Below are positions 1-64,000 of a stretch of 64,000 bases of DNA, piece after piece. The notes under the pieces were generated by a model. That model did not search any database and was not told the origin of the DNA. It saw only the letters and a list, made by a program, of their open reading frames with translations. The stretch covers positions 124,001 through 188,000 of the forward strand of contig NZ_JAOVZU010000004.1 of assembly GCF_025717005.1 (NCBI RefSeq). The letters run 5' to 3'. Source of the stretch: Actinotalea endophytica (GTDB taxonomy: Bacteria; Actinomycetota; Actinomycetes; Actinomycetales; Cellulomonadaceae). The stretch's first letter is position 1. Each line of letters opens with the position of its first letter. A program made the position numbers and the translations under genes.

Positions 1-842
1 CCGGCCGCGGCCACGTGGGAGGCCAGCTGCTCCGGCGTGGCCGCCCCGGACAGCACCCGCCACGCCCACGGTCGGGCGAGCGCCGCGGCGATCGCGAGCC
101 GGTCCAGCTCGATCCCGGCCCGCCGCGCGACCGACGCCGCATGCGGTGCACGCTCACCGGCACCGACCAGCCGCCCGTTCGCGACCGACTCCTTGACCAC
201 GACCTGCGCCCCGGCCGCGGCGGCCTCGGCGGCGGCCGCGCCGACCGACGGCTCGAGCAGGTTCCAGGTCACCTGGAACGCGGTGAACAGCGGAGCGCCG
301 TCGACCTCGACGTCCAGCGCGGCGCGCACCGCGTCCGACTGGTGCGGGCCGGAGGTCGAGATGCCGACCCGGACGCCCTCGTCGCGCACCGCCGCGAGCG
401 CGCGGTGCAGCCCGGGGTCCGCGAGGGCACCGGAGTCGAGCGTCGCGGAGTGCACCAGGTATCTGCCGAGGTTGCTGCCGAGCAGGTCACGGGTCAGCGG
501 CCACTGCTCGCGGAACGCGGCGACGGAGTGGTCCTTGATCTCGTGGACCTGCGCGGCCATGTCCCAGTCGCCGACGTACCGGTACCCCCACTTCGACCCG
601 ACCTCGACGTCCCGGTGGCCACGGGCCGCCAACCAGTGCGCGGCGAACTCCTCGGCACGGCCGTAGGAGCGGGCGACGTCGACGTAACGGATCCCCGCGG
701 CGTAGGCGGCGTCGAGCAGCTCGTGCGTGCGGGCCTCCAGCTCGGCCGGCGAGCGCTGCCCGCCGAGGTCCGCGTCACGACCGACGGTGATGTACGCCGG
801 CCGGCCGATCGCGGCCAGGCCGAGCCCGAGTCGTGAGGTCAT
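1..842 (-). CDS. Aldo/keto reductase, partial (C-terminus outside window)
   Basis: Soluble NAD(P)H-dependent oxidoreductase of the aldo/keto reductase superfamily; the substrate cannot be inferred. The frame starts at an ATG at 840-842 and stays open to the left window edge, so about 280 residues are visible and the C-terminal end is missing. Family marks: GIRYVDVARSYG, with Asp55 and Tyr60 as the active-site pair; a catalytic Lys84 in VGSKWGY; and LVHS, with His131 completing the tetrad. The (beta/alpha)8 order continues through VRVGISTSG and the AFQVTWNLLEPS strand. It lies 144 nt beyond the PepSY-like gene on the same strand, with a hairpin between them, so it is probably a separate transcript. 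Family assignment is secure; function is open. Confidence 0.85.
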   Translation of the reverse strand, partial: MTSRLGLGLAAIGRPAYITVGRDADLGGQRSPAELEARTHELLDAAYAAGIRYVDVARSYGRAEEFAAHWLAARGHRDVEVGSKWGYRYVGDWDMAAQVHEIKDHSVAAFREQWPLTRDLLGSNLGRYLVHSATLDSGALADPGLHRALAAVRDEGVRVGISTSGPHQSDAVRAALDVEVDGAPLFTAFQVTWNLLEPSVGAAAAEAAAAGAQVVVKESVANGRLVGAGERAPHAASVARRAGIELDRLAIAAALARPWAWRVLSGAATPEQLASHVAAA

Positions 843-946
843 CGGGGACCATCCTGCCCCGGTCCGCCCCCGGGCGCGCCCCACCTCGGCCGATCTGGCA
901 CGCGTCCTGGCGCAGGACGACGCCCGACTCGCCGTGGGACCGCGAA

Positions 947-972
947 GGGCGGCGGCCGGTCGGCCGCCGCCC
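947..972 (-). terminator. Hairpin after the PepSY-like gene
   Basis: Perfect 11-bp inverted repeat (GGGCGGCGGCC and its complement) around a 4-nt loop, just past the stop codon of the PepSY-like gene. There is no T-run, as is common in high-GC actinomycetes, so it is a probable terminator on structure alone. Confidence 0.5.
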
Positions 973-985
973 CCGCCGTTGCTGC

Positions 986-1717
986 TCAGGCGTTGCCGCT
1001 GGAGACCCCGCCGTCGGTGCTCGAGCCGCTGTCGGTCGAGCCGTCGTCGGTCGAGCCCGGCCCGTGGCCACCGCGGCCGGGGCCGCCGTCGCCGTGTCCA
1101 CCGCCACCGGTGTGCGCGGTCACGGTCGCCAGGTCGGCCGACACGTCGTAGAACACCGGCTCACCGCCGGAGGTCCCGATCGCGTCGTACGACCCGTCCG
1201 GGTCCTGCCGCACCTCGGTGATCTGCGCGTCGGCATCCTGCGCCTGCACCGCCGCGATCACCTTGTCCGCCTCGTCACCGGTCACCGCGGTGTCCTGCGA
1301 GGCGCCCGGGCCACCGTCGCCGTGGCCGCCACCGCCGGTGCGGGCGGTCACGGTCGCCAGGTCGGCCGACACGTCGTAGAACACCGGCTCACTGCCGGAG
1401 GTCCCGATCGCGTCGTACGACCCGTCCGGGTCCTGCCGGACCTCGGTGATCTGCGCGTCGGCATCCTGCGCCTGCACCGCGGCGATCACCTTGTCCGCCT
1501 CGTCACCGGTCACCGCGGTGTCCTGCGAGGCACCTCGCTCGGGGCGTGTCCCGTCGGTCGAGCTGTCGGTCGAGCCGTCGGCAGCGGCGTCCGACGAGGC
1601 CGTGACGGCCGCGGACGGGCTGTCGGTCTGGGCCAACGCAAGGCTGGCCCCGCCCAGGGTGATCGCCGCGGCAGCGGCAGCAGTGCCGACCGCCAGGCCG
1701 GCGCGTCGCTTGGACAT
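986..1717 (-). CDS. Secreted protein with two PepSY-like repeats
   Basis: Exported protein of 243 residues. The ATG at 1717 is preceded by GGAGGAGC, a good ribosome binding site. Residues 1-30 are a signal peptide: SKRR, a hydrophobic Ala/Leu-rich core and an ALAQ-type cleavage region. A Ser/Thr/Asp-rich spacer follows, then two nearly identical copies of a PepSY-like unit of about 63 residues (EADKVIAAVQAQ...ITEVRQDPDGSYDA...PVFYDVSADLATVTA), each followed by a GGGGHGDGGPG-type linker, and a Gly/Asp/Ser-rich tail. PepSY domains are usually extracytoplasmic and linked to peptidase inhibition or cell-surface processes; the role here is unknown. The near-identity of the copies in DNA points to a recent internal duplication. 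Confidence 0.8.
   Translation of the reverse strand: MSKRRAGLAVGTAAAAAAITLGGASLALAQTDSPSAAVTASSDAAADGSTDSSTDGTRPERGASQDTAVTGDEADKVIAAVQAQDADAQITEVRQDPDGSYDAIGTSGSEPVFYDVSADLATVTARTGGGGHGDGGPGASQDTAVTGDEADKVIAAVQAQDADAQITEVRQDPDGSYDAIGTSGGEPVFYDVSADLATVTAHTGGGGHGDGGPGRGGHGPGSTDDGSTDSGSSTDGGVSSGNA
1116..1303 (-). repeat. Internal direct repeat, copy closest to the C-terminus
   Basis: About 188 bp almost identical to 1344-1531, spaced exactly 228 bp apart (76 codons), inside the PepSY-like gene. The few differences I see include third-position changes and one Ser/Gly change in the TSG(S/G)EP segment. Confidence 0.85.
1344..1531 (-). repeat. Internal direct repeat, copy closest to the N-terminus
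   Basis: Partner of the repeat at 1116-1303. The period of 228 bp keeps the frame, so each copy encodes one full PepSY-like domain. Confidence 0.85.
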
Positions 1718-1833
1718 GAGCTCCTCCAATTTCCCCGGCGAATGTCGCCGGAATCAGAAGGAGGTTGCGTTCCGGGTATATGCAGGGCCTGCCAGATACC
1801 TGATGTGGTGCTGTGGATCCACGCCGATGCCTG

Positions 1834-2592
1834 TCACGCGGTACCGGTGCGCCGGAACCGGACCGGGCGTCCGTGGTCCTCGCGGAGCCACGGCCAGAAC
1901 GCCCACGTCATCAGCAGGGCCGCAGCCGCTCCGGCGACGGCGCCGAACACGGCATCGGACAGCCAGTGGGCGTTGATCAGCGTGCGCTGCCAGATCATGC
2001 CGAGCACGATCAGCCCGCCGAGGACCCCCCACAGGGTGCGCGCCGTGCGATGCGCCGCGGGGATCAGCGCGAGCACACCGATCACCAGCACCCCGGCGGA
2101 CACCGCGTGCCCGGACGGGAAGGAGCCGTGGTCGACGTCGAAGAGCGGACCGAACAGCCCCAGGGCCCCGTCGGCGGCCGGGCGCGGTCGGTCGACGAGG
2201 TTCTTCATCACCTGCGAGTACACGCCCATGCCGGCCATGCAGGCCGCGACGAAGAACAGCGCCGACCGCCATCGGCCGACGATGGCCAGCCCGGCCGGCA
2301 GCAGGACGACCATGAACAACGCACCCGGGGCCTCACCGAGCGCCTGGAAGAACATCGGCAGCGGCCCGGTGTACGCCGCACTCTCGGGCGACACACCCAC
2401 GAGCGCTCGCCACGCGTCGTCGATCCCCTGAGTGAAGGGGTGCCCGGGGTCGACCGCGACGGCGAGGCCCATGGCCACGAACGCGGCGGTCAGCCCGAGC
2501 GCCCACCACAGGATCGCGCGGGGGCGGCGGGTGTCGGACCGCACCGGCGACACGTCGGGACGCGCGAGGGCGGCATCGGGTGTCGATGTCAT
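1834..2592 (-). CDS. PAP2-superfamily membrane phosphatase
   Basis: Integral membrane lipid phosphatase of the PAP2 (type 2 phosphatidic acid phosphatase) superfamily, 252 residues, which normally removes phosphate from lipid phosphates or undecaprenyl pyrophosphate. All three signature motifs are visible: Lys130 with RPRP at 135-138, PSGH at 159-162, and Arg203...His209...Asp213 in QRTLINAHWLSD. About six hydrophobic segments surround them. The ATG at 2592 has GAGGAGGAACGTC in front. The gene stands alone between the secreted PepSY-like gene and a divergent TetR regulator; whether that TetR controls it is unknown. The physiological substrate cannot be told from the sequence. Confidence 0.88.
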   Translation of the reverse strand: MTSTPDAALARPDVSPVRSDTRRPRAILWWALGLTAAFVAMGLAVAVDPGHPFTQGIDDAWRALVGVSPESAAYTGPLPMFFQALGEAPGALFMVVLLPAGLAIVGRWRSALFFVAACMAGMGVYSQVMKNLVDRPRPAADGALGLFGPLFDVDHGSFPSGHAVSAGVLVIGVLALIPAAHRTARTLWGVLGGLIVLGMIWQRTLINAHWLSDAVFGAVAGAAAALLMTWAFWPWLREDHGRPVRFRRTGTA

Positions 2593-2760
2593 GTGACGTT
2601 CCTCCTCAGGACCGCAGGCCGGTCCGGAGCAGTACGTGAGTCACGGTGGGCTCGCCGCGCTGCGCCTCGCCGAGCAGCTCTTCGTTTCCGCCGGCGAGGC
2701 TACACGAATCTCCACCAGTTGGTTAGTATTCGAACGGCGCCGTGCTGAGAGGATTCGGGG

Positions 2761-3429
2761 GTGCCAGACCGACCGCAGCCCGCCTCGCGCGCCGACGGCT
2801 ACGCCACCGGCCGCGCGACCAAGCGCGCGATCGTCGCGCGCGCGGCCGAGGCGTTCGCGCAGAAGGGGTTCTACGGCGCGTCGCTGCGGAGCATCGCCCG
2901 CGAGGCCGATGTCGACCACTCGACCCTGCTGCACCACTTCGGCACGAAGACCGCGCTCCTGCTGGCGGTGATCGAGTGGTACGACACCCAGAACGCCCCG
3001 CCGACTCCCCCGACCGAGATGTCCGCCGACGCCATGCTCGACGGCCTCGTGGCCACGGCGGCGCACAACGCTGCAGCACCCGGCCTGGTCCAGCTGCTCT
3101 CGACCCTGACGGCCGAGGCGGGCTCGGCGGACCACCCGGCGCGCCGCGTGCTGCAGGAGCGCCACGAGACCGTGGTCGGACTGATCGGCCGGATGATCGA
3201 GCAGCAGCGCGACGCCGGCGTGGCCCGCGACGACGGCCTCGACCCGGCCGCGCACGCCGCGCTCGTGGTCGCGACGTGGGAGGGCCTCCAGGTCTACGAC
3301 GCGCTCCACCCGGGCGAGATCGATGTGCCGGACCTGCTGGCCCGGACGCTCCGGGACGCGTTCGGGCTCACCCAGGGCGGGACCGCTCCGGACGGGCTCG
3401 GGTCGGACGAGTCGGACGACCCGGCCTAG
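2761..3429 (+). CDS. TetR-family transcriptional regulator
   Basis: Cytoplasmic DNA-binding regulator of 222 residues. The start is a GTG at 2761 with GAGAGGA upstream. The N-terminal TetR domain is clear: a first helix around TKRAIVARAAEAFAQKGF and a helix-turn-helix at about residues 40-60 (ASLRSIAREADVDHSTLLHHF), followed by GTKTALLLAVIEWY. The C-terminal ligand domain has an Asp/Ser-rich tail. The gene is divergent from the PAP2 phosphatase, 168 bp away, and convergent with the MarR gene downstream; both stop codons sit in a single CTAG palindrome. Target and inducer are unknown; self-regulation and control of the phosphatase are the simplest guesses. Confidence 0.88.
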   Translation: MPDRPQPASRADGYATGRATKRAIVARAAEAFAQKGFYGASLRSIAREADVDHSTLLHHFGTKTALLLAVIEWYDTQNAPPTPPTEMSADAMLDGLVATAAHNAAAPGLVQLLSTLTAEAGSADHPARRVLQERHETVVGLIGRMIEQQRDAGVARDDGLDPAAHAALVVATWEGLQVYDALHPGEIDVPDLLARTLRDAFGLTQGGTAPDGLGSDESDDPA

Positions 3430-3971
3430 GTCGAGCCCGATCCCGGGGGGCCTGTCTCCACCCAGGGATCGAAGGTCTCGGCGCCCGCCACGTACCGCGC
3501 CAGCAGCTGCCGGAACGCCTCGACCTCGTCGGCGGACCAGGCGGCCGAGGCGCCCGCGACCACACGCTCGTCGATCTCGACCACGCGCTCGGCGATCGCC
3601 CGCCCCTCGGCGGTGAGCGCCACCAGGACGCCGCGGGAGTCGGCGGGTGCCGCGAGCCGGACGACGAGGCCCAGGGCCTCCAGCCGCTGCACGATCTTGG
3701 TGACGTTCGGCCGGCCGGTCTCCAGTCGCTCGGCGAGGACCGTCGGCCGCAGCGCGCCGTGCAGGGCCAGCTGGTTGAGCGCCAGGAAGGTCGGGATGTC
3801 GGTGCTCGGGAAGTCGACGGCGGTCATCAGGCCGCGCCGGTAGGCGTCCGAGTTGGCCACCCGGATCAGCCGCTCGACCAGCCCGACGAGGCCGTCCGGG
3901 TCGGCCCCGGCGACGGCCGAGAGGTCGACGTCGTCAGGTCGCGCGAGAGCGTCGTCGGGCGGTCGCGGCAC
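3426..3971 (-). CDS. MarR-family transcriptional regulator
   Basis: Winged-helix regulator of 181 residues. Start is a GTG only 3 nt beyond the stop of the glycoside hydrolase gene, so the two are very likely co-transcribed. The MarR core is at roughly residues 60-130: ALRPTVLAERLETGRPNVTKIVQRLEALGLV (recognition helix), then the wing VRLAAPADSRGVLVALTAEG, where the acidic and arginine residues of the wing (ADSRG) are kept. The C-terminus overlaps the stop of the convergent TetR gene by 4 bp. MarR proteins usually repress a neighbouring operon and release it on binding a phenolic or other ligand; here the glycoside hydrolase is the obvious candidate target, an inference from position only. 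Confidence 0.85.
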   Translation of the reverse strand: MPRPPDDALARPDDVDLSAVAGADPDGLVGLVERLIRVANSDAYRRGLMTAVDFPSTDIPTFLALNQLALHGALRPTVLAERLETGRPNVTKIVQRLEALGLVVRLAAPADSRGVLVALTAEGRAIAERVVEIDERVVAGASAAWSADEVEAFRQLLARYVAGAETFDPWVETGPPGSGST

Positions 3972-3974
3972 GGC

Positions 3975-6911
3975 TCACCCCCCGAGCACGCGCACCGGGC
4001 CGACCAGCCCGTGCTCGCGCACCCGCGTGGCATGCACGCCCTGCCGGCCGGCGAGCTCCAGGAGGATGTCCGGGATCGCGTCGTAGTAGCCGCGCGCGAT
4101 CAGCCGGTTGTTGAGCGAGCTCGAGACCCGGATCGTCACCTCGTTGCGGCCGGCGCGGACCGCGTCGGTGACGTCGACCACCGGGCGGGACGTGTCGAAG
4201 CCGCGGGCCGGCGCGTCGTTCACCACGACGGAGCCCAGACCGCCGCAGGTGGAGCCGAGGTCCAGCACGACACGCCCCTCGGGCCGGGCGTCCAGGTCGA
4301 ACGCCGATCGGTACTCGCCGACGCCGGAGACCTCGGGGCCGACGCCGGGCAGCGCGGACCACGGGGCGAGCTCGTCGGTGGACGCCGCGAGGTCGGTCAC
4401 CGCCGTCGTCGGGTGGACCTCGCAGGTCACGTAGCCGAGCCCGCGGTCCTCGGTGACGACCTCGGGCTCGCCCGCGTCCCAGCTCTCGACCCGGATCTCC
4501 CACCGGTCCAGGCGCGCGAGCTCGACAGCCTCGACCGGAGCCGACTCGACCGCCCCGGTCGAGCGGTCCAACGTCACCAGGGCGGTCTCCCCCGGCGCGA
4601 GCGTCAGGGCGACGACCGTGCGGCCGCCCTCGGACCGCACGCCGCCGTGGGCACTGACCGCACCGCTCCATGGGTCGACCCGCGACACCAGGCCCTTGCC
4701 TGGTAGTGCGACCTCCACGGTCGTCGGCTCACCGGACTCGTAGAGGAAGTGGTAGGCGTACAGGTGCACCAGGTCGCCGTCCTCGCGCAGGTAGGTGAGG
4801 ACGTTGCGGTTCTCGGCGACGAACTCCGCCCGCCCGGTGACGCCGAGGCCGCGCAGCGCGGACACGGTGTCGGCCGGGTCGTCCACCTCCGCCACGACGG
4901 GCAGGGCACGCAGCGCGGCCATCGTCGCGACGAGCTCGGCATCACGCCCGTCCAGACCGGGGGTGCGCGCGGCGGCGCGCTCGTGAGTGGTGTGCAGCCT
5001 CGCCATGAACAGCTTGAGCTCGCGCGCTCCGTTCACCAGCAGCACCCGCAACCCCTGCCGCGCCCACTGCAGCAGGCGCGCCGCGACGTCGGCGTCGAGC
5101 GCCTCCTGGTAGACGATCAGCGCCTGGTAGCCGGGACCGCCGGGCTGCACGACTCCCTCGCCGAAGCCCACCTCGTCCCGCAGCAGCAGGCTGCCGTCGA
5201 AGAACTCGTAGCTCCATCCGGCGTCCTGCATGCCGAGGTCCTGCCACCACGGGTTCTCCCGGTTGCGCATCCACCAGTGGGCGTACGCGTCCTCGTCGGC
5301 GACCCGGGTCCCGTCCGCCTCGACCAGGCTCATGCCGAGCATGTTGTCGACGAAGTGGTCGGTGCGCAGGATCCCGACGTCGATCCGCGGCCGGCCCTGA
5401 CGCAGCAGGTACTGGAACCGGCCGATCGCGTCGTTCCACAGCGGGTAGAACTCGCTCGCGGGCTGGCGAAGGTCGAACCGCTCGGAGAACATCGGCCACA
5501 TGCCCTCGTGGCCCGGCCAGTGGGTCACGCCCTCGGCACCCGCGGTGCTCGCCCAGCCGTGCAGCACCGTCTTGGTCACCCCGGCGGCGAGCTGGGTCGC
5601 GATGATCTGGTCGTAGAAGCGGTGGTCGAGCATGTGGTTGCGGGTGGTCGCACCGGTCTCGGACGAGTACTGCTTGCCGAACAGGTGGGCCGGGCCGGCC
5701 AGCAGTCGGTAGGCGTCGATCTGCGCGGCGAACTCCAGCGACTCGGTCTCGATGCCGTCGACCTCGGGGCCAGGACGGGTGAGCTCGAACGGCAGCCCGT
5801 AGCTGATCTCGGACCGCAGCAGGATGCCGTTCTCGTGCAGGAACGCGGCGAACGGTCGCAGCATGTTCTCGATGTAGAGATCGGTGAGGGTCTGCACGTA
5901 GTCGTGCCGGACCTTCGCGACCACGCCGGCGTGCGCGTCGTCCGGCTCGTAGCGGTAGGCCGTGGCCGAGGCCATCAGCATGACCTCACGGGTCAGGAAC
6001 GGCAGCCACGGCGCGATGTCGTAGCCGCGCCGGGTGCGGAACTCCTGCGCCACCGACGGCCCCCAGAACATCCCGCCGGCGCCCCACGTGGTGAGCTCGA
6101 GGGAGTCCATGTACATCTGCGCGCGCGGGTTGCGGGCGATCTGCTCCCGCAGCTCGGGGGTGAGCACCGTGCCGCGCCAGTAGTCGATCACCGCGTCCAC
6201 ACCGGCACGCTCGAGGTAGTTGACCGTGTAGTTCACGCTCACCGACGGCGACGCGGTCTGGCCGGTGCCGTGCGACCAGAACACCAGCAGCTGCCACGAG
6301 CGGTCGTCGGTCGGCTCCCAGTCGAGCGCCTCGCCGACCACCTCGCCGGTCAGGTCGACGATGCCCTCGACGTCGAGGACGACCGGCTCCGCCTCGGCGG
6401 AGACGACCGGCGCGGCCAGGACCGCGACGAGATGCTGCTGCGTCGGCGGGACCCGGTGCCCGGGCAGCTGGCTGGACACCCGGTCCTCGAGCAGGTCGAC
6501 CCGGGGTAGCGCGCCGCGCCGACCCGAGCCGCGCTGCACGTGCTCGACGACGTAGTTGAGCTCCTGCGCGGCCGCGGGGTGGTCCGGGTCGATGGTCGGC
6601 AGGTTGGCGTTCGACCAGTTGGTGCCCGAGGTGAAGCTCACCGACATGTTCCTGGCCGTGGTCTCCTCGACCACGATCCCGGAGTCGTGCACCCACTCCT
6701 CCGACCCCCACCCGTACCGGCTGTGGTCGATCGCCTCCTCGTCCATCGCGAGGAACTCCATGCCGCCGAACCCGAGCCGGTGTGCCGCCTCGATCTCGGC
6801 GCGGAGCGTGGCGTCCGTGTGCAGCCCCTCGGCGAGCCACCAGCGCAGCTCGGGGCGGTACTCGATCGGGGGCTTGCGCAGGTGCGGGAGGTGCTCGTCG
6901 AGCTGGGACAT
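3975..6911 (-). CDS. Large glycoside hydrolase, GH106-like (possible alpha-L-rhamnosidase)
   Basis: Protein of 978 residues, about the usual length of GH106 alpha-L-rhamnosidases. The N-terminal region carries the typical pattern of that group (ELRWWLAEGLHTD...AEIEAAHRLGFGGMEFLAM), then a TIM-barrel-like core. The C-terminal 150 residues look like a beta-sandwich of the galactose-binding type (GRVVLDLGSTCGGLGSVVVND, then AGRNEVTIRVSSSLNNRL). There is no signal peptide, so it should act in the cytoplasm on imported glycosides. The ATG at 6911 is preceded by GAAGGAGAACC. A LacI-type operator sequence lies about 55 bp upstream although no LacI gene is adjacent. The hydrolase class is fairly sure; the rhamnosidase call is tentative, because I could not place the catalytic acids. 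Confidence 0.65.
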   Translation of the reverse strand: MSQLDEHLPHLRKPPIEYRPELRWWLAEGLHTDATLRAEIEAAHRLGFGGMEFLAMDEEAIDHSRYGWGSEEWVHDSGIVVEETTARNMSVSFTSGTNWSNANLPTIDPDHPAAAQELNYVVEHVQRGSGRRGALPRVDLLEDRVSSQLPGHRVPPTQQHLVAVLAAPVVSAEAEPVVLDVEGIVDLTGEVVGEALDWEPTDDRSWQLLVFWSHGTGQTASPSVSVNYTVNYLERAGVDAVIDYWRGTVLTPELREQIARNPRAQMYMDSLELTTWGAGGMFWGPSVAQEFRTRRGYDIAPWLPFLTREVMLMASATAYRYEPDDAHAGVVAKVRHDYVQTLTDLYIENMLRPFAAFLHENGILLRSEISYGLPFELTRPGPEVDGIETESLEFAAQIDAYRLLAGPAHLFGKQYSSETGATTRNHMLDHRFYDQIIATQLAAGVTKTVLHGWASTAGAEGVTHWPGHEGMWPMFSERFDLRQPASEFYPLWNDAIGRFQYLLRQGRPRIDVGILRTDHFVDNMLGMSLVEADGTRVADEDAYAHWWMRNRENPWWQDLGMQDAGWSYEFFDGSLLLRDEVGFGEGVVQPGGPGYQALIVYQEALDADVAARLLQWARQGLRVLLVNGARELKLFMARLHTTHERAAARTPGLDGRDAELVATMAALRALPVVAEVDDPADTVSALRGLGVTGRAEFVAENRNVLTYLREDGDLVHLYAYHFLYESGEPTTVEVALPGKGLVSRVDPWSGAVSAHGGVRSEGGRTVVALTLAPGETALVTLDRSTGAVESAPVEAVELARLDRWEIRVESWDAGEPEVVTEDRGLGYVTCEVHPTTAVTDLAASTDELAPWSALPGVGPEVSGVGEYRSAFDLDARPEGRVVLDLGSTCGGLGSVVVNDAPARGFDTSRPVVDVTDAVRAGRNEVTIRVSSSLNNRLIARGYYDAIPDILLELAGRQGVHATRVREHGLVGPVRVLGG

Positions 6912-6962
6912 GGTTCTCCTTCGAACCGCGGCGCGTGGCCGTCATGCGGAACGGGTCGACGC

Positions 6963-6985
6963 TGAAACGTTCCATCGATGTTTCA
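6963..6985 (-). promoter_or_regulatory. LacI-type operator upstream of the GH106-like gene
   Basis: TGAAACGTTCCA is one mismatch from the perfect palindrome TGAAACGTTTCA, which has the central CpG typical of LacI-family operators. A further inverted half-site, GTTTCA, ends at 6985. The site lies 52-74 bp upstream of the start codon. No LacI gene is adjacent; the nearest in the window is at 38105-39163. Confidence 0.45.
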
Positions 6986-7057
6986 CGCAGGAAAATACCC
7001 GTCGGGCTCGCCGACCGCAAGACCTCGCCGTCGGGCCGCACCGTGGTCGGGCACGCG

Positions 7058-8020
7058 TCAGAGCGACGCCCGCGCCTCGATCGCGACCTCGAGCACCAGC
7101 CGGCTGTGGTCCAGCCGACGGTCACGCTCGGCGACGTCGCGCTCGCGGATCATCCGCTCGAAGGCCCGGAACTCCTCGACCATGCGGTGCTCGTGCACGG
7201 TCCGGTCGACCCGCTCGGCCGGCCCGCCGCGCAGCCGCACGTCGAACCCGCCGCAGATGTTCGGGGCACCGTCCATGACGATCGTGCCGTCCTCGCCCTG
7301 GATCGTGGTCAGGCTGTGCCCCGCGGAGTCCTTGGCGCACACGCACACGGCGGTGCAGCCGTCGTACTCCAGGACCACGACCCCGGACGTGTCCACGCCG
7401 CGCTCGACGTTCGCGGTGTAGCGCACCGAGCGGGGCCGACCGAGCAGCCCGACCACGAGGTGCAGCGGGTAGATGCCGAGGTCCCACAGCGCCCCACCGC
7501 CGACCGCCGGGTCGAACGACGGCAGCACCTGACCGGCCCGGAAGGCGTCGTAGCGGGAGGAGTACTGCGAGTAGACGCTCTGCACGAGCCGCAGGCGGCC
7601 GAGCTCGGGCAGGCGTTCCGCGATCGCGCGGTAGTTCGCCAGGTACTGGTTCGTGATCGCCTCGACGAGCACGAGGTCACGCTCGGTCGCCAGGGCCTGC
7701 AGCTCGTCGAGCTCGTCGAGGTGGAGCACGAACGGCTTCTCGCAGATGACGTGCTTGCCGGCGAGGAGCGCACGGCGCGCGGTCTGCGCGTGCAACGCGT
7801 TCGGCAGCGCGACCCAGACCGTGTCCACCTCGGGGTCGGCGAGGCACTCGTCGAGGTCGAGGTAGGCCCGCTCGATCCCGTGCCGTTCGCGCAGCTCCTC
7901 CACGGTCTCGCGCGAGCTCGCCCGCCCGACGATCGCGCGCAGCACCATCCCGGGAACGTCACTCGCGACCGGCAGGAAGTCCCGCACGATCATCCCGGTC
8001 CCGACCACGGCCAGCTTCAT
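7058..8020 (-). CDS. Gfo/Idh/MocA-family oxidoreductase
   Basis: NAD(P)-dependent dehydrogenase of 320 residues from the glucose-fructose oxidoreductase / inositol dehydrogenase family. I chose the ATG at 8020, because MKLAVVGTGMIVRDFLP starts the Rossmann fold directly and an AAAGGCG sequence lies in front; longer upstream reading is Arg/Gly-rich and not like coding sequence. The dinucleotide motif is at residues 5-15 and the conserved catalytic Lys is in VICEKPFV near residue 95. The C-terminal sheet domain includes VGGGALWDLGIYPLHLV, usual for the family. Members oxidise or isomerise sugars, inositols and pseudo-sugars. Its place upstream of the glycoside hydrolase, on the same strand, suggests work on a released sugar. 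Confidence 0.85.
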   Translation of the reverse strand: MKLAVVGTGMIVRDFLPVASDVPGMVLRAIVGRASSRETVEELRERHGIERAYLDLDECLADPEVDTVWVALPNALHAQTARRALLAGKHVICEKPFVLHLDELDELQALATERDLVLVEAITNQYLANYRAIAERLPELGRLRLVQSVYSQYSSRYDAFRAGQVLPSFDPAVGGGALWDLGIYPLHLVVGLLGRPRSVRYTANVERGVDTSGVVVLEYDGCTAVCVCAKDSAGHSLTTIQGEDGTIVMDGAPNICGGFDVRLRGGPAERVDRTVHEHRMVEEFRAFERMIRERDVAERDRRLDHSRLVLEVAIEARASL

Positions 8021-8203
8021 GCCCGCGCCTTTCCCGCCGCGTCCGCGGCCCGCTCGGCGGCGCGCTCGCCGCGCCATCGGTCCGATGCTCCCAGACGCAC
8101 GTCACCGCCCGCGGTCGAGGGCGCGACCAGGGGCGGTGACGGGCGAGCGCGCTGAACAGACCAGGCTGAACGGAGGGCAGCGCTGCTCGGTGTGCGGCGT
8201 TCC

Positions 8204-10306
8204 TCAGATCTCGCGGGCGACCTTCGCGCCGGCCGCGATCGCGTCGACGATCAGCTTGGGGTCCCCGGCGTCGCCGATCGTGTACACCTCGGGTGCCTTG
8301 CCGGCCAGCGCCTTCTGGATCGCGGTGTTCGGCTTGAGCGGCAGCGCCGTGACCACGGTGTCCGCCGCGAGCAGCTCCTTGCGGCCGTCCTTGTGCCGGA
8401 CCACCAGGCCGTCGTGCACGACCGACTCGTACTCGACCTCGGTGACGAACCGCACGCCGTGGTCCTTGAGCCAGTAGAGCAGGTACGGCTTCATGAAGAC
8501 CTCGAGCAGGCCCTCACCGATCTCGTCCTCGGAGGCGGTGTCCACGATCGTGATCCGCTTGCCCTGCTCGAGCAGGAACTCGGCGGTCTGGCAGCCGTGC
8601 AGACGGCCTCCCATGATCACGACGTCCTTGCCGATCACCAGGTTCTTCGCCACCGGCAGGCCGGACAGGGCACGCACCACGCCGGCGTCGGTGAACCGGA
8701 GCATGGTCTTGACCGTGCTCTGCAGCTTCTCCGCGGTGAGCACGTTCCGTCCGCCGATCCCGGGGATGTCCGGGACGTCGTGCAGACCGCCGGTCGCCAC
8801 CACGATGGCGTCGGGCTTGAGCTGCTCGGCGGTACGGGCACTCGCCGTGATCCCGGCGTGCACCTCGACTCCGGCCTTCTTCACCTGGGTGGTCAGGTAG
8901 CTCGCGGTCCCGAGCAGGTCCTCGCGCTTGCCCTTGACCACCGCGGCGACCGGCAGCGACCCGCCGAGCTTCGGCTGCTTCTCGTACAGGTGCACCTCGT
9001 GACCGCGCAGCGCCGCGACCCGCGCGGCCTCCATGCCGGCCGGACCGCCGCCGATCACCATGATCTTCTTGCGGACCGGGGCGGGGGTGATCGCGTACTC
9101 GCGCTCCTTGCCCAGCGACGCGTTGACCCGGCACTTGACCGGCTGGAAGTGCTCGCACGCGTCGAAGCAGGTCATGCACGAGTTGCAGACGTTGATGTCC
9201 TCGGTGCGACCCTCGAAGACCTTGCGCGGCAGCTCCGGGTCGGCGAACAGCCGGCGGTTCAGGCTGATGATGTCGATCTTGCCGTCCGCGATCGCCTTCT
9301 CGCCGATGTTCTGGTCGAGCCTGCCGACCGTGATCACCGGCACGTCGACGACCTTCTTGATCTCCGCGGCCATCGGGATGTTGGCGCCCGCACCCTTGCC
9401 CTTGGCGTCCACGTACGGGTTCACCGGGCCCTCGTGCCCCGGGTAGAAGTACACGTCCGGGAAGTGCAGGCTCTGCCGGTGGTCCACGTCGTCGACCCAT
9501 GTGTAGTACTCGGCGCGCACCTCGAGCGCATCGGCGCCGGCCTTGACCAGCTCCTGCGCGAAGAGCTTCGACTCCTCGATCGTGATGCCGTCGGCGAGGT
9601 CGACCTCGACCGCGTTGAACAGCGCGATGATCGGCCAGTCCGCGCCGTTGCGCCGCTTGATCTCCTTGATCACCGAGACGAACGGACGCATCCGGCTCTC
9701 CAGGGTCTGGGCGCCGTACTCGTCCTCGCGCTTGTTCCACGCCCGCGACATGAAGTTGTTCAGGAAGTGGTTGCAGGCGCCGTTGACCTCGGTGCCGTCC
9801 AGCCCGGCCCGCTTCATCCGCTCCGCGGCCTCGGCGAACATGTCGATGACGTCCTCGATCTCGGCGACGGTCGCCTCACGCGGCACCGAGAAGCCCGGCC
9901 GCGGCGACTGCTCGCGCGGGATCGACGAGGCGGAGATCCCGGGCGGCGCCGTGACGAACAGCGGCGTCATCGGGCCGAGGTGGAACAGCTGGTGGAACGC
10001 GAGCGCGCCGTGCTTCTGCACCACGCCGGCCCACTTCCGCCACCCCGGGATGTACTCGTCCGAGACCACCTTGAACCCGGGCATCGGGGCCTTGACGTCC
10101 CGGATCAGCGGTCCGGTCGCGGACGAGATCAGCCCTGCGCCGCCCTTCGCCAGGGCCTCGAAGTAGTCGAGGTACTGGTCGTTCATGAACCCGCCGGTGC
10201 TCGGGTCGTCCCAGAAGAAGCCGGTGCCGTTCTTCATGATCCGGTTCTTCGAGGTCACGGAGCCGATGTCGATCGGCTGGGCGAGGTGGGGGTAGCTCGG
10301 GGTCAT
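8204..10306 (-). CDS. Iron-sulfur flavoenzyme of the enoate reductase / 2,4-dienoyl-CoA reductase type
   Basis: Multidomain flavoprotein of 700 residues. Residues 1-365 form an old-yellow-enzyme TIM barrel for FMN. Next comes a [4Fe-4S] site with Cys374, Cys377, Cys380 and Cys392 (CNSCMTC...KCRVN), in the family spacing. Then follow FAD and NAD(P) domains, with VIGGGPAGMEA at 417-427 and VVIMGGRLHGCQTAE later; the end GDAGDPKLIVDAI closes the FAD domain. Length and order match 2-enoate reductases and dienoyl-CoA reductases, which reduce carbon-carbon double bonds next to a carbonyl; such enzymes are typical of anaerobic metabolism. The gene has its own promoter bearing a LysR-type box shared with other genes of this island. 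The substrate is unknown; an enone, cinnamate-like acid or chalcone is possible. Confidence 0.85.
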   Translation of the reverse strand: MTPSYPHLAQPIDIGSVTSKNRIMKNGTGFFWDDPSTGGFMNDQYLDYFEALAKGGAGLISSATGPLIRDVKAPMPGFKVVSDEYIPGWRKWAGVVQKHGALAFHQLFHLGPMTPLFVTAPPGISASSIPREQSPRPGFSVPREATVAEIEDVIDMFAEAAERMKRAGLDGTEVNGACNHFLNNFMSRAWNKREDEYGAQTLESRMRPFVSVIKEIKRRNGADWPIIALFNAVEVDLADGITIEESKLFAQELVKAGADALEVRAEYYTWVDDVDHRQSLHFPDVYFYPGHEGPVNPYVDAKGKGAGANIPMAAEIKKVVDVPVITVGRLDQNIGEKAIADGKIDIISLNRRLFADPELPRKVFEGRTEDINVCNSCMTCFDACEHFQPVKCRVNASLGKEREYAITPAPVRKKIMVIGGGPAGMEAARVAALRGHEVHLYEKQPKLGGSLPVAAVVKGKREDLLGTASYLTTQVKKAGVEVHAGITASARTAEQLKPDAIVVATGGLHDVPDIPGIGGRNVLTAEKLQSTVKTMLRFTDAGVVRALSGLPVAKNLVIGKDVVIMGGRLHGCQTAEFLLEQGKRITIVDTASEDEIGEGLLEVFMKPYLLYWLKDHGVRFVTEVEYESVVHDGLVVRHKDGRKELLAADTVVTALPLKPNTAIQKALAGKAPEVYTIGDAGDPKLIVDAIAAGAKVAREI

Positions 10307-10375
10307 CGATACCTCTGGTCAGGTCGTGATTGCGGCGACGTCGCCGGCCGCGGCGGTCACCCGTCCGGTGACTCG

Positions 10376-10419
10376 AGGCTAGGGCGACGGCGGTGGATGG
10401 GGAGTTGCCGATTCGGCAT
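10376..10419 (-). promoter_or_regulatory. Shared promoter, copy A, with LysR-type box (enoate reductase)
   Basis: On the minus strand: the palindrome TGCCGAATCGGCA (T-N11-A, 10406-10418), then ATCCAC, then TAGCCT (10376-10381), a good -10 element. Box centre to the first base of the -10 is 31 nt, which puts the box near -43. No TTGACA-like -35 is present, so transcription is probably activator-dependent. The same layout occurs at 22235-22278 and 30324-30367. Confidence 0.65.
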
Positions 10420-10439
10420 AGGTCGGTGCCCGGGCCCCG

Positions 10440-11480
10440 TCAGGGGCGCACCGCCCAGCGCACGGGTTGGCTGGTCGCGGCGAGCTCGGCGAGCGCCACG
10501 TCCGCCTCGGCCAGCGGGACGATCCGCTCGAGCATGCCGTCGGTGTGCAGCATGCCGCGCTCCATGAACCGGAACACGGTGCGGATCTCGTCGTCGGTGT
10601 AGGCGAAGGAGCCCTTGAGGTCGATCTCGAAGAGCTGCACCTGGATGCCGTTGATGGTGTCCAGCGGCTCGGGCGAGGTACCGACCACGATCACCTCACC
10701 CGCGGAGCGCACGAGCTGCATCGCGATCCCGACGGTCGCGGCGCTGCCGGCGCACTCGTAGACGATGTCCGCCCCGAGCCCGCCGTACAGGTCCTTGACG
10801 CGTGCCGCGAGGTCGTCCTCCTCGGTGGGGCTGAGCGCGAGGTCGGCGCCCATCGCGAGGGCGAGCTCACGCTTCTTCGCCGAGCGGTTCACCGCGGTGA
10901 TGTGCCCGGCGCCGGCGGCCCGGAGCAGCTGGACCATCGACAGCCCGATCGCCCCGGCACCGACCACGGCGACGTTCATCCCGGCCTGGAACGACGAGCG
11001 CCGCAGGCCGTGCCACGCGGTCGAGTAGATGTCGAAGAGCACCGCCTGCTCGTCGCTCACCGCGGCCGGGACCGGCACCAGCTGGCGCTGCGGGTAGCGG
11101 GCCAGCACGTACTCCGCGAACGCGCCCTGGGTGCCGGGACCGATGCCGGGCGTCCGCTCGAACGCGTTGACGCACAGCGTCGGCCGGCCGATCCGGCAGT
11201 AGTAGCAGCCCTCGGGACAGCTTCCGGGGGCGCCGATCGCGACGCGGTCCCCCACCGCGAAGCCGGCCACGCCTGCGCCGACCTGCTCGACGACCCCGAC
11301 CGACTCGTGGCCGAGCACCGTGCCGGGGAACAGGATCCCCTCCTGGCGGTAGGCGTGGACATCGGTGCCGCACATGCCGCACAGGCTGATCCGGACGAGC
11401 ACCTCGCCCGGGCCCGCGGTCGGGACCGGCCGGTCGACCAGGGCGACCGCTCCGACGCCGTCGTACTGCAGTGACTTCAT
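10440..11480 (-). CDS. Zinc-dependent alcohol dehydrogenase (MDR family)
   Basis: Medium-chain dehydrogenase of 346 residues that oxidises an alcohol or reduces a ketone with NAD(P). The ATG at 11480 overlaps the stop of the upstream MFS gene (ATGA), so translation is coupled. The catalytic zinc site shows Cys37 in CGMCGTD and His58-Glu59 in GHES. The structural zinc loop has four cysteines, 88, 92, 95 and 103, with one extra residue between the first two compared with the common spacing. The Rossmann motif AVVGAGAIGLSMVQL follows. It is the last gene of the nine-gene butyrate kinase to dehydrogenase unit. In this context it may oxidise a hydroxy acid or cyclic alcohol to the keto form needed by BKACE (inference). 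Confidence 0.88.
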   Translation of the reverse strand: MKSLQYDGVGAVALVDRPVPTAGPGEVLVRISLCGMCGTDVHAYRQEGILFPGTVLGHESVGVVEQVGAGVAGFAVGDRVAIGAPGSCPEGCYYCRIGRPTLCVNAFERTPGIGPGTQGAFAEYVLARYPQRQLVPVPAAVSDEQAVLFDIYSTAWHGLRRSSFQAGMNVAVVGAGAIGLSMVQLLRAAGAGHITAVNRSAKKRELALAMGADLALSPTEEDDLAARVKDLYGGLGADIVYECAGSAATVGIAMQLVRSAGEVIVVGTSPEPLDTINGIQVQLFEIDLKGSFAYTDDEIRTVFRFMERGMLHTDGMLERIVPLAEADVALAELAATSQPVRWAVRP

Positions 11481-12733
11481 GCCGGTTCTCCTTCGATCGG
11501 GACGGGAGCGGCCGCGCCGCGCCGCAGCAGTGCGGCGAGGCCGAGACCGGCGGCGCTCATCACGAGCGCCACTGCGAACGCGACGGTCCAGGTGCCGTCG
11601 AGGCTCTGGGCGGCGATCACCCGGGGGCCGACGAAGGCCGCGACCGAGTACGCGACGAACATGATCGCGTAGTTCGTGCCCTGGTACCGCGGGCCGAACG
11701 TGGCCATGGTCAGCGCGGGGAACACGCCCAGCGCGCCGCCGAAGCACGAGCCGAGCCCGAGCACGCCGATCGCGAACCCGAGCGGAGAGTGGACCGTGAG
11801 CAGCACCGCGAACGAGACCGCGCCGACGGCCGCCATGAGCATGACGGCGGCCGGTGCGCCGCGCCGGTCGGCCACCACGCCCCACGCCGGGCCGCCGAGC
11901 GCATTGCACGCCGAGAACGCCGCGACGAACAGCGCGGACGCGGCCGCGGACAGGCCGTACCAGGTGCTCTGCCCGATCCCGGCGAGCTGCGAGAGCAGCA
12001 TCAGCGGGCCGAACAGCACCGTGGCGAAGGCCGCGAAGATCGGGACGAACCGCGGTGAGCGGACCATCCGGTGCCACGGCACCCCGTCCGTGGCGCCGCT
12101 GTCCCCGAGGTCGGGCGACGCCGGTCCGACCGGCGCCGACCGCACGAACAGCGCGGCCGCGCACGCGACGACCCCGTACACCACACCCATCCGCACGAAC
12201 GCGGCCGAGACCCCCGCGGAGGCGATGACCGCGCTGGCGACCGGCGCCCCGATCACCGTGCCGAGGCCGACCCCGGCGGTGATCAGGCCGGCCGCGAGAC
12301 CCCGGCGGTCCGGGAAGAGCCGGACGGTGTTGCTCACCGCGGTGCTGTAGCAGAAGCCCAGGCCGAAGGCCGTGACCACGCCGTACCACCAGACCAGCTG
12401 ACCGGGCGTGGAGGCGACGCCGCTCATCGCGAAACCGAGGCCGAACAGCACCGCGCCGACGACCATCAGCGGGCGGGCCCAGCCGCGGTCGAGCAGGACC
12501 CCGCCGACGACCATCGGGATCGGCGCGAGCGCGCCGTTGACCGAGAACGCGAGCGTGACCTGGGCGGCCGACCAGCCGTGGGCAGCCTGCAGCGGACCGG
12601 CGAACACCGAGAACGAGTAGATGACACCGGTGCAGACCACGATGAGCACCGAGGCCGCGAGCACCCGCCACCGGTGCGGCGCGCCGACGAACGCCCCCGC
12701 CGTCTGGGCCGGGGCCTGGGGAGCGGCGCTCAC
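11477..12733 (-). CDS. MFS transporter, oxalate/formate-antiporter-like
   Basis: Membrane carrier of 418 residues with about 12 transmembrane segments. The GTG start at 12733 overlaps the TGA of the CoA-transferase beta gene (GTGA). The N-terminal stretch around [23 protein letters not shown] and the helix pair [20 protein letters not shown]...DRGWARPLM follow the pattern of the OFA branch (oxalate/formate antiporter type) of the major facilitator superfamily, many of which move small carboxylates. Position between the CoA-transferase and the dehydrogenase suggests uptake of the acid that the operon degrades, or exchange with a fermentation acid. The substrate itself is not visible in the sequence. 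Confidence 0.82.
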
Positions 12734-13422
12734 AGCATCGATCCGAGCGGCTCGGCGACGGTGAGCTCGGCCGCGGTGGCGGCGCATACCTCGTCGACCG
12801 TGAACACCGGGTTGATCTCGGTGAGCACGAGCCCGTGCGGGGTGACCTCGATGACACCCATCTCGGTGACGATCAGGTCCACGCAGGCGACCGCGGTCAG
12901 CGGCAGCGTGCACGCCGGCAGGATCTTCGGCGCACCCTTCTGGGTGTGCTCCATCGCGACGATCACGTGCTTGGCGCCGACCACGAGGTCCATCGCCCCG
13001 CCCATCCCGGGCACCATCTTCCCGGGGATGATCCAGTTCGCGAGGTTGCCGGCCTGGTCGACCTGGAGCGCGCCGAGCACGGTCGCGTCCATGTGCCCGC
13101 CCCGGATCAGCCCGAACGACGTGGCCGAGTCGATGAACGCGCCGCCCACCTGGCACGAGGCCGGCTGACCGCCGGCGTTCACCACGTACGGCGACTCCTC
13201 CCCCGCGCCGCAGCCACCGGCCAGCACGATGCCGTTCTCGGCCTCGAGGACCACGCGCACGCCGTCCGGCAGGTAGTCGGGGATCATCGTCGGCAGACCG
13301 ATCCCGAGGTTGACGAAGTCGCCGTCCTTGAGCTCGCGCGCGACGCGGCGGGCGATGATCTCCCTGATCGTCCCCTTGTCCAGGGATGCCTTGTCGAGCA
13401 CGGGTGCACGGTCAGTCGCCAC
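12730..13422 (-). CDS. 3-oxoacid CoA-transferase, subunit B
   Basis: Beta subunit (230 residues) of a family I CoA-transferase, which moves CoA from an acyl-CoA to a 3-oxo acid such as acetoacetate. The catalytic glutamate is Glu62 in EAENGIV, the family's E-N-G motif. [12 protein letters not shown] at 39-50 and [15 protein letters not shown] are also typical. Start is GTG at 13422 with GGAGGGG upstream; it overlaps the end of the alpha gene by 11 bp, as usual for a heteromeric pair. With the BKACE and thiolase genes it completes the step acetoacetate to acetoacetyl-CoA. Exact donor and acceptor specificity (acetoacetate or 3-oxoadipate) cannot be read from the sequence. Confidence 0.9.
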
Positions 13423-14107
13423 CGGGAACCCCTCCTTCCACGATGTAGTCCACGAGGACGCCGGGGGTGACCACGTCCTCCGGCGGGATGGCCCCGAGCG
13501 GGACCACGTGGTCCGCCTCGGCGATCACCACGTCGGCCGCCGTGGCCATCACGACGTTGAAGTTGCGGGTCGTGCCGCGGTACCAGACGTTGCCGAGCAC
13601 GTCGATCTTGTAGCCGCTGATCAGCGCGACGTCGGCGCGCAGCGGCTTCTCCAGCAGGAACGTGCGCCCGTCGATCTCGACCGTCGGCTTGCCGTCGGCC
13701 ACCGGCGTACCCAGCCCGGTCGGGGTCAGCACGCCACCCAGGCCCGCACCCCCGGCACGGATCCGCTCGGCCAGCGTGCCCTGGGGGCACAGCTCGACCT
13801 CGAGCTCCCCGGCGTTCATCTGCGTCGCGACCGCCGGGTTGAGCCCGACGTGCGACGCGTACAGCTTGCGCAGCCGGTGCTGCTCGACGAGCTTGGCGAC
13901 CCCGTAGCCGGGCCGCGACGTGTCGGTCGCGATCAGCGTGAGGTCGGTGACGCCCTTGGCGCACAACGCCTCGACGACCTGGTGCGGGTTCCCGCACCCC
14001 ATGAAGCCGCCGATCATCACGGTCATCCCGGACTCGACGTGGGCCACCGCCTCCGCCACCGAGACCAGCTTGTGGCTCGTGACGGGTGCGTCGGTCGTGG
14101 TGGTCAT
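13412..14107 (-). CDS. 3-oxoacid CoA-transferase, subunit A
   Basis: Alpha subunit, 231 residues, of the CoA-transferase whose beta subunit follows. Conserved pieces are [25 protein letters not shown] near the N-terminus, the [30 protein letters not shown] glycine-rich loop and [11 protein letters not shown] in the C-terminal half. ATG at 14107 has GAGGAGCC just upstream. It sits 9 nt beyond the thiolase stop, in the same transcript. Together the two subunits activate a short 3-oxo acid, here most likely the acetoacetate released by the BKACE enzyme, by taking CoA from another acyl-CoA. Confidence 0.9.
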
Positions 14108-14116
14108 GGCTCCTCC

Positions 14117-15418
<1,302 letters not shown>

Positions 15419-15432
15419 CTCGGTTCTCCTGG

Positions 15433-16437
15433 TCATTCGGGTGATCCGGCGTCGCCGGACGGGACGGTGGCCGGCACGAGGGCCGGTTCGGAAGCCGGGT
15501 CAGCGGCCGGAACTGGGGTCGGATCGGTGGCCGACGCGCCGAGCAGGCTGCACAGCAGCAGGGAGTGGAGCTTCTCGGCGCTCGAGGCGCTGCGGGACGT
15601 GAGCGCGACCGGCACGCGGGTGCCGACCAGGCAGCCGGCCAGGATGTTGCGCTCGTCCGCGTTCCAGATCTTGCTCATCACGTTGCCGGTGACCATCTGC
15701 GGCACCAGCAGCATGTCGACGTCTCCGGCGTACGGGCTGTCGTACCCCTTGATCGCGGCGGACTCGCGGCTCGTGGCCAGGTCGTACGAGATCGGCCCGA
15801 CGACGACGCAGTCGCCCAGCTCGCCGCGCTCGCTCATCTCCTGCAGCTCGCGGGCCTCGACGGTCTCCGGCAGCTTCGGGTTGACCACCTCGATCGAGGC
15901 GAGGGCCGCGACCACGGGCGTGTCGATGCCGAGCCGGCGCAGCGCCTCGGTCGTGATCCGCACGATCTTGGCCTTCGCCTCGAGGTCCGGATAGGGCACG
16001 ACCGCCGCGTCGCTCATCGCGAGGAGCTTCGGGTAGCCCGCGATCTGCATCAGGCCGAGGTGGGTGACGAACCCGGCGTCGTTGATCCCGGTCTCCTTGT
16101 CCAGGACCGGGCGCAGCAGGTCGCGGGTCTCGATGCCGCCCTTGAGGATGAAGTCGACCGCACCCTCGCGGACCAGCCGCACCGCGACCGCAGCCGGGTT
16201 CTCCTCCGGCGCGCAGTCGACCAGCTCGGCGCGCTGCTCGTCGAGCCCGAGCTCGGCGAGCAGGGCCCGGGTCCGGTCCGCCGGACCGATCAGGACGGGT
16301 CGCACGAAGCCCTGGTCCGCGGCCTGGTAGACCGCCTCGAGCGCGTGCGCGTTCGCCGCGCCGGCCACGGCGCAGCGGGCGACCAGCCCGCTGCGCCGCG
16401 CCCGCTCGGCGAGCTCGGTGTAGCTCGCGTACCTCAT
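15433..16437 (-). CDS. ptb: Phosphate butyryltransferase-like acyltransferase
   Basis: Soluble enzyme, 334 residues, of the phosphate acetyl/butyryltransferase family; it swaps CoA for phosphate on a short acyl-CoA, giving an acyl phosphate. ATG at 16437 overlaps the preceding stop (ATGA). Typical stretches are VRPVLIGPADRTRALL near residue 47, VDFILKGGIETRDLLRPVL, the NDAGFVTHLGLMQ region and YAGDVDMLLVPQMVTGN near the C-terminus. About 35 residues of Pro/Ala/Ser-rich tail extend past the usual family end. With the butyrate kinase gene four steps upstream in the same unit it would yield one ATP per acyl-CoA. Butyryl-CoA is the textbook substrate; propionyl-, isobutyryl- or other acyl-CoAs are possible. 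Confidence 0.85.
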   Translation of the reverse strand: MRYASYTELAERARRSGLVARCAVAGAANAHALEAVYQAADQGFVRPVLIGPADRTRALLAELGLDEQRAELVDCAPEENPAAVAVRLVREGAVDFILKGGIETRDLLRPVLDKETGINDAGFVTHLGLMQIAGYPKLLAMSDAAVVPYPDLEAKAKIVRITTEALRRLGIDTPVVAALASIEVVNPKLPETVEARELQEMSERGELGDCVVVGPISYDLATSRESAAIKGYDSPYAGDVDMLLVPQMVTGNVMSKIWNADERNILAGCLVGTRVPVALTSRSASSAEKLHSLLLCSLLGASATDPTPVPAADPASEPALVPATVPSGDAGSPE

Positions 16438-17426
16438 GCGCCGGTCTTCCACAGGTGCTTGACGTTGTCGTTCAGCAGCCCGTCGACGTCGTCCTGGCTC
16501 AGGCCTCGCTCCAGCAGGCCGGGGATGATGTACTCCCCGATCCGGTGGATCCCCCAGTTCTCGGTGCCGGGCAGCTTGTGGAACCCGCTCGCGTCCCGGC
16601 CCTTCCAGTGGTTGACCGAGTCGTGCGAGAGGAAGATCCGGTCGCCGAAGCCCCGGTCCATGAGGTTGACGACCATGTCCATCCGGTCGTCGTCGGTCAC
16701 GTCGTTGAACATCCGCGTTCCGCCGATCCGGTCGAACGCGATCCCGACGCCGAGCCGGAGCACGTCGAGCTGGTAGGCGATGTCGTGCGAGCGCTCGCAC
16801 ATGTGGCCGATCACGACCTTGGCCGGGTCGGCACCGGAGTCGAGCAGCAGACGTGCCTGCTCGGGCCCCATGGTCCCGTGCGACGTGTGGGTGAGGATCG
16901 GCGCCCCGGTGATCTGCTGCGCCGCGGCGGCCGCCTGGATGGTCGCCTTCTCGTAGTCGGTGATCGTGCCGGCGCTGGTCGCGACCTTCATCACGCCGGT
17001 GCGGATGCCGGTCCCTGCGACGCCCTCGGTGAGCTCGGTGACGTAGAGCTCGGTCAGCTCCTTGACGATGTCGCTGAACAGGCTGCGGAACTTGAAGTAC
17101 GACGCCGCGCCCTCGCCCTCGTAGTAGTAGCCGGACGTGGCGACGACGTGCATGTCGTACTGCTCGGAGATGCGCTTGAGCAGCACGACGTCGCGACCGC
17201 AGTCGTTCGGCGTGAGGTCGAACATCGTGCGCACCCCGTAGGCGCGCATCTTGTCCACCACGGTGCCCGCGACGTCGACGATCTCCTGCTCGTCGTAGTG
17301 CCACATGGTCCGGTCGCCGTCGTGGCCCGGGTAGCCGAAGAAGAAGTGCTCGTGGACCAGCGTCCGACCCAGGTCGTCCGGGTCGATCGCGCCACGCACC
17401 GTCGTGACGACGCTCATGTCGCTCAT
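16434..17426 (-). CDS. Phosphotriesterase-family metal hydrolase (possible lactonase or ring-opening hydrolase)
   Basis: Binuclear-metal hydrolase of the phosphotriesterase family, 330 residues. All metal ligands are visible: His25 and His27 in VHEHFF, bridging Lys147 in GVMKVAT, His180 in LTHTSHG, His208 in IGHMCE and Asp269 in LSHDS. Most natural members act on lactones or related esters rather than phosphotriesters. Start and stop overlap the neighbours by 4 bp each (ATGA), so it is tightly locked between BKACE and phosphate butyryltransferase. That makes opening of a lactone or other cyclic intermediate just before keto-acid cleavage a sensible role, but this is inference; promiscuous esterase activity is the alternative. 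Confidence 0.82.
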   Translation of the reverse strand: MSDMSVVTTVRGAIDPDDLGRTLVHEHFFFGYPGHDGDRTMWHYDEQEIVDVAGTVVDKMRAYGVRTMFDLTPNDCGRDVVLLKRISEQYDMHVVATSGYYYEGEGAASYFKFRSLFSDIVKELTELYVTELTEGVAGTGIRTGVMKVATSAGTITDYEKATIQAAAAAQQITGAPILTHTSHGTMGPEQARLLLDSGADPAKVVIGHMCERSHDIAYQLDVLRLGVGIAFDRIGGTRMFNDVTDDDRMDMVVNLMDRGFGDRIFLSHDSVNHWKGRDASGFHKLPGTENWGIHRIGEYIIPGLLERGLSQDDVDGLLNDNVKHLWKTGA

Positions 17427-18256
17427 CGCTTCAGGGAGAGGATCTGGCGGGCCTCGTCCGGCGTGGCCGGCTCCTTGCCGAACTCGCGCACCACACGCAC
17501 GGCCCGCTCGACGAGCGACACGTTGGTCGCCTTGACGCCCTTGGAGTAGTAGACGTTGTCCTCCAGGCCGACCCGCACGTGGCCGCCGAGCGCCAGGGTG
17601 GCGAACATCATCGGCAGGTGCGCGCGGCCGATGCCGAACGCGGACCAGGTCGAGCCCTCGGGCACCATCCGGACCAGGTAGGCGAGGTTCTCCACGGTGG
17701 CCGCCATGCCGCCGCCCGCGCCGAGCACGAACTGGTAGTGCAGCGGAGCGATCAGCACGCCCTGCTTGAGGTAGTACTCCGCGATGCCCATGAAGCCGGA
17801 GTCGAAGACCTCGAGCTCGGGCTTGATGTCGAGCTCCTGCATGAGCAGGCCGAGCTTCTCCAGGAACTGCGGGGAGTTCGCGAAGATGCCGGACGGCATC
17901 CAGTTGAACGAGCCGACGTCGTAGGACGCGATCTCCGGCCGGGTCAGCGGCAGGTGCTCCATCCGCTCCTCGTCGGAGGCCCGGTGGTCGCCCGCGGTCG
18001 TGCAGTTGATCACGACGTCGCAGTCGGTGCGCGCGCGGATCAGGTCGACCGTCCTGACGAAGCGGTCCTTGTCCATCGTCCCGAGCTCGTCCTCGTCACG
18101 CATGTGCAGGTGCACGGTCGAGGCGCCGGCCTGCCAGCAGCGGTACGCGTCCTCGGCGATCTGCTCGGGGGTGACGGGGATGTGCTCGTTGAGCGCCGTC
18201 GGGGTGACGGCGCCGGTCAGCGCCGCGGAGATGATGACCTTGTTCTCGAGACCCAT
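17423..18256 (-). CDS. Beta-keto acid cleavage enzyme (BKACE family)
   Basis: Zinc enzyme of 277 residues from the BKACE (formerly DUF849) family, whose members condense a beta-keto acid with acetyl-CoA and split the product into acetoacetate and a new acyl-CoA. Zinc ligands are His49 and His51 in VHLHMRD and Glu232 in GLEDN; Arg228 in GGHVRVGLED is also kept. Length is typical. In 3-keto-5-aminohexanoate cleavage enzyme and in triacetate acetoacetate-lyase the same fold acts on different keto acids, so the substrate must come from context. Here CoA-transferase, thiolase and Ptb/Buk stand ready to process both products. The residues lining the R-group pocket need a structural comparison to choose between substrates. 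Confidence 0.9.
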   Translation of the reverse strand: MGLENKVIISAALTGAVTPTALNEHIPVTPEQIAEDAYRCWQAGASTVHLHMRDEDELGTMDKDRFVRTVDLIRARTDCDVVINCTTAGDHRASDEERMEHLPLTRPEIASYDVGSFNWMPSGIFANSPQFLEKLGLLMQELDIKPELEVFDSGFMGIAEYYLKQGVLIAPLHYQFVLGAGGGMAATVENLAYLVRMVPEGSTWSAFGIGRAHLPMMFATLALGGHVRVGLEDNVYYSKGVKATNVSLVERAVRVVREFGKEPATPDEARQILSLKR

Positions 18257-18303
18257 CGGTCTGTCCTTTCAGTGGTGGTGGTCGTTGGCCCGGCGGCGAG
18301 GCG

Positions 18304-19428
18304 TCAGGCGAGGAAGCTGGGACGGGTGAGGACCTCCTCGAGCGAGGAGTAGCCGGGCGGCAGGACGTCGTAGGTGTGCAGGTCCTCCTCGCCGCGCAGC
18401 ACGCGCAGGCCGCCCTCGGCGAGCGCCTCCATCTCCTGCTCGCCGGGGACGACGGTGACCGGCGCGATGAACGAGACGAGCTCGCTCACCCAGCCGGTGA
18501 ACAGCTCGGAGTACGCGATGCCGCCGGTGAGCAGGATCTGGTCGACCTGACCGGCCCGGACCACGGACAGCTCACCGATCGCCTTCGCGACACCGAGCGC
18601 CATGGCTCGGTAGACCAGCTCGGCCTGCTCGTCACCGGCCGCGATCATCGCCTCGACGTCGCGCACGTCCTGCGTGCCGAACCAGGCCGCGAGGCCCGCG
18701 CCGCCGGCCAGGAACATCCGCATCTGCTGGTGGGTGCGGGTGCCGTCGTAGCAGAGGTCGGTCAGGAACCGGGTCGGGATCCGGCCCGCGCGCTGCGGGG
18801 ACATCGGGCCCTCGTCGTCGTAGACCCAGTCGGCGACCCGGCCGTGGTCGTGGAAGCCGAGCGAGATCCCGCCACCGAGGTGCGCGATCACCAGGTTCAG
18901 CTCGTCGTAGCGCCTGCCGATCGACGCGGCGTAGGTGTGGCCGGCCTTGCGGGTGTTCAACAGGTGCAGCACCGGCAGGTTCACCAGGTCGGGGATGCCG
19001 GTGACCTTCGCGACCGGGTCGACGCTGTCGACGCAGGTCGGGTCGTAGATGATCACCGGGACGCCGGTTCCGGCGACGAGCTCGGCGCCGATCATGGAGG
19101 ACAGCGCCGAGGCGTGCTGGGCGGGCGGCGCGTAGCGCTCGGTTGCGAGCATCAGCTCGTTCACGCCGTACGCCCCCGCCTGCGGGACGTGCCAGATCGT
19201 GCCGCCGCGGCACACCACCATGTCCAGGTCACCCAGGTCCAGGCCGTGCTCGACCAGGAACTCGGTGACCTGCGCGGTGCGGTACTCGAGCTGGTCGATC
19301 ACCTTGGGCATGGTCGCCAGGTCGGCGAGCGGGACGTCCAGGGACGCCTTGTGCAGCATCCGTTCGTCCTCGAACCACGCGACCTTGGTCGACGTCGACC
19401 CGCAGTTGATGGCCAGCAGCCGCTTCAT
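18304..19428 (-). CDS. buk: Butyrate kinase (ASKHA acid kinase)
   Basis: Acyl-phosphate kinase of 374 residues that makes ATP from an acyl phosphate. N-terminal phosphate-binding loop AINCGSTSTKVAWFED (residues 6-21), then VVCRGGTIWHVPQAGAYGVN and LVIAHLGGGISLGFHDHG near residues 180-195, and ILLTGGIAYSELF in the C-terminal half are diagnostic of butyrate kinases. The ATG at 19428 has GAGGAGGGG upstream. It is the first gene of the nine-gene unit and is divergent from the LysR gene; a run of three 15-bp repeats lies in its leader. Working with the phosphate butyryltransferase it would give substrate-level phosphorylation. Isobutyrate or propionate could equally be the acid. Confidence 0.9.
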   Translation of the reverse strand: MKRLLAINCGSTSTKVAWFEDERMLHKASLDVPLADLATMPKVIDQLEYRTAQVTEFLVEHGLDLGDLDMVVCRGGTIWHVPQAGAYGVNELMLATERYAPPAQHASALSSMIGAELVAGTGVPVIIYDPTCVDSVDPVAKVTGIPDLVNLPVLHLLNTRKAGHTYAASIGRRYDELNLVIAHLGGGISLGFHDHGRVADWVYDDEGPMSPQRAGRIPTRFLTDLCYDGTRTHQQMRMFLAGGAGLAAWFGTQDVRDVEAMIAAGDEQAELVYRAMALGVAKAIGELSVVRAGQVDQILLTGGIAYSELFTGWVSELVSFIAPVTVVPGEQEMEALAEGGLRVLRGEEDLHTYDVLPPGYSSLEEVLTRPSFLA

Positions 19429-19443
19429 CGGCCCCTCCTCGTC

Positions 19444-19488
19444 GTCATGCCTGGTGATGTCGTGCCTGGCGATGTCTTGCCTGGTGAT
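19444..19488. repeat. Three tandem 15-bp repeats in the butyrate kinase leader
   Basis: GTCATGCCTGGTGAT, GTCGTGCCTGGCGAT and GTCTTGCCTGGTGAT follow each other without a gap, differing at two positions. They lie 16-60 bp upstream of the butyrate kinase start codon, so probably within its untranslated leader. Confidence 0.85.
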
Positions 19489-19501
19489 GTCGAACCCGTC
19501 C

Positions 19502-19592
19502 TTGTCACAGCCGCCGACGACCGGCGCCGGACCTTTGTCACGGCTCGCTCCGGACCAGTCCGGCTACCGTCCCGATACAGGGGTCGCGACCC
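19502..19592. promoter_or_regulatory. Probable control region between buk and lysR
   Basis: Two direct repeats of TTGTCAC (19502-19508 and 19535-19541, 33 bp apart, about three helical turns) and a perfect palindrome GGGTCGCGACCC (19581-19592) lie between the divergent butyrate kinase and LysR genes. I see no clear copy here of the TGCSG-type box found elsewhere in the island. Confidence 0.4.
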
Positions 19593-19670
19593 GGGTCCAC
19601 GCACCCGGGGAGGACGACGCAGTCCGCGTCGCGAGAGGGCAGCCGGGACGGACCGGCCGGGAGGATCCAG

Positions 19671-20576
19671 GTGGACCTGCAGTCGCTGAAGTACTTCCAG
19701 TTCGTGGCGATGTACCGGAACTTCAGCAAGGCGGCCGAGCACTTCTACATCGGCCAGCCCGCGCTGAGCCGGCAGATCGCCTCGCTGGAGAAGGAGCTCG
19801 GCGTCCAGCTCTTCGACCGCGACACCCGCAACGTCTGCCTGACCGAGGCGGGCCGGGTGCTCTACGACAACGTGGACCTGCTGCTGCGCCACCACGAGCA
19901 CGTGCTGAGCCTCATGGACGCGGCGAAGCGCGGGTACGAGGGCCACCTCAGCATCGCGACGGTGCGCGACTTCAGCCCGCTGTTCACGGGCTTCGTCGAG
20001 CACTTCATGGCGGCGTACCCGAACGTGCACACCCGGGTCGAGGACGTCCCGTTCGACCAGCTGACCGAGAGCATCGTGCACGGCGTGTACGACGCGGCCT
20101 TCACGCTCGACTACGCGGTGCCGAACAACGACAAGCTCGCGACGATGCCGATCGGCGAGGACCAGTTCATCGCGCTGATGCGCCACGACGTGGCGCCCGA
20201 GCTCGGCGACGAGGTGACGCTGCGCGAGCTGCTCGGGCAGAACCTGATCATCCCGCGGCACATCGATCCGCCGTTCCTCAAGCAGCTGCGGCTGACCAGC
20301 CGCGAGCGCCGGGGCACCGACGGTGGGATCGAGTTCGTCCCCAACACCACCACCGCGGTGCTCCAGGCCGGACTCGGCATGGGCATCTGCTTCGTCCCGA
20401 AGCGGATCCTCCCCACGGCCGGCGGGCACGAGCAGTGGAAGATCTGCCGCCTGGCCGACGTCGAGGCCAGGTTCTCCCTGCTGCTGGTGCGTCAGAAGGA
20501 CAACGAGTCCAGGACGCTGCAGAACTTCGTCGACCTGGTCCGTGACGAACGGAGGGGGTACCGGGTGGCGCGGTGA
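19671..20576 (+). CDS. LysR-family transcriptional regulator
   Basis: LysR-type regulator, 301 residues. GTG start at 19671 with GGGAGGA upstream. The N-terminal winged helix-turn-helix is clear (YFQFVAMYRNFSKAAEHF, then ALSRQIASLEKELGVQLFDR, residues 9-50), followed by LTEAGRVLYDN and a two-lobed effector domain (VRDFSPLFTGFVEHFMAAYP, GLGMGICFVPKRI). It reads divergently from butyrate kinase, the standard place for a LysR activator of the adjacent catabolic operon. It is the only regulator in the 8-30 kb island, and the palindromes shared by several promoters there all have the T-N11-A form that LysR proteins bind, so it is the prime candidate to control them. The inducer is unknown, likely a pathway intermediate. 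Confidence 0.9.
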   Translation: MDLQSLKYFQFVAMYRNFSKAAEHFYIGQPALSRQIASLEKELGVQLFDRDTRNVCLTEAGRVLYDNVDLLLRHHEHVLSLMDAAKRGYEGHLSIATVRDFSPLFTGFVEHFMAAYPNVHTRVEDVPFDQLTESIVHGVYDAAFTLDYAVPNNDKLATMPIGEDQFIALMRHDVAPELGDEVTLRELLGQNLIIPRHIDPPFLKQLRLTSRERRGTDGGIEFVPNTTTAVLQAGLGMGICFVPKRILPTAGGHEQWKICRLADVEARFSLLLVRQKDNESRTLQNFVDLVRDERRGYRVAR

Positions 20577-20618
20577 GCCCTCCGGCCACCGTCGACCTCC
20601 TCCGCCCGCCACGGGGCC

Positions 20619-20711
20619 TCAGAGCCCCTGGGGCAGCCCGACGACGTCGAGCTCCCCGTCGAAGCTCGACCACGTCACGGATTCCGTGGTGGTCACGTCT
20701 GGATTCCCCAT
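20619..20711 (-). CDS. Possible small protein of 30 residues, unrecognised
   Basis: Short open frame from an ATG at 20711 to a TGA at 20619. I do not recognise the product; it is Thr/Ser-rich in the middle and ends in DGELDVVGLPQGL. About 27 of 30 codons end in G or C, which fits real coding sequence here, but such bias is also common by chance at this GC content. An in-frame ATG at 20756 would give 45 residues; both ATGs follow CAGGA directly with almost no spacing, so neither has a convincing ribosome binding site. A LysR-like box at 20890-20904 lies upstream on this strand. No modifying enzyme for a peptide product is encoded nearby. Confidence 0.25.
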   Translation of the reverse strand: MGNPDVTTTESVTWSSFDGELDVVGLPQGL

Positions 20712-20889
20712 TCCTGCGTGCTGGCTGCGAATGCCGGACAACGCGGTGGAGTGCATTCCTGTGCCACCTCGACCTCGACGTGGCAACCGCTCCCGCGGCC
20801 TGCTCCCCACCGGCCCGACAATGACGCGCAAAGCCGCCGTGCCGGATCTCTGACCCTCTGATCGTCTCGGTGCCCGGAGGGATCGGGAA

Positions 20890-20904
20890 ATGCCGGTGAC
20901 GCAT
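20890..20904. promoter_or_regulatory. Weak LysR-type box (ATGC-N7-GCAT)
   Basis: ATGCCGGTGACGCAT contains TGC...GCA in T-N11-A form, like the boxes at 10406, 22236 and 24343, but no -10 element stands at the shared spacing in either direction. Confidence 0.3.
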
Positions 20905-20927
20905 CAGTCGGGCCGCGTCCGGGCATG

Positions 20928-20964
20928 CCGGTGCCCGGCCGAGGGAAGGTCGGCCGGGCACCGG
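20928..20964 (-). terminator. Strong hairpin after the crotonase gene
   Basis: Perfect 15-bp stem (CCGGTGCCCGGCCGA and its complement) with a 7-nt loop, 37 bp past the crotonase stop codon. No T-run, but the stem is long and faces both the crotonase gene and the distant end of the LysR gene. Confidence 0.65.
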
Positions 20965-21000
20965 TCGTTCGTCAGCGGCGGCGGCCGCCGGCGAGTCGGG

Positions 21001-21993
21001 TCACTTGATCTCGTCCTCTTCCTGGCCGCCGTTCACGCGCGGGCGGACGACCTTGCCCTTCTTCTCGGCGGCTTTGACCAGCTCGGCCTCCTCGTGGGCC
21101 CACTCCCAGAAGCTCACCTCGTGCGGGGAGTGCTCGGTGGCGGTGTTCCACATCTCCGTCGCGAACGCGTTGCGGACCTCGTTCGCGATGTCCTCCTTCC
21201 ACGGCTTGCGCAGCTGCTGCACCGTGAGCCGGCGGGTCTGCCGGGTCCCGGCGCGCATGATCAGCTCGGCGATCTCGTGGGCCCGGGCGTAGGCCGCCTC
21301 GGTGTCGTCGCAGATCTCGTTGACCATGCCCAGCTCGAGCGCCTTGCGCGCCGTGATGATCTCGCCGGTGAGCTCGGCGTAGGCGAAGCGCTTGCGCCCC
21401 ATGAGCTCGCGCCACGCGATCTGGATGCCGTCGCCGGGCACCATGTTGACCCGGAAGTGCATCTCCGTGGTCCACGCGTCCTCGGTGCACAGCGTGATGT
21501 CGGAGAAGAGCACCAGGTCGGTGTGGAAGGCCGCGCCGTTCCACACGCCGATCGTCGGGACCTCGACGTCGAAGACCTGGCCCTCGATGTCGTTCGTGCC
21601 GTCGTAGTACTGGTACTCGTACAGCCGCCAGGCGTGCTCGGGGGCCGAGTCGAACTCGTGCGCGTAGCCCATCGAGCCGTCGTCCTGCGGCCGCCCGATG
21701 CCCTTGAACAGGTCCTTGCCGGAGCCGCCGAGGATGATGACCTCGTTCTCGGGGTCACGTCCGGCCCAGTCGAAGAAGTAGTGCAGGCCCTGGTGCGCCT
21801 GGGCGTTCCACACCAGCGAGTCGCCGTTGGTGTGCAGCCGCGCCTCGAGGATGCCGTTCTCCCGCTTCATGATGAGGAAGTCCTTGCATGCCTCCTGGTA
21901 CTGCTCGAAGGTCACGTGGGGGATCGTCCCCAGCTCCTTGTGCGGGAGCTCCTTGCGCTTGTCGTGGTCCGACTCGTAGTTCCCTCTGATCAT
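21001..21993 (-). CDS. Crotonase-superfamily hydrolase resembling 6-oxocamphor hydrolase
   Basis: Protein of 330 residues in the enoyl-CoA hydratase/isomerase fold. ATG at 21993 follows AAGGAAGGAAAG. It matches 6-oxocamphor hydrolase better than ordinary hydratases: HTNGDSLVW at 54-62 (the hydrolase has SLVW at the same place), EVPTIGVWNG, and VNMVPGDGIQIAW. 6-Oxocamphor hydrolase uses His122, His145 and Asp154 to break a carbon-carbon bond in a cyclic beta-diketone without CoA. The equivalents here are His157, His179 and Asp188, with spacings 22 and 9 against 23 and 9. About 60 extra residues follow the core. The gene is divergent from an SDR dehydrogenase. A ring-opening diketone hydrolase is therefore likely, though a CoA-dependent hydratase is not excluded. 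Confidence 0.7.
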   Translation of the reverse strand: MIRGNYESDHDKRKELPHKELGTIPHVTFEQYQEACKDFLIMKRENGILEARLHTNGDSLVWNAQAHQGLHYFFDWAGRDPENEVIILGGSGKDLFKGIGRPQDDGSMGYAHEFDSAPEHAWRLYEYQYYDGTNDIEGQVFDVEVPTIGVWNGAAFHTDLVLFSDITLCTEDAWTTEMHFRVNMVPGDGIQIAWRELMGRKRFAYAELTGEIITARKALELGMVNEICDDTEAAYARAHEIAELIMRAGTRQTRRLTVQQLRKPWKEDIANEVRNAFATEMWNTATEHSPHEVSFWEWAHEEAELVKAAEKKGKVVRPRVNGGQEEDEIK

Positions 21994-22318
21994 TGCGGGT
22001 TCTCTTTCCTTCCTTGGGGACGGCGCCTCATTCTTGGACGACGCGCGAGGCGGCCACCGTCGGCACGCTCGCTCGCCACGCTTTCCCTGCCAGTAACTCA
22101 GTGCGCGCGCGGGTGAGCCAATCCCGATGCTGCATAGATCACCGGCTCCGCCCCCTTTTCCGGCACGCGCGCCGGGACCACCCGCCCCGGCACGCGGGGG
22201 GCGGCCCGTTCGGCACCGCCGCCCGGACCGACTCATGCGGGTTCCGCATGCCGCGATTCACGGGCGCGCGCCTAGCGTCGGACGTCGCGAGAACGCCGCG
22301 AGAGGACGGGAACCCACC
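21994..22318. other. 325-bp divergent promoter region between crotonase and SDR genes
   Basis: Contains the shared promoter copy C for the SDR gene (22235-22278) and, for the crotonase side, only a short palindrome ATGCTGCAT at 22127-22135 next to a GTGAG sequence, which may be a weak relative of the same box. No open frame in it looks coding. Confidence 0.6.
22235..22278 (+). promoter_or_regulatory. Shared promoter, copy C, with LysR-type box (SDR gene)
   Basis: ATGCGGGTTCCGCAT (a T-N11-A palindrome, centre at 22242), then ATTCAC, then the -10 element TAGCGT at 22273-22278. Spacing from box centre to -10 is 31 nt, identical to copies A and B. The SDR start codon is 41 nt past the -10. Confidence 0.65.
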
Positions 22319-23080
22319 ATGGGCGTGCTTCAGGACAAGGTTGCGGTGGTCACGGGGGCCAACTCCGGGATCGGGCGCGCGACGGCCGCACTGTTCGTCG
22401 CGGAGGGCGCGACCGTGGTCGTGTGCGGACGGCGCACCACGGCGAACGAGCAGGTCGTTCAGGAGCTGCGGGTGGCCGGCGGTCGCGCCCTCGCCGTGCA
22501 GGCCGACGTCTCGGCCGCGACGGACTGCCGCCGGGTGGTCGACGCCACGGTCGAGGCGTTCGGACGCATCGACGTCCTGGTCAACAACGCCGGGATCGGC
22601 GACCGGCACATGCCGATCGACGAGTGCTCGGAGGACTGGTTCGACACCGTCGTCAGGACCGACCAGTACTCCGTGTACTACATGACCAAGTACGTGCTGG
22701 AGCACATGGTCGGTGCGGGTTCCGGTTCGATCGTCAACGTCTCGTCGATCGGAGCCGGCGGGGTCGCGGGCATCGCCTACAGCGCCGCGAAGGCGGCGGT
22801 GAACGCGATGACCAAGAACGTCGCGATCCGGTACGCGGCCACCGGGATCCGCTGCAACGCGGTCGCTCCCGGACCGACCCCGACACCGCTGAACGGGCCA
22901 GAGGCGGCGGCCGCCTTCCACGCAGAGTTCGCCGAGATGTGCGCCAGGCACATCGACGTGACGCTGCCCACCGCGTCGGCACAGGACCAGGCGCAGGCGA
23001 TCTGCTGGTTCGCCTCGGACGCGTCACGGTCGGTCACGGGACAGGTCCTGTACGTCGACCACGGCACGAGCCTGTACTGA
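22319..23080 (+). CDS. Short-chain dehydrogenase/reductase (SDR)
   Basis: Classical SDR of 253 residues; NAD(P)-dependent alcohol/ketone conversion in the cytoplasm. Cofactor motif TGANSGIG at 12-19, NNAG at 89-92, and catalytic Ser142/143, Tyr154 and Lys158 in AYSAAK. The ATG at 22319 follows GAGAGGACGGGAACCCACC. It is transcribed away from the diketone-hydrolase-like gene and carries the shared LysR-box promoter, so it should act in the same pathway, either making a cyclic diketone from a hydroxyketone or reducing a polyhydroxy-aromatic ring. Phloroglucinol reductases of anaerobes are SDR proteins, but the sequence alone does not identify this one as such. Confidence 0.88.
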   Translation: MGVLQDKVAVVTGANSGIGRATAALFVAEGATVVVCGRRTTANEQVVQELRVAGGRALAVQADVSAATDCRRVVDATVEAFGRIDVLVNNAGIGDRHMPIDECSEDWFDTVVRTDQYSVYYMTKYVLEHMVGAGSGSIVNVSSIGAGGVAGIAYSAAKAAVNAMTKNVAIRYAATGIRCNAVAPGPTPTPLNGPEAAAAFHAEFAEMCARHIDVTLPTASAQDQAQAICWFASDASRSVTGQVLYVDHGTSLY

Positions 23081-23085
23081 CCGCG

Positions 23086-23130
23086 GCACGAGAAGGGGCC
23101 CCGCAGCACGCGCGGGGCCCCTTCTCGTGC
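23086..23130. terminator. Bidirectional hairpin between SDR and thiolase genes
   Basis: Perfect 19-bp stem (GCACGAGAAGGGGCCCCGC and its complement) with a 7-nt loop between two convergent genes, 5 bp after the SDR stop and 14 bp from the thiolase stop. Confidence 0.85.
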
Positions 23131-23143
23131 GGTTCTGGTGCCG

Positions 23144-24295
23144 TCAGACCAGCTCGAAGGTCCCGGCCGCCCCCATGCCGCCGCCGATGCACATGGTGAC
23201 CAGCGCGCGCCGACCACCGGTCTCGGCGAGCTCCGCGAGCGCCTTGCAGGTGAGCACCGCGCCGGTCGCGCCCAGGGGGTGGCCCATGGCCAGGCCGCCG
23301 CCGTTGCGGTTCACCCGGGCCCAGTCGATGCCGAGCTCACGCAGCACCGCGATGGACTGCGACGCGAAGGCCTCGTTCAGCTCGATCACGTCGATGTCGT
23401 CGAGGCCCAGGCCGGTACGAGCCAGCACCTTCGGCACGGCGGCGATCGGTCCGATGCCCATCACGTCGGCGTCGACGCCGGCGACCGCGAAGCCGACGAC
23501 CCGCGCGATCGGGGTCGCGCCGATCTCCTCGGCCTTGGCCCGCGACATGAGCACTGCGAAGGCGGCTCCGTCGCTGCGCTGCGAGGAGGTGCCCGCGGTG
23601 ACCGAGCCGTCCTCGGCGAACACCGGCTTGAGCCCGGCCAGACCCTCCATCGAGGTGCTCGGCCGGATCCCCTCGTCGATCTCGAACGTCGTGGTCGAGC
23701 CGTCCTCGGCGACCGCGGTGACCGGGACGATCTGGCCGGCGAACCGGCCCGCCTCGCGTGCAGCGGTGGCCCGCGCGTGGGAGTCGACGGCCATCGCGTC
23801 CATCTCCTCGCGGGTGATCCCCCAGCGCCGGGCCACGTTCTCGGCGGTGATGCCCATCGGGATGTAGGCGTCGGTCTCGGCCTCGAGCACCGGGTCCTTG
23901 AACCGCTCGTCGTCGCTGAGCACCGGGGAGGACATGTGCTCGACCCCACCGGCCACCACGACGTCCGCCATCCCGGCGTCGATCGCGGCCGACGCCGCAG
24001 CGATCGTCTGCAGGCCGGAGGCGCAGAACCGGGTCACGGTCTGGCCGCTCACCGAGCTCGGCAGGCCCGCGCGCAGCACGATGTTGCGGGCTGCGTTGAG
24101 GCCCATGGTGGTCTCGGGCAGGGCGCACCCGACGATCACGTCGTCGATGTCGCCCGGGTCGAGCTGCGGCACGCGGGCGAGCACGCCGCGCAGCACCTCG
24201 GCGCCGAACGCGACCGGGTGGGTGCGCACCAGGCTGCCCTTGCCGGCCTTGGCGATGGCGGATCGGCCGTAGGCGACGATCACGGCGTCGGTCAT
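23144..24295 (-). CDS. Thiolase (acetyl-CoA C-acyltransferase)
   Basis: Second thiolase of the island, 383 residues, of the degradative 3-ketoacyl-CoA thiolase type. Active-site residues: Cys91 in RFCASGLQT, the His of AMGHPLGATGA and the Cys of MCIGGGMG. ELNEAFAS before the His is also usual. ATG at 24295 has AGGACTCCTGAC in front. It has none of the insertion seen in the first thiolase. It forms its own transcript, with a hairpin on each side and a LysR-type box 48-60 bp upstream. It may thiolyse a longer 3-ketoacyl-CoA than acetoacetyl-CoA, or back up the first enzyme; the sequence does not settle the chain length. Confidence 0.92.
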   Translation of the reverse strand: MTDAVIVAYGRSAIAKAGKGSLVRTHPVAFGAEVLRGVLARVPQLDPGDIDDVIVGCALPETTMGLNAARNIVLRAGLPSSVSGQTVTRFCASGLQTIAAASAAIDAGMADVVVAGGVEHMSSPVLSDDERFKDPVLEAETDAYIPMGITAENVARRWGITREEMDAMAVDSHARATAAREAGRFAGQIVPVTAVAEDGSTTTFEIDEGIRPSTSMEGLAGLKPVFAEDGSVTAGTSSQRSDGAAFAVLMSRAKAEEIGATPIARVVGFAVAGVDADVMGIGPIAAVPKVLARTGLGLDDIDVIELNEAFASQSIAVLRELGIDWARVNRNGGGLAMGHPLGATGAVLTCKALAELAETGGRRALVTMCIGGGMGAAGTFELV

Positions 24296-24342
24296 GTCAG
24301 GAGTCCTTCTCTCGGGCGGCGATGCCGCGTACTGGTATCCAG

Positions 24343-24355
24343 TGCCGGATCGGCA
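24343..24355. promoter_or_regulatory. LysR-type box upstream of the second thiolase
   Basis: TGCCGGATCGGCA, 13 bp in T-N11-A form, differs at two central positions from the box of copy A. It lies 48-60 bp upstream of the thiolase start. A second palindrome, ACTGGTATCCAGT (24331-24343), directly abuts it. The ATyCAC and TAGNNT elements of the other promoters are not at their usual distance. Confidence 0.5.
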
Positions 24356-24399
24356 GGATCGAACCGGCGAGGTCCGGGGGTGGAGCCCGGAAGACGACG

Positions 24400-24442
24400 C
24401 CGGGCGGGGCGTGCAGTCCGCGTCGCTGCACACCCCGCCCGG
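24400..24442 (-). terminator. Hairpin after the MFS gene
   Basis: 17-bp stem with one G-U type mismatch (CCGGGCGGGGCGTGCAG against CTGCACACCCCGCCCGG) and a 9-nt loop, starting 8 bp beyond the MFS stop codon at 24450. Confidence 0.7.
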
Positions 24443-24449
24443 AGGCGGG

Positions 24450-25808
24450 TCAGATGCTCTCGACCGTTGCGGTCTCGGCCTCCGCGGTGACCAGGCTGGC
24501 GTGGTCGACCTTGGCCTGCTTGAGGAACAGCGCCGGGATGATGCCGAGTGCGCACACCACCGACATGATGACGATCGACAGCGTGAAGTGACCGGTCGCG
24601 CCGAGCGCGTGGGCACCGGCCCACACACCCGCCGAACCGCCGAAGATCCCCAGTCCCATCGCGTAGCCACCGAGCTTGCCGGCGCTCTGCGGGTAGGACT
24701 TGGCCAGGTAGGCGAGGGCGTTCGGGTTGATCCAGGCGAAGAAGAAGCCTGCGATGCAGACCACGATGCCCATCACCACGGCGTTGCTCGTGGCGAACGG
24801 CGCGAGCATGGCCAGGCCGAAGATCGCGCCCATCGAGAAGCCCAGGATGATGCCCGGGCGCACCCGGCCGCGCATCAGCTTCTCGGTGAAGGCACCGGCC
24901 GCGAAGGCACCGGCGAAGTTGAACGCCTGCGCGATCGCGAGCATCGTGCCACCCGCCGCGAACCCGACGCCGATGTCGCCGTTGGTCAGGTAGGTCGGGG
25001 ACAGGTCGTTGAACGCCTGGTACACCCACGACAGGATGAAGACGCACGCGATGGCAGCCCAGGTCACCGGGTGCCGCAGCGCGGCGCGGAGCTGGTGCTG
25101 CACCGCCGACCGCTCGGCCGGCGTCATGTCCTCGGCGCGAACCTCGGCCTGCTTCGGACCGAACGCCACGATCAAGGCCATGACCAGCGCGACGGCCGCG
25201 ATCGGCCACAGCGAGAACAGCGCGTCCTGGAACGAACCAGCGTGTGCCTCGAGCACCCCACCCATCGTGAGCTGGCCGATGCCGACGCCCGCCGCCATCG
25301 CCGCACCCTGGGTGCCCGTCACGATGGCGCGCTCGTTCACCGGGAATCTCCGGGCCGCGACCGACGCCGACGACGCCATGATCGGTCCCGTGCCCAGGCC
25401 CTGGATGACCCGGAGCAGGACCACACCTCCGACGGTCTGGCCGACGGACGGCATCAGGATCCAGCCGATCGCGATCATCGAGATGCCGAAGAAGTAGACG
25501 GCCAGGAAGCCGAACTTGTCGATGAACCAGCCGCCACCGAGCGCGCCGACGGCGACCGCGAGGTTGAAGTAGAGCATCGCGACGTTGGCGATCTCACCGA
25601 TGTTCAGCGCACCGTCGGGCAGCGGCGTGTTGCCCGAGAGGATGTCGCCGGCGATCGAGGGGTCCGGCAGGAAGCTCGCGAAGATCCCCGGGATCATCGG
25701 GGCGGGGGCGATCAGCGCCACGGCCGTGGTGCCCGTGACGATGAAGAGCGTGAGGAGCACGAACCACCGGAACGGTGAGTACGTGATCTCCTTGACTGAC
25801 GTGGACAT
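24450..25808 (-). CDS. MFS transporter
   Basis: Carrier of 452 residues with about 12 membrane segments in two halves and a charged central loop (GPKQAEVRAEDMTPAERSA). The N-terminal half shows GGWFIDKFGFLAVYFFG, the family's loop 2-3 pattern, and GLGTGPIMASSASVAARRFP in the fifth-segment region. ATG at 25808 follows AAAGGGGATG. It lies 129 bp after the flavoprotein gene on the same strand and is probably the last gene of the electron-transfer operon. Pathway context suggests uptake of the aromatic or alicyclic substrate; the sequence does not show which. It is not a close copy of the other MFS carrier in this island. Confidence 0.85.
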   Translation of the reverse strand: MSTSVKEITYSPFRWFVLLTLFIVTGTTAVALIAPAPMIPGIFASFLPDPSIAGDILSGNTPLPDGALNIGEIANVAMLYFNLAVAVGALGGGWFIDKFGFLAVYFFGISMIAIGWILMPSVGQTVGGVVLLRVIQGLGTGPIMASSASVAARRFPVNERAIVTGTQGAAMAAGVGIGQLTMGGVLEAHAGSFQDALFSLWPIAAVALVMALIVAFGPKQAEVRAEDMTPAERSAVQHQLRAALRHPVTWAAIACVFILSWVYQAFNDLSPTYLTNGDIGVGFAAGGTMLAIAQAFNFAGAFAAGAFTEKLMRGRVRPGIILGFSMGAIFGLAMLAPFATSNAVVMGIVVCIAGFFFAWINPNALAYLAKSYPQSAGKLGGYAMGLGIFGGSAGVWAGAHALGATGHFTLSIVIMSVVCALGIIPALFLKQAKVDHASLVTAEAETATVESI

Positions 25809-25924
25809 GGGTGCACATCCCCTTTGATATGGACGGACTTCTCGGGTGGAGGGTTGGGTTGGGGTGCTGCACCGTGCCGAGGCCGGGGGGACCGGGGGCT
25901 CTTTCCTAGGACGGTGTTTCTACC

Positions 25925-25939
25925 GACGGCTCAGCCGTC
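25925..25939 (-). terminator. Small hairpin overlapping the flavoprotein stop codon
   Basis: GACGGC-TCA-GCCGTC, a 6-bp stem that overlaps the end of the flavoprotein gene. It is short and could at most reduce read-through into the MFS gene. Confidence 0.3.
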
Positions 25940-27443
25940 AGAAGCTCTCGATGTAGGCGTTCGCGTTGTAGCCGGCCATGCGCCCGGAGTTGATCGCGAA
26001 GCCCATGGTGTTGCCGGGCAGGTAGAAGCAGTACGAGTCGCCGAAGATGCCGCAGGCGTCGGTGCCCGAGGCGTACAGGCCCTCGATCGGCAGCCCGGCC
26101 TCGTCCAGCACGTTCATCTCGTCGTTCACCGCGACGCCGCCGAGGCTGCCGTAGCCGGCCGGGAAGTGCCGGGCGACGTAGTACGTCGTGCCGGTGACCG
26201 GGCGCAGGTACTTGTACGGCTTGAAGAACTGGTCGTCGGTGGTGGCGCAGAGCTGGTTGTACTCCTCGACCGTGGCGACCAGGGACTCGTAGTCGATGCC
26301 GGTGACCTCGGCGACCTCCTTGAGCGACTCGCACACCCAGAAGTTCTTGGTGTGCTTCTGCTCGTCGTTGTGCAGGTCGGACAGGCCGGACGCCTCGACA
26401 CCCGCGCCGCTGACGTAGGCCTCGACCTCCTTGTCCCACTTCTCGACCGTCTTGATGTTGTGGTGGAAGGTCACGTAGTCCAGGCCCTTGGCCCGGTAGT
26501 CGTCGATGATCGAGTCGGTGACGATCGTGAACGCCACGCGCTCGCGCTGACGCGCGATCGAGTTTCCGGTGTAGACGGTGTTGTTCATGATCTCTTCGTC
26601 GATGAACCGCTTGCCGTCGAGGTTGACCATGAGGTTCGGCTGACGCATGGTCTCCGAGATCGTCTTGTAGACGTCGGTGACACCGGGCGTGGTGTAGGTC
26701 AGCTCCATGGTCGCCTTGGTGTGACCGCCACCGGCCTCCCACAGCATCGACAGGCCGTCGCCGTCCACGCCCGGGATCCGGAACGAGTGCAGGTCCTTGC
26801 CCCACTCGAAGCCCAGGTAGTCGTGGATCATCTGCGGGCTGTTGCCGAACCCGCCGGTCGCGACGATCACCGCGTTGCACTCGGCGGTCTTCGCGACGCC
26901 GTCCTCGCCGACCAGCTCGACGGCCGAGACCGCGCCGTCGTCCATGACGATCTTGGTGGCCTTGGTGCGGTACAGGATCTGCACGCCGAGGTCCTCGGCC
27001 TGCTCGGTGAGTGCCTTGTACAGGTTCGACGCGGCGCGCTCGGCCGGCTTGTCCGAGCCCGCCGTCTTGACCACGTGCCAGGTCTGCTTGGAGGTCTCGA
27101 AGTACTTGTAGGCACCGAGGAACTCGACACCCATCTTCTCCAGCCAGGTGATCGTGTCGGCCGACTGCGCGATGTACTTGCGCACCAGCCGGGCGTCCAC
27201 GCTCCAGTGGGTGTACTCCATGAGGAACTTGAAGGCCGCCTCCTGGGTCAGGTCGACCATCTGTGCCTTCTGCTGCTTGGACTCGACGGCGAAGAAGCCC
27301 ATGCCCATGTTGGCGGCGCCGCCGGTCGTGCTGCCCTTCTCGAGCACGATCACGCTGGCGCCCTTCTCGGCGGCCGCAACCGCCGCGGTGATGCCGGAGG
27401 CGCCGCCGCCGATGATGATGACGTCAGCTTCCATGTCGCTCAT
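25938..27443 (-). CDS. FAD-binding dehydrogenase/reductase, fumarate-reductase-like flavoprotein
   Basis: Flavoprotein of 501 residues in the succinate dehydrogenase / fumarate reductase / 3-ketosteroid dehydrogenase group (FAD_binding_2). The FAD-binding motif is DVIIIGGGASGITAA at 7-21, with EKGSTTGGAANMGMGFFAV just after. The capping domain and the C-terminal return to the FAD domain (GLYASGTDACGIFGDSY, NTMGFAINSGRMAG) are present. No signal peptide and no heme motif, so it is cytoplasmic. ATG at 27443 has GAAGAGG upstream. It directly follows two iron-sulfur proteins that look like its electron donors or acceptors. Introduction or removal of a carbon-carbon double bond next to a carbonyl is the likely chemistry; the substrate is not fumarate with any certainty. 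Confidence 0.85.
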   Translation of the reverse strand: MSDMEADVIIIGGGASGITAAVAAAEKGASVIVLEKGSTTGGAANMGMGFFAVESKQQKAQMVDLTQEAAFKFLMEYTHWSVDARLVRKYIAQSADTITWLEKMGVEFLGAYKYFETSKQTWHVVKTAGSDKPAERAASNLYKALTEQAEDLGVQILYRTKATKIVMDDGAVSAVELVGEDGVAKTAECNAVIVATGGFGNSPQMIHDYLGFEWGKDLHSFRIPGVDGDGLSMLWEAGGGHTKATMELTYTTPGVTDVYKTISETMRQPNLMVNLDGKRFIDEEIMNNTVYTGNSIARQRERVAFTIVTDSIIDDYRAKGLDYVTFHHNIKTVEKWDKEVEAYVSGAGVEASGLSDLHNDEQKHTKNFWVCESLKEVAEVTGIDYESLVATVEEYNQLCATTDDQFFKPYKYLRPVTGTTYYVARHFPAGYGSLGGVAVNDEMNVLDEAGLPIEGLYASGTDACGIFGDSYCFYLPGNTMGFAINSGRMAGYNANAYIESF

Positions 27444-27480
27444 GACAACCTCTTCGTTGCTCGGTGGGTTGGGTTCGGGC

Positions 27481-28140
27481 TCAGCTGGGACGTGGCCGAC
27501 GACGGCGCATGCCGCCACCGGCCGGGACGGGTGCCGCGGCGAACGACCCGACCGGGATCGGCTCGTCGGGCACCTTGGGCTTGATCGGACCGGCCTTGGC
27601 GATCGCCGAGACCGGGCAGACGCTCAGGCACGCACCGCAGCGCGTGCACACGTCGTTGTCGACCACGTGGACGAGGTCGGGGCCGCCCGCGATCGCGTCG
27701 ACCGGGCACACCGGCCGGCACTCCTCGCAGCCGGTGCAGGTGGTCGGGTCGACGTGCACGGTGAAGCTCATCGCGCAGGTCAGGCTCGTGCACCGGCTGC
27801 GCCGCACGTGCCGGTCCCACTCCTCGGCGTGGTCACGCAGCGAGTCGAGCACCGAGCGCGCGGCGAGGCCGGCCATCGCGCACGGCACCAGGTCGGCCAT
27901 CAGCCCGCACAGCTCGTCGACCAGGGCCAGGTCGGCGCTCGAGCCCTTTCCGACCGTGATGTCGGTCAGGATGGTGGCGACCTGGCGGGTGCCCTCGCGG
28001 CAGTACACCTCGCGCCCGCAGGTCGCGCCGGCGGCCTGCCACATGAGCGTGGTCGCCATGGCGACCGGGCACGCCACGCCGGCGGCCACCGCCTCGACGT
28101 CGATCGGGGTCAGGTTCGCGGCGGTCGTCTCGCACCTCAT
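27481..28140 (-). CDS. NuoF C-terminal-like domain fused to a two-cluster ferredoxin
   Basis: Electron-transfer protein, 219 residues. Residues 35-110 resemble the iron-sulfur C-terminal domain of NADH dehydrogenase subunit F (CREGTRQVATILTDITVGKG, then LVPCAMAGLAARSVL), but without the flavin and NADH domains. The classic CGxCxPC motif is CGREVYC here, so the middle cysteine is missing and only Cys41, Cys47 and Cys87 remain. Residues 130-180 are a 2x[4Fe-4S] ferredoxin with Cys135, 138, 141, 145 and Cys165, 168, 171, 175, each followed by P. ATG at 28140 overlaps the stop of the upstream gene (ATGA). It probably passes electrons between the larger partner and the downstream flavoprotein. Confidence 0.82.
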   Translation of the reverse strand: MRCETTAANLTPIDVEAVAAGVACPVAMATTLMWQAAGATCGREVYCREGTRQVATILTDITVGKGSSADLALVDELCGLMADLVPCAMAGLAARSVLDSLRDHAEEWDRHVRRSRCTSLTCAMSFTVHVDPTTCTGCEECRPVCPVDAIAGGPDLVHVVDNDVCTRCGACLSVCPVSAIAKAGPIKPKVPDEPIPVGSFAAAPVPAGGGMRRRRPRPS

Positions 28141-30215
28141 GCCCGGACCCCCTGCTGCGCGCCGGACTGGTAGACCGCGTCGGTCCAGTACTTCACGGTG
28201 CTCAGGTCGGGCCGCAGCTCGCAGTGCAGGCACCGGGACGTCTCCGTGGCGACTGCCTCGGCGGTCCGGCAGTCGGTCCGGGTGAGCTGGGAGAAGTTCG
28301 GGATCGTGCCGATCGCCGGGTCGTGCTCGGGACGCTCGTAGTACGTGTCCTCGATGTCGCCGTCTCCGCCGAGGTACCGGTCGAGGCTCGACGCCGCGGC
28401 ACGCGCCAGGGCGATCGCGTTGATGACGGTCGAGGTGCCGGTGACCGAGTCGCCGGCGGCGAAGACGCCCTCGACCGAGGTCCTGGCGTCGGCCCCGGTG
28501 ACCACCAGGTTGTTCCGGCCGAGCTCCACGCCGAACTCCGGCGTGAGGTCCGACTGCTGCCCGGTGGCGACGATCACCGTGTCGGCGACCAGCTCACGCG
28601 TGGTCCCCTCGACCAGGTCGAGCTGCAGCCCGTCGGCGGTGAACGCGAAGCTCCGCACGTCGGTCACGTCGAGACCGGTCACCCGCTGGTCGGCCACCGT
28701 CGGGGTCAGGGTGACGGATGCGTGCACCGTGATGCCCTCGGCGAGCGCCTCGCGGACCTCCTCGGGGTCGGCGAGCATCTTGTCGAACGGCTCGAGGCAC
28801 AGCACGTGCACGTCGGTCGCGCCGAACCTCTTGGCCGAGCGCGCGCAGTCGAACGCGACGTTGCCGCCGCCGAGCACGGCGATCGTGGCACCCAGCCGGG
28901 GCCGCTCGCCGTCGTTCCAGCGACGGCACGCGTCCACGCCGTCGACGACGTTGCTCAGCGCGGGGTCGTACCCGGGCGGGCGCTTGCCGGCCTGCGCTCC
29001 GGTGGCGACCAGGACCGCGTCGAACTGCTCGCGCAGCGGGGCGAGGTCGGTGACCCGCACGTTCGTCTCGATCGTGAACGGCGCGATCTCCTGCAGGGTC
29101 GCGATCTCGGAGTCGATGACCTCCTGCGGCAGCCGGTACCGCGGGATGCCCCAGGTCATCATCCCGCCGGGCCGCGAGCGCCGTTCCAGCACCGTGACCT
29201 CGTGACCCTTGCGGGTCAGGTAGTACGCGGCGGTCAGGCCGGCCGGTCCGCCGCCGACGACGGCGACCCGCTTGCCCGTCGGCTCGGCGACCCAGGTCCG
29301 CTCGCGCCAGGTCTGCTCGGCGTCGTTCTCGACCGCGAACCGCTTGACCGCACGGATCGAGATCGGCGCGTCCATCGTCCCGCGCTTGCACTCGGACTCG
29401 CAGTTGTGGCTGCACACGTAGCCGAGGCTGAGCGGGAAGGTCAGCTTCTCGCGGAACACCGAGACCGACTCGGCGTAGCGCCCCTCCCCCGCGAGCTGCA
29501 GGTACAGCGGGATGTCGGTGTGGGCCGGGCACCCGTTCCGGCACGGCACCAGAGCCTGCGCCCGCGGGACGTCCTCGCGGAACAGCCCGGGCGGGTCCAT
29601 CAGGGTCCCGGTCGGGCACACCTCGACGCACGCGCTGCAGAACCGGCAGTCGGTCTGGTCGTGCGGCAGGTCGTCGACGGTGCCGACGTACGCCTCGCCG
29701 TCGCGGTGGCGGATCTCCAGGATGCTCACGCCGCGCAGGTCGCCGCACGCGCGGATGCACCGCGTGCACTGGATGCAGCGGAACATCTCCTTGGAGATGA
29801 TCGAGTTCGACGCCCCGATCCGGGCGGTCTCCTTCTCGATCTCGCGCAGCCGCGAGTGCGCGACGCCGGTGTACTGCATGAGCGCCTGGAGCTCGCAGTT
29901 CAGGTACGCGCGGCAGGACGTGCAGTCCTTCGGGTGCGGCGCGAGCATCAGCTCGAGCGCCACGTTGCGGATGTGCTCGACCCGCTCGGTCTTGGTGCGC
30001 ACGACCATGCCGTCGGCGACGGTCACCTCACAGGCCTGGACCGGTCGGTCGTGACCGTCGACCTCGACCGTGCACATCCGGCAGCCGCCCTCGGCCGGCA
30101 GATCCGGGTGCGAGCACAGGTGCGGCACGTAGATCCCCGCGGCGAGGCACGCCGCAAGAAGGTCCTGGCCGGGGAGCGCCTCCACGGCGACCCCGTCGAC
30201 CTCGATCCGCACCAT
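28137..30215 (-). CDS. NuoG N-terminal-like / GltD-like iron-sulfur flavoprotein fusion
   Basis: Fusion protein of 692 residues. In order: a [2Fe-2S] domain (Cys34, Cys45, Cys48, Cys62); a His-Cys [4Fe-4S] motif (His94, Cys98, Cys101, Cys107) as in NuoG and iron hydrogenases; a ferredoxin pair (Cys147, 150, 153, 157 and Cys190, 193, 196, 200); a GltD-type cysteine region (CRNGCPAHTDIP near 223 and CSHNCESECKRG near 260); then FAD and NAD(P) domains (VAVVGGGPAGLTAAYYL near 303 and VLGGGNVAFDCA near 433), ending with CLHCE. Such proteins feed NAD(P)H electrons into ferredoxin-like carriers. The ATG at 30215 follows GGAGGTGCGCCGACGG. It is the first gene of this operon, under shared promoter copy B. 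Confidence 0.85.
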   Translation of the reverse strand: MVRIEVDGVAVEALPGQDLLAACLAAGIYVPHLCSHPDLPAEGGCRMCTVEVDGHDRPVQACEVTVADGMVVRTKTERVEHIRNVALELMLAPHPKDCTSCRAYLNCELQALMQYTGVAHSRLREIEKETARIGASNSIISKEMFRCIQCTRCIRACGDLRGVSILEIRHRDGEAYVGTVDDLPHDQTDCRFCSACVEVCPTGTLMDPPGLFREDVPRAQALVPCRNGCPAHTDIPLYLQLAGEGRYAESVSVFREKLTFPLSLGYVCSHNCESECKRGTMDAPISIRAVKRFAVENDAEQTWRERTWVAEPTGKRVAVVGGGPAGLTAAYYLTRKGHEVTVLERRSRPGGMMTWGIPRYRLPQEVIDSEIATLQEIAPFTIETNVRVTDLAPLREQFDAVLVATGAQAGKRPPGYDPALSNVVDGVDACRRWNDGERPRLGATIAVLGGGNVAFDCARSAKRFGATDVHVLCLEPFDKMLADPEEVREALAEGITVHASVTLTPTVADQRVTGLDVTDVRSFAFTADGLQLDLVEGTTRELVADTVIVATGQQSDLTPEFGVELGRNNLVVTGADARTSVEGVFAAGDSVTGTSTVINAIALARAAASSLDRYLGGDGDIEDTYYERPEHDPAIGTIPNFSQLTRTDCRTAEAVATETSRCLHCELRPDLSTVKYWTDAVYQSGAQQGVRA

Positions 30216-30323
30216 CCGTCGGCGCACCTCCTCGTGTCGTCGTCGCGACGTCAGTCCCACTGAGTTCCATGTCGCACCGGTCTCCGACCGCTCGTGCCGG
30301 TCGCAGATCCGCTGCCGCAACGG

Positions 30324-30367
30324 AGACTAGGGCGGCTCCGGTGGATGGTGACATTCAGTATTCGCAT
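30324..30367 (-). promoter_or_regulatory. Shared promoter, copy B, with LysR-type box (electron-transfer operon)
   Basis: On the minus strand: ATGCGAATACTGAAT (imperfect palindrome, T-N11-A), then ATCCAC, then the -10 element TAGTCT (30324-30329). The distances are the same as in copies A and C. The start codon is 109 nt past the -10. Confidence 0.6.
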
Positions 30368-30541
30368 AGGACGACGGCTCCCGGAGGCCAATAGTCCTGA
30401 CCCCGCCGGTGGCAATTACCAGAGCCTTCCCGGGCCCCGGCGCACCAAGGTCCCGGACAACCTGTGAGTTCACGACGCCGCAGGTCAGCCCCCCGTGACC
30501 GGCCCCGATCCGGAGTCGCTGCCGGCCGCCGGAACCGATCT

Positions 30542-30585
30542 ATGCCGAAACGGGATGAGTTCATTCCGGCATCACCCACCAATGT
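30542..30585 (+). promoter_or_regulatory. Weaker relative of the shared promoter, copy D (secreted protein gene)
   Basis: ATGCCGAAACGGGAT (12 of 15 bases as in copy A, T-N11-A form), then ATTCCG at the place of ATyCAC, then CAATGT at the place of TAGNNT. Points toward the gene at 30727. Divergence in two elements makes it uncertain. Confidence 0.35.
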
Positions 30586-30726
30586 CATACCCGCCACATC
30601 GACGTGGCAGGGGGTGTCCCGCGCGCAGCGCGGCGCGCGGGCTGAGCTCGAGGCACGGAGGCCTGCGGCTCGGCGCCACGGACGGCGCCGGAGTCGCACA
30701 GCCCCATCACGGGAGAGGTATCCACG

Positions 30727-32637
30727 ATGAGAGCGAAGCCACTGCCGACGATCCTCGCGATCGGCACCCTGGCACTCACCATGGCGGCACCGGCCGCCGC
30801 GGCCGGCCACGGCTGCGAGCGGGTGACCGTCGCCGCCGGCGAGACCTGGTCGGTGACGAGCACGACCCGGCTGTGCGCCCTGACCCTCGCCGACGGCGGC
30901 ACGATCGACGCACCCGACGGCAAGGACGTCGTCCTCGTGGTCGACGGCGCGCAGACCGGCACCGCGATCGAGGAGACCGGTGGCACCCGGACCGTGATCG
31001 AGCCCGGCTCGTGGCGCGGCGACGTGGTGCTCGAGGTGGTCGACGAGCGGGACGTCGAGTGGCAGGGCCTGGTCTTCCCGATGTCCCAGGCGCTGTACGT
31101 GGGCGCCGACGGGCCGGTCGCCGGGCTGTCCGCGACCGAGGCGCTGCGCGGACGGGTCGGCGGCACCACGGCGGCCAACCTCCGGGTGACCTCGACCGGT
31201 GAGAACTTCGGCGGCGTCGTCGTGTCCGGAGGTGACTACACGGTCACCGCGGCGACCATCCGGCTGACCGGGAACGGGCGCTCGGACTTCATCGGGTCCG
31301 GTGCCGGGCTCGCAGTCACCGACGGGGCGACGGTCGTGGTGGACCACGCCCGGATCGACAACGAGGGCGTGGCCCGGGTCGGTGTGTGGGCCTCGGGCGG
31401 GTCCAACCTCGTCGTCAAGAACTCGACGATCGCCACGCATGACGGCGTGCTGCCCGATGACTACCGGTCCACCGTCGACCTGGCGAGCATGCAGGCCGCG
31501 CCGTGGATGCTCGGCATCGTCGGCAACGTCCGGGCGACCAACCTGATGGGCGACGGGACGCAGGCCACCTACATCGGCTCGCGCATCTCGTCGACCGGGT
31601 GGGGCGTGCTGTCGACCGACACCGGCAGCAACGTCCGGCTCACCGCGATCAACTCGACCCTGACCCTCACCGGGGACGACGGCTACGGCTCGTACGCGAT
31701 CGGCGACGCCGTCGAGGAGTTCCTCGGTACGACGTTCGACGTGGCCGACTACGTGTCGATCGTGCGCGGCGGGACCCTGCACTTCGGCGACAGCGACCCG
31801 GCGAGCGTCGCGGCGCTGGACGACTCGCTGGGCCTGGGCCTGACCGGCCTCGAGCTGCGCCGGCTGCGCGAGCGCGCGACGGTGCTCGACTCCGACCGGT
31901 TCGGCGTGATGTTCCACGGCGCCGGCGACGTGACGATCGACGGTGCGACCCGGATGACCACCGGCGAGACGGCGTTCCTCGACAAGGGCCAGGCTGTCGA
32001 CCTCGTGGTCGACGGCTCGCAGGGCGCGAGCGTGGCGGCGGGCAACGGCGTGATCTTCCAGCTCATGGAGGACGACGACCCGGGCCCCGTGATGACCGAC
32101 GACGGTCTGCTCAACGTCGGCGTCTACACCGAGCCGACCGACCCGGCGACCAAGGTGGACACCTGGGACCTGGCCGCCGTGCACGACGACGACGCGGTCG
32201 CGACGTTCGTCGACACGACGCTCGTGGGCGACTTCTACAACGCCTACCGCGGCGGCGGCGGGTCGGGCATGTCCGGTCCGCTGCCGGACGGCAAGAACCT
32301 GGTGCTGACCTTCGACGGCACCGACGTGACCGGCGTGCTCTCCGCGTCGGTGAGCCGGCACCCGCAGGACACCATCACCGCCGAGGACTACGAGCTGATG
32401 GGCGTCGTCACGAACACCGCGCAGCCCGCGGTGAACAACGGCGTCGTCGTCACGCTGTCCGGCGACTCGGTCTGGCGGGTCACCGGCACCTCGTACCTGA
32501 CGTCGCTGACGGTCGGGGCGGCCGCGAACGTGCTCGGCGCCGGCGGCGCCCCGGTCTCGATGACCGTGGACGGCGTCGCGACGCCGGTCGTCGCGGGTGC
32601 CACCTACACCGGTGCGATCGTGGTCACCGTCGGCTGA
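30727..32637 (+). CDS. Secreted beta-strand-rich protein, probable beta-helix
   Basis: Exported protein of 636 residues; ATG at 30727 with GAGAGG upstream. Residues 1-26 are a signal peptide (MRAKPLP, hydrophobic core, APAAAAG). The mature part is rich in short Val/Thr/Asp/Gly strands with recurring motifs such as GGVVVSGGDYTVTAATIRLTG, VVVDHARIDNEG and VVKNSTIATHDG. This pattern fits a right-handed parallel beta-helix as in pectate-lyase-like or adhesin passenger domains. I see no catalytic motif and no sortase signal. It is divergent from the electron-transfer operon and may share its control. Extracellular polysaccharide binding or cleavage is possible; the function is unknown. Confidence 0.75.
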   Translation: MRAKPLPTILAIGTLALTMAAPAAAAGHGCERVTVAAGETWSVTSTTRLCALTLADGGTIDAPDGKDVVLVVDGAQTGTAIEETGGTRTVIEPGSWRGDVVLEVVDERDVEWQGLVFPMSQALYVGADGPVAGLSATEALRGRVGGTTAANLRVTSTGENFGGVVVSGGDYTVTAATIRLTGNGRSDFIGSGAGLAVTDGATVVVDHARIDNEGVARVGVWASGGSNLVVKNSTIATHDGVLPDDYRSTVDLASMQAAPWMLGIVGNVRATNLMGDGTQATYIGSRISSTGWGVLSTDTGSNVRLTAINSTLTLTGDDGYGSYAIGDAVEEFLGTTFDVADYVSIVRGGTLHFGDSDPASVAALDDSLGLGLTGLELRRLRERATVLDSDRFGVMFHGAGDVTIDGATRMTTGETAFLDKGQAVDLVVDGSQGASVAAGNGVIFQLMEDDDPGPVMTDDGLLNVGVYTEPTDPATKVDTWDLAAVHDDDAVATFVDTTLVGDFYNAYRGGGGSGMSGPLPDGKNLVLTFDGTDVTGVLSASVSRHPQDTITAEDYELMGVVTNTAQPAVNNGVVVTLSGDSVWRVTGTSYLTSLTVGAAANVLGAGGAPVSMTVDGVATPVVAGATYTGAIVVTVG

Positions 32638-32652
32638 CCGGACCGACCGGAC

Positions 32653-32690
32653 CTCGGTGGCCGGTCGTCGCAAGGCGGTCGGCCACCGAG
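32653..32690. terminator. Hairpin between convergent secreted-protein and GH43 genes
   Basis: Perfect 11-bp stem (CTCGGTGGCCG and its complement) around a 16-nt loop, 16 bp past the stop of the secreted-protein gene and 45 bp from the GH43 stop. Confidence 0.65.
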
Positions 32691-32734
32691 TCCGCCGCGG
32701 TACCCTCCGCCGGCCGGAGGCCGCACCCGGCCGA

Positions 32735-33628
32735 CTAGACCAGCTGCGGCCCGGAGTCCGAGACCTCGATGCGGCGCAGGTGCATCTGCCGCTTGGCACC
32801 TGCGTGGTCCCAGGCGTGGAACGCGATGACGTCGGAACCCTCCGGGCCGACGGTGATCGAGTTGTGGCCCGGACCGATGAGGTCTCCGTCGCTCGCGAGC
32901 AGCCTCTCGCCGTCGGCCGCGGGTTCCCAGGGCCCGAGTGGGTGCTCGGCCCGCGCCCACGACACGGCATACCGCTCGCCGGTCCACGCGCCGCCGGAGT
33001 AGGTGAGCCAGTACGCGCCCCTGCGGTGCACGACGGTGGGGCCTTCGAGGGTGTACCAGTCGAGCCGGCGGCCGTACATCTCCCTGGACCGCTGGTAGAG
33101 CTGCCAGTCGGCCGTCGGCGCGAGGACCTCGGTCGCCGGTCCGAGCTGCGTCGGGCTCGCGAGCCGTGCGACGGCGAGGTGGGTGCCCGGCCGGGCCGAG
33201 TCGAGCACGTCCCGCGCGTAGAAGAGGTACCGGGTCCCGTCCACGTCGGTGAACGGGTGCGGGTCGATGGCGAACCGCTCCAGTGGGGTGAGGTTGGCTC
33301 CCACGTCTCGGTAGGGCCCGGTCGGAGCGTCGGCGACCGCCACGCGGAGGTGGTGCCCTTCGATCCCGTGGCCGGTCGAGTAGTACATCCACCAGCGACC
33401 TGCGGCGGGAGCGATCTCCGGCGCCCAGTACTCGTCGTAGTAGACGTCGTCCAGCCGCTCGAGGACTGCGCCGTGCGACGTCCAACGGACGAGATCGGGC
33501 GAGGTGAGGCACTCGAAGACCGCGCCGTCCGGCGGCGCCGTGGGGTCGGTCCCGAACGCCACGTAGGTGCCGTCGGCGAGTCGCAGGACGAACGGGTCGG
33601 CGAAGTAGCCGGCGTACGCGGGCATCAT
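32735..33628 (-). CDS. Glycoside hydrolase family 43
   Basis: Five-bladed beta-propeller hydrolase, 297 residues, with the GH43 catalytic triad: Asp11 in YFADPFVLR (base), Asp122 in FAIDPHPF (pKa modulator) and Glu195 in YTLEGPTVV (acid). These enzymes usually release L-arabinose or D-xylose from arabinans, arabinoxylans or oligosaccharides. There is no signal peptide, so it would act on imported oligosaccharides. The start ATG at 33628 overlaps the GH1 stop (ATGA); a second ATG follows directly. It is the last gene of the LacI-controlled sugar operon. Arabinofuranosidase and xylosidase activity cannot be told apart here. Confidence 0.9.
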   Translation of the reverse strand: MMPAYAGYFADPFVLRLADGTYVAFGTDPTAPPDGAVFECLTSPDLVRWTSHGAVLERLDDVYYDEYWAPEIAPAAGRWWMYYSTGHGIEGHHLRVAVADAPTGPYRDVGANLTPLERFAIDPHPFTDVDGTRYLFYARDVLDSARPGTHLAVARLASPTQLGPATEVLAPTADWQLYQRSREMYGRRLDWYTLEGPTVVHRRGAYWLTYSGGAWTGERYAVSWARAEHPLGPWEPAADGERLLASDGDLIGPGHNSITVGPEGSDVIAFHAWDHAGAKRQMHLRRIEVSDSGPQLV

Positions 33629-34932
33629 CGGGGCACGGCCAGGGTGCGGAAGAGCTCGCTCGCCGCCGTCGGCACCCGGACCAGTCGCCCCTCGTCGGAC
33701 TCGAGCCGGAGCAGGCCCATCCGCCTCAGGTACGCCTCGGGGCCCGATCCCGCGGGTGCCATCGGCGGAAGTGGTGCGTAGGTCCGCCCGGCGCCGTCGG
33801 ACCGGGGAACCAGGAACTCCTCGACGCTCTGGCCGCCCGAGGCGTAGGACCAGTCGACGAAGTCGAACAGGGGCCACCAGGTGAACCCGCGCAGGTCGAG
33901 GCCGGCGGAGCGGAGTCGCGCCACGGACTCGACCGCCGCCCGCAACCACTCGGTTCGCACGGCATCGTCACCCTCGATGCTCGTCTCGGTGATCACCAGC
34001 GGAAGCCCGTAGTCCTCGGCGAACCCGCGCAGCACTGACTCCAGCCCGGCGGCACCGCGGTCGACCGCGATCTGCGTGGCCCGGCCCTCGTGCATCACGA
34101 CGTCGCGCGGCGTGAGGTCGGGGTAGTAGTTGACGCCGAGGATGTCGGGCGAGGCGGGTCGGCGCGCCAGCTCGTCCAGGGCATGCGGGTCGGCCCCGTG
34201 CTCGACGAGCCAGCCGGCCATCGGGTGCCGACGACCGACCCGGCCGAGCGCGAGCTCGAGGGGCAGCCGGGCGACCTGCTGGAGGAGCTCCACCTCACCC
34301 CGGAGGCAGTCCTCGCCGGTCTCGTACAGCGCGGAGGCCTCCACGTGGACCACCACTGCGTCCGGGTTCGCCCGGCGGATCGCCCGTTCTGCCGCGGCCA
34401 CGCCGAGGGCGACCGCGACGGTCACCGCGGTCCACCCGCGCCACCCCGTCGCGTGGGGCGGCCAGATGCCACGAAGCCCGGAGAACGATGCCGTCGTCAG
34501 CGGCTCGTTCAGCGGCGTGAAGTGGTGGACCCGGCCCCGGTAGCGCTCGGCGAGCGCTCCCGCGAACTCCGCCAGGGCCGCCGGGAACCGCGCGTCGGTG
34601 AAGGAGCCCCCGAGCCACGGCGGGCAGCCGTAGTGCACCAGGTCGAGGACCAGCTCCAGGTGGAGTACCTCGGCGGCCTCGACGACGTCGTCCAGGTGGG
34701 CCCAGTCGAACGCGCCCGGTGCCCGGTGCACGAGCGGCCACGACGCTCCGTAGCGCAGCGTGGTGGCGCCCAGCTCGGCTGCCCTCGCGAGGTCCTCGCG
34801 CCAGTGCTCGTCGTGCTGGGTCAGTACGTGCTCGTCGAGGACCGTGCCGTCGCCCGGCGGGTACACGCAGGTGTCCTCGATGCCCAGCACCCAGGTCAGG
34901 GCGCCGGCCTCGAAGCGTCGACGGGCACTCAC
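33625..34932 (-). CDS. Glycoside hydrolase family 1 (beta-glycosidase)
   Basis: Retaining beta-glycosidase of 435 residues in a TIM barrel. The acid/base Glu143 is in FTPLNEP and the nucleophile Glu316 in VITETS, the two GH1 signatures. Family members hydrolyse beta-glucosides, beta-galactosides or beta-fucosides. The sequence is on the short side and lacks the usual N-terminal FLWG motif; the start reads ALTWVLGIEDTC instead, so it belongs to a divergent GH1 branch. The GTG start at 34932 overlaps the permease TGA (GTGA). Cytoplasmic, no signal peptide. With the GH43 enzyme and the importer it would trim an imported mixed oligosaccharide. Confidence 0.82.
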   Translation of the reverse strand: MSARRRFEAGALTWVLGIEDTCVYPPGDGTVLDEHVLTQHDEHWREDLARAAELGATTLRYGASWPLVHRAPGAFDWAHLDDVVEAAEVLHLELVLDLVHYGCPPWLGGSFTDARFPAALAEFAGALAERYRGRVHHFTPLNEPLTTASFSGLRGIWPPHATGWRGWTAVTVAVALGVAAAERAIRRANPDAVVVHVEASALYETGEDCLRGEVELLQQVARLPLELALGRVGRRHPMAGWLVEHGADPHALDELARRPASPDILGVNYYPDLTPRDVVMHEGRATQIAVDRGAAGLESVLRGFAEDYGLPLVITETSIEGDDAVRTEWLRAAVESVARLRSAGLDLRGFTWWPLFDFVDWSYASGGQSVEEFLVPRSDGAGRTYAPLPPMAPAGSGPEAYLRRMGLLRLESDEGRLVRVPTAASELFRTLAVPR

Positions 34933-35765
34933 TTGAGCCCCGTGGTCGCGACGCCGCGGACGAAGTACTTCTGCGCGAGGAAGAAGGCGACCGCCAGCGG
35001 CAGCAGCGAGATCGTGGCGCCCGCGAGCAGGACGGCGTGGTCGGTGACGTGCTGACCGCCGAAGAGCGTGAGGCCCGCCGGCAGCGTCCGCATCTCCATC
35101 GAGCTGGTCATCACCAGCGGCCACAACAGGTCGTTCCACAGGTTCATGAAGTGCAGCACCGCCAGGGTTGCCAGGGCCGGCTTCGCCAGCGGAAGGATGA
35201 TGCGCGCGTAGATGCGCAGATGGCCGGCTCCGTCGATGCGCGCCGCCTCGTCGAGCTCGCGCGGGATGGACTGGAAGAACTGCCGGAGCATGAAGATGCC
35301 GAAGGCGCTGGTCGCTCTCGGGATGATGAGTCCCTGGTAGGTGTCGAGCCAGCCCAGGTCGAACAGGGTCATGAAGACCGGGACCAGGGTGATCTGCACC
35401 GGCACCATCAGGGTGGCGATGACCAGCCAGAACGCGAGGTTCTGGCCTCGGAACCGCAGCCGTGACAGCGCGTAGGCGGCCATCGAGTCGAAGAGCAGGC
35501 ACAGGATGGTCGTGACGCCCGCGAAGATGAACGTGTTGGCGACCAGGCGCAGGAAGGGCAGCTCGCGCCAGATCTCCTGGTAGCCGTGCAGCGTCCAGGT
35601 CTCGGGCCAGATCCGCGCCGGGTTGGCGAACAGGTCCGCCTCCGGCCGGAAGCTCCCCCCGAGCATCCACAGGAACGGGACGATCGCGACGACGGCGCCG
35701 AAGACGACCGCGATCCAGATCAGACCTCGGCCGAGCCGGACGCCGGCTGAGCGGTCAGTCGACAT
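34929..35765 (-). CDS. Sugar ABC transporter permease (MalG type)
   Basis: Inner-membrane permease of 278 residues with six membrane segments. The EAA loop that docks the ATPase reads EAARIDGAGHLRIYARIILPLAKPAL, the normal form for carbohydrate uptake systems of the CUT1 type. The gene overlaps the other permease by 11 bp and the GH1 gene by 4 bp. No ATPase gene is present in the operon; CUT1 systems in actinomycetes commonly share an MsiK-type ATPase encoded elsewhere, which would explain the absence. Confidence 0.92.
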   Translation of the reverse strand: MSTDRSAGVRLGRGLIWIAVVFGAVVAIVPFLWMLGGSFRPEADLFANPARIWPETWTLHGYQEIWRELPFLRLVANTFIFAGVTTILCLLFDSMAAYALSRLRFRGQNLAFWLVIATLMVPVQITLVPVFMTLFDLGWLDTYQGLIIPRATSAFGIFMLRQFFQSIPRELDEAARIDGAGHLRIYARIILPLAKPALATLAVLHFMNLWNDLLWPLVMTSSMEMRTLPAGLTLFGGQHVTDHAVLLAGATISLLPLAVAFFLAQKYFVRGVATTGLK

Positions 35766-36678
35766 CGTTGTACCTGAAGAGTCGGAGCTGCAACGCAGAG
35801 ATGATCATGATGACGATGAACAGGGCCCAGGCGATCGCCGAGCCGTAGCCGAAGTCGAAGTTCTGGAACGACTGCCGGTACATGAAGGTGACGAGCGTCT
35901 CGGTCGAGAACAGCGGGCCACCGGCGGTCATGGCGTAGATCAGGTCGAAGGCCTGGAGGGACTGGATCGTGAGGATCACGGCCGCGAAGAGCAGCGCGGG
36001 GCGGATGGAGGGAAGCGTGACGTGGCGGACCTGTTGCCAGGGCCCCGCGCCGTCCAGCTTGGCCGCCTCGTAGAGGTGCTCGGGCACCCCCTGGAGCCCG
36101 GCGAGGAGCAGGATCATCGTGAAGCCGAGGCTCTTCCAGATGCCCACCGCGATCACGGTGGGCAGCGCGAGCTCAGGGCTGCGCAACCAGGCGACCGGCT
36201 CGAGGCCGAACGTCTTCCAGATGCCGGCGACCAGCCCGATGTCCGGGTCGAGCATGAACCGCCACACGATGCCGATCACCGACAGCGCGACCACCGTCGG
36301 GAAGAAGTAGGCCGAGCGCAGGATCTTGCTGAACCGGGTCGTGCGCTGGAGCCAGTAGGCCACCAGGAACCCGAGGACGAGCAGCACCACGACGGACACG
36401 AGCGTGAACACCAGCGTGACGCGCAGCGCGTTGGCGAACTGCGGGTCGGCCAGCAGCCGCCGGTAGTTGTCCAGACCGACCCAGGGCTGGCTCTGCGCCC
36501 CGATGCGCCAGGCGTGCAGGCTCATCCATAGCGACTGGAAGATCGGGAAGATGATGAAGACCCCGAGGATCAGGCCGCTGGGCAGGAGGAAGGCGACGGC
36601 GGGCTGGAACCGTCGCCGGCGTCGCCCGGGCGGACGTCGGATCCCGGCAGCGGGTGGCGCCGCGATCTTGACGCTCAT
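35755..36678 (-). CDS. Sugar ABC transporter permease (MalF type)
   Basis: Permease of 307 residues, partner of the preceding one. After a basic N-terminus (PPGRRRRRFQP) there are six hydrophobic segments, and the EAA loop is EAAKLDGAGPWQQVRHVTLPSIRPAL. ATG at 36678. It lies 71 bp beyond the binding-protein gene and overlaps the MalG-type gene. Together they form the channel for the oligosaccharide handled by the GH1 and GH43 enzymes. Confidence 0.92.
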   Translation of the reverse strand: MSVKIAAPPAAGIRRPPGRRRRRFQPAVAFLLPSGLILGVFIIFPIFQSLWMSLHAWRIGAQSQPWVGLDNYRRLLADPQFANALRVTLVFTLVSVVVLLVLGFLVAYWLQRTTRFSKILRSAYFFPTVVALSVIGIVWRFMLDPDIGLVAGIWKTFGLEPVAWLRSPELALPTVIAVGIWKSLGFTMILLLAGLQGVPEHLYEAAKLDGAGPWQQVRHVTLPSIRPALLFAAVILTIQSLQAFDLIYAMTAGGPLFSTETLVTFMYRQSFQNFDFGYGSAIAWALFIVIMIISALQLRLFRYNDVD

Positions 36679-36749
36679 GGTGCTCCGATCGGTTGGGTGC
36701 TCGGGGCCGGGGCCACGGCGGGACGCGGCCCCGAGCGGTGGTGCGAGGG

Positions 36750-38045
36750 TCAGTTGGTGCAGCCGGTCAGGGCGTTGATGGCCTCAGCCGCGGCCGCTGC
36801 CTTGGTCGCGACGTCAGCGCCACGCGTGATCTCACCGATCAGCGGGACATAGACGTCGGAGTCGACCTGGGTCGCGTTCGGCACGCCCGGCAGGTACAGC
36901 CGAGCGCTCGGGAGCGCCGCGGCGAACGACTGGACGACCTCGTTGGCGGCGAGCTCGGGGTCGTCGGCCATGTCGGTGCGGACCGGCGGGAAGCCGGACG
37001 CGAGCGCGAACTGACGCTGGGCGTCGGCGCTGGTCCACCAGGCCAGGAAGGCTGCGGCCTCGTCCGGGTGCTCGGTGCCGTTGGCGATCATCATGGGGAC
37101 GGTCGAGGCGAGCGTGACCGGGCCGGCGGACCCCACCGGGATCGATGCCACGCCGAAGTTCACGCCCGCCTCGGTGTACGAGCCGGCGGCCCAGGGGCCG
37201 TTGATCTCCATCGCGGCCTTGCCGGCGGCGAAGAGCGAGTCGGCCTCGGCACCGGTCAGGCCGACCGGGCTGATGCCGTCGTCGATCACCAGGTTCGCCC
37301 ACTGCGTGAGGGTGGCCACGCTGGCGTCGGAGTCGATCGCGGCGCAGTTGTCGTCACCCACGATGTCGCCGCCGTCCATCCACTGCAGGACGGGCCACAT
37401 CTGGATCGTCTCGTGGTCGGCGAGCGCGAGTCCGTAGATGCCGTTCGCGGCGTCGGTCAGGGCGACGGCGTCGGCCCGGAAGTCGTCAGCCGTCGTCGGC
37501 GGCTCGGCGATCCCCGCCGCTTCGAACAGGTCCTTGTTGTAGTAGAGCTGGAGCGTCGCGACGTTGGCCGGGATGGCGTAGAGAGCGTCGTCGACGGTGA
37601 AGACCTTGATCGCCGCGGGCGCCAGGCTGTCGGCGTCGATCTGGTCGGCTCCGGAGCCGACGTACGAGTCGAGCGGGAGCACCGAACCGTTCTGCACGTA
37701 CTCCGCAGCGACGTTCGGGTCGAAGTTCGGCGTGGCCACGTCGGGCGCCTGCCCCGTGCCCCACGCGGCCGGCAGGGTCTGCGCGATCGAGTCCCACGGC
37801 TGGACGTCCATCGTCACCTGGATGTCGGGATGGGTGTCGTTGAACGTCTGGACGAGGCCCTCGTAGGCGGATCGGTCGCCACCGGTGAACCCCGTCTCGA
37901 GGGTGAGCTCGACCACCTCGCCGGAGGCTGCGGTGCCGCCGTCCGAGGACGCGTCGGTCGAGGATCCGTCCGAGGACGAACCACAGGCGGCGAGGGCGAG
38001 GACGCCGGCAGCTGCCAGCGCCGCACCGGAGCGGCGGAATCTCAT
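36750..38045 (-). CDS. Extracellular sugar-binding lipoprotein of an ABC transporter
   Basis: Solute-binding protein of 431 residues (bacterial extracellular solute-binding family 1). The N-terminus is a lipoprotein signal with lipobox LALAAC, so the mature protein is anchored to the membrane by Cys21. A Ser/Asp-rich linker precedes the two-lobed fold, with VVELTLETGFTGGDRSAYEGLVQTFNDTHPDIQVT as first strand-helix, NGPWAAGSYTEAG and the hinge pattern typical of sugar binders. ATG at 38045 follows GAAGGAGAGAGAG. It comes directly after the LacI gene on the same strand. Ligand unknown; an oligosaccharide is likely from the neighbours. Confidence 0.92.
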   Translation of the reverse strand: MRFRRSGAALAAAGVLALAACGSSSDGSSTDASSDGGTAASGEVVELTLETGFTGGDRSAYEGLVQTFNDTHPDIQVTMDVQPWDSIAQTLPAAWGTGQAPDVATPNFDPNVAAEYVQNGSVLPLDSYVGSGADQIDADSLAPAAIKVFTVDDALYAIPANVATLQLYYNKDLFEAAGIAEPPTTADDFRADAVALTDAANGIYGLALADHETIQMWPVLQWMDGGDIVGDDNCAAIDSDASVATLTQWANLVIDDGISPVGLTGAEADSLFAAGKAAMEINGPWAAGSYTEAGVNFGVASIPVGSAGPVTLASTVPMMIANGTEHPDEAAAFLAWWTSADAQRQFALASGFPPVRTDMADDPELAANEVVQSFAAALPSARLYLPGVPNATQVDSDVYVPLIGEITRGADVATKAAAAAEAINALTGCTN

Positions 38046-38104
38046 GATCTCTCTCTCCTTCGAGGTTGGGGCCGTGCTTGGGGGCCGTGCAGGGGTCGTG
38101 GTCG

Positions 38105-39163
38105 TCAGTCGTGCTGCGCCGGGGTCGGGCAGCCGCACGAGCCGCGAGCGATGAGCTCGACGGGCAGGAGCACGTGGCGGTGGGCCGGCTCGCGCCCGTC
38201 GAGGAGTCCGAAGAGCTCCGAGGCCGCGCGACGCCCGATGAGCTCGGCGGGCACCCGGATGGTCGAGATCCCCGGCGTGGTCACGCGGGCGAGGCCGAAG
38301 TCGTCGTACCCGATCAGTCCGAGGTCGTCCGGGACGCTCACGCCGGCGGCGCCGAGCTCTCGCATGAGTCCGTAGGCCATCTCGTCGTTCGCCGCGACGA
38401 TCGCGTCCGCGCCGTCGAGACCGTCGGCCAGCAGGGTGCGGCCGGCCGCGACGCCCGACGCCTCGCTGAAGTCGCCCTGGATCACGCGAGGTTCCGGGAG
38501 TCCGGCGGCCGCCGACGCGCGCCGACACCCTTCGAGCCGATCGATCGCGCTCTGGTGGTCCAACGGACCGCTGACGTGCACGATCCGCCGCGCGCCGTGC
38601 TGCTCGATCATGTGCCGCGCGGCCAGCTCTCCACCGGCCTCGTCGTCGACGCCGACCCACACCGCGTCGGGCAGCGTGACGCTGCGTCCGATCAGCACGA
38701 CGGGCAGGCCGGACGCGACCAGGCTCTCCAGGTCCCGATCCTGGGCGGCGGCCGACGCCACGATCGCACCGTCTGCGACCTGCGAGCGCAGGATCCGCTC
38801 GTAGGCGTTGATGCCGTGCTCCGCGACGACGCTCGTGGAGATGATCACCGGCGCCCCTCGCGAGTCGCCGACCTCGCTCACCCCCACGAGCAGGTGCATG
38901 AAGTACGAGTGGCCGAACACGTGCTGGCTGGTGTTCGGGACCACGAGTGCGATCGAGCCGGAGCGCTGGGCGCGCAGCGCCCTTCCGGCGGAGTTCGTCA
39001 CGTAGCCGAGCTCACGCGCCGCGGCCCGGATCCGCTCGGTGGTCTCCTTGCCGATCCGGCTGCTGCCCCGCAGTGCCATCGACACCGCGGCCGGCGTCAC
39101 TCCCACGACGTCCGCGACGTCGCGCAGGGTCACCCTGCCGGACGTGGGCTTGGCCTCGGCCAC
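38105..39163 (-). CDS. LacI-family transcriptional regulator
   Basis: Repressor of 352 residues. GTG start at 39163 with GGGAGA upstream. N-terminal HTH VTLRDVADVVGVTPAAVSMALRG with the hinge helix region ELGYVTNSAGRALRAQ, then a periplasmic-binding-protein-like effector domain (SIALVVPNTSQHVFGHSYF...GLIGYDDFGLARVTTPGISTI). The C-terminus ends in a Cys-rich GSCGCPTP, seen in other sugar regulators. It is the first gene of the sugar operon, and an inverted repeat 13 bp before its start suggests autoregulation of the whole unit. Its ligand is probably the sugar the operon takes up. Confidence 0.92.
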   Translation of the reverse strand: MAEAKPTSGRVTLRDVADVVGVTPAAVSMALRGSSRIGKETTERIRAAARELGYVTNSAGRALRAQRSGSIALVVPNTSQHVFGHSYFMHLLVGVSEVGDSRGAPVIISTSVVAEHGINAYERILRSQVADGAIVASAAAQDRDLESLVASGLPVVLIGRSVTLPDAVWVGVDDEAGGELAARHMIEQHGARRIVHVSGPLDHQSAIDRLEGCRRASAAAGLPEPRVIQGDFSEASGVAAGRTLLADGLDGADAIVAANDEMAYGLMRELGAAGVSVPDDLGLIGYDDFGLARVTTPGISTIRVPAELIGRRAASELFGLLDGREPAHRHVLLPVELIARGSCGCPTPAQHD

Positions 39164-39175
39164 GAGCGTCTCCCT

Positions 39176-39239
39176 GCTTCATCGTTGAAGCAATCGCCTC
39201 GTCACGCTGAACGATCTCCGTGCCGGATGGATTGCTTAA
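39176..39239. promoter_or_regulatory. Inverted repeats upstream of the LacI gene
   Basis: GCTTCA-TCGT-TGAAGC (39176-39191) is a perfect 6-bp inverted repeat. TTGAAGCAATC (39185-39195) is repeated in inverted form as GATTGCTTAA (39230-39239), 34 bp away. The arrangement would suit two operators bound by a tetrameric or looping LacI regulator. Confidence 0.5.
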
Positions 39240-39309
39240 TCGATATAGCATCGATCTGGATCGACTATCGCACGGCGCGCCGGGAACCGTCAAGCCTCAG
39301 GTACGACGA

Positions 39310-39355
39310 CGGCGCGGGCCGGGCCCCGAGTCGGCAGGTGCCCCGGCCCGCGCCG
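39310..39355 (-). terminator. Hairpin after the cytochrome operon
   Basis: 14-bp perfect stem (CGGCGCGGGCCGGG and its complement) with an 18-nt loop, 12 bp past the stop codon at 39368. Confidence 0.65.
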
Positions 39356-39367
39356 AACGCCCGGTCG

Positions 39368-40357
39368 CTAGGCCCTCTCCTTGGCCCCCGCGTAGTACCT
39401 CCGCCAGATCACCCGGTGCAGCCCGATCGCACGCGGCAGGTCGCGCAGGCCCGGGATGAACGGCAGCAGCATGACCACCAGGGTGAACACCACCACGATC
39501 ACCATGATCACGATGTCCGCGTTCGCGGTGAGGTTCGCGGCGAACCCGCTGTCGGCCTCGGAGTTGAAGATCGGCAGCTGGTACCAGAAGGAGAACGGGG
39601 CGAGCCACTGCTGACCCGGGTAGGCACCCGTCTCGTTCATCATGCCCCACTGGTTGCCCTGCAGCTCGTTCGCGCTGGCGGCCGCGTCCAGGTACCCGCC
39701 GTCACCCATGAAGAGGATCTGCTTGGTGTTGTCCGTCGAGTAGAACGAGCCAGGCGCGGCGAGCACCCCGTCGAGCGCGCCGGACGCGGCCATCTGCTCG
39801 AGCCCGGATGCCAGCACCGGGACGGGGCCGTAGTCGCCGTCGCCGACCGCGGTGGGGTCGCCGTCTGCGGCACCGAGAGCAGTCTCGTAGGTCGAGGCCC
39901 AGAGCGACTGCTGCTCGGCGGTCGCACCGGTCCACTGGTCCAGTGCTGCGACGACGTCGGCGGGCTGCTGCTGGGTCTGCAGCGGCTGGATGACGAAGTC
40001 GTTGGCGGGGTCCACCGGGATCCGGATGCCGGCGAGGGCCTGCAGGTTGATCGGGCCCAGGGTCTGGCCGGTCCCGCCGTCGTTGTACGGCGGGCCGTAC
40101 GTCGCCGACTCGGACGTCCCGGCGAGCTCGGAGACGGTCGTGTCGTAGAAGTCGTTCGGCATGGCCGTCGCCCAGCCCTGGAAGGTCAGGGCCGGTTCGT
40201 CGGGCGAACCGAGGAACGACGACAGCCCGACCACGACGACCGCGACCACCGCGAAGGCGATGACGCCCTCCTTGACGATGTCGTAGCGCCGTACCGGTCC
40301 GCGCCAGTGCGTGGTCTCGAGCTCGTGCTGCGCCGCTCGCAGCGATGCGTCACGCAT
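39368..40357 (-). CDS. Membrane protein of a cytochrome b operon, unknown function
   Basis: Protein of 329 residues. One hydrophobic segment near the N-terminus (KEGVIAFAVVAVVVVGL, about 29-45) and one near the C-terminus (IVIMVIVVVFTLVVMLLPF) flank an outer domain of about 220 residues. The end after the last segment, FIPGLRDLPRAIGLHRVIWRRYY, resembles the C-terminal end of cytochrome b / subunit IV proteins. I see no CxxCH heme motif, no Rieske cysteines and no copper site. The ATG at 40357 overlaps the cytochrome b stop by 8 bp, so it is a subunit of the same complex. It could act as the quinol-site partner or as an outer-surface docking part; I do not recognise a characterised family. Confidence 0.7.
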   Translation of the reverse strand: MRDASLRAAQHELETTHWRGPVRRYDIVKEGVIAFAVVAVVVVGLSSFLGSPDEPALTFQGWATAMPNDFYDTTVSELAGTSESATYGPPYNDGGTGQTLGPINLQALAGIRIPVDPANDFVIQPLQTQQQPADVVAALDQWTGATAEQQSLWASTYETALGAADGDPTAVGDGDYGPVPVLASGLEQMAASGALDGVLAAPGSFYSTDNTKQILFMGDGGYLDAAASANELQGNQWGMMNETGAYPGQQWLAPFSFWYQLPIFNSEADSGFAANLTANADIVIMVIVVVFTLVVMLLPFIPGLRDLPRAIGLHRVIWRRYYAGAKERA

Positions 40358-41165
40358 GCCGCCCTCCCGTCCGCTCGTGCTCGTGGACGGGCATCACGTC
40401 ACCGCCGCTTGCGGTCTGGTCGTGCCGCGCGCCGCGCTCCGCCGCCTCAGCCGTCGCCGGTGCGGTGACGGACGCGGCGGCCCGCCCCTGCTCCACGGCT
40501 GCGGCGTCGATCGGCGGCACGACGCCGTGCAGGCGCACGAGCACCACGTGCACCGCGACGATCACGCCGATGATCAGCGGCAGCAGGAACACGTGCACCA
40601 GCGCGACCTGACCCAGGTTGGCGACGTTGAACCACGCGCCCACGCCGGCGGCGTTCAGACCGTCCTTGGCCTCGAACGAGATCCACTGCGAGTCGAAGTT
40701 CGTCTGCAGCACGTAGCCGGTGAGCCCGGTGACGATGGAGACCAGGAAGGCCAGCATCCCGGTGATCCAGGTCCGCGCCCGGTGCCCGCGCCATGCGGCC
40801 ATCGAGAACTTGCCGACCAGGTGGACCAGCATGAAGACGAAGAAGAGCTGCACCGACCAGAAGTGCAGGCTGTTGAACCAGTGCCCGACGTTGGACGTGT
40901 GGTACCAGGACGGCCCTTCGAACGCGAGCACGATCCCGGAGACCACGATCATCCCGAGCGCCGCGAGCGTCAGGACACCGAACACGTAGATCCAGGACGC
41001 CACGTACGCGGGCTGCGTCTCGGGCAGGAGCTTCTCGTACGGGAGGTCGTCCTCGAGCCGGCGCCGGATCCGCCCGATCCAGCTCGTCGGCGGCTCGGCG
41101 TCGCCGGCGGGCACGGCGTCCTGCCCGGCACGGCCGGCCGGGAGCGCGCCCTGCTCGGCGCTCAC
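40350..41165 (-). CDS. Cytochrome b, N-terminal (b6-like) subunit
   Basis: Diheme membrane cytochrome of 271 residues. After a cytoplasmic stretch of about 55 residues there are four hydrophobic helices. Heme ligands appear as His101 and His115 in the second helix (LHFWSVQLFFVFMLVH) and His191 and His206 in the fourth (VHVFLLPLIIGVIVAVH). The spacings of 14 and 15 residues match cytochrome b6 rather than mitochondrial-type b. A glycine-rich third helix (GLTGYVLQT) agrees. GTG start at 41165 overlaps the stop of the small gene before it (GTGA). Quinol oxidation or reduction is the expected role, but no Rieske protein or cytochrome c1 is encoded nearby. Confidence 0.85.
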   Translation of the reverse strand: MSAEQGALPAGRAGQDAVPAGDAEPPTSWIGRIRRRLEDDLPYEKLLPETQPAYVASWIYVFGVLTLAALGMIVVSGIVLAFEGPSWYHTSNVGHWFNSLHFWSVQLFFVFMLVHLVGKFSMAAWRGHRARTWITGMLAFLVSIVTGLTGYVLQTNFDSQWISFEAKDGLNAAGVGAWFNVANLGQVALVHVFLLPLIIGVIVAVHVVLVRLHGVVPPIDAAAVEQGRAAASVTAPATAEAAERGARHDQTASGGDVMPVHEHERTGGRHA

Positions 41166-41356
41166 CTCCGGACCTCGTGCTCGCGCGCCGCGCTCGGCCG
41201 GACGTCGTCGTGCCGCCCGGGGAACGGCAGGACGAGCGCGAGGACGAAGATGCCGACCGTGATCAGCACCATGATCAGGTTGGGTACGGAGATCGACAAC
41301 CAGCCCCAGGTGAGGTAGGTCGAGGGATCCACCGGGATCGCGGCGAGCGCGTGCAT
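41162..41356 (-). CDS. Small single-span membrane protein of the cytochrome operon
   Basis: Protein of 64 residues; ATG at 41356 with GGGAGCTCAGC in front. One membrane helix (SVPNLIMVLITVGIFVLALVLPF) followed by a basic tail (PGRHDDVRPSAAREHEVRR). It is the first gene of the unit and overlaps the cytochrome b start. Its size and position are those of a small accessory subunit; I do not recognise a named family. Confidence 0.75.
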   Translation of the reverse strand: MHALAAIPVDPSTYLTWGWLSISVPNLIMVLITVGIFVLALVLPFPGRHDDVRPSAAREHEVRR

Positions 41357-41402
41357 GCTGAGCTCCCTCCAGACGCCGTTTCCTGCGTCGTCCACTCAAC
41401 GC

Positions 41403-41415
41403 CTGCAGACTGCAG
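41403..41415. promoter_or_regulatory. Palindrome in the cytochrome/MarR divergent region
   Basis: CTGCAG-A-CTGCAG, a 13-bp perfect inverted repeat, 47 bp upstream of the cytochrome unit and 81 bp upstream of the MarR start. A likely binding site for the MarR protein. Confidence 0.45.
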
Positions 41416-41495
41416 ACGCCCTGCACGAAACCTGGAAGTTCGCGGGGAACGGCCCAGGCGTGCCCCGTGGGCCACGCACGTGGCACAGTGACGAC

Positions 41496-41987
41496 GTGAC
41501 ACCGCCCTCGCCCGGCCCCTCGGCCCTGTCGATCCGGGCGCTCGCCGAGCAGTGGGCGCGGTTCGGCAAGGATCCCGACGCCGTCGAGCTGATCGGCCTG
41601 ATCCGCGCCGCGGCACTTCGGGTCACCGACGAGAGCGACGAGCTGCTCGCTGAGCACGGCCTGAACCGCGGGCGGTTCGACGTCCTCGCGGCGCTCTACC
41701 GGGCCGGTGTCCCGCTCACCCAGGCGGAGCTCGCGGCCCAGATGCTCGTCACGCCGGCCGGGATGAAGAAGCGGCTGGACGCCCTGGTGGCCGACGGTCT
41801 CGTGTCACGCCGGACCGACGTGTCCGACGCCCGCCGCCAGCCCCTGAGCCTGACCGCGGCCGGCAGCGCTCGGCTCGAGGAGGCGCTCGACGAGGTGTTC
41901 ACGATCGAGGCGACCGCCGTCGCGGCCCTCGGGGAGCCCGGACGTCGGCGCCTCGCCGAGCTGCTGCGCACGCTGCTCGCGGACTGA
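41496..41987 (+). CDS. MarR-family transcriptional regulator
   Basis: Winged-helix regulator, 163 residues from a GTG at 41496. A longer reading from an ATG at 41355 exists, but it would overlap the divergent gene and add 47 residues without family character. The core is AALYRAGVPLTQAELAAQMLVTPAGMKKRLDALVADGLVSRRTDVSDARRQ..., with the conserved SDARR of the wing near residue 113. It is divergent from the cytochrome unit with a palindrome between, so repression of that unit and of itself is the simplest model. No ribosome binding site is obvious before the GTG; it may be leaderless. Confidence 0.85.
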   Translation: MTPPSPGPSALSIRALAEQWARFGKDPDAVELIGLIRAAALRVTDESDELLAEHGLNRGRFDVLAALYRAGVPLTQAELAAQMLVTPAGMKKRLDALVADGLVSRRTDVSDARRQPLSLTAAGSARLEEALDEVFTIEATAVAALGEPGRRRLAELLRTLLAD

Positions 41988-42059
41988 CGCGGCGGACGGC
42001 GCCGCCGGGTCGTCGCCCGCCCGTGGTCGGGCCGACGGGCCGCCGCGGTCCGCGCTCGT

Positions 42060-43076
42060 TCAGCGGCCCTGAGCTCGCAGCCGGGCGTCCAGCCCCGGGT
42101 AGACCCGCCGGGCGTTCCGCTCGTAGATCGCCGCCCGGTCCGCGGGCGTGAGGTCCGCGGCCTCGACGTAGCGGCGGGTGTCGTCGAAGTACTGCCCGGT
42201 GGTCGGGTCGACCCCCCGCACGGCGCCGACCATCTCCGAGCCGAACAGGACGTTCGCGTGGTCGATCACCTCGAGCAGCAGGTCGATCCCGGGCTGGTGG
42301 TACACGCAGGTGTCGACGAACACGTTGTGCATCAGGTGCTCGTCGAGCGGCGGCTTGCCGAGCATGTCGGCCAGGCCGCGATACCGGCCCCAGTGGAACG
42401 GCACCGCGCCGCCGCCGTGCGGGATGACCAGCCGCAGCGTCGGGAAGTCCGCGAACAGGTCGCCCTGGAGCAGCTGCATGAACACCGTGGTGTCCGCGTT
42501 GAGGTAGTGCGCGCCGGTCGCGTGGAAGGCCGGGTTGTCGCTCGCCGACACGTGGATCATCGCGGGCACGTCGAGCTCGACCATGCGCTCGTAGAGCGGG
42601 TACCAGTAGCGGTCGGTCAGCGGCGGCGCGGTCCAGTGGCCACCGCTCGGGTCGGGGTTGAGGTTGCACCCGACGAAGCCGTCCGCCACGCACCGGTCGA
42701 GCTCGGCGACCGCGGCGTCGATCGGCGCGCCGGGCGACTGGGGCAGCTGGCACACCCCGACGAACGTCTCCGGGTAGAGGTCGACGACCCGTCCGATCAG
42801 GTCGTTGCACGCGTGCGCCCAGGCGATCCCGGTCTCGAGGTCGCCCAGGTGGTGCGCCATCGCCGACGCGCGCGGGGAGAAGATCGTCAGGTCCGCACCG
42901 CGCTCGGCCAGCAGCCGCAGCTGGTTGGCCTCGAGCGTCTCGCGGATCTCGTCGTCGGAGATCGCGGGGTACGCCGGCGCAGCGGTACCGGCGGCGTGCG
43001 CGCGCAGCTGCTCGGCCCGCCAGCGGGTGTGCGCCTCGGGCGCGGTCGTGTAGTGCCCGTGGCAGTCGATGATCAC
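42060..43076 (-). CDS. 4-Oxalomesaconate hydratase, LigJ-type amidohydrolase
   Basis: Zinc enzyme of 338 residues in the amidohydrolase superfamily that hydrates 4-oxalomesaconate to 4-carboxy-4-hydroxy-2-oxoadipate. The start VIIDCHGHYTTAPEA is characteristic of LigJ. Metal ligands His6, His8, His175 and Glu281 (in FGSEM) match the LigJ set, where a glutamate replaces the usual aspartate; His220 in IPHGGG is also present. GTG start at 43076 overlaps the previous stop (GTGA). It is the last gene of a nine-gene operon that also has the tautomerase and aldolase steps, so the assignment is firm from both sequence and context. Confidence 0.88.
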   Translation of the reverse strand: MIIDCHGHYTTAPEAHTRWRAEQLRAHAAGTAAPAYPAISDDEIRETLEANQLRLLAERGADLTIFSPRASAMAHHLGDLETGIAWAHACNDLIGRVVDLYPETFVGVCQLPQSPGAPIDAAVAELDRCVADGFVGCNLNPDPSGGHWTAPPLTDRYWYPLYERMVELDVPAMIHVSASDNPAFHATGAHYLNADTTVFMQLLQGDLFADFPTLRLVIPHGGGAVPFHWGRYRGLADMLGKPPLDEHLMHNVFVDTCVYHQPGIDLLLEVIDHANVLFGSEMVGAVRGVDPTTGQYFDDTRRYVEAADLTPADRAAIYERNARRVYPGLDARLRAQGR

Positions 43077-43975
43077 TGCGGCTCCCCCAGGTCCAGGCCT
43101 GCGGCGCGACGCATGGCGTCGATCAGCGGGACGAGGTCCTGCATCGGCGTGACGCCGAGCCCGGCGGCCCAGCGCTGGCGCTGCACGGCGGCCAGGGACA
43201 TCCACGGGTCGACGCCGGCTTCCTCGACGGTCGCGGCCGCCTCGGCCATCTCCTCGGCGCGCCGGACTCCGTGCTCGACCGACCGCGAGACGAAGTACCC
43301 GGCGATCCGCTCCCAGTCGGCCTCGGGCAGGATGTTCGACAACGACCCGATCACGTCCGCCTCGACGCCGTAGTGCCGGGCCGCGAGCATCGACTCGCCG
43401 AACAGCGACTCGAGCCCCTTGACGATCACCGACCGGCACAGCTTGGTCGCTGCGGCCCGGCCCACCACGTCGGAGGCGACCTGCACGCCGGACAGGCCGA
43501 ACCTCGGCGCGTGCTCGGCGAACGTCCCCGCGTGCGGCCCGCCGAGCAGGAACGGCGAGGCCGACCGCCGTGGGCCGATCGGCGACATCAGCGCCGCTTC
43601 GACGTACCGCGCGCCACTCGCCTCGACGACCTGCGCCGCGGCGGCCTTGTGTCCCGGCGACGCCGAGTTGAGGTCGACGAACCACGCGCCGGGTGCGAGC
43701 GCGGGCGCAGCCGCCTCCGCGGCGGCGACGCAGCTGGCCGCGGTGACCGCGCTGACCACCAGCTCGGCGCCCTCGACCGCCGACCCGCTCGACGGGGACG
43801 GCTCGAGGCCGAGACCGGCGGCGTTGCGGCTCGCCCGGCTGCCGGGGTCGGCGAACGCGGTGTCCCACGCCGCGAGGGGTCCGAGGCCCGCGGCCGGCAG
43901 GTCCTCGGCGAGGATGCGACCCACCTCGCCGAGGCCCACGAGCGCCACCCGCCCCGGGCTCACCGGACTCGTCAT
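43073..43975 (-). CDS. NAD(P)-binding dehydrogenase with DUF1932 domain
   Basis: Protein of 300 residues. N-terminal Rossmann domain with VALVGLGEVGRILAEDL near residues 10-26, like 6-phosphogluconate and beta-hydroxyacid dehydrogenases. The C-terminal half carries the helical DUF1932 fold (LCRSVIVKGLESLFGESMLAARHYGV) with a conserved Lys. ATG at 43975 overlaps the dioxygenase stop (ATGA), and its own stop overlaps the LigJ-type gene. Its place between ring-cleavage dioxygenase and hydratase suggests oxidation of a ring-fission semialdehyde, the step done by LigC in the protocatechuate 4,5-cleavage pathway. It is not homologous to LigC at a glance, so this is a context-based guess. Confidence 0.7.
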   Translation of the reverse strand: MTSPVSPGRVALVGLGEVGRILAEDLPAAGLGPLAAWDTAFADPGSRASRNAAGLGLEPSPSSGSAVEGAELVVSAVTAASCVAAAEAAAPALAPGAWFVDLNSASPGHKAAAAQVVEASGARYVEAALMSPIGPRRSASPFLLGGPHAGTFAEHAPRFGLSGVQVASDVVGRAAATKLCRSVIVKGLESLFGESMLAARHYGVEADVIGSLSNILPEADWERIAGYFVSRSVEHGVRRAEEMAEAAATVEEAGVDPWMSLAAVQRQRWAAGLGVTPMQDLVPLIDAMRRAAGLDLGEPQ

Positions 43976-44991
43976 CGCCGCGCGTCCCCGCTCGGGCGCT
44001 TGCCCAGCATGCCGGTCGGTCGGTAGACCCGGGTGTCCTGGCCCTCGGTCGGCGGGGTGCCGTGCGTGTGGAACGTCTCGATCGTGCCCAGCCCCCACGC
44101 CTGCCCACGCGCACGCTCCGGCTCGGTCCAGGTGACCACGGGCCAGTCGGGTGCCAGCACCAGGCGGGTCAGCGGGTTGCAGATCTCGATCCGGTTCCCG
44201 CCGGGCTCGAACAGGTACAGGAAGAACGTCTGCTGGATCGCGTGCTTGTGCGGCCCGGTCTCGATGTGGACGCCGAGGTCGAGTGCCAGGTCGGCCGCCC
44301 GCAGGATGTCCTCGCGGGTGTCCGCGGCGAACGCGAGATGGTGCAGGCGGCCGTTGCCTCCGGTCCAGTCCTCGGTGAAGACCACGTCGTAGGACTTGTC
44401 GGTGAACGTGACCCAGGCCGCGGCGATCCGGCCGTCGTTCATCCGGATCTGCTCGGTGCGCCGACCGCCCAGCACGTCGACCATGAAGTCCGCGTCGGTC
44501 GCCGGGTGGGCGGCGAGGAAGTTCACGTGGTCGAACCGGCGCACTCCGACGCCACGGTTCGGCTTGGCCTGAGCCTGGTTCTTCAGCCCGGCCGCGAGGT
44601 GCTCGGGCGCCACGTACCAGTCGGTGTCGTAGTACAGCGCGAGCTCGTGGGTGTCGGGTCCGGTGAACACGAAGGTTCGGCCGCGTCCGGCGATCCCGTC
44701 CTCCCAGTGGCCCTCGCGGCCGGCGTCGAGCAGCGCGATGACCCGGCTCTCGAGCTCGGCCTCGCTCGAGGTGCGGAACGCGACGCGGCCGATCCCCGAG
44801 GTGGGCGCCTGGCGCGCGATGACGCTGCACTCCTCGTAGTCGTCGTAGGCGCGCAGCAGCGACATCCCGTCGACCCGGCGGACCTCGGTCATCCCGAGGA
44901 TGTTCTCGAAGAACCACGCGGTGGCCGCGAGGTCCGGCGTGTCGAGGATGGCGTATCCGAGATGGGCGATGTGCCCACGGGGCGGTGTCAA
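43972..44991 (-). CDS. VOC-family extradiol ring-cleavage dioxygenase
   Basis: Type I extradiol dioxygenase, 339 residues, with two vicinal-oxygen-chelate halves. Iron ligands appear in the catalytic C-terminal half: His155 in RFDHVN, His217 or His218 in RLHHLAF and Glu269 in NRIEICN. These positions nearly match homoprotocatechuate 2,3-dioxygenase (155, 214, 267). Tyr259 and His248-type residues of the active site are also plausible. The start is a TTG at 44991 with AAGGAG six bases before it. Downstream steps are those for 4-oxalomesaconate, so the likely substrate is a carboxylated catechol such as protocatechuate or gallate. This is unusual, because those are mostly cleaved by type II (LigAB-like) enzymes. 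Confidence 0.85.
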   Translation of the reverse strand: MTPPRGHIAHLGYAILDTPDLAATAWFFENILGMTEVRRVDGMSLLRAYDDYEECSVIARQAPTSGIGRVAFRTSSEAELESRVIALLDAGREGHWEDGIAGRGRTFVFTGPDTHELALYYDTDWYVAPEHLAAGLKNQAQAKPNRGVGVRRFDHVNFLAAHPATDADFMVDVLGGRRTEQIRMNDGRIAAAWVTFTDKSYDVVFTEDWTGGNGRLHHLAFAADTREDILRAADLALDLGVHIETGPHKHAIQQTFFLYLFEPGGNRIEICNPLTRLVLAPDWPVVTWTEPERARGQAWGLGTIETFHTHGTPPTEGQDTRVYRPTGMLGKRPSGDARR

Positions 44992-45018
44992 CGCTGACTC
45001 CTTCGGTGGTTCGGCCCG

Positions 45019-46068
45019 CTAGCGCGGGAAGACATAGCCGTCCATCAGCAGCCGTGCGGTGCGGACCACCCGGGTGCTGCGGATCACGGTCGGGTCGGCC
45101 GGGTCGGGGTCGACGTACAGGTCCAGGTACCCGGTGGGGTGCTCGACCCGAACCGGCTCACCTGGACCGGGGAGGCTCGCGAGCGCGGTGGCGACCCCAC
45201 CGGGCAGGCGTGACGCGGCGGCCACGCTCGCCGCACCGAGCACGCCGATGGCCTGGTGCACGCGGCGCGGGATGAAGCTGCGCGTCGCGAGCGTGCCGCC
45301 GTCGCGGGGCTCGGAGACCAGGACGATCTTGGGGGTCGTGGTCTGCTCGAGGTCGCCGTCGAGGCCCATCAGCGGGTATGCGGCGGCCCGGATCTCGCGG
45401 ATCCGCTGCACCAGGTCCTGGTCGGCCTCGAGCGCGGCCGGGGCCTCGGTACCGGTCAGTCCGAGGTCGGCCGCGCGGACCACCACGGACGGCATGCCGT
45501 TGTCGACGCACGTCGCGGGGACGCCGGCCAGCACGTCCAGCGGCGAGCCGGTCGGGAGCAGGGCGCCGTCACTGGCGTCGAGCTCGACCTCCACGGGCGC
45601 GGCGGTGCCGGGGACCCCGGAGATCGCCGCGTCGCCGCGGTAGGTGACCACCCCGCCGGGCGTGCGCACGGTGAGCGCCGCGACCGCACCCGTGTTGACC
45701 ATGCGGACCCGCACCACGGTGCGCCCGTCCTGGGCCGGCACCAGCCCGCGCTCGATCGCGAACGGCGCGACCCCGGCGAGCATGTTGCCGCAGGTCTGCG
45801 ACGTCGAGACCACCGGTTCGTCGACCACGACCTGGCAGAACAGGTAGTCGACGTCGACGCCCGGGAGCTCCGAACGGCTCACCACGGCGACCTTGCTGGT
45901 CAGCGGGTGCGCGCCGCCCACCCCGTCGATCTGGCGGACGTCCGGGCTGCCCATCACGCGCAGCAGCACGTCGTCCCGCTCGGCCGGCGCTGACGGCAGG
46001 TCGTCGGCGAGGAAGAAGGCGCCCTTCGACGTCCCGCCCCGCATCAGCGCGCAGCGGATCCTGTCCAT
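45019..46068 (-). CDS. 4-Oxalomesaconate tautomerase-like protein (PrpF family)
   Basis: Isomerase of 349 residues with the two-domain PrpF/diaminopimelate epimerase fold. DRIRCALMRGGTSKGAFFLADDLP at the start, DGVGGAHPLTSKVAVVS, and SQTCGNMLAGVAPFAIE (the catalytic Cys-Gly-Asn motif) are typical of GalD-type tautomerases, which convert the keto form of 4-oxalomesaconate to the enol form used by the hydratase. ATG at 46068 overlaps the aldolase stop by one base (TGATG). Aconitate isomerase (PrpF) activity would look alike, but the neighbouring LigJ- and LigK-type genes favour the tautomerase. Confidence 0.85.
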   Translation of the reverse strand: MDRIRCALMRGGTSKGAFFLADDLPSAPAERDDVLLRVMGSPDVRQIDGVGGAHPLTSKVAVVSRSELPGVDVDYLFCQVVVDEPVVSTSQTCGNMLAGVAPFAIERGLVPAQDGRTVVRVRMVNTGAVAALTVRTPGGVVTYRGDAAISGVPGTAAPVEVELDASDGALLPTGSPLDVLAGVPATCVDNGMPSVVVRAADLGLTGTEAPAALEADQDLVQRIREIRAAAYPLMGLDGDLEQTTTPKIVLVSEPRDGGTLATRSFIPRRVHQAIGVLGAASVAAASRLPGGVATALASLPGPGEPVRVEHPTGYLDLYVDPDPADPTVIRSTRVVRTARLLMDGYVFPR

Positions 46069-46775
46069 CACGACACCTCGGAGGCATGCTCGGCGTGGGT
46101 CCGGGTGACCACGCCGAGCTCGAGCAGGCGCTCGCGCAGGCCGTACCGGTCCAGCCCCAGCTGCCCGCCGGCGAACGCTGCGCGCGAGGCCTCCTCCTTC
46201 GCGATCCGCGCGCGGGAGGCCTCGAGCACCTGGTCCACGCCGTCCCGCGGGACCCGGACCACGCCGTCGTCGTCCGCGATCACCACGTCGCCGGCGTCGA
46301 TCACCTGACCGGCGATGGTCACCGGGACGTTCACCGACCCGGGGTTCGCCTTCACGGTGCCCTGGACGCAGACGTAGCGCGACCACACCGGGAAGCCCAT
46401 CTCGCGCAGCTCGGCGGTGTCCCGGACCCCGGAGTCGATCACCAGGCCCACGACGCCGCGCCGGGCCAGCGCCGTCGCGAACAGCTCGCCGAACATCCCG
46501 TACGGCTCCGCCGGACCACTGAGCGCGACGACGAGCAGGTCACCGGGCCCGCACTGCTCGACGGCGGCGTGGATCATCAGGTTGTCGCCCGGGGCGCACA
46601 GCGCGGTCACCGCGGTACCGGCGATCCGGACGCCACGCTGGATAGGGGTGAGCGCGGCACCGAGGCTGCCGGTCTTGCCCATCGCCTCGTGGACGGTCGC
46701 GACGCCGAGTCCGGCGAGCTCGGCCACGGCGTCGTGGGACGCGCGCGGCGGTTCGGTGAGGATGACGCCGTTCAT
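46068..46775 (-). CDS. 4-Carboxy-4-hydroxy-2-oxoadipate aldolase-like protein (RraA family)
   Basis: Class II aldolase of the RraA fold, 235 residues, which splits 4-carboxy-4-hydroxy-2-oxoadipate into pyruvate and oxaloacetate. Family marks: VATVHEAMGKTGSL, TALCAPGDNLMIHAAVEQCGPGDLLVV, the GLVIDSGVRD motif containing the substrate-binding Arg and metal-binding Asp, and AGDVVIADDDGVVRVP. ATG at 46775 overlaps the ATPase stop by one base (TGATG). RraA-like proteins without aldolase activity exist, but the full set of pathway genes here makes the aldolase (GalC/LigK/ProA type) most likely. Confidence 0.86.
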   Translation of the reverse strand: MNGVILTEPPRASHDAVAELAGLGVATVHEAMGKTGSLGAALTPIQRGVRIAGTAVTALCAPGDNLMIHAAVEQCGPGDLLVVALSGPAEPYGMFGELFATALARRGVVGLVIDSGVRDTAELREMGFPVWSRYVCVQGTVKANPGSVNVPVTIAGQVIDAGDVVIADDDGVVRVPRDGVDQVLEASRARIAKEEASRAAFAGGQLGLDRYGLRERLLELGVVTRTHAEHASEVS

Positions 46776-47644
46776 CACGGCTCCTCGACGTCGCCGCCCG
46801 GACGCTGCCCGAGCTTGGCTGCCTGCACGAGCTCGTACACGTGCCCGCGCAGCTCGCCGAAGCGGGGGGCGGACCGCGTGCTGAGCTGGTCGCGCTCGGG
46901 TGGCAGGTCGACCGCGACGTCCTCGAGGAGCACGGTCGGCCGGTTGGAGAGCACCAGCACGCGCTCGCCCAGGTAGACCGCCTCGTCGATGTCGTGCGTC
47001 ACGAAGATCACTGTGACCCCCAGCCGCTTCCACAGCGACCGGACGAGGTCCTCGAGCTCGGCGCGCGTCTGCGCGTCGACCGCCGCGAACGGCTCGTCCA
47101 TGAGCAGGACGCTCGGCTCGTAGGCGACCGCCCGGGCGATCGCGACGCGCTGCTGCATGCCGCCGGACAGCTGCCACGGGTGCGCATCGGCCGACTCGAG
47201 CAGACCCACCGCGGCGAGCGCGGCGTCGACCGCCTCGCGACGGGCGGCCTTGCCCAGGCCCTTCTCCTTGAGCGGCAGCTCGATGTTCTGCCGCACGGTC
47301 ATCCAGGGGAACAACGAGCGGCCGTACTCCTGGAACACGACGGCCATGCCGTCGGGCGGTCCGGTGACGGGCCGGCCGTCGAGCACGACCTCGCCGCCGG
47401 AGAGCTCGAGCAGGCCCGCCATGCAGCGCAGCAGCGTGGTCTTGCCGGCGCCGGACGGACCGACGATGCAGACCAGCTGCCCCGGCCCGACCTCGAAGGT
47501 CAGCTCGCGGATCGCCTCGACCGTGCGCCCCTGGCCCTCGTAGGTCTTCTGCACGCTGCGGACGTCGAGCGCAGCCTTCGTCTCCGCGGTGAGGGTCGCG
47601 GTCTCGGTCGCCTCGTCGGCGAGCCGGGCGGTCTTCATGGGCAT
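46775..47644 (-). CDS. ABC transporter ATP-binding protein (SsuB/TauB type)
   Basis: ATPase of 289 residues. Walker A GPSGAGKTT near residue 60, Q-loop VVFQEYGRSLFPW, signature LSGGMQQRVAIARA and Walker B VLLMDEPFAAVD are complete, as is the H-loop VTHDIDEA. The order and sequence are those of nitrate/sulfonate/taurine-type importers, which also include uptake systems for aromatic acids. I chose the ATG at 47644, because GAGG lies eight bases before it; a second ATG two codons on is possible. It stands between the permeases and the aldolase gene. Confidence 0.92.
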   Translation of the reverse strand: MPMKTARLADEATETATLTAETKAALDVRSVQKTYEGQGRTVEAIRELTFEVGPGQLVCIVGPSGAGKTTLLRCMAGLLELSGGEVVLDGRPVTGPPDGMAVVFQEYGRSLFPWMTVRQNIELPLKEKGLGKAARREAVDAALAAVGLLESADAHPWQLSGGMQQRVAIARAVAYEPSVLLMDEPFAAVDAQTRAELEDLVRSLWKRLGVTVIFVTHDIDEAVYLGERVLVLSNRPTVLLEDVAVDLPPERDQLSTRSAPRFGELRGHVYELVQAAKLGQRPGGDVEEP

Positions 47645-47645
47645 G

Positions 47646-48431
47646 TCAGGCACCTCGCTCGATGTCGCGCTGGCCCACGTACCAGGCCAGCACACGCTTC
47701 TCGAAGAACTGGAAGGTCACGGAGAGCAGCACGCCGATCAGACCGAGCAGGATGATCCCGGTCCACATCTCCGGCACGGCGAAGCTGCGCTGGAACTGCA
47801 CGATCGCCGCACCCAGTCCGCGGTTCGCCCCGAAGAGCTCGCTGATCACCATGAGGATCACGCCGATGGACAGCGCCTGGCGGGCGCCGGTGGCCATCCG
47901 CGGGCTCGCGCCCGGCAGGACGACGTAGAGCATCCGGCGCCACAGGCTGAGCCGGTAGCTGCGGGCGGTGTCGATCAGCACCGGTTCGAGACCGCGCACG
48001 CCCTCGACGGTGTTCAGCAGGAGCGGCCACAGGCACCCGAGGGCGATCGTGACGACCTTGCCGACCGACCCGGTGTAGCCGGTGAACAGGGCGATCACCG
48101 GCACCAGCACGGGGGGGGGCAGCGCACGGAAGAACTCCATCACCGGCTCGGTGAGGGCCCGCAGCAGCGGGAAGAGCCCGATGATCGTGCCGCCGGCGAT
48201 GCCCACGACGAACGCGAGCGCGAAGCCGACCCCGAGGCGGGCCAGGCTCGGCAGCACGTCCTGGACCATCCGCCCGTTGAACCAGGTCTCCGGGAAGGTC
48301 GCGAGGATCTCGCTGAGCGGCGGCCAGAAGAAGCTCGTGCTGTTGGCGGTCGCGACCCACCACGCGGTCAGCAGCAGGAGGGGCAGGGCGAGCGCGAAGA
48401 AGGCCTTGCGGATCACGGGGTGGCGGGTCAT
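47646..48431 (-). CDS. ABC transporter permease (SsuC/TauC type)
   Basis: Permease of 261 residues with about six membrane segments. The EAA-like loop is VEGVRGLEPVLIDTARSYRLSLWRRMLYVVLPGASPRM, in the form usual for SsuC/TauC. ATG at 48431 overlaps the other permease (ATGA). A run of nine G on the plus strand near 48111-48119 encodes three prolines (RALPPPVL) and does not disturb the frame. Confidence 0.92.
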   Translation of the reverse strand: MTRHPVIRKAFFALALPLLLLTAWWVATANSTSFFWPPLSEILATFPETWFNGRMVQDVLPSLARLGVGFALAFVVGIAGGTIIGLFPLLRALTEPVMEFFRALPPPVLVPVIALFTGYTGSVGKVVTIALGCLWPLLLNTVEGVRGLEPVLIDTARSYRLSLWRRMLYVVLPGASPRMATGARQALSIGVILMVISELFGANRGLGAAIVQFQRSFAVPEMWTGIILLGLIGVLLSVTFQFFEKRVLAWYVGQRDIERGA

Positions 48432-49261
48432 CCGAGGCTCCTTCGGACCGACGGGTGCCAGTGCAGGACCCGCTTCTCCACGGCTCGGGCGGCGACGTTG
48501 ACCGCGAGCCCGAGCAGTCCGACGAGGATCACCAGCGCGTAGGTCTCGGTCACCGCTCCGGAGCTCTGCGCGATGCCGATCGAGCGGCCGAGGCCGGGCA
48601 CCCCGATCACGAGCTCGGCGGTGATCTCGAGGATCAGCGCGACCGCGGCGGCGAGCCGGAAGCCGGTGACCACGTAGGGCAGCGCGGACGGCCAGATCAC
48701 GGTGCGCGCGATGCGCCACGCGGAGAACTGGTAGGAGCGCGCCGTGTCGCGGGCGACCGGGTCGATGTCCGCGACGCCGTACAGCACCTGCACGAGCACC
48801 TGCCAGGTGGCCGCGTACACGACGAGCGTGATCGCGGACAGCGGCCGGGTGCCGAACAGCAGCACGACGAGCGGGATCAGCGCGACCGACGGGATCGGCC
48901 GGAGGAACTCGATCGTCGACGCCGTGAACGCCCGCAGGAACGGGACGCTGCCGATCACCACGCCGGCCACGACGCCGATCGCCATCGCGATCGCCAGGCC
49001 GATGGCCCAGCCGGTGACCGTCTGGCGCAGCGCGACCCAGGTGTCCGCCTCGCCCAGCAGGCGCCAGAGGTCGGCGAAGATCTCGGTGGCGGGCGGCAGG
49101 TAGTCCGGGTTGACGATCGCCAGGCGGGACAGGAGCTCGGCGGTGGTGATCGCGCCGAGCACGCCGAGTGCTCCGATCACACCGCCCGACCAGGACCGGC
49201 GGCGGCGTGGGCGCTGGGCGGCCGGGGCGCTCGGCCTCGGCGGCGCAGCTGTTGCCGTCAT
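48428..49261 (-). CDS. ABC transporter permease (SsuC/TauC type)
   Basis: Second permease of the aromatic-acid importer, 277 residues. Arg-rich N-terminus, then about six membrane segments, with the loop GVADIDPVARDTARSYQFSAWRIARTVIWPSALPYV. The two permeases are homologous but clearly distinct, so the transporter likely uses a heterodimeric channel instead of the usual homodimer. ATG at 49261. Confidence 0.92.
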   Translation of the reverse strand: MTATAAPPRPSAPAAQRPRRRRSWSGGVIGALGVLGAITTAELLSRLAIVNPDYLPPATEIFADLWRLLGEADTWVALRQTVTGWAIGLAIAMAIGVVAGVVIGSVPFLRAFTASTIEFLRPIPSVALIPLVVLLFGTRPLSAITLVVYAATWQVLVQVLYGVADIDPVARDTARSYQFSAWRIARTVIWPSALPYVVTGFRLAAAVALILEITAELVIGVPGLGRSIGIAQSSGAVTETYALVILVGLLGLAVNVAARAVEKRVLHWHPSVRRSLG

Positions 49262-49349
49262 GACTCCTCCGTACGGTGAGTGGTGCGAGGGGTGTGGCGG
49301 ACCAGGTCCGGGCGCCCGTGGACCCATGGCGCCCGGACCGGTCCGGGTC

Positions 49350-50384
49350 TCACGGCAGCAGTGCCGCCACGTCCGGCGTGGCGCCGGTGATCATGCCGTC
49401 CTGGACCGCCAGGTCGGCGAGCAGCTGGACGGACTCGGTGCTGATCTCGGTGGGCCAGCGCGGCAGGGTCACGGCCTGCTGGGTCGCCTCGTCCATCGAG
49501 GTGTAGGTCGCGAGGATCGCGCGCGCCGCGTCCGGGTTCGCGTCGGCGTACTCGAGCGAGGTGTTCATCGCCTTGGTGAACCGCTCGACGACGTCGGGGT
49601 GCTGCGCGATGTAGTCGCCCGAGGTGAAGTAGGCGCCGACCTCGAGGTTCGGGTCGGTCGCGGCGTAGTTCGACACGACCTGGCGCAGGCCCTGGCCCTG
49701 GCCGATGGTGAGGAACGGCTCGACGACCTGGCCGGCGTCGACGTCACCGGCGACGATCGCGGGGACGATGTCCGGGAACGCGAGCTCGACGTACTCGATC
49801 GTGCTCGGGTCGCCGCCGGCGTCGCTGACCACCTTGTTGATCGTGGTGGTGTTGATGTTCTGCAGCGTGTTCACCGCGATGCGCTTGCCGGCCAGGTCGG
49901 CGGCGGACTGGATGTCGCTGCCCTCGGGCACGAGCACCGCGCCGAAGTCGGCGCCGTCCTCACCGGTGCTCGCGACGCCGGAGGCGACGACCTTGATGTC
50001 CAGGCCGTTCGACTGCGCGAGGAGCAGGGACACCACGTTGGAGAAGCCGAACTGGAACTGGCCGCTGACCACGCCGGGAACGATGGCTGCGCCGCCCTGG
50101 GCGGTCTCGAGCGTGACGTCCAGGCCCTCGTCGGCGAAGAAGCCCTGCTCGATGCCGAGGTAGATCGGCGCGACGTCGAGGATCGGGATCACGCCGATGG
50201 AGAGCGCGACCGTCTCCGGTGTCGACGAGGTGTCCTCGGTCATGCTCGCATCGCTGGTGGTGGACGTCTCCGAGCTCGGGTCCGATCCGGAGCTCGAGCC
50301 GCAGGCCGCCAGCATCAGAGCCCCCGCGGCGACCAGGGCGCCCAACCGAAGTGCGGCCACGCGCCGCCGGACCGTTCCGTTCAT
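49350..50384 (-). CDS. ABC transporter substrate-binding lipoprotein (SsuA/TauA/NMT1 type)
   Basis: Binding protein of 344 residues. ATG at 50384 with GAGGAGGAGCC upstream. Lipobox LMLAAC gives an N-terminal lipid anchor, followed by a Ser/Thr-rich linker. The fold begins VALSIGVIPILDVAPIYLGIEQGFFADEGLDV, then GGAAIVPGVVSGQFQFGFSN, the standard pattern of the NMT1/SsuA family. It is the first gene of the operon, which continues through permeases and ATPase into aromatic ring cleavage. An aromatic carboxylate is the likely ligand by context; taurine or sulfonate would be the sequence-only default. Confidence 0.92.
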   Translation of the reverse strand: MNGTVRRRVAALRLGALVAAGALMLAACGSSSGSDPSSETSTTSDASMTEDTSSTPETVALSIGVIPILDVAPIYLGIEQGFFADEGLDVTLETAQGGAAIVPGVVSGQFQFGFSNVVSLLLAQSNGLDIKVVASGVASTGEDGADFGAVLVPEGSDIQSAADLAGKRIAVNTLQNINTTTINKVVSDAGGDPSTIEYVELAFPDIVPAIVAGDVDAGQVVEPFLTIGQGQGLRQVVSNYAATDPNLEVGAYFTSGDYIAQHPDVVERFTKAMNTSLEYADANPDAARAILATYTSMDEATQQAVTLPRWPTEISTESVQLLADLAVQDGMITGATPDVAALLP

Positions 50385-50441
50385 GGCTCCTCCTCGAGTC
50401 ATCCCACGCTCGCCGTCGAGCGCTGCACGAGGAGACGTTAG

Positions 50442-50461
50442 CAAGATTGTCGCCAATCTTG
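50442..50461. promoter_or_regulatory. Operator-like palindrome before the aromatic-acid operon
   Basis: CAAGATTG-TCGC-CAATCTTG, a perfect 8-bp inverted repeat, 58-77 bp upstream of the binding-protein gene and between it and the GntR gene. On the minus strand it is preceded by GGCTACAA, an octamer also found in the operator in front of the GntR gene. Confidence 0.65.
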
Positions 50462-50517
50462 TAGCCCTTTTTGTGACCTGTTATCTCACCGTGATACCGG
50501 GGAGGGTATATCTGGGC

Positions 50518-51171
50518 CTAGCGGGACGCCTGGGGAGACGCCTGCTGCCCGAGAGCGTTCAGCGCGTCGATCACGCTCGAGATGTGGTCGCGCATGGCGG
50601 CCTCGGCGTCCGCCACATCGCCCCGCGCGACGGCGGCGATGATCCGCTCGTGCTGCACGAGCGAGACCGCGGAGCGGCCGGGGACCCGCGACAGTGCGAA
50701 CTGGTGGCGCACCATCTGCCCGTGCAACCGCTCGATGATCCGGTTGGCCGTCTCGTGCTGGGCGACCTCGCGCAGCGTCGCGTGCAGCTCGGCGTTGAGG
50801 TCGCTGTACTGCATGAGCTCACCGGTCGCGACCGCCTCGCGCATCCGCCGGCCGATGGTCGTCAGCCGCGTGACGTCGGCCTCGCTCGCCTGGGCCGCAG
50901 CGCGGGCGGCGACCAGGCCTTCGACGACCCGGCGGACCTCGGTGATCTCGATGGCCTCGGTGAGGCTGATCTCCCGGATCCGGGCGCCCTTGTTGCGCAG
51001 GCGCTCGACGATCCCCTCGGCCTCGAGGGCGCGGAGCGCGGCACGCACGACGAACCTGCTGGTGTCGAACTGCTCGCACAGCTCGGCCTCGACCAACCGC
51101 TGCTTCGGGGCGAACTCGCCGCGGAGCACGGCCTCTCGGATCCCGTCGATCACCTCGACCTCGGCTGCCAT
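50518..51171 (-). CDS. GntR-family regulator (FadR/FCD subfamily)
   Basis: Regulator of 217 residues. N-terminal winged helix: IREAVLRGEFAPKQRLVEAELCEQFDTSRFVVRAALRALEAEGIVERLRNKGARI. The C-terminal FCD all-helical domain has the metal/ligand-binding pattern DLNAELHATLREVAQHE and a later HERIIAAVARGD...DHI. ATG at 51171. It lies on the same strand, just upstream of the aromatic-acid operon, and downstream of a near-perfect palindrome. Repression of the operon, relieved by an aromatic acid or a ring-cleavage product, is the usual arrangement for this subfamily. Confidence 0.9.
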   Translation of the reverse strand: MAAEVEVIDGIREAVLRGEFAPKQRLVEAELCEQFDTSRFVVRAALRALEAEGIVERLRNKGARIREISLTEAIEITEVRRVVEGLVAARAAAQASEADVTRLTTIGRRMREAVATGELMQYSDLNAELHATLREVAQHETANRIIERLHGQMVRHQFALSRVPGRSAVSLVQHERIIAAVARGDVADAEAAMRDHISSVIDALNALGQQASPQASR

Positions 51172-51196
51172 GCCCGCCTCCTCGCTCCGCGCAGGT

Positions 51197-51220
51197 ATTG
51201 GCTACAATACTGTAGCCAAT
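51197..51220. promoter_or_regulatory. Operator-like palindrome before the GntR gene
   Basis: ATTGGCTACA-ATAC-TGTAGCCAAT, a perfect 10-bp inverted repeat with a 4-bp spacer, 26-49 bp upstream of the GntR start. It covers a TACAAT sequence that could be the -10 element, consistent with autorepression. Confidence 0.75.
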
Positions 51221-51254
51221 CCACTGCGCCAGTCCTTCTGATCACTCGTGCCGG

Positions 51255-52508
51255 TCACAGCCGCTCGGCCCGGTCGGCCGACGCCACACCGGCGAAGCCT
51301 TCCGCAAGGTACTGGCGCCCCGCGCGCGAGGCCAGCATCCCGCGCAGCTCGGCGGCGTTGCGCCGCACCTCGAACGGCGTCGCGTCGGCGCGGGTGTGCA
51401 GCAGTGTGGTCATCCGGTACGAGAAGCTCTGCACCTGCCACACGTGGTCCAGTGCGGTGTCGCTGTAGGCGTCCAGGCCCCGGGTGTCGCCCGAGGCCCA
51501 GTCGAGGATCGCCGGGCCCAGCAGCGCGACATCCGCGAACGCCAGGTTCAGACCCTTCGCACCGGTCGGCGGCACGGTGTGCCCGGCGTCGCCCGCCAGC
51601 ACGACGCTGCCGTGCCGCAGCGGCTGGTGCACGTAGCTGCGGAACGGCAGCACCGACTTCTCGACGATCGGGCCCTCCTTGACCGTGAAGCCGTCCGGGC
51701 CGGCCGCCCGGGCCTGCATCTCGGCCCAGATCCGGTCGTCGCTCCAGTCGCGCGGGTCCTCGGCCGGATCGCACTGGAAGTACGACCGCTGCAGCGTTGC
51801 GTCACGCTGGCTCAGCAGCGTGAAGCCGCGCGCCGACTGCGTGTAGAGGATCTCCGGTGCGGACGGCGGCGTCATGACCAGCAGGGCGAACCAGGCGAAC
51901 GGGTACTCGATGAAGAACCCTTCGCCGACGCCGCGCGGCAGCGAGTGGCGCACCAGGCTCTGCGACCCGTCCGCCCCGACCAGCAGGTCGCAGGACAGCT
52001 CGACCCGCGTCCCGTCCGGCTCGGTGAACGACACCGACGGCGCCTTGACGTCGACCTCGACGTCCGAGACGGCCCAGCGCACGTCGCCGCCGGAGCCGGA
52101 ATGCACCTCCGCGAGCGCGGCCACGACCAGGTTCTGCGGGTAGAGCCACACGGACGCGCCGACCAGACCCTCGAGGTCGATCCGATGCGTGGCTCCCCCG
52201 GTCCGGATGCCGAAGCCGCCGTGCCGCCGCCCGTCACGCGCGACGTCGGCCGCGAGTCCGAGCTCCTCGAGGAGACGGACCGAGTGCTGCTCCAGGACGC
52301 CGGCCCGCTGGGTCGCCTCGATCACGCCGCGCTCGCGGATCTCGATCACGACCGTGTCCACGCCGCCGAGAGCCAGCATGCGGGCCAGCGCGAGACCTGC
52401 GGGTCCGGCACCCACGATCCCGACCCGGGTCCGCTCCCTGCGCACCGCGCGGCGCGGCCGCGTCCGACCGTCGCCGCCTGCTGACGTCACCTGCTCCGAG
52501 CCCGCCAT
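51255..52508 (-). CDS. FAD monooxygenase resembling 4-hydroxybenzoate 3-monooxygenase (PobA)
   Basis: Aromatic hydroxylase of 417 residues. ATG at 52508 with GGAGG upstream. The GxGxxG motif is VGIVGAGPAGLALARML (29-45). The region QRAGVLEQHSVRLLEELG...THRIDLEGLVGASVWLYPQ follows PobA closely, as do DLLVGADGSQSLVRH and VLAGDAGHTVPPTGAKGLN (second FAD motif). It has an extra Arg-rich N-terminus of about 28 residues. Expected reaction: 4-hydroxybenzoate to protocatechuate with NAD(P)H and oxygen, which would feed the ring-cleavage operon on the other side of the GntR gene. A related hydroxybenzoate as substrate is possible. Confidence 0.85.
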   Translation of the reverse strand: MAGSEQVTSAGGDGRTRPRRAVRRERTRVGIVGAGPAGLALARMLALGGVDTVVIEIRERGVIEATQRAGVLEQHSVRLLEELGLAADVARDGRRHGGFGIRTGGATHRIDLEGLVGASVWLYPQNLVVAALAEVHSGSGGDVRWAVSDVEVDVKAPSVSFTEPDGTRVELSCDLLVGADGSQSLVRHSLPRGVGEGFFIEYPFAWFALLVMTPPSAPEILYTQSARGFTLLSQRDATLQRSYFQCDPAEDPRDWSDDRIWAEMQARAAGPDGFTVKEGPIVEKSVLPFRSYVHQPLRHGSVVLAGDAGHTVPPTGAKGLNLAFADVALLGPAILDWASGDTRGLDAYSDTALDHVWQVQSFSYRMTTLLHTRADATPFEVRRNAAELRGMLASRAGRQYLAEGFAGVASADRAERL

Positions 52509-52646
52509 TGGACCTCCGCACCGTCTTCTCGATCGGAGCAGGCCGGCTCGCCCACGCCGTCGCCGTGCAAGACAGTTAACCAGTATACTATCGACGAGGC
52601 AATAGACCCGGATCGCGCCCGTGCGAAGTGGGACGCCTCCCACCGC

Positions 52647-53648
52647 TCAGCGCGCGCGCCGCGCGAGCAGCTGCATGGCCGCGTCGGGCACGCCCTCGGC
52701 CTTGAAGGTGCGCACGACCGGCGCCGTCTCCACCGCACGCACCCTGCCGATCGACCCGAGCGTGGCGGACAGGTACGTGTAGAGCTCGTCCTCGTCGTGG
52801 GTCAGGACGCTCGCGTAGATGTTCGTGCGGCCGGTCGTCGCCGCGGCGAACGCGACCTCCCGGTGCGTCGCCAGCGCCGCACCGGTCGCCGCCAGGTCCC
52901 CGGGCTCGACCGTGATCCAGACCGCGGTACGCATCGGCGTCGCGAGGACCCTCGGGTCGACCGTGACGTCGAAGTAGAGCGCTCCGTCCGCACGCAGCGC
53001 GGCGAGCCGGCGCCGCACGGTGCTCGCCGGCAGGCCGATCGCGGCGGCCAGCTCGTCCACCGGCCGCCTGCCGTCGCCCGCGAGGCCGTCGAGCACCCGG
53101 CGGTCCACCTCGTCGACCTCGGCCGCGCCGGCGGGATCGACGTCGACGTGCCGACGGAACGCGTCGACCTGCTCCGGGGTGAGGATGCTGCGCTTGCTGA
53201 CCACGTTGCGCGGACCGCCGAAGTAGGTCGTCAGGAACCGCTGCGCGGTGATCTCCGTGACCTGGGCGCTGCGGGTCAGCGCCCCCTCGAGCGTCTGGTC
53301 GTTCCCCATCGCCGGGGACCGCGTCGCGAACGCCACCTCGGTGCCGCCGGCGAGCAGGTTGACCCACGAGGTGGCGGGCCGACGCGCCAGCACGGTCGCG
53401 ATCCGCTCGGCACTGTCCGCCGTGCACCGCACGCGCAGCAGCCACCGCGCCTGCCCCACGTACCGCGGGTCGGTCAGCGGGGCGAGCCGCAGCCCGGCGG
53501 CCGACCGGAGCTTCGCGTAGCGCCGCGCGACCGTGCGGTCGGACACCCCGAGCACCGCACCGATCCGGGCGAACGGGGCCCGCGCGTCGAGCAGCAGGGC
53601 GTGCAGGACCTGCCGGTCAAGATCGTCGAAGGTGACGCTTTCCACCAT
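52647..53648 (-). CDS. Lrp/AsnC-family regulator with two tandem Lrp units
   Basis: Regulator of 333 residues, twice the normal Lrp length. First HTH: LDRQVLHALLLDARAPFARIGAVLGVSDRTVARRYAKL (about 10-47); second HTH: VDRRVLDGLAGDGRRPVDELAAAIGLPASTVRRRLAAL (about 180-217). Each is followed by a RAM-like ligand domain with strand pattern YFDVTVDPRVL and GRTNIYASVLTHDEDELYTYL. The ATG at 53648 has AGGAG eleven bases upstream. It is divergent from the amidohydrolase operon and probably controls it. Tandem Lrp proteins are common in actinomycetes. Confidence 0.88.
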   Translation of the reverse strand: MVESVTFDDLDRQVLHALLLDARAPFARIGAVLGVSDRTVARRYAKLRSAAGLRLAPLTDPRYVGQARWLLRVRCTADSAERIATVLARRPATSWVNLLAGGTEVAFATRSPAMGNDQTLEGALTRSAQVTEITAQRFLTTYFGGPRNVVSKRSILTPEQVDAFRRHVDVDPAGAAEVDEVDRRVLDGLAGDGRRPVDELAAAIGLPASTVRRRLAALRADGALYFDVTVDPRVLATPMRTAVWITVEPGDLAATGAALATHREVAFAAATTGRTNIYASVLTHDEDELYTYLSATLGSIGRVRAVETAPVVRTFKAEGVPDAAMQLLARRAR

Positions 53649-53777
53649 CAGAACGGTACTCCTGTCGGAATCCACCGATCTGCGACCCGCGCCTGGAGGC
53701 CGATGCTCGCCCCGCGCACCCTGGGACCTGTCCACCCGCTCCGGGGCCGGCCCACCCCTCGTCGAGGAGACCGAACG

Positions 53778-54827
53778 ATGACCGTCGTCGACATCAACAT
53801 CCACCACCTGCCGGAGAACCTGTTCACCGACGCGCGGATCCTCAACGGGTTCCTGGACAGCGCGCCGCGCGGGTTCGGTGAGATCGCCCGGGTGATCACG
53901 ATGGACGACGGCAAGAAGCAGCTGGTCCTGGAGAAGCCGGCCGGCTACCAGAACCTCAACTACGTCGAGGGCGACTACTCGGTCGAGGCGAAGCTCGCCG
54001 CGATGGACGAGGCAGGCGTCGACTACGGGGTCATGCGGGTCCCGGTGTGGCAGGAGTGGCTGCCGCTGGAGATCTGCAAGGTCGTCAACGACAACGCGGC
54101 CGACATCGTCGCCCGCTCGGGCGGACGGCTGTTCGCGACCGCGTGCGTGCCGCCCTGGGGCGGCAAGGAGAACATCCACGAGCTCGAGCGGTGCGTCGGC
54201 GACCTCGGCGCGGTCGGCGTGCAGCTCGCCTGCCACTACGGCCAGCTCTACCTGGACGACCCGGTGTTCCGGCCGTACCTCACGGCCATCGAGAAGCTCG
54301 ACGTGCCGGTGGTCGTGCACCACACGCCGCTGCCGGTCGAGTGGCGGTCGGTGATCGACTACACGAACCTGCGCCGCGAGTTCGGCCGGGTGATCGACCA
54401 GGCGACCGCCGTGGGCCGCGAGCTGTTCAGCGGCATGTTCGACGAGCTGCCCGGGCTGCGGTTCATCCACACCATGCTCGGCGGCAACTGGTTCGCCAAC
54501 CAGGAGCTGCTCATGCCGCACAAGTCGAACAAGGACGAGGCCATGCACCGGCTCGACCCGACCGGCGGCGACAAGATCGCCTCCTACCTCGAGCACAACA
54601 TCTTCTACGACCTCACCCACCCGCACTCGTGGGGCGCCGAGCAGGTCGAGGCCGCCGTCGGGGTCGGCGGCGCCGACCACTACCTGTTCGGGTCGTCCTT
54701 CCCGGTCTTCTACGGGTGGATGAGCCAGGGCGTCGAGTTCATGAAGCACGAGCTCGACCTCAGCGACGACGACCGGGAGCTCATGCTCTCCGGCAACGCG
54801 AAGCGGCTGTTCCGGCTGCCCATCTGA
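53778..54827 (+). CDS. Amidohydrolase-2-family protein lacking two usual metal ligands
   Basis: TIM-barrel protein of 349 residues in the family of ACMSD-type decarboxylases and related hydrolases. ATG at 53778 follows GAGGAGACCGAACG. The usual first motif HxHxxP is changed to NxH (Asn7, His9 in DINIHHLP), and the usual Asp at the end of strand 8 (GTDYP/GSDFP) is Ser307 in FGSSFPV. His181/182 (VVVHHTP) and His231 (FIHTMLGG) are kept. It may therefore be metal-independent or have a changed function. It heads a unit with a siderophore-interacting protein and an MFS pump. Substrate unknown; aromatic acid decarboxylation is the nearest family function. Confidence 0.78.
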   Translation: MTVVDINIHHLPENLFTDARILNGFLDSAPRGFGEIARVITMDDGKKQLVLEKPAGYQNLNYVEGDYSVEAKLAAMDEAGVDYGVMRVPVWQEWLPLEICKVVNDNAADIVARSGGRLFATACVPPWGGKENIHELERCVGDLGAVGVQLACHYGQLYLDDPVFRPYLTAIEKLDVPVVVHHTPLPVEWRSVIDYTNLRREFGRVIDQATAVGRELFSGMFDELPGLRFIHTMLGGNWFANQELLMPHKSNKDEAMHRLDPTGGDKIASYLEHNIFYDLTHPHSWGAEQVEAAVGVGGADHYLFGSSFPVFYGWMSQGVEFMKHELDLSDDDRELMLSGNAKRLFRLPI

Positions 54828-54938
54828 CCCGCTCGGGGCAGCATGGCGGAGCACACAGGCCCGACCACCCGCAGGACGGGCACGCTTCTCCCGCACCACA
54901 CGACGCGGCCGGAACGGCCGGAGGAAGGACAGGTGCCG

Positions 54939-55751
54939 ATGGCACAGCCGGCAGAGCAGACCCCGGGGCGCGCACCGAGCATCGTCGAGCGCGTGCCGCA
55001 CACCCCGCGACGCCGGGTCCTCGAGGTGGTCGAGGTCGAGGAGCTGTCCCCCACCATGCGGCGGTTCCGGCTCGCCGGCGACGACCTCGAACCCGACTTC
55101 CCGTTCGTCCCGCTGGGCGCGACCGACCACGTCAAGCTCGTGCTGCCGGACGAGGCGACCGGCGAGGTGACCCTGCCCGAGGGCGGCCCGGCGCCGGACG
55201 GGCCGCCGATGCGGGAGTACACCATCCGCGGCTTCCGCGACGGCTCCCTCGTCCTCGACTTCGTGCTGCACGAGCACGGCCCGGCAGGCCGGTGGGCGGC
55301 CTCGGCGACCGTGGGCTCGCGTCTCGGCGTGCTCGGGCCACGGGGCTCCCAGGTGCACCCGACGTGGCCGACCCACTACCTGCTCGTCGCCGACCCGACG
55401 GCCTTCGCGGCGGCCGAGCGGTTCTGCGAAGAGCTGCCCGCCACCACCCGGGTGAGCCTGGTGGCACTCGGCCTGGACGGGAGCCCGGCGCGGCCGCTCG
55501 GGCCGGACGGGCGCGCCGACGTCACCTGGATCGAGACCGAGGACCTCGCCGAGGCCGCCGGCCGGCTTCTCGCGGCGGTCGCCCGGATCCCGCTCGACGA
55601 CCGGACCGTCGCGTGGGGCGCCGGCGAGGCGGGCGTCATGCGGAGCCTGCGCGGCCACCTGCGCGATCGCGGCCTGCCGGCCGAGCGGGTCCTGGTCCGC
55701 GGCTACTGGCGCCACGGCTGGTCAGGCTCGCTGCCGCGCGAGGACCGCTAG
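54939..55751 (+). CDS. Siderophore-interacting protein (SIP), ferric reductase
   Basis: FAD-dependent reductase of 270 residues that releases iron from ferric siderophores. The FAD-binding half shows RRFRLAGDDL...DHVKLVLPD and MREYTIRGFRDGSLVLDFVLHEHGPAGRWA, where REYTIR is the flavin-binding signature. The NAD(P)H half includes HYLLVADPTAFAAAERF and ends in VRGYWRHGWSGSLP, typical of SIP proteins. The start could also be the GTG at 54933, eight bases after GGAGG; I give the ATG at 54939. It lies between the amidohydrolase and MFS genes on the same strand. Confidence 0.88.
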   Translation: MAQPAEQTPGRAPSIVERVPHTPRRRVLEVVEVEELSPTMRRFRLAGDDLEPDFPFVPLGATDHVKLVLPDEATGEVTLPEGGPAPDGPPMREYTIRGFRDGSLVLDFVLHEHGPAGRWAASATVGSRLGVLGPRGSQVHPTWPTHYLLVADPTAFAAAERFCEELPATTRVSLVALGLDGSPARPLGPDGRADVTWIETEDLAEAAGRLLAAVARIPLDDRTVAWGAGEAGVMRSLRGHLRDRGLPAERVLVRGYWRHGWSGSLPREDR

Positions 55752-55775
55752 CACTCGAGGAGGAACGAACCGGTC

Positions 55776-57008
55776 GTGACGACAGAGGCGGTGGCCCGGT
55801 ACCCGGGCGAGGAGTTCTCCGTGCGGCGCAGGATCGCGCACATCCTCGTGCTGGGCGGGCTGGTGGCGTTCGGGCCGTTCACGATCGACCTCTACCTGCC
55901 CGCCTTCCCCGCGGTCGCGGCCGACCTCGCGACCAGCGAGGCGGCCATCCAGTTCACGCTCACCGCCACGACCGTCGGCTTCGGCCTCGGCCAGCTCGTC
56001 GTCGGACCGCTGAGCGACGCCGTCGGGCGTCGACGCCCGCTGCTCGTGGCGACCACCGTGCACGTGGTCGCCTCGCTCGGGATCATGCTGGCGCCGACGG
56101 TCGGCTGGGTGATGGTCGGCCGCGTCGCACAGGGCGTCGGTGCGGCCGGCAGCGCGGTCGTCGCGATGGCCGTGGTCCGTGACCTGTTCGGCGGTCAGCC
56201 GCTCGTCCGGATGCTGGCCCGGATGGCGCTGGTCACCGGTCTCGCGCCGATCCTCGCGCCCGTGATCGGGTCCCAGCTGCTGCTGGTCGTGGACTGGCGC
56301 GGGATCTTCGCCGTGCTCGCCGGGTACGGGCTGCTGATGATGCTCGTCTCGGCCGGCCTGCTCGGCGAGACCCTGCCGCCCGCGAACCGGCACGGCAGCG
56401 GCCGACGCGCGATCGGCGAGCGCTACCGGGCCCTCGCGCGCGACCGCGTCTTCGTCGGCTCCGCCCTGGTCGGCGCGATGGGCTTCGGCTCGATGTTCGC
56501 CTACCTGGCGTCGTCCTCGTTCCTGTACCAGGAGGACTTCGGCCTGAGCGCGCAGCAGTACGGCGCGCTCTTCGCGACCAACGCCGTGGGGATCGTGATC
56601 TCGGCCCAGGTGGCCGGCCGCCTCATGCGTCGGTACCCGCCGACGTGGGTCATGGCGGGATCCCTCACGATCATCCTGGTGAGCTCGGCCGGCCTCCTGG
56701 TCGCCGGGTGGCTCGACAGCCCTCCCGCCGTCGCCATGGTGCTGATCTTCGTCACGATCGCGGCGCTCGGCGGCGTCAACCCGTCGGTCCAGGTGACCGC
56801 GCTGTCCCGGCACGGCGCACGCGCCGGGACCGCGGCGTCGCTGCTCGGCGCGTTCAACTTCGTGCTCGCCGGGCTCATCTCGCCGGTCGTGGGCGCGCTC
56901 GGCGTCTCGGTCACCTCGATGGCCTCGGTGATGGTCGCGGTGCTCGTCCTCGCGCACCTGTGCCTGTGGCTCGTGGTCCGGCCGTGGACGGTGGCCGTCG
57001 TCGCCTGA
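55776..57008 (+). CDS. MFS efflux pump, Bcr/CflA type
   Basis: Drug/proton antiporter-like carrier of 410 residues with 12 membrane segments. The N-terminus LVLGGLVAFGPFTIDLYLPAFPAVAADLATSEAAIQ is the Bcr/CflA signature, followed by GPLSDAVGRRRPLL (loop 2-3) and RVAQGVGAAGSAVVAMAVVRDLF. GTG start at 55776 follows GAGGAGGAAC. Members export drugs, dipeptides or siderophores; with the siderophore-interacting protein next door, siderophore or metabolite export is a possibility. A long open frame on the opposite strand is only its shadow. Confidence 0.9.
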   Translation: MTTEAVARYPGEEFSVRRRIAHILVLGGLVAFGPFTIDLYLPAFPAVAADLATSEAAIQFTLTATTVGFGLGQLVVGPLSDAVGRRRPLLVATTVHVVASLGIMLAPTVGWVMVGRVAQGVGAAGSAVVAMAVVRDLFGGQPLVRMLARMALVTGLAPILAPVIGSQLLLVVDWRGIFAVLAGYGLLMMLVSAGLLGETLPPANRHGSGRRAIGERYRALARDRVFVGSALVGAMGFGSMFAYLASSSFLYQEDFGLSAQQYGALFATNAVGIVISAQVAGRLMRRYPPTWVMAGSLTIILVSSAGLLVAGWLDSPPAVAMVLIFVTIAALGGVNPSVQVTALSRHGARAGTAASLLGAFNFVLAGLISPVVGALGVSVTSMASVMVAVLVLAHLCLWLVVRPWTVAVVA

Positions 57009-57080
57009 CGAGCGGCGCGGGACGAGCCCCCGTCCGGCCTCGACGCGGTGGAACGCCGCGGCCGCCGCGCTGCAGAGCCG

Positions 57081-57356
57081 CTACTGCGCGGCCTCGCGGT
57101 CGGCGGTGCTTGCCGTCGCCACGCGCTCGGTGACGTCGAAGAACCGCCCGAGCCCTTTCGCGACCAGGGGCAGCGTCGCCCAGATGACCAGGTACGAGAC
57201 CACCACGGAGAGCCCGAAGTTCTGCCAGTAGTGGGCACCGAACAGGGCCTGCGGCCCGACGTTCACCCAGGTGATCACGGTGGTCATCACGAACGACATG
57301 ATCAAGGAGATGATCAGGTTGAACAGGCTGTCGAAGACCCTCTGGCTGATGCGCAT
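57081..57356 (-). CDS. Small two-span membrane protein (DUF2798-like)
   Basis: Protein of 91 residues with two hydrophobic helices (LFNLIISLIMSFVMTTVITWV and NFGLSVVVSYLVIWATLPLVA), the layout of DUF2798 proteins, whose function is not known. ATG at 57356. It sits downstream of a MarR gene on the same strand, with an AT-rich palindrome between them, so it is probably the regulated target. Confidence 0.75.
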   Translation of the reverse strand: MRISQRVFDSLFNLIISLIMSFVMTTVITWVNVGPQALFGAHYWQNFGLSVVVSYLVIWATLPLVAKGLGRFFDVTERVATASTADREAAQ

Positions 57357-57437
57357 CGCTGCTCCGCGGGGCTGACCGGGGGCACCCGCGGGCTGCCGGC
57401 CCACGAGCCGTCGTCCTCGTTGACGATGAGATTAATG

Positions 57438-57453
57438 ATACATATATAAGTAT
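57438..57453. promoter_or_regulatory. AT-rich operator-like palindrome before the DUF2798-like gene
   Basis: ATAC-N-TATATA-N-GTAT, 16 bp, symmetric except at two positions, inside an AT-rich island of about 28 bp. It lies 82-97 bp upstream of the small membrane-protein gene and just after the MarR stop. Typical MarR operator character. Confidence 0.6.
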
Positions 57454-57459
57454 TAGAGG

Positions 57460-57942
57460 TCAGGGACGTAGGTCCGCCGGTTCCCCCTGCCCGGTCGGCG
57501 CCAGCTCCAGATCGGCGAGCCGGCGCAGCGCGGGCACGGCACCCAGAGCGGCGCGGCGCTCGGCCGGCGGCAGCTCGGCCAGGAAGGCGCCGATCGCGGC
57601 GACCCACGCCTCGTCGATCCGCCGCCGGTCCTGCACCGCGGTCGGGGTCGCGCGCAGGAGCCGGCGCCGCGCGTCCTCCGGGTCGGTCTGCCTGGTCAGC
57701 AGCCCGCGGCCGACCAGGTCCCGCACCGTGGCGCTCGCGTTGCTGGGCTGGAGCCCCAGGGCGCGGGCGACCTCGGTCAGGGTGCAGCCGGGATGGTCGA
57801 TGACGTGGACCAGCACGTCGACCTCGGAGAGCCGGATCTCCTCGATGCCCAGCCGGCGCTCGCCCAGGCGTCGCAGCCGGTGCACCACCGCGCGGACCGC
57901 GATCGCGAACTCCCGCTCGGCGTCGGCGGTCGGATCGGGCAC
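57460..57942 (-). CDS. MarR-family transcriptional regulator
   Basis: Regulator of 160 residues; GTG start at 57942. Winged-helix core: GCTLTEVARALGLQPSNASATVRDLVGRGLLTRQTDPEDARRRLLRATPTAV, with the PEDARR wing of the family. The likely target is the small membrane protein downstream, through the AT-rich palindrome between the two genes. Confidence 0.85.
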   Translation of the reverse strand: MPDPTADAEREFAIAVRAVVHRLRRLGERRLGIEEIRLSEVDVLVHVIDHPGCTLTEVARALGLQPSNASATVRDLVGRGLLTRQTDPEDARRRLLRATPTAVQDRRRIDEAWVAAIGAFLAELPPAERRAALGAVPALRRLADLELAPTGQGEPADLRP

Positions 57943-57988
57943 CGGATCAGCGTAGCGACCGCGTGACGCGGCCCCGCGCCGGCCCCGC

Positions 57989-59302
57989 TCAGCCGGCGAC
58001 GTCGAACGCGCGGGCCACGAGCCGCACCAGACCGTCGGCGACCAGCTCGGCCGCCCCCGGCATGAAGCGGGACGACTGCGCCTCGTACGTGACCCGCTCG
58101 AACGAGACGCGGTCGGCCAGGTACTTCGCCGCGCCGTCGGCCATCGTGACGACCGCCGTCACCGGTGCCGACGAGCGCGCCACGACGTCCACGCCGGTCC
58201 CGACCGTGACCTCGGGCGCCAGGCAGGCGAGCGCGAGGTCGCCGAGCCGCAGCGCGGCGATCGGCACCGAGGTGGGGCCCGTGGACCGCCACACCGCGCT
58301 CCGGGCGGGGCGGAGCTCCTCGCGCGGTGCGGCGTCCCGGCCGAGCACCTCGACCTGGTCGCGCAGCAGCACGACCGGCCCACGCGAGCCGTCCCCGGCC
58401 CGCACCGGCACCTGCGCGGCCAGCCGCACCACCTCCTCGCCCAGCCGGCGGCCCTGCTCGGCGACGTCCGGGTGCGCGGCCTCCCCGCGATCGGCGGCCC
58501 GCCACGTACCGTCCCGGTCGACCGTGGCCACGACCGCCGTCTCGCGCGGGGCCTGGTCCGCCGCAGCCCCGACGAGGTACATCGCGACCGCCCCCGGAAG
58601 CCGGTCCTCGACGTGCCGCACCGCTGCACCCGCGAGGTCCGCGCTGACCACGCGGGTCCCGTCGGCCAGCCACGAGTCGGCCAGGACACCGGGCTGCACC
58701 GCGTATCCGACGATCACGGCGACCGGCGCACCCGACAGGTCCTGCACGACGCAGGCGGTCACGGTCGGGTCGCTCGGCCCGGACTCGTCGGAGCCGAGCC
58801 ACACGCCCGCCGCGGTGGCCACGTCACGGTTCACGCCCACGTCGCACCGCCCGGTCCGGACCACGATCCGACCCGGCCGAAGGCCCGCCACGGCGTCCTG
58901 CGTGCTGCGCCGGAGAGCCTCGCGGAGGGCCTCGCGCAGCCGGTCGTTGCGGTCCGACTCCTCGCCGGGCGGCAGGCCGTCGCGCACGTGCGGCGCGCTG
59001 AAGGTGTGCGACGCGACGATCACGACGTCATGGACCGCGAGCGCCCCGGCCTCGGCCACCACGCCGCGCAGCTCGGTGGCGAGCGGCGTGCTCAGCGACG
59101 TCATGTCCACCACCGCGAGCGCAACGCGGCGCCTGTCGTCGAGCAGCAGCACTCGCACCTCGAGCGGGTCGAGCACCGTGGCGAACCCCTCGACCGGCAG
59201 CACACCGTCCAGATCGAGGGTCGCCGAGGCCGCACCGGCGAGCAGGCCGGGCGTCGAGGGGTCCGGGCGGTGCGCACCCAAACCCGCGGGGCTGCCCGTC
59301 AC
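57989..59302 (-). CDS. Neutral-ceramidase-like protein with altered zinc site
   Basis: Protein of 437 residues related to the gene at 59991 and, like it, to the N-terminal domain of neutral/alkaline ceramidases. Shared pattern: LDPLEVRVLLLDD..RVALAVVDMTSLS, then VVIVASHTFSAPH and a C-terminal PEVTVGTGVDVV. The His-x-His of ceramidases is His99-Thr-Phe101 here, and the later zinc histidine in a GYAVH-type motif is Gln203. Two usual zinc-site histidines are thus missing, suggesting a regulatory or structural role or a changed reaction. The GTG start at 59302 overlaps the stop of the NTF2-like gene (GTGA). No signal peptide, although ceramidases are usually exported. Confidence 0.65.
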   Translation of the reverse strand: MTGSPAGLGAHRPDPSTPGLLAGAASATLDLDGVLPVEGFATVLDPLEVRVLLLDDRRRVALAVVDMTSLSTPLATELRGVVAEAGALAVHDVVIVASHTFSAPHVRDGLPPGEESDRNDRLREALREALRRSTQDAVAGLRPGRIVVRTGRCDVGVNRDVATAAGVWLGSDESGPSDPTVTACVVQDLSGAPVAVIVGYAVQPGVLADSWLADGTRVVSADLAGAAVRHVEDRLPGAVAMYLVGAAADQAPRETAVVATVDRDGTWRAADRGEAAHPDVAEQGRRLGEEVVRLAAQVPVRAGDGSRGPVVLLRDQVEVLGRDAAPREELRPARSAVWRSTGPTSVPIAALRLGDLALACLAPEVTVGTGVDVVARSSAPVTAVVTMADGAAKYLADRVSFERVTYEAQSSRFMPGAAELVADGLVRLVARAFDVAG

Positions 59303-59994
59303 GACGACGCCGGCCGCCAGCGCCCCTCGACCGCGTCGTCGCCGAGCTCCAGCCACTCGCGAGCGTCGGCGTAGAACGCCTCGAGCAGGTCGGGACGGTC
59401 GTCGCCGGGCAGGTCCTGCGGCACCGGCCGTCCGGAGCGGTTGTTGAGGTACGTCAGGAACTGGTACGACGCCCGGCCGGTGGTGAGCTCGTCCACGTCG
59501 ATGTCGAGCGACTGCCCCGGCACCACCGGGTCCAGGCGGTCCTTGCCGTAGATGCTGTCGAACGACCGCAGCCGCCACTCGCCGGCCCGACGCTCCAGCC
59601 GGGAGAAGAACCGGCACCAGCTGGTCACGTCGACCTGCACGCCGTCGAGGCGCGGCCGGATCACGATCTGCCCCTGGCTCTCCACCAGCGCGCGGTCACC
59701 CCGGACCTCGCTCCACGCCGGGTTGATCGGGTGGATGCCGCCCGGCCGGCCGGCCGCGCGCGTCGCCCGGGACCCGTCGATGAAGCCCTCGGCCGTGCCC
59801 TCGAACCAGGTGACCCGGACCACCGAGTCCGGCCAGTAGAGGTTCGCCATGGTGGTCCAGTCACCGGAGTCCCGCGCCCGCCGCTCGCGGCGGACGAGGG
59901 CGAAGAGCTCGCGCTCGAGCTGTGGCTCGGTCGCGCTCGGCGCGATGATGGTCACGGTTCCTCCGTCGTCGGGGGGCACGCGCTCGACGCTCAT
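59299..59994 (-). CDS. SnoaL/NTF2-like protein
   Basis: Protein of 231 residues. Residues 20-160 form a cone-shaped NTF2-like domain (RERRARDSGDWTTMANLYWPDSVVRVTWFEGTAEGFIDG..., then ALVESQGQIVIRPRL and EWRLRSFDSIYGKDRL), as in SnoaL-type cyclases, ketosteroid isomerases and ring-hydroxylating dioxygenase beta subunits. A C-terminal tail of about 55 residues (SYQFLTYLNNRSG...) is known from a group of actinomycete NTF2-like enzymes. ATG at 59994 overlaps the upstream stop (ATGA). It sits between two ceramidase-like genes; an isomerase or dehydratase role is possible but not shown. Confidence 0.75.
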   Translation of the reverse strand: MSVERVPPDDGGTVTIIAPSATEPQLERELFALVRRERRARDSGDWTTMANLYWPDSVVRVTWFEGTAEGFIDGSRATRAAGRPGGIHPINPAWSEVRGDRALVESQGQIVIRPRLDGVQVDVTSWCRFFSRLERRAGEWRLRSFDSIYGKDRLDPVVPGQSLDIDVDELTTGRASYQFLTYLNNRSGRPVPQDLPGDDRPDLLEAFYADAREWLELGDDAVEGRWRPASS

Positions 59995-61226
59995 GCCGGG
60001 TCGACGCCGACGGCCGCGGAGACCAGCTCGGTCAGCCCGTCGACGATGGTGCGCTGGGCGAAGCCCTGCGCGATCGGACAGCCCTCGGCGGCCTGCGTGC
60101 GCCGGTCGTAGGACTCGTCGGTCGGCAGGTAGCCGATCCGGGCGTTCGCGATCGACACGAGCAGCGTGGCCGCCAGCGGAGACGCGTCGAGCACCGCCCG
60201 CCCGACCGGCACGGTCACCTCGCCGGACACCCCGGCGAGCGCGAGCGGGCCGATCGTCAGGCAGGTCAGAGTGAGGTCGACGGTGTCGACGTCGGCCTGC
60301 TCCATGCCGGGCGGCACCTCCAGCCGCCGCGCCGGGCACGGGATCACCCGGACCGCCCCGGTCACCGGGCCGGCCGCGGTGAGGTGCCGCTGCTCCCGGA
60401 CACCGCGGACCGCCGCAGCACCGAGCATGAACCCCTGCGCCGCCATGGCGGCCAGGGCGTAGGAGCGGTCCCGTTCCGGGTCGTCGCTCGGCGCACCGAG
60501 CTCGAACTTGGGTGCCTGGTCACCGAGCGAGCCGGCCGTCCACAGCGCCACCGTCGGGCCGCCGAGCTCGCGCTCGACGTGCGCGCACGCGGCTCCGGCC
60601 AGGTCGGCGCTGACCTCGCGGACGCCGAGCATCACCGTCGAGTGCACCGCGTAGTTCAGCACGACGGCCACCACGGTGCCGTCCTCGGCGACGAACGCGA
60701 CCGTGCTCAGGGTCTTGTCCGAGACGCCGTCCGGCACGTGCCCGAGAGTCCAGCGGCCACCGATGTACGCCTCGCGGCACTCGTTGACGTCGACGGACTC
60801 GCGCGCGACGCCCATCCGTACCGGACGGGTCGCGTCGGCCGCCTGCCGCACCACCTCGACGACCCGGTCGTCGACGTACGCCGTGTAGTCGAGCGACTCG
60901 GGGGTCGGGATGCGCGCCTTGCCGCCCGGCGGGACGAGCCCGACGCGCGGCGCGTTGTGCGCGTGCGACGGCGCGAGCATCACCCGGTCGGCCGGGATCC
61001 CGACCTCGTCCGCGATCCGGTCCCGCAGCTGCGTCGTGTCGCCGACCTCGACGAGGTCGAGCGCGACGAGCGCGACCCGGGTGTCGCCGTCGCCGACGAC
61101 CAGGGCCCGCGCGTGCAGCGGGTCGTGCACCGAGAGGAAGTCCGGCCCGAACGGGTTGAGGCCCGCCAGGGCCGCCGGGGTGATCTCGACCCGCGCCGCG
61201 CCTGCGGTCAGCTGTCGGGTGCTCAT
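59991..61226 (-). CDS. Neutral-ceramidase-like hydrolase
   Basis: Protein of 411 residues resembling the catalytic domain of neutral/alkaline ceramidases. AARVEITPA at the start, DPLHARALVVGDGDTRVALVALDLV, HxH at His88-Ala-His90 in PSHAHNAP, and His195 in NYAVHST supply three of the zinc-site residues; GEVTVPVG and IGYLPTDESY near the end match the places of the remaining Glu and Tyr ligands. No signal peptide is present and the protein is shorter than secreted ceramidases, so the real substrate may be a small amide or ester. ATG at 61226 overlaps the MarR stop. It shares an operon with a sugar-type importer. Confidence 0.75.
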   Translation of the reverse strand: MSTRQLTAGAARVEITPAALAGLNPFGPDFLSVHDPLHARALVVGDGDTRVALVALDLVEVGDTTQLRDRIADEVGIPADRVMLAPSHAHNAPRVGLVPPGGKARIPTPESLDYTAYVDDRVVEVVRQAADATRPVRMGVARESVDVNECREAYIGGRWTLGHVPDGVSDKTLSTVAFVAEDGTVVAVVLNYAVHSTVMLGVREVSADLAGAACAHVERELGGPTVALWTAGSLGDQAPKFELGAPSDDPERDRSYALAAMAAQGFMLGAAAVRGVREQRHLTAAGPVTGAVRVIPCPARRLEVPPGMEQADVDTVDLTLTCLTIGPLALAGVSGEVTVPVGRAVLDASPLAATLLVSIANARIGYLPTDESYDRRTQAAEGCPIAQGFAQRTIVDGLTELVSAAVGVDPA

Positions 61227-61729
61227 GCCGTCCTCCCGTCCGATCCGGCGTCCGGGTCCGCGAGCGCCTCGAGCCGGCCGAGCAGCCGACGGAGGTTGAC
61301 GACCAGCTCGCCCGCGTCGATCCGCTCGCCGTCGGGGCTCGCGGCGAGCGCCGCCCGCACCGCGGCGGTGCGGTCCTGCCGGAACGTCTCCAGGATGGTC
61401 CGTCCCTCGTCGGTCGGCACGATCGTGACGGTCCGCGCGTCGTGCGGGCCGGTGCGGCGCTCGACGAGGTTGTCCTGGACCAGCCCCTTGAGCAGGTTGC
61501 TCACGGTCGGCCGGGCGACGTGCAGCTCGTCCGCGAGCTGGGCCGGGGTGAGGCCGCCGCGCAGGACCACCAGGCGCAGGATCGTCACCTGCGACTCGTT
61601 CGCCGGCAGCCGTTCCTCACCGCGTGCAGCACGCTTCATGGTGCGCCACAGTGCCGGGACGAGGTGGGCCAGCTGCTCGGCAGGGTCGACGTCGGGACCC
61701 GGGACGGGCTCGTGCACGTGCTCGTTCAT
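61223..61729 (-). CDS. MarR-family transcriptional regulator
   Basis: Regulator of 168 residues, ATG at 61729 overlapping the permease stop (ATGA). Winged-helix core: VLRGGLTPAQLADELHVARPTVSNLLKGLVQDNLVERRTGPHDARTVTIVPTDEGR, with HDAR in the wing. It lies inside the operon between the transporter and the ceramidase-like genes, so it probably regulates its own operon in response to the imported compound. Confidence 0.87.
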   Translation of the reverse strand: MNEHVHEPVPGPDVDPAEQLAHLVPALWRTMKRAARGEERLPANESQVTILRLVVLRGGLTPAQLADELHVARPTVSNLLKGLVQDNLVERRTGPHDARTVTIVPTDEGRTILETFRQDRTAAVRAALAASPDGERIDAGELVVNLRRLLGRLEALADPDAGSDGRTA

Positions 61730-62592
61730 CCCTTCACCCCACCTTCGGTCAGGCCGGACATCACGCGCCGCTGGAGCACGACGTACGCGATCACCAGCGG
61801 CAGGCTGGTGAGGATCACGTGCATGAACACGAGGTTCCAGCGCAGCCCGTACTGGCCGGCGTTCGCGAAGTTGTAGAGCGTCAGCGGTAGCGTCGCGTTC
61901 TCCGGGCCCTTGATCATGTAGAGCGCGAAGAGGAAGTCGTTCCACACGTTGATCACGGTCATCACGGCGGCCGTGAACAGCACGGGTCGCAGCAGCGGCA
62001 GGATGATGTGCCAGTACGTCTGCCAGCGGCTCGCGCCGTCGATCTGGGCGGCGTCCTCGAAGTCGAGCGACAGGCTGCGGATGTAGCCCGTGGTGAGGAA
62101 CACGATCACCCCGATGCGGGTGCCGACCAGGGCGAGGACGTACCCGGCGACCGACCCGGTGAGGTGCGTCTTGGTCAGCAGCACCACGGTCGGCACGATC
62201 GCGGGCGGCAGGATGATCGACAGCGCGGTGATGTAGTACGTGGTCAGCAACGACCGCGACCGGGTCCGCGCATACGTCCACGCGGCCATCGAGCCCAGCA
62301 GCAGGACGCCGAGGACCACCGGGATCGCCACGAGCAGGCTGTTCTTGAGCCCCACGAAGTAGTGCCCGTCGTTGATCACCGTGGTGAGGTTCTCGAGCGC
62401 CGCCCAGGTCGTGGGCAGGGCGACCGTCGGCGTCGCGGCCTCCTGCTCGGTCTTCCACGAGTTGACCAGGAGGACCCAGAACGGCAGGACCACCCACGGG
62501 ATCGCGACCAGCGACAGAACGGTGTACCGGATGGTGCGCAGCACCCGGGCACGCGGGCTGACCCACGTGGTGGTGGCGGTGGTCGGGCTCAT
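61726..62592 (-). CDS. Sugar-type ABC transporter permease (MalG type)
   Basis: Permease of 288 residues with six membrane segments. EAA loop: FEDAAQIDGASRWQTYWHIILPLLRPVL. ATG at 62592 overlaps the other permease (ATGA). CUT1-type importer; no ATPase gene lies in the visible operon, so a shared ATPase encoded elsewhere is likely. Confidence 0.92.
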   Translation of the reverse strand: MSPTTATTTWVSPRARVLRTIRYTVLSLVAIPWVVLPFWVLLVNSWKTEQEAATPTVALPTTWAALENLTTVINDGHYFVGLKNSLLVAIPVVLGVLLLGSMAAWTYARTRSRSLLTTYYITALSIILPPAIVPTVVLLTKTHLTGSVAGYVLALVGTRIGVIVFLTTGYIRSLSLDFEDAAQIDGASRWQTYWHIILPLLRPVLFTAAVMTVINVWNDFLFALYMIKGPENATLPLTLYNFANAGQYGLRWNLVFMHVILTSLPLVIAYVVLQRRVMSGLTEGGVKG

Positions 62593-63545
62593 CCGTTCAC
62601 CTCCCTCTTGCGCAGCGCCCAGATCAGCGGGACGGCGGTCAGGATCACGAGGATCGCGATCATGAAGCTCAGCGCGCTGGACGTCCCGAACAGGCCCTGG
62701 CCGTACTGCCGGTAGACCGCGACGTTGAGCACCGAGGTCGCGTCCCCGGGCCCGCCCTTGGTCGTGGCGAAGATCACGTCGAGGGCGCTGAACGAGCCGA
62801 CGAGCGTGATCACGATGTTGAACGTGAACGACGGCGCGAGCATCGGCACCTCGATCGACCGGAACCGCCGCCAGGCGCTCGCACCGTCGATCAGGGCCGC
62901 CTCGATCATCTGGCGCGGGATGCTGTTGAGCCCCGCGATGTACACCAGCGTGACCAGCCCGCTCCACTTCCACGCATCGATGAAGCCGACGGCGACCAGC
63001 GCGGTGGACTCGCTGCCGAGCCACGAGTACGTGAAGTCACCGGGTACGAACAGCGAGATGAAGGCGTTGATCGGCCCGTCGGGGGCCAGCATCGCGGACC
63101 AGATGTAGCCGGCCGCGAGCGGCGACATCAGCACGGGGACGAAGAAGATCGTGCGGTACACCGAGTTCAGCCGGTTGGTGTCCTGCAGCGCCTTGGCCAG
63201 GGCGAGCCCGACCGTGTTCTGGACCAGCATCGTCGTGGCGGCGAACCCGATGGTCACCAGGGTCGAGTGGCCGAGGATGCCGAGCGAGATCATCGACCGG
63301 AAGTTGTCCAGGCCGTTGAACGAGATCTCGCTGCTGAAGCCCGTCCACTTGGTGAAGCTCAGGACGCCGTTCGCGAGGAACGGGCCGGCGAAGAAGAACG
63401 CGACGAGCAGGATCGCCGGCAGCGCGAACCACAACCGGTAGGCGCCGCCGCGGTGCCGCTCCACGCGCGGCGAGCTCTTGGCGGAGAGCCCGCCGCGCGC
63501 GGCGGTCGTGTACGACGAGGGAAGACCGGCCCTCTTCGGAGACAT
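62589..63545 (-). CDS. Sugar-type ABC transporter permease (MalF type)
   Basis: Permease of 318 residues from the ATG at 63545; another ATG at 63557 would add four residues, but its GAGGG site abuts the codon, so the inner start fits better. About six membrane segments and the EAA loop IEAALIDGASAWRRFRSIEVPMLAPSF. Partner of the MalG-type permease. Confidence 0.9.
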   Translation of the reverse strand: MSPKRAGLPSSYTTAARGGLSAKSSPRVERHRGGAYRLWFALPAILLVAFFFAGPFLANGVLSFTKWTGFSSEISFNGLDNFRSMISLGILGHSTLVTIGFAATTMLVQNTVGLALAKALQDTNRLNSVYRTIFFVPVLMSPLAAGYIWSAMLAPDGPINAFISLFVPGDFTYSWLGSESTALVAVGFIDAWKWSGLVTLVYIAGLNSIPRQMIEAALIDGASAWRRFRSIEVPMLAPSFTFNIVITLVGSFSALDVIFATTKGGPGDATSVLNVAVYRQYGQGLFGTSSALSFMIAILVILTAVPLIWALRKREVNG

Positions 63546-63574
63546 GATGACTGGCATCCCTCAGGTCAGGGCTT

Positions 63575-64000
63575 CTACTGCTGGGCCTCGATCGCCTGGT
63601 CGACGTACGCCTGCCAGGTGTCCGCAGCCTCCTGCGGGCTCGCCTGACCGACCAGCACGCTCACCGAGACCTGACCGAAGCTACCGAAGCCGGGGACGGA
63701 CTGGTTGAACGCCGGGGTCGTGCTCGGGTCCATCAGCACGTCGGCGAGCGAGGCGTAGAGGCCGCCCAGGTCCGGGGTCGTCGCGTTGGTCAGGGTCGGC
63801 ACGGCCTGGGCCTCGTCGACGTAGTCCTGGTAGCCCTCGGTGGTGATCCAGTCGATGAAGTCCTTGGCCGCGGCCTCCTTGGTCGCGTCACCGGTGCTCG
63901 GCACGAAGTAGCTGCCGATCGGGCTGGCGGAGTAGGAGCCGATGCCCTTCTCGGCCGAGATCGGGCCGAAGCCGATCGTCTCGTCGACGGTCGCGGTGTC
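63575..64000 (-). CDS. ABC transporter solute-binding protein, partial (N-terminus outside window)
   Basis: The last 141 residues of an extracellular solute-binding protein (family 1), open to the right window edge. The visible part has the usual late pattern: FVPSTGDATKEAAAKDFIDWITTEGYQDYVDEAQAVPTL, then a helix-rich end with AADTWQAYVDQAIEAQQ. It precedes the two permease genes and so is the binding component of that importer. Signal peptide and ligand residues are outside the window. Confidence 0.88.
   Translation of the reverse strand, partial: DTATVDETIGFGPISAEKGIGSYSASPIGSYFVPSTGDATKEAAAKDFIDWITTEGYQDYVDEAQAVPTLTNATTPDLGGLYASLADVLMDPSTTPAFNQSVPGFGSFGQVSVSVLVGQASPQEAADTWQAYVDQAIEAQQ

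What the first reader, a model, noticed from the sequence alone, without database searches (positions are those of the whole stretch)
8204..30215. Possible actinomycete pathway for cyclic 1,3-diketones, similar to anaerobic phloroglucinol breakdown
Seen: enoate reductase, SDR, zinc alcohol dehydrogenase, 6-oxocamphor-hydrolase-like crotonase, phosphotriesterase-family hydrolase, BKACE, 3-oxoacid CoA-transferase, two thiolases, Ptb, Buk, two MFS carriers and an electron-transfer module together. Known: anaerobes reduce phloroglucinol to dihydrophloroglucinol (a cyclic 1,3-diketone), open it to 3-hydroxy-5-oxohexanoate, oxidise this to triacetate and split that with a BKACE-family triacetate acetoacetate-lyase to acetoacetate. 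Inference: the island runs an analogous route, with ring opening by a crotonase or phosphotriesterase-type enzyme instead of the known manganese-dependent cyclohydrolase. A terpenoid or resorcinol-like substrate would fit the gene set as well.
Basis: partly seen in the sequence, partly recalled or inferred. Interest (0 to 1): 0.82.

Follow-up and report, generated by a model that had tools for sequence, protein, structure and literature searches.

The report
Crotonase route for phloroglucinol-type rings
This gene island looks like a second way for bacteria to break open phloroglucinol-like plant phenolic rings without oxygen, with a different ring-opening enzyme from the known pathway; the exact substrate is not yet shown.

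Summary
The key enzyme (21001-21993) is a crotonase of the 6-oxocamphor-hydrolase (OCH) type: best sequence and fold matches are OCH and an Anabaena beta-diketone hydrolase, and the residues aligned with the OCH active site are conserved. A genome scan found 40 loci with 71-91% identical copies in Actinomycetota, Proteobacteria, Spirochaetes, and Chloroflexi and Deltaproteobacteria MAGs, set apart by a long branch from other homologues; 32 of 40 also show a BKACE. The crotonase-linked BKACEs are the sister clade of BKACEs in canonical-type anaerobic phloroglucinol clusters, not of lysine-fermentation Kce. The window's flavoprotein and NuoG-GltD also occur beside such clusters. It is not the canonical pathway: no cyclohydrolase match in the own genome, and BKACE has Val, not Trp, at the specificity position. 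Three of 31 genomes hold both systems, so the substrate may be a relative of phloroglucinol. The phosphotriesterase-family protein is a lactonase relative seen only at actinomycete loci.

The parts
8204..10306 (-). OYE/enoate-reductase-type flavoenzyme (BaiCD/bilirubin-reductase/mycofactocin-OYE relatives, none over cut-off)
   Evidence: 85% in G017
10440..11480 (-). zinc-binding alcohol dehydrogenase (Tdh/IolM-like, below all listed cut-offs); accessory
   Evidence: only a 54-residue match in G017
11477..12733 (-). MFS carrier 1; accessory
12730..13422 (-). 3-oxoacid CoA-transferase subunit B
   Evidence: TIGR02428 over cut-off
13412..14107 (-). 3-oxoacid CoA-transferase subunit A
   Evidence: TIGR02429 over cut-off
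14117..15436 (-). thiolase 1
15433..16437 (-). phosphate butyryltransferase-type Ptb
16434..17426 (-). phosphotriesterase-family protein, closest to the DR0930-type solved structures (lactonase-type by recall)
17423..18256 (-). BKACE; Val17 at the position of Kce Glu14 / TAL Trp16; sister clade of DPGC-linked BKACEs
18304..19428 (-). butyrate kinase-type Buk
   Evidence: TIGR02707 over cut-off
19671..20576 (+). LysR-family regulator
21001..21993 (-). 6-oxocamphor-hydrolase-type crotonase, proposed ring opener; W62, H67, H157, H179, D188 align with OCH W40, H45, H122, H145, D154
22319..23080 (+). SDR; match at E <= 1e-50 (48% or more) in 17 of 31 crotonase genomes, own included
23144..24295 (-). 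thiolase 2
24450..25808 (-). MFS carrier 2
25938..27443 (-). FAD_binding_2 flavoprotein (fumarate-reductase/vinylphenol-reductase-like)
   Evidence: 41-44% to copies beside canonical-type phloroglucinol clusters
27481..28140 (-). NuoF C-terminal domain plus two [4Fe-4S] ferredoxin motifs
28137..30215 (-). NuoG N-terminal/GltD fusion, probable NAD(P)H-linked electron input

Best explanation
The island is a reductive-hydrolytic pathway for a phloroglucinol-type ring (an oxygenated ring that can take a 1,3-diketone form), the sister of the anaerobic phloroglucinol pathway. A flavoenzyme or SDR reduces the ring or a conjugated precursor (inferred). The crotonase then hydrolyses the cyclic 1,3-diketone by a retro-Claisen reaction, as 6-oxocamphor hydrolase does (residues and fold shown, reaction inferred). 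The resulting 3-oxo or 3-hydroxy-5-oxo acid is brought to a beta-keto acid by a dehydrogenase where needed. BKACE splits it with acetyl-CoA into acetoacetate and an acyl-CoA (family reaction; substrate inferred from the sister clade). The CoA-transferase and thiolases make acetyl-CoA. In Actinomycetota, Ptb and Buk may turn part of the acyl-CoA into ATP, and the lactonase relative may open lactonised intermediates (inferred). The FAD_binding_2 protein with the NuoF/NuoG-GltD proteins is probably a separate NAD(P)H-driven ene reductase, also found next to canonical-type phloroglucinol clusters.
For: Crotonase: OCH (106 bits) and Anabaena beta-diketone hydrolase (105) are far ahead of the next PDB hit (51). 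The AlphaFold model (mean pLDDT 83) has these two enzymes as its first 12 Foldseek hits, target TM 0.87-0.90. OCH residues are conserved in 42-43 of 43 rows. Recurrent module: of 40 loci 32 show BKACE, 29 CoA-transferase A, 27 B, 32 a thiolase. BKACE tree: crotonase-linked clade of 32 rows (99/89) beside 12 DPGC-linked rows (99/95), apart from Kce. A cluster in Hungatella with 3HCDH, SDR, Cyclase and Trp-type BKACE genes also holds a CoA-transferase, a DAPG_hydrolase-family protein, FAD_binding_2 (42%) and NuoG-GltD (43%) like the window's. In 392 genomes of that order, 7 of 9 with DPGC have the flavoprotein at E <= 1e-90, against 7 of the other 383. 29 of 40 crotonase loci show an SDR (45% or more) or a flavoprotein or OYE hit.
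Against: No substrate is shown by any search. 3 of 31 crotonase genomes (Brenneria izbisi, Spirochaetales SZUA-414, Pleomorphomonas) also have a DPGC orthologue (71-85%), which suggests that the crotonase route serves another compound. The BKACE position that is Trp (11) or Phe (1) in the 12 DPGC-linked enzymes is Val, Met or Gly in the 34 at crotonase loci. No 3-hydroxyacyl-CoA dehydrogenase was seen among the island ORFs scanned (G017 has one nearby). The SDR is only 31% identical to the canonical-cluster SDR. Two loci (L033, L053) have a different BKACE type. 11 of 40 loci show no such reductase in the stretch held, and many flavoprotein and OYE hits are only 24-34% identical. The flavoprotein association rests partly on five genomes with 98-100% identical DPGC, and the module also occurs without either ring opener.
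Confidence: 0.55

Rival explanations
1. Same type of pathway, but for a substituted relative (alkyl-, acyl- or carboxy-phloroglucinol, or a resorcinol-type ring) rather than phloroglucinol itself; the BKACE then releases a longer acyl-CoA, which would explain the second thiolase and Ptb/Buk.
For: DPGC and crotonase coexist in 3 of 31 genomes; Trp-to-Val at the BKACE specificity position should widen the pocket; hits to both thiolase queries at many loci; two crotonase subclades in the same Spirochaetes.
Against: 28 of 31 crotonase genomes show no DPGC orthologue (two of them only weak partial matches), so there the crotonase could be the phloroglucinol enzyme. Pocket size was not modelled.
Confidence: 0.3
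2. Terpenoid degradation: the crotonase opens a bicyclic or monoterpene-derived diketone as in camphor breakdown.
For: The closest characterised enzyme acts on 6-oxocamphor.
Against: Only 34% identical to OCH over the aligned part; no terpene oxygenase family among the island ORFs scanned; BKACE and CoA-transferase are not part of the camphor route (recalled); many hosts are fermentative or anaerobic (recalled).
Confidence: 0.07
3. Lysine-fermentation-like pathway with BKACE acting on 3-keto-5-aminohexanoate.
For: Best NCBIfam model is Lys_ferment_KCE (298.7 bits).
Against: Below that model's cut-off of 382; the amine-binding Glu is Val; the tree places it with DPGC-linked BKACEs; no lysine aminomutase or ammonia-lyase family among the island ORFs scanned.
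Confidence: 0.03
4. Lactone (2-pyrone) catabolism: the phosphotriesterase-family lactonase relative opens triacetic-acid-lactone-like pyrones to 3,5-dioxo acids, and the crotonase is secondary.
For: The gene lies between BKACE and Ptb with 4-base overlaps and matches DR0930-type PTE members.
Against: Seen only at actinomycete loci (window, G017, L015, L051), whereas the crotonase is the constant element.
Confidence: 0.05

Closest known systems
Anaerobic phloroglucinol pathway (PGR-DPGC-TfD-TAL) of Clostridium scatologenes, PMC10470551
   Same: Same chemical logic, BKACE sister clade, CoA-transferase, thiolase, kinase genes, MFS carrier and regulator; flavoprotein and NuoG-GltD neighbours in Hungatella-type clusters
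   Different: OCH-type crotonase in place of the Mn-dependent cyclase-family DPGC; no TfD-like gene seen in the island; SDR not orthologous; BKACE Val instead of Trp
6-oxocamphor hydrolase (1O8U, 1SZO) and Anabaena beta-diketone hydrolase (2J5G, 2J5S)
   Same: Crotonase fold and the residues W40, H45, H122, H145, D154; retro-Claisen hydrolysis expected
   Different: About 34% identity, 73 residues longer than OCH, part of a catabolic operon with BKACE, spread over several phyla
[quoted passage not shown]
   Same: BKACE family; His, Glu and Asp residues of the metal and catalytic sites align
   Different: Glu that binds the 5-amino group is Val; separate clade
Phosphotriesterase-like lactonases (DR0930 group)
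   Same: 277-298 bits over nearly the full length
   Different: Substrate here unknown; in the operon only at actinomycete loci

Membership tests
Canonical anaerobic phloroglucinol pathway | Cyclase-family Mn dihydrophloroglucinol cyclohydrolase (DPGC) | tested here: not met
   No match at E <= 1e-10 in the own genome with the Hungatella DPGC-like protein (Pfam Cyclase); the positive control found itself
Canonical anaerobic phloroglucinol pathway | TAL-type BKACE with Trp in place of Kce Glu14 | tested here: not met
   Val17 in the window; W 11 and F 1 of 12 at DPGC loci; V 30, M 2, G 2 of 34 at crotonase loci
Canonical anaerobic phloroglucinol pathway | NADPH-dependent phloroglucinol reductase (SDR) | tested here: inconclusive
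   An SDR is present but 31% identical to the canonical-cluster SDR; none of the 40 PDB sequences matched at E <= 1e-30 is named a phloroglucinol reductase
Canonical anaerobic phloroglucinol pathway | TfD, a 3-hydroxyacyl-CoA-dehydrogenase-family enzyme | tested here: not met
   No 3HCDH family among the island ORFs scanned; the rest of the own genome was not searched; G017 has a 3HCDH next to its OYE
Canonical anaerobic phloroglucinol pathway | CoA-transferase, thiolase and acyl kinase genes in the cluster | tested here: met
OCH-type beta-diketone hydrolases (crotonase superfamily) | Active-site residues W40, H45, H122, H145, D154 | tested here: met
   All present in the window and in 42-43 of 43 rows; that these are the active-site residues is recalled
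OCH-type beta-diketone hydrolases (crotonase superfamily) | Closest fold is OCH / Anabaena enzyme | tested here: met
   First 12 Foldseek PDB hits
OCH-type beta-diketone hydrolases (crotonase superfamily) | Hydrolyses cyclic 1,3-diketones | not testable with these tools
   Needs assay
Lysine-fermentation Kce | Glu14 binding the 5-amino group; over the NCBIfam cut-off | tested here: not met
   Val17; 298.7 against cut-off 382
Phosphotriesterase-like lactonases | Closest to lactonase-type PTE members | tested here: met
   DR0930-type and similar PDB chains 277-298 bits against at most 141 for the other chains among the 60 listed; lactonase function of those chains is recalled

The most novel reading that the evidence does not exclude
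The crotonase hydrolyses the keto tautomer of a phloroglucinol-type ring directly, without prior reduction, giving a 3,5-dioxo acid that BKACE can cleave at once: a redox-free hydrolytic dearomatisation. Enterobacterial loci that show crotonase, BKACE, CoA-transferase and thiolases but no SDR, OYE or flavoprotein hit in the stretch held (L026, L027) would be the minimal form. Against it: 29 of 40 loci do show such a reductase, and the Acerihabitans genome of L026 has one at its other locus L016.
Probability: 0.15. Interest if true: 0.88.

Novelty: new variant of a known kind. Interest (0 to 1): 0.68.

Why it matters
If true, bacteria have two unrelated enzymes for opening phloroglucinol-type rings, and a search by cyclohydrolase co-location (as in PMC10470551) would miss a second group that includes Cellulomonas relatives, Demequina, Brenneria, Tolumonas, Lonepinella from koalas and several Spirochaete MAGs. 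It gives a named, assayable gene set for phenolic-carbon breakdown in bacteria where this ability would not have been predicted.

Tried and rejected
The idea that the set is an equol-type (OYE, SDR, flavoprotein) isoflavone cluster was considered from recall and dropped, because the SDR is absent from G017 and BKACE and crotonase are the constant pair. The NCBIfam model for 3,5-dioxohexanoate BKACE (NF053538) was tried as a marker of canonical clusters: 2 of 31 genomes pass its cut-off, but the nine neighbours scanned around the two genes (ten proteins, one of them a BKACE itself) included no cyclase, SDR or 3HCDH, so it gave no evidence for a canonical cluster there. Phloretin-hydrolase family PF18089 was tried as a flavonoid marker: 5 of 31 crotonase genomes, the own genome included, against 2 of 59 relatives, one of them the own genome; Fisher p = 0.018 for 5 of 31 against 1 of 58, but the groups overlap (G017 is in both) and lineages are not independent, so it is only suggestive. 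Motif searches by script for cyclase and 3HCDH in the Hungatella cluster tagged nothing; the assignments were then made by eye and confirmed by Pfam. Crotonase in 72,556 plasmid records (protein search) and a Kosakonia crotonase-BKACE stretch in the E. coli genomes (DNA search) gave no match. Distant OCH-like crotonases (G050, the own-genome paralogue, L054-L061) lie outside the clade; the eight L010 and two L012 proteins scanned held none of the core genes besides the L012 crotonase itself. Paper searches for a crotonase-type phloroglucinol or BKACE pathway (open-access PMC papers only, listings) showed no description. PMC11170127 (passages) was looked at and not used.
Full report
Observation. 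The window is G000:C15:124001-188000 of a 4.25 Mb actinobacterial genome (the phylum is inferred from the nearest named relatives of the cluster). Overlapping gene ends fit operons. In the same-genus genome G017, 14 of the 18 genes keep order at 59-90% identity: OYE, CoA-transferase B and A, thiolase 1, Ptb, PTE, BKACE, Buk, LysR, crotonase, MFS 2, flavoprotein, NuoF-C, NuoG-GltD. The SDR has no match at E <= 1e-50 in G017; the ADH is only a 54-residue match; a thiolase-2 relative and an MFS lie outside. Instead G017 has a CoA-transferase, a 3-hydroxyacyl-CoA dehydrogenase and an HpaB-family protein next to its OYE; that last protein is 58-67% identical to copies at five Spirochaete crotonase loci and 35% to one at L033. 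That it resembles 4-hydroxybutyryl-CoA dehydratase is recalled from its Cys/His motifs.

The crotonase. phmmer against PDB sequences gives 6-oxocamphor hydrolase (106 bits) and the Anabaena beta-diketone hydrolase (105) well above any enoyl-CoA hydratase (51 and less). The AlphaFold model (26 sequences, mean pLDDT 83) has these two enzymes as its first 12 Foldseek matches (target TM 0.87-0.90). The residues that align with OCH W40, H45, H122, H145 and D154 are conserved in 42 or 43 of 43 rows, the exceptions being gaps; that these are the OCH active-site residues is recalled, not read in a paper here.

Distribution. L014-L053 (40 loci) are 71-91% identical over the matched part (L053 is partial); L054-L061 are 27-42%. 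The 40 loci come from fewer genomes (SZUA-414 and Acerihabitans twice each). Hosts include Cellulomonas, Demequina, Propionibacteriaceae, Brenneria, Acerihabitans, Sodalis, Kosakonia, Klebsiella indica, Tolumonas, Pasteurellaceae including Lonepinella koalarum, several Alphaproteobacteria, Spirochaetes, and Chloroflexi and Deltaproteobacteria MAGs. In the tree of 52 rows the 43 close ones hang together on a branch of length 3.43 (100/100); the window groups with three other Actinomycetota (100/99) while G017 of its own genus falls outside that group, which fits horizontal transfer. The gene is rare near home: besides the own genome, 2 of 58 relatives (84% and 39%) match at E <= 1e-20, and 1 of 395 other genomes drawn from the phylum at E <= 1e-35 (35%, with a stop codon inside). 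Plasmids and E. coli genomes gave nothing.

Constant and variable partners. Clustering of ORFs at the 40 loci gives crotonase in 40, BKACE in 32, thiolase in 32, CoA-transferase A in 29, B in 27, a LysR family in 24, an MFS family in 21, an SDR family in 16 (one of them 31% only), a flavoprotein family in 13 (recount). Contigs are often truncated, so these are lower bounds. Some Gram-negative loci add an outer-membrane Phenol_MetA_deg channel or an OprB porin. A whole-genome search finds the SDR at E <= 1e-50 (48% identity or more) in 17 of 31 crotonase genomes, own included (one further genome was not held). At locus level 29 of 40 show an SDR of 45% or more, or a flavoprotein or OYE hit; 11 do not (L015, L017, L018, L024-L027, L042, L048, L051, L052). 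Many of the flavoprotein and OYE hits are only 24-34% identical. PTE was seen only at window, G017, L015 and L051; Ptb and Buk there and, at 36-37%, in L040.

Relation to phloroglucinol breakdown. The reference pathway was read in PMC10470551 (abstract, the results section in three parts, the discussion and passages): PGR, Mn-dependent DPGC, TfD and a TAL in which Kce Glu14 is replaced by Trp. The word crotonase occurs there only in a reference title. A 55%-identical BKACE in Hungatella UBA7603 led to a cluster with, by Pfam, 3HCDH, SDR, Cyclase, BKACE, DAPG_hydrolase, FMN reductase, FAD_binding_2 and NuoG-GltD-type proteins, plus thiolase and CoA-transferase. Its BKACE has the Trp; its flavoprotein is 42% and its NuoG-GltD 43% identical to the window's. 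With that DPGC-like protein, 9 of 392 genomes of the order match at E <= 1e-60; in 6 of the 9 loci the flavoprotein and at least part of NuoG-GltD lie beside it. The window flavoprotein matches 14 of 392 at E <= 1e-90, 7 of them among the 9 (Fisher p 4e-10, taking both draws as the same 392 genomes). Five of the nine DPGC proteins are 98-100% identical, so independent cases are few; the three DPGC loci in crotonase genomes (L083-L085) show no flavoprotein; and the flavoprotein module also stands alone.

BKACE. The BKACE tree separates 32 crotonase-linked rows (99/89) and 12 DPGC-linked rows (99/95) as sister clades, with Kce and two divergent rows from L033 and L053 outside (100/99; midpoint-rooted; Kce is on a long branch and is the only Kce row). 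At the specificity position: V 30, M 2, G 2 of 34 rows at crotonase loci; W 11, F 1 of 12 at DPGC loci; E in Kce.

Evidence against simple equivalence. DPGC orthologues (71-85%) were found in 3 of 31 crotonase genomes; two more had weak partial matches; 26 had none at E <= 1e-10. Of 9 DPGC genomes of the Hungatella order, 8 have no crotonase match at E <= 1e-15, and Hungatella itself has two 38-39% homologues. Coexistence in three genomes, and the Trp-to-Val difference, leave open that the crotonase route serves a substituted phloroglucinol or another 1,3-dioxygenated ring. Two crotonase subclades in the same Spirochaetes point the same way.

Context in the own genome. Upstream in the same window lie an alpha-L-rhamnosidase (GH106) and a GFO/IDH/MocA oxidoreductase, and 1.7 kb past the window end a weak member of the DAPG_hydrolase/phloretin-hydrolase family (84 bits, cut-off 22.7; 27% to the Hungatella protein). 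A role in flavonoid glycoside use is an attractive but untested link. PMC7583611 (passages) says that the literature suggests Lonepinella koalarum can break down some plant defence compounds, and found no tannase gene.

Verdict.

Noticed in passing
window 24208-24298 (+): ARAGORN calls a tRNA-Lys here, but the interval covers the start of the thiolase 2 gene (23144-24295) and is probably a false positive.
   Followed up: no
L068:3659-4621 (own contig, 1.7 kb past the window end): A DAPG_hydrolase/phloretin-hydrolase-family gene; among 59 relatives only the own genome and G050 have one. Neighbours scanned are a solute-binding protein, a helix-turn-helix regulator and PEP carboxykinase.
   Followed up: partly
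window 3975-8077: GH106 rhamnosidase and GFO/IDH/MocA oxidoreductase directly beside the island; could feed it with rhamnosylated phenolics.
   Followed up: partly
L008:7430-9193; L032, L034, L037, L040, L041: An HpaB-family protein shared at 58-67% identity between the actinomycete G017 and Spirochaete crotonase loci, with a Cys-rich motif and HFHRHSYTGC; role unknown.
   Followed up: partly
L037:6339-7331 and 10001-10996: Two crotonases of different subclades 3 kb apart in one Spirochaete locus; SZUA-414 also has one of each subclade on one contig (L034, L041).
   Followed up: no
G000:C17:291060-291833 (L006/L012): A second, 35% identical OCH-like crotonase in the own genome next to a LysR gene 54% identical to the window's LysR, with no other island gene hit in the 20 kb.
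   Followed up: partly
L098, L099: The FAD_binding_2/NuoF-C/NuoG-GltD set also occurs as a stand-alone module in other genomes of the Hungatella order: apparently a general flavoprotein reductase module.
   Followed up: no
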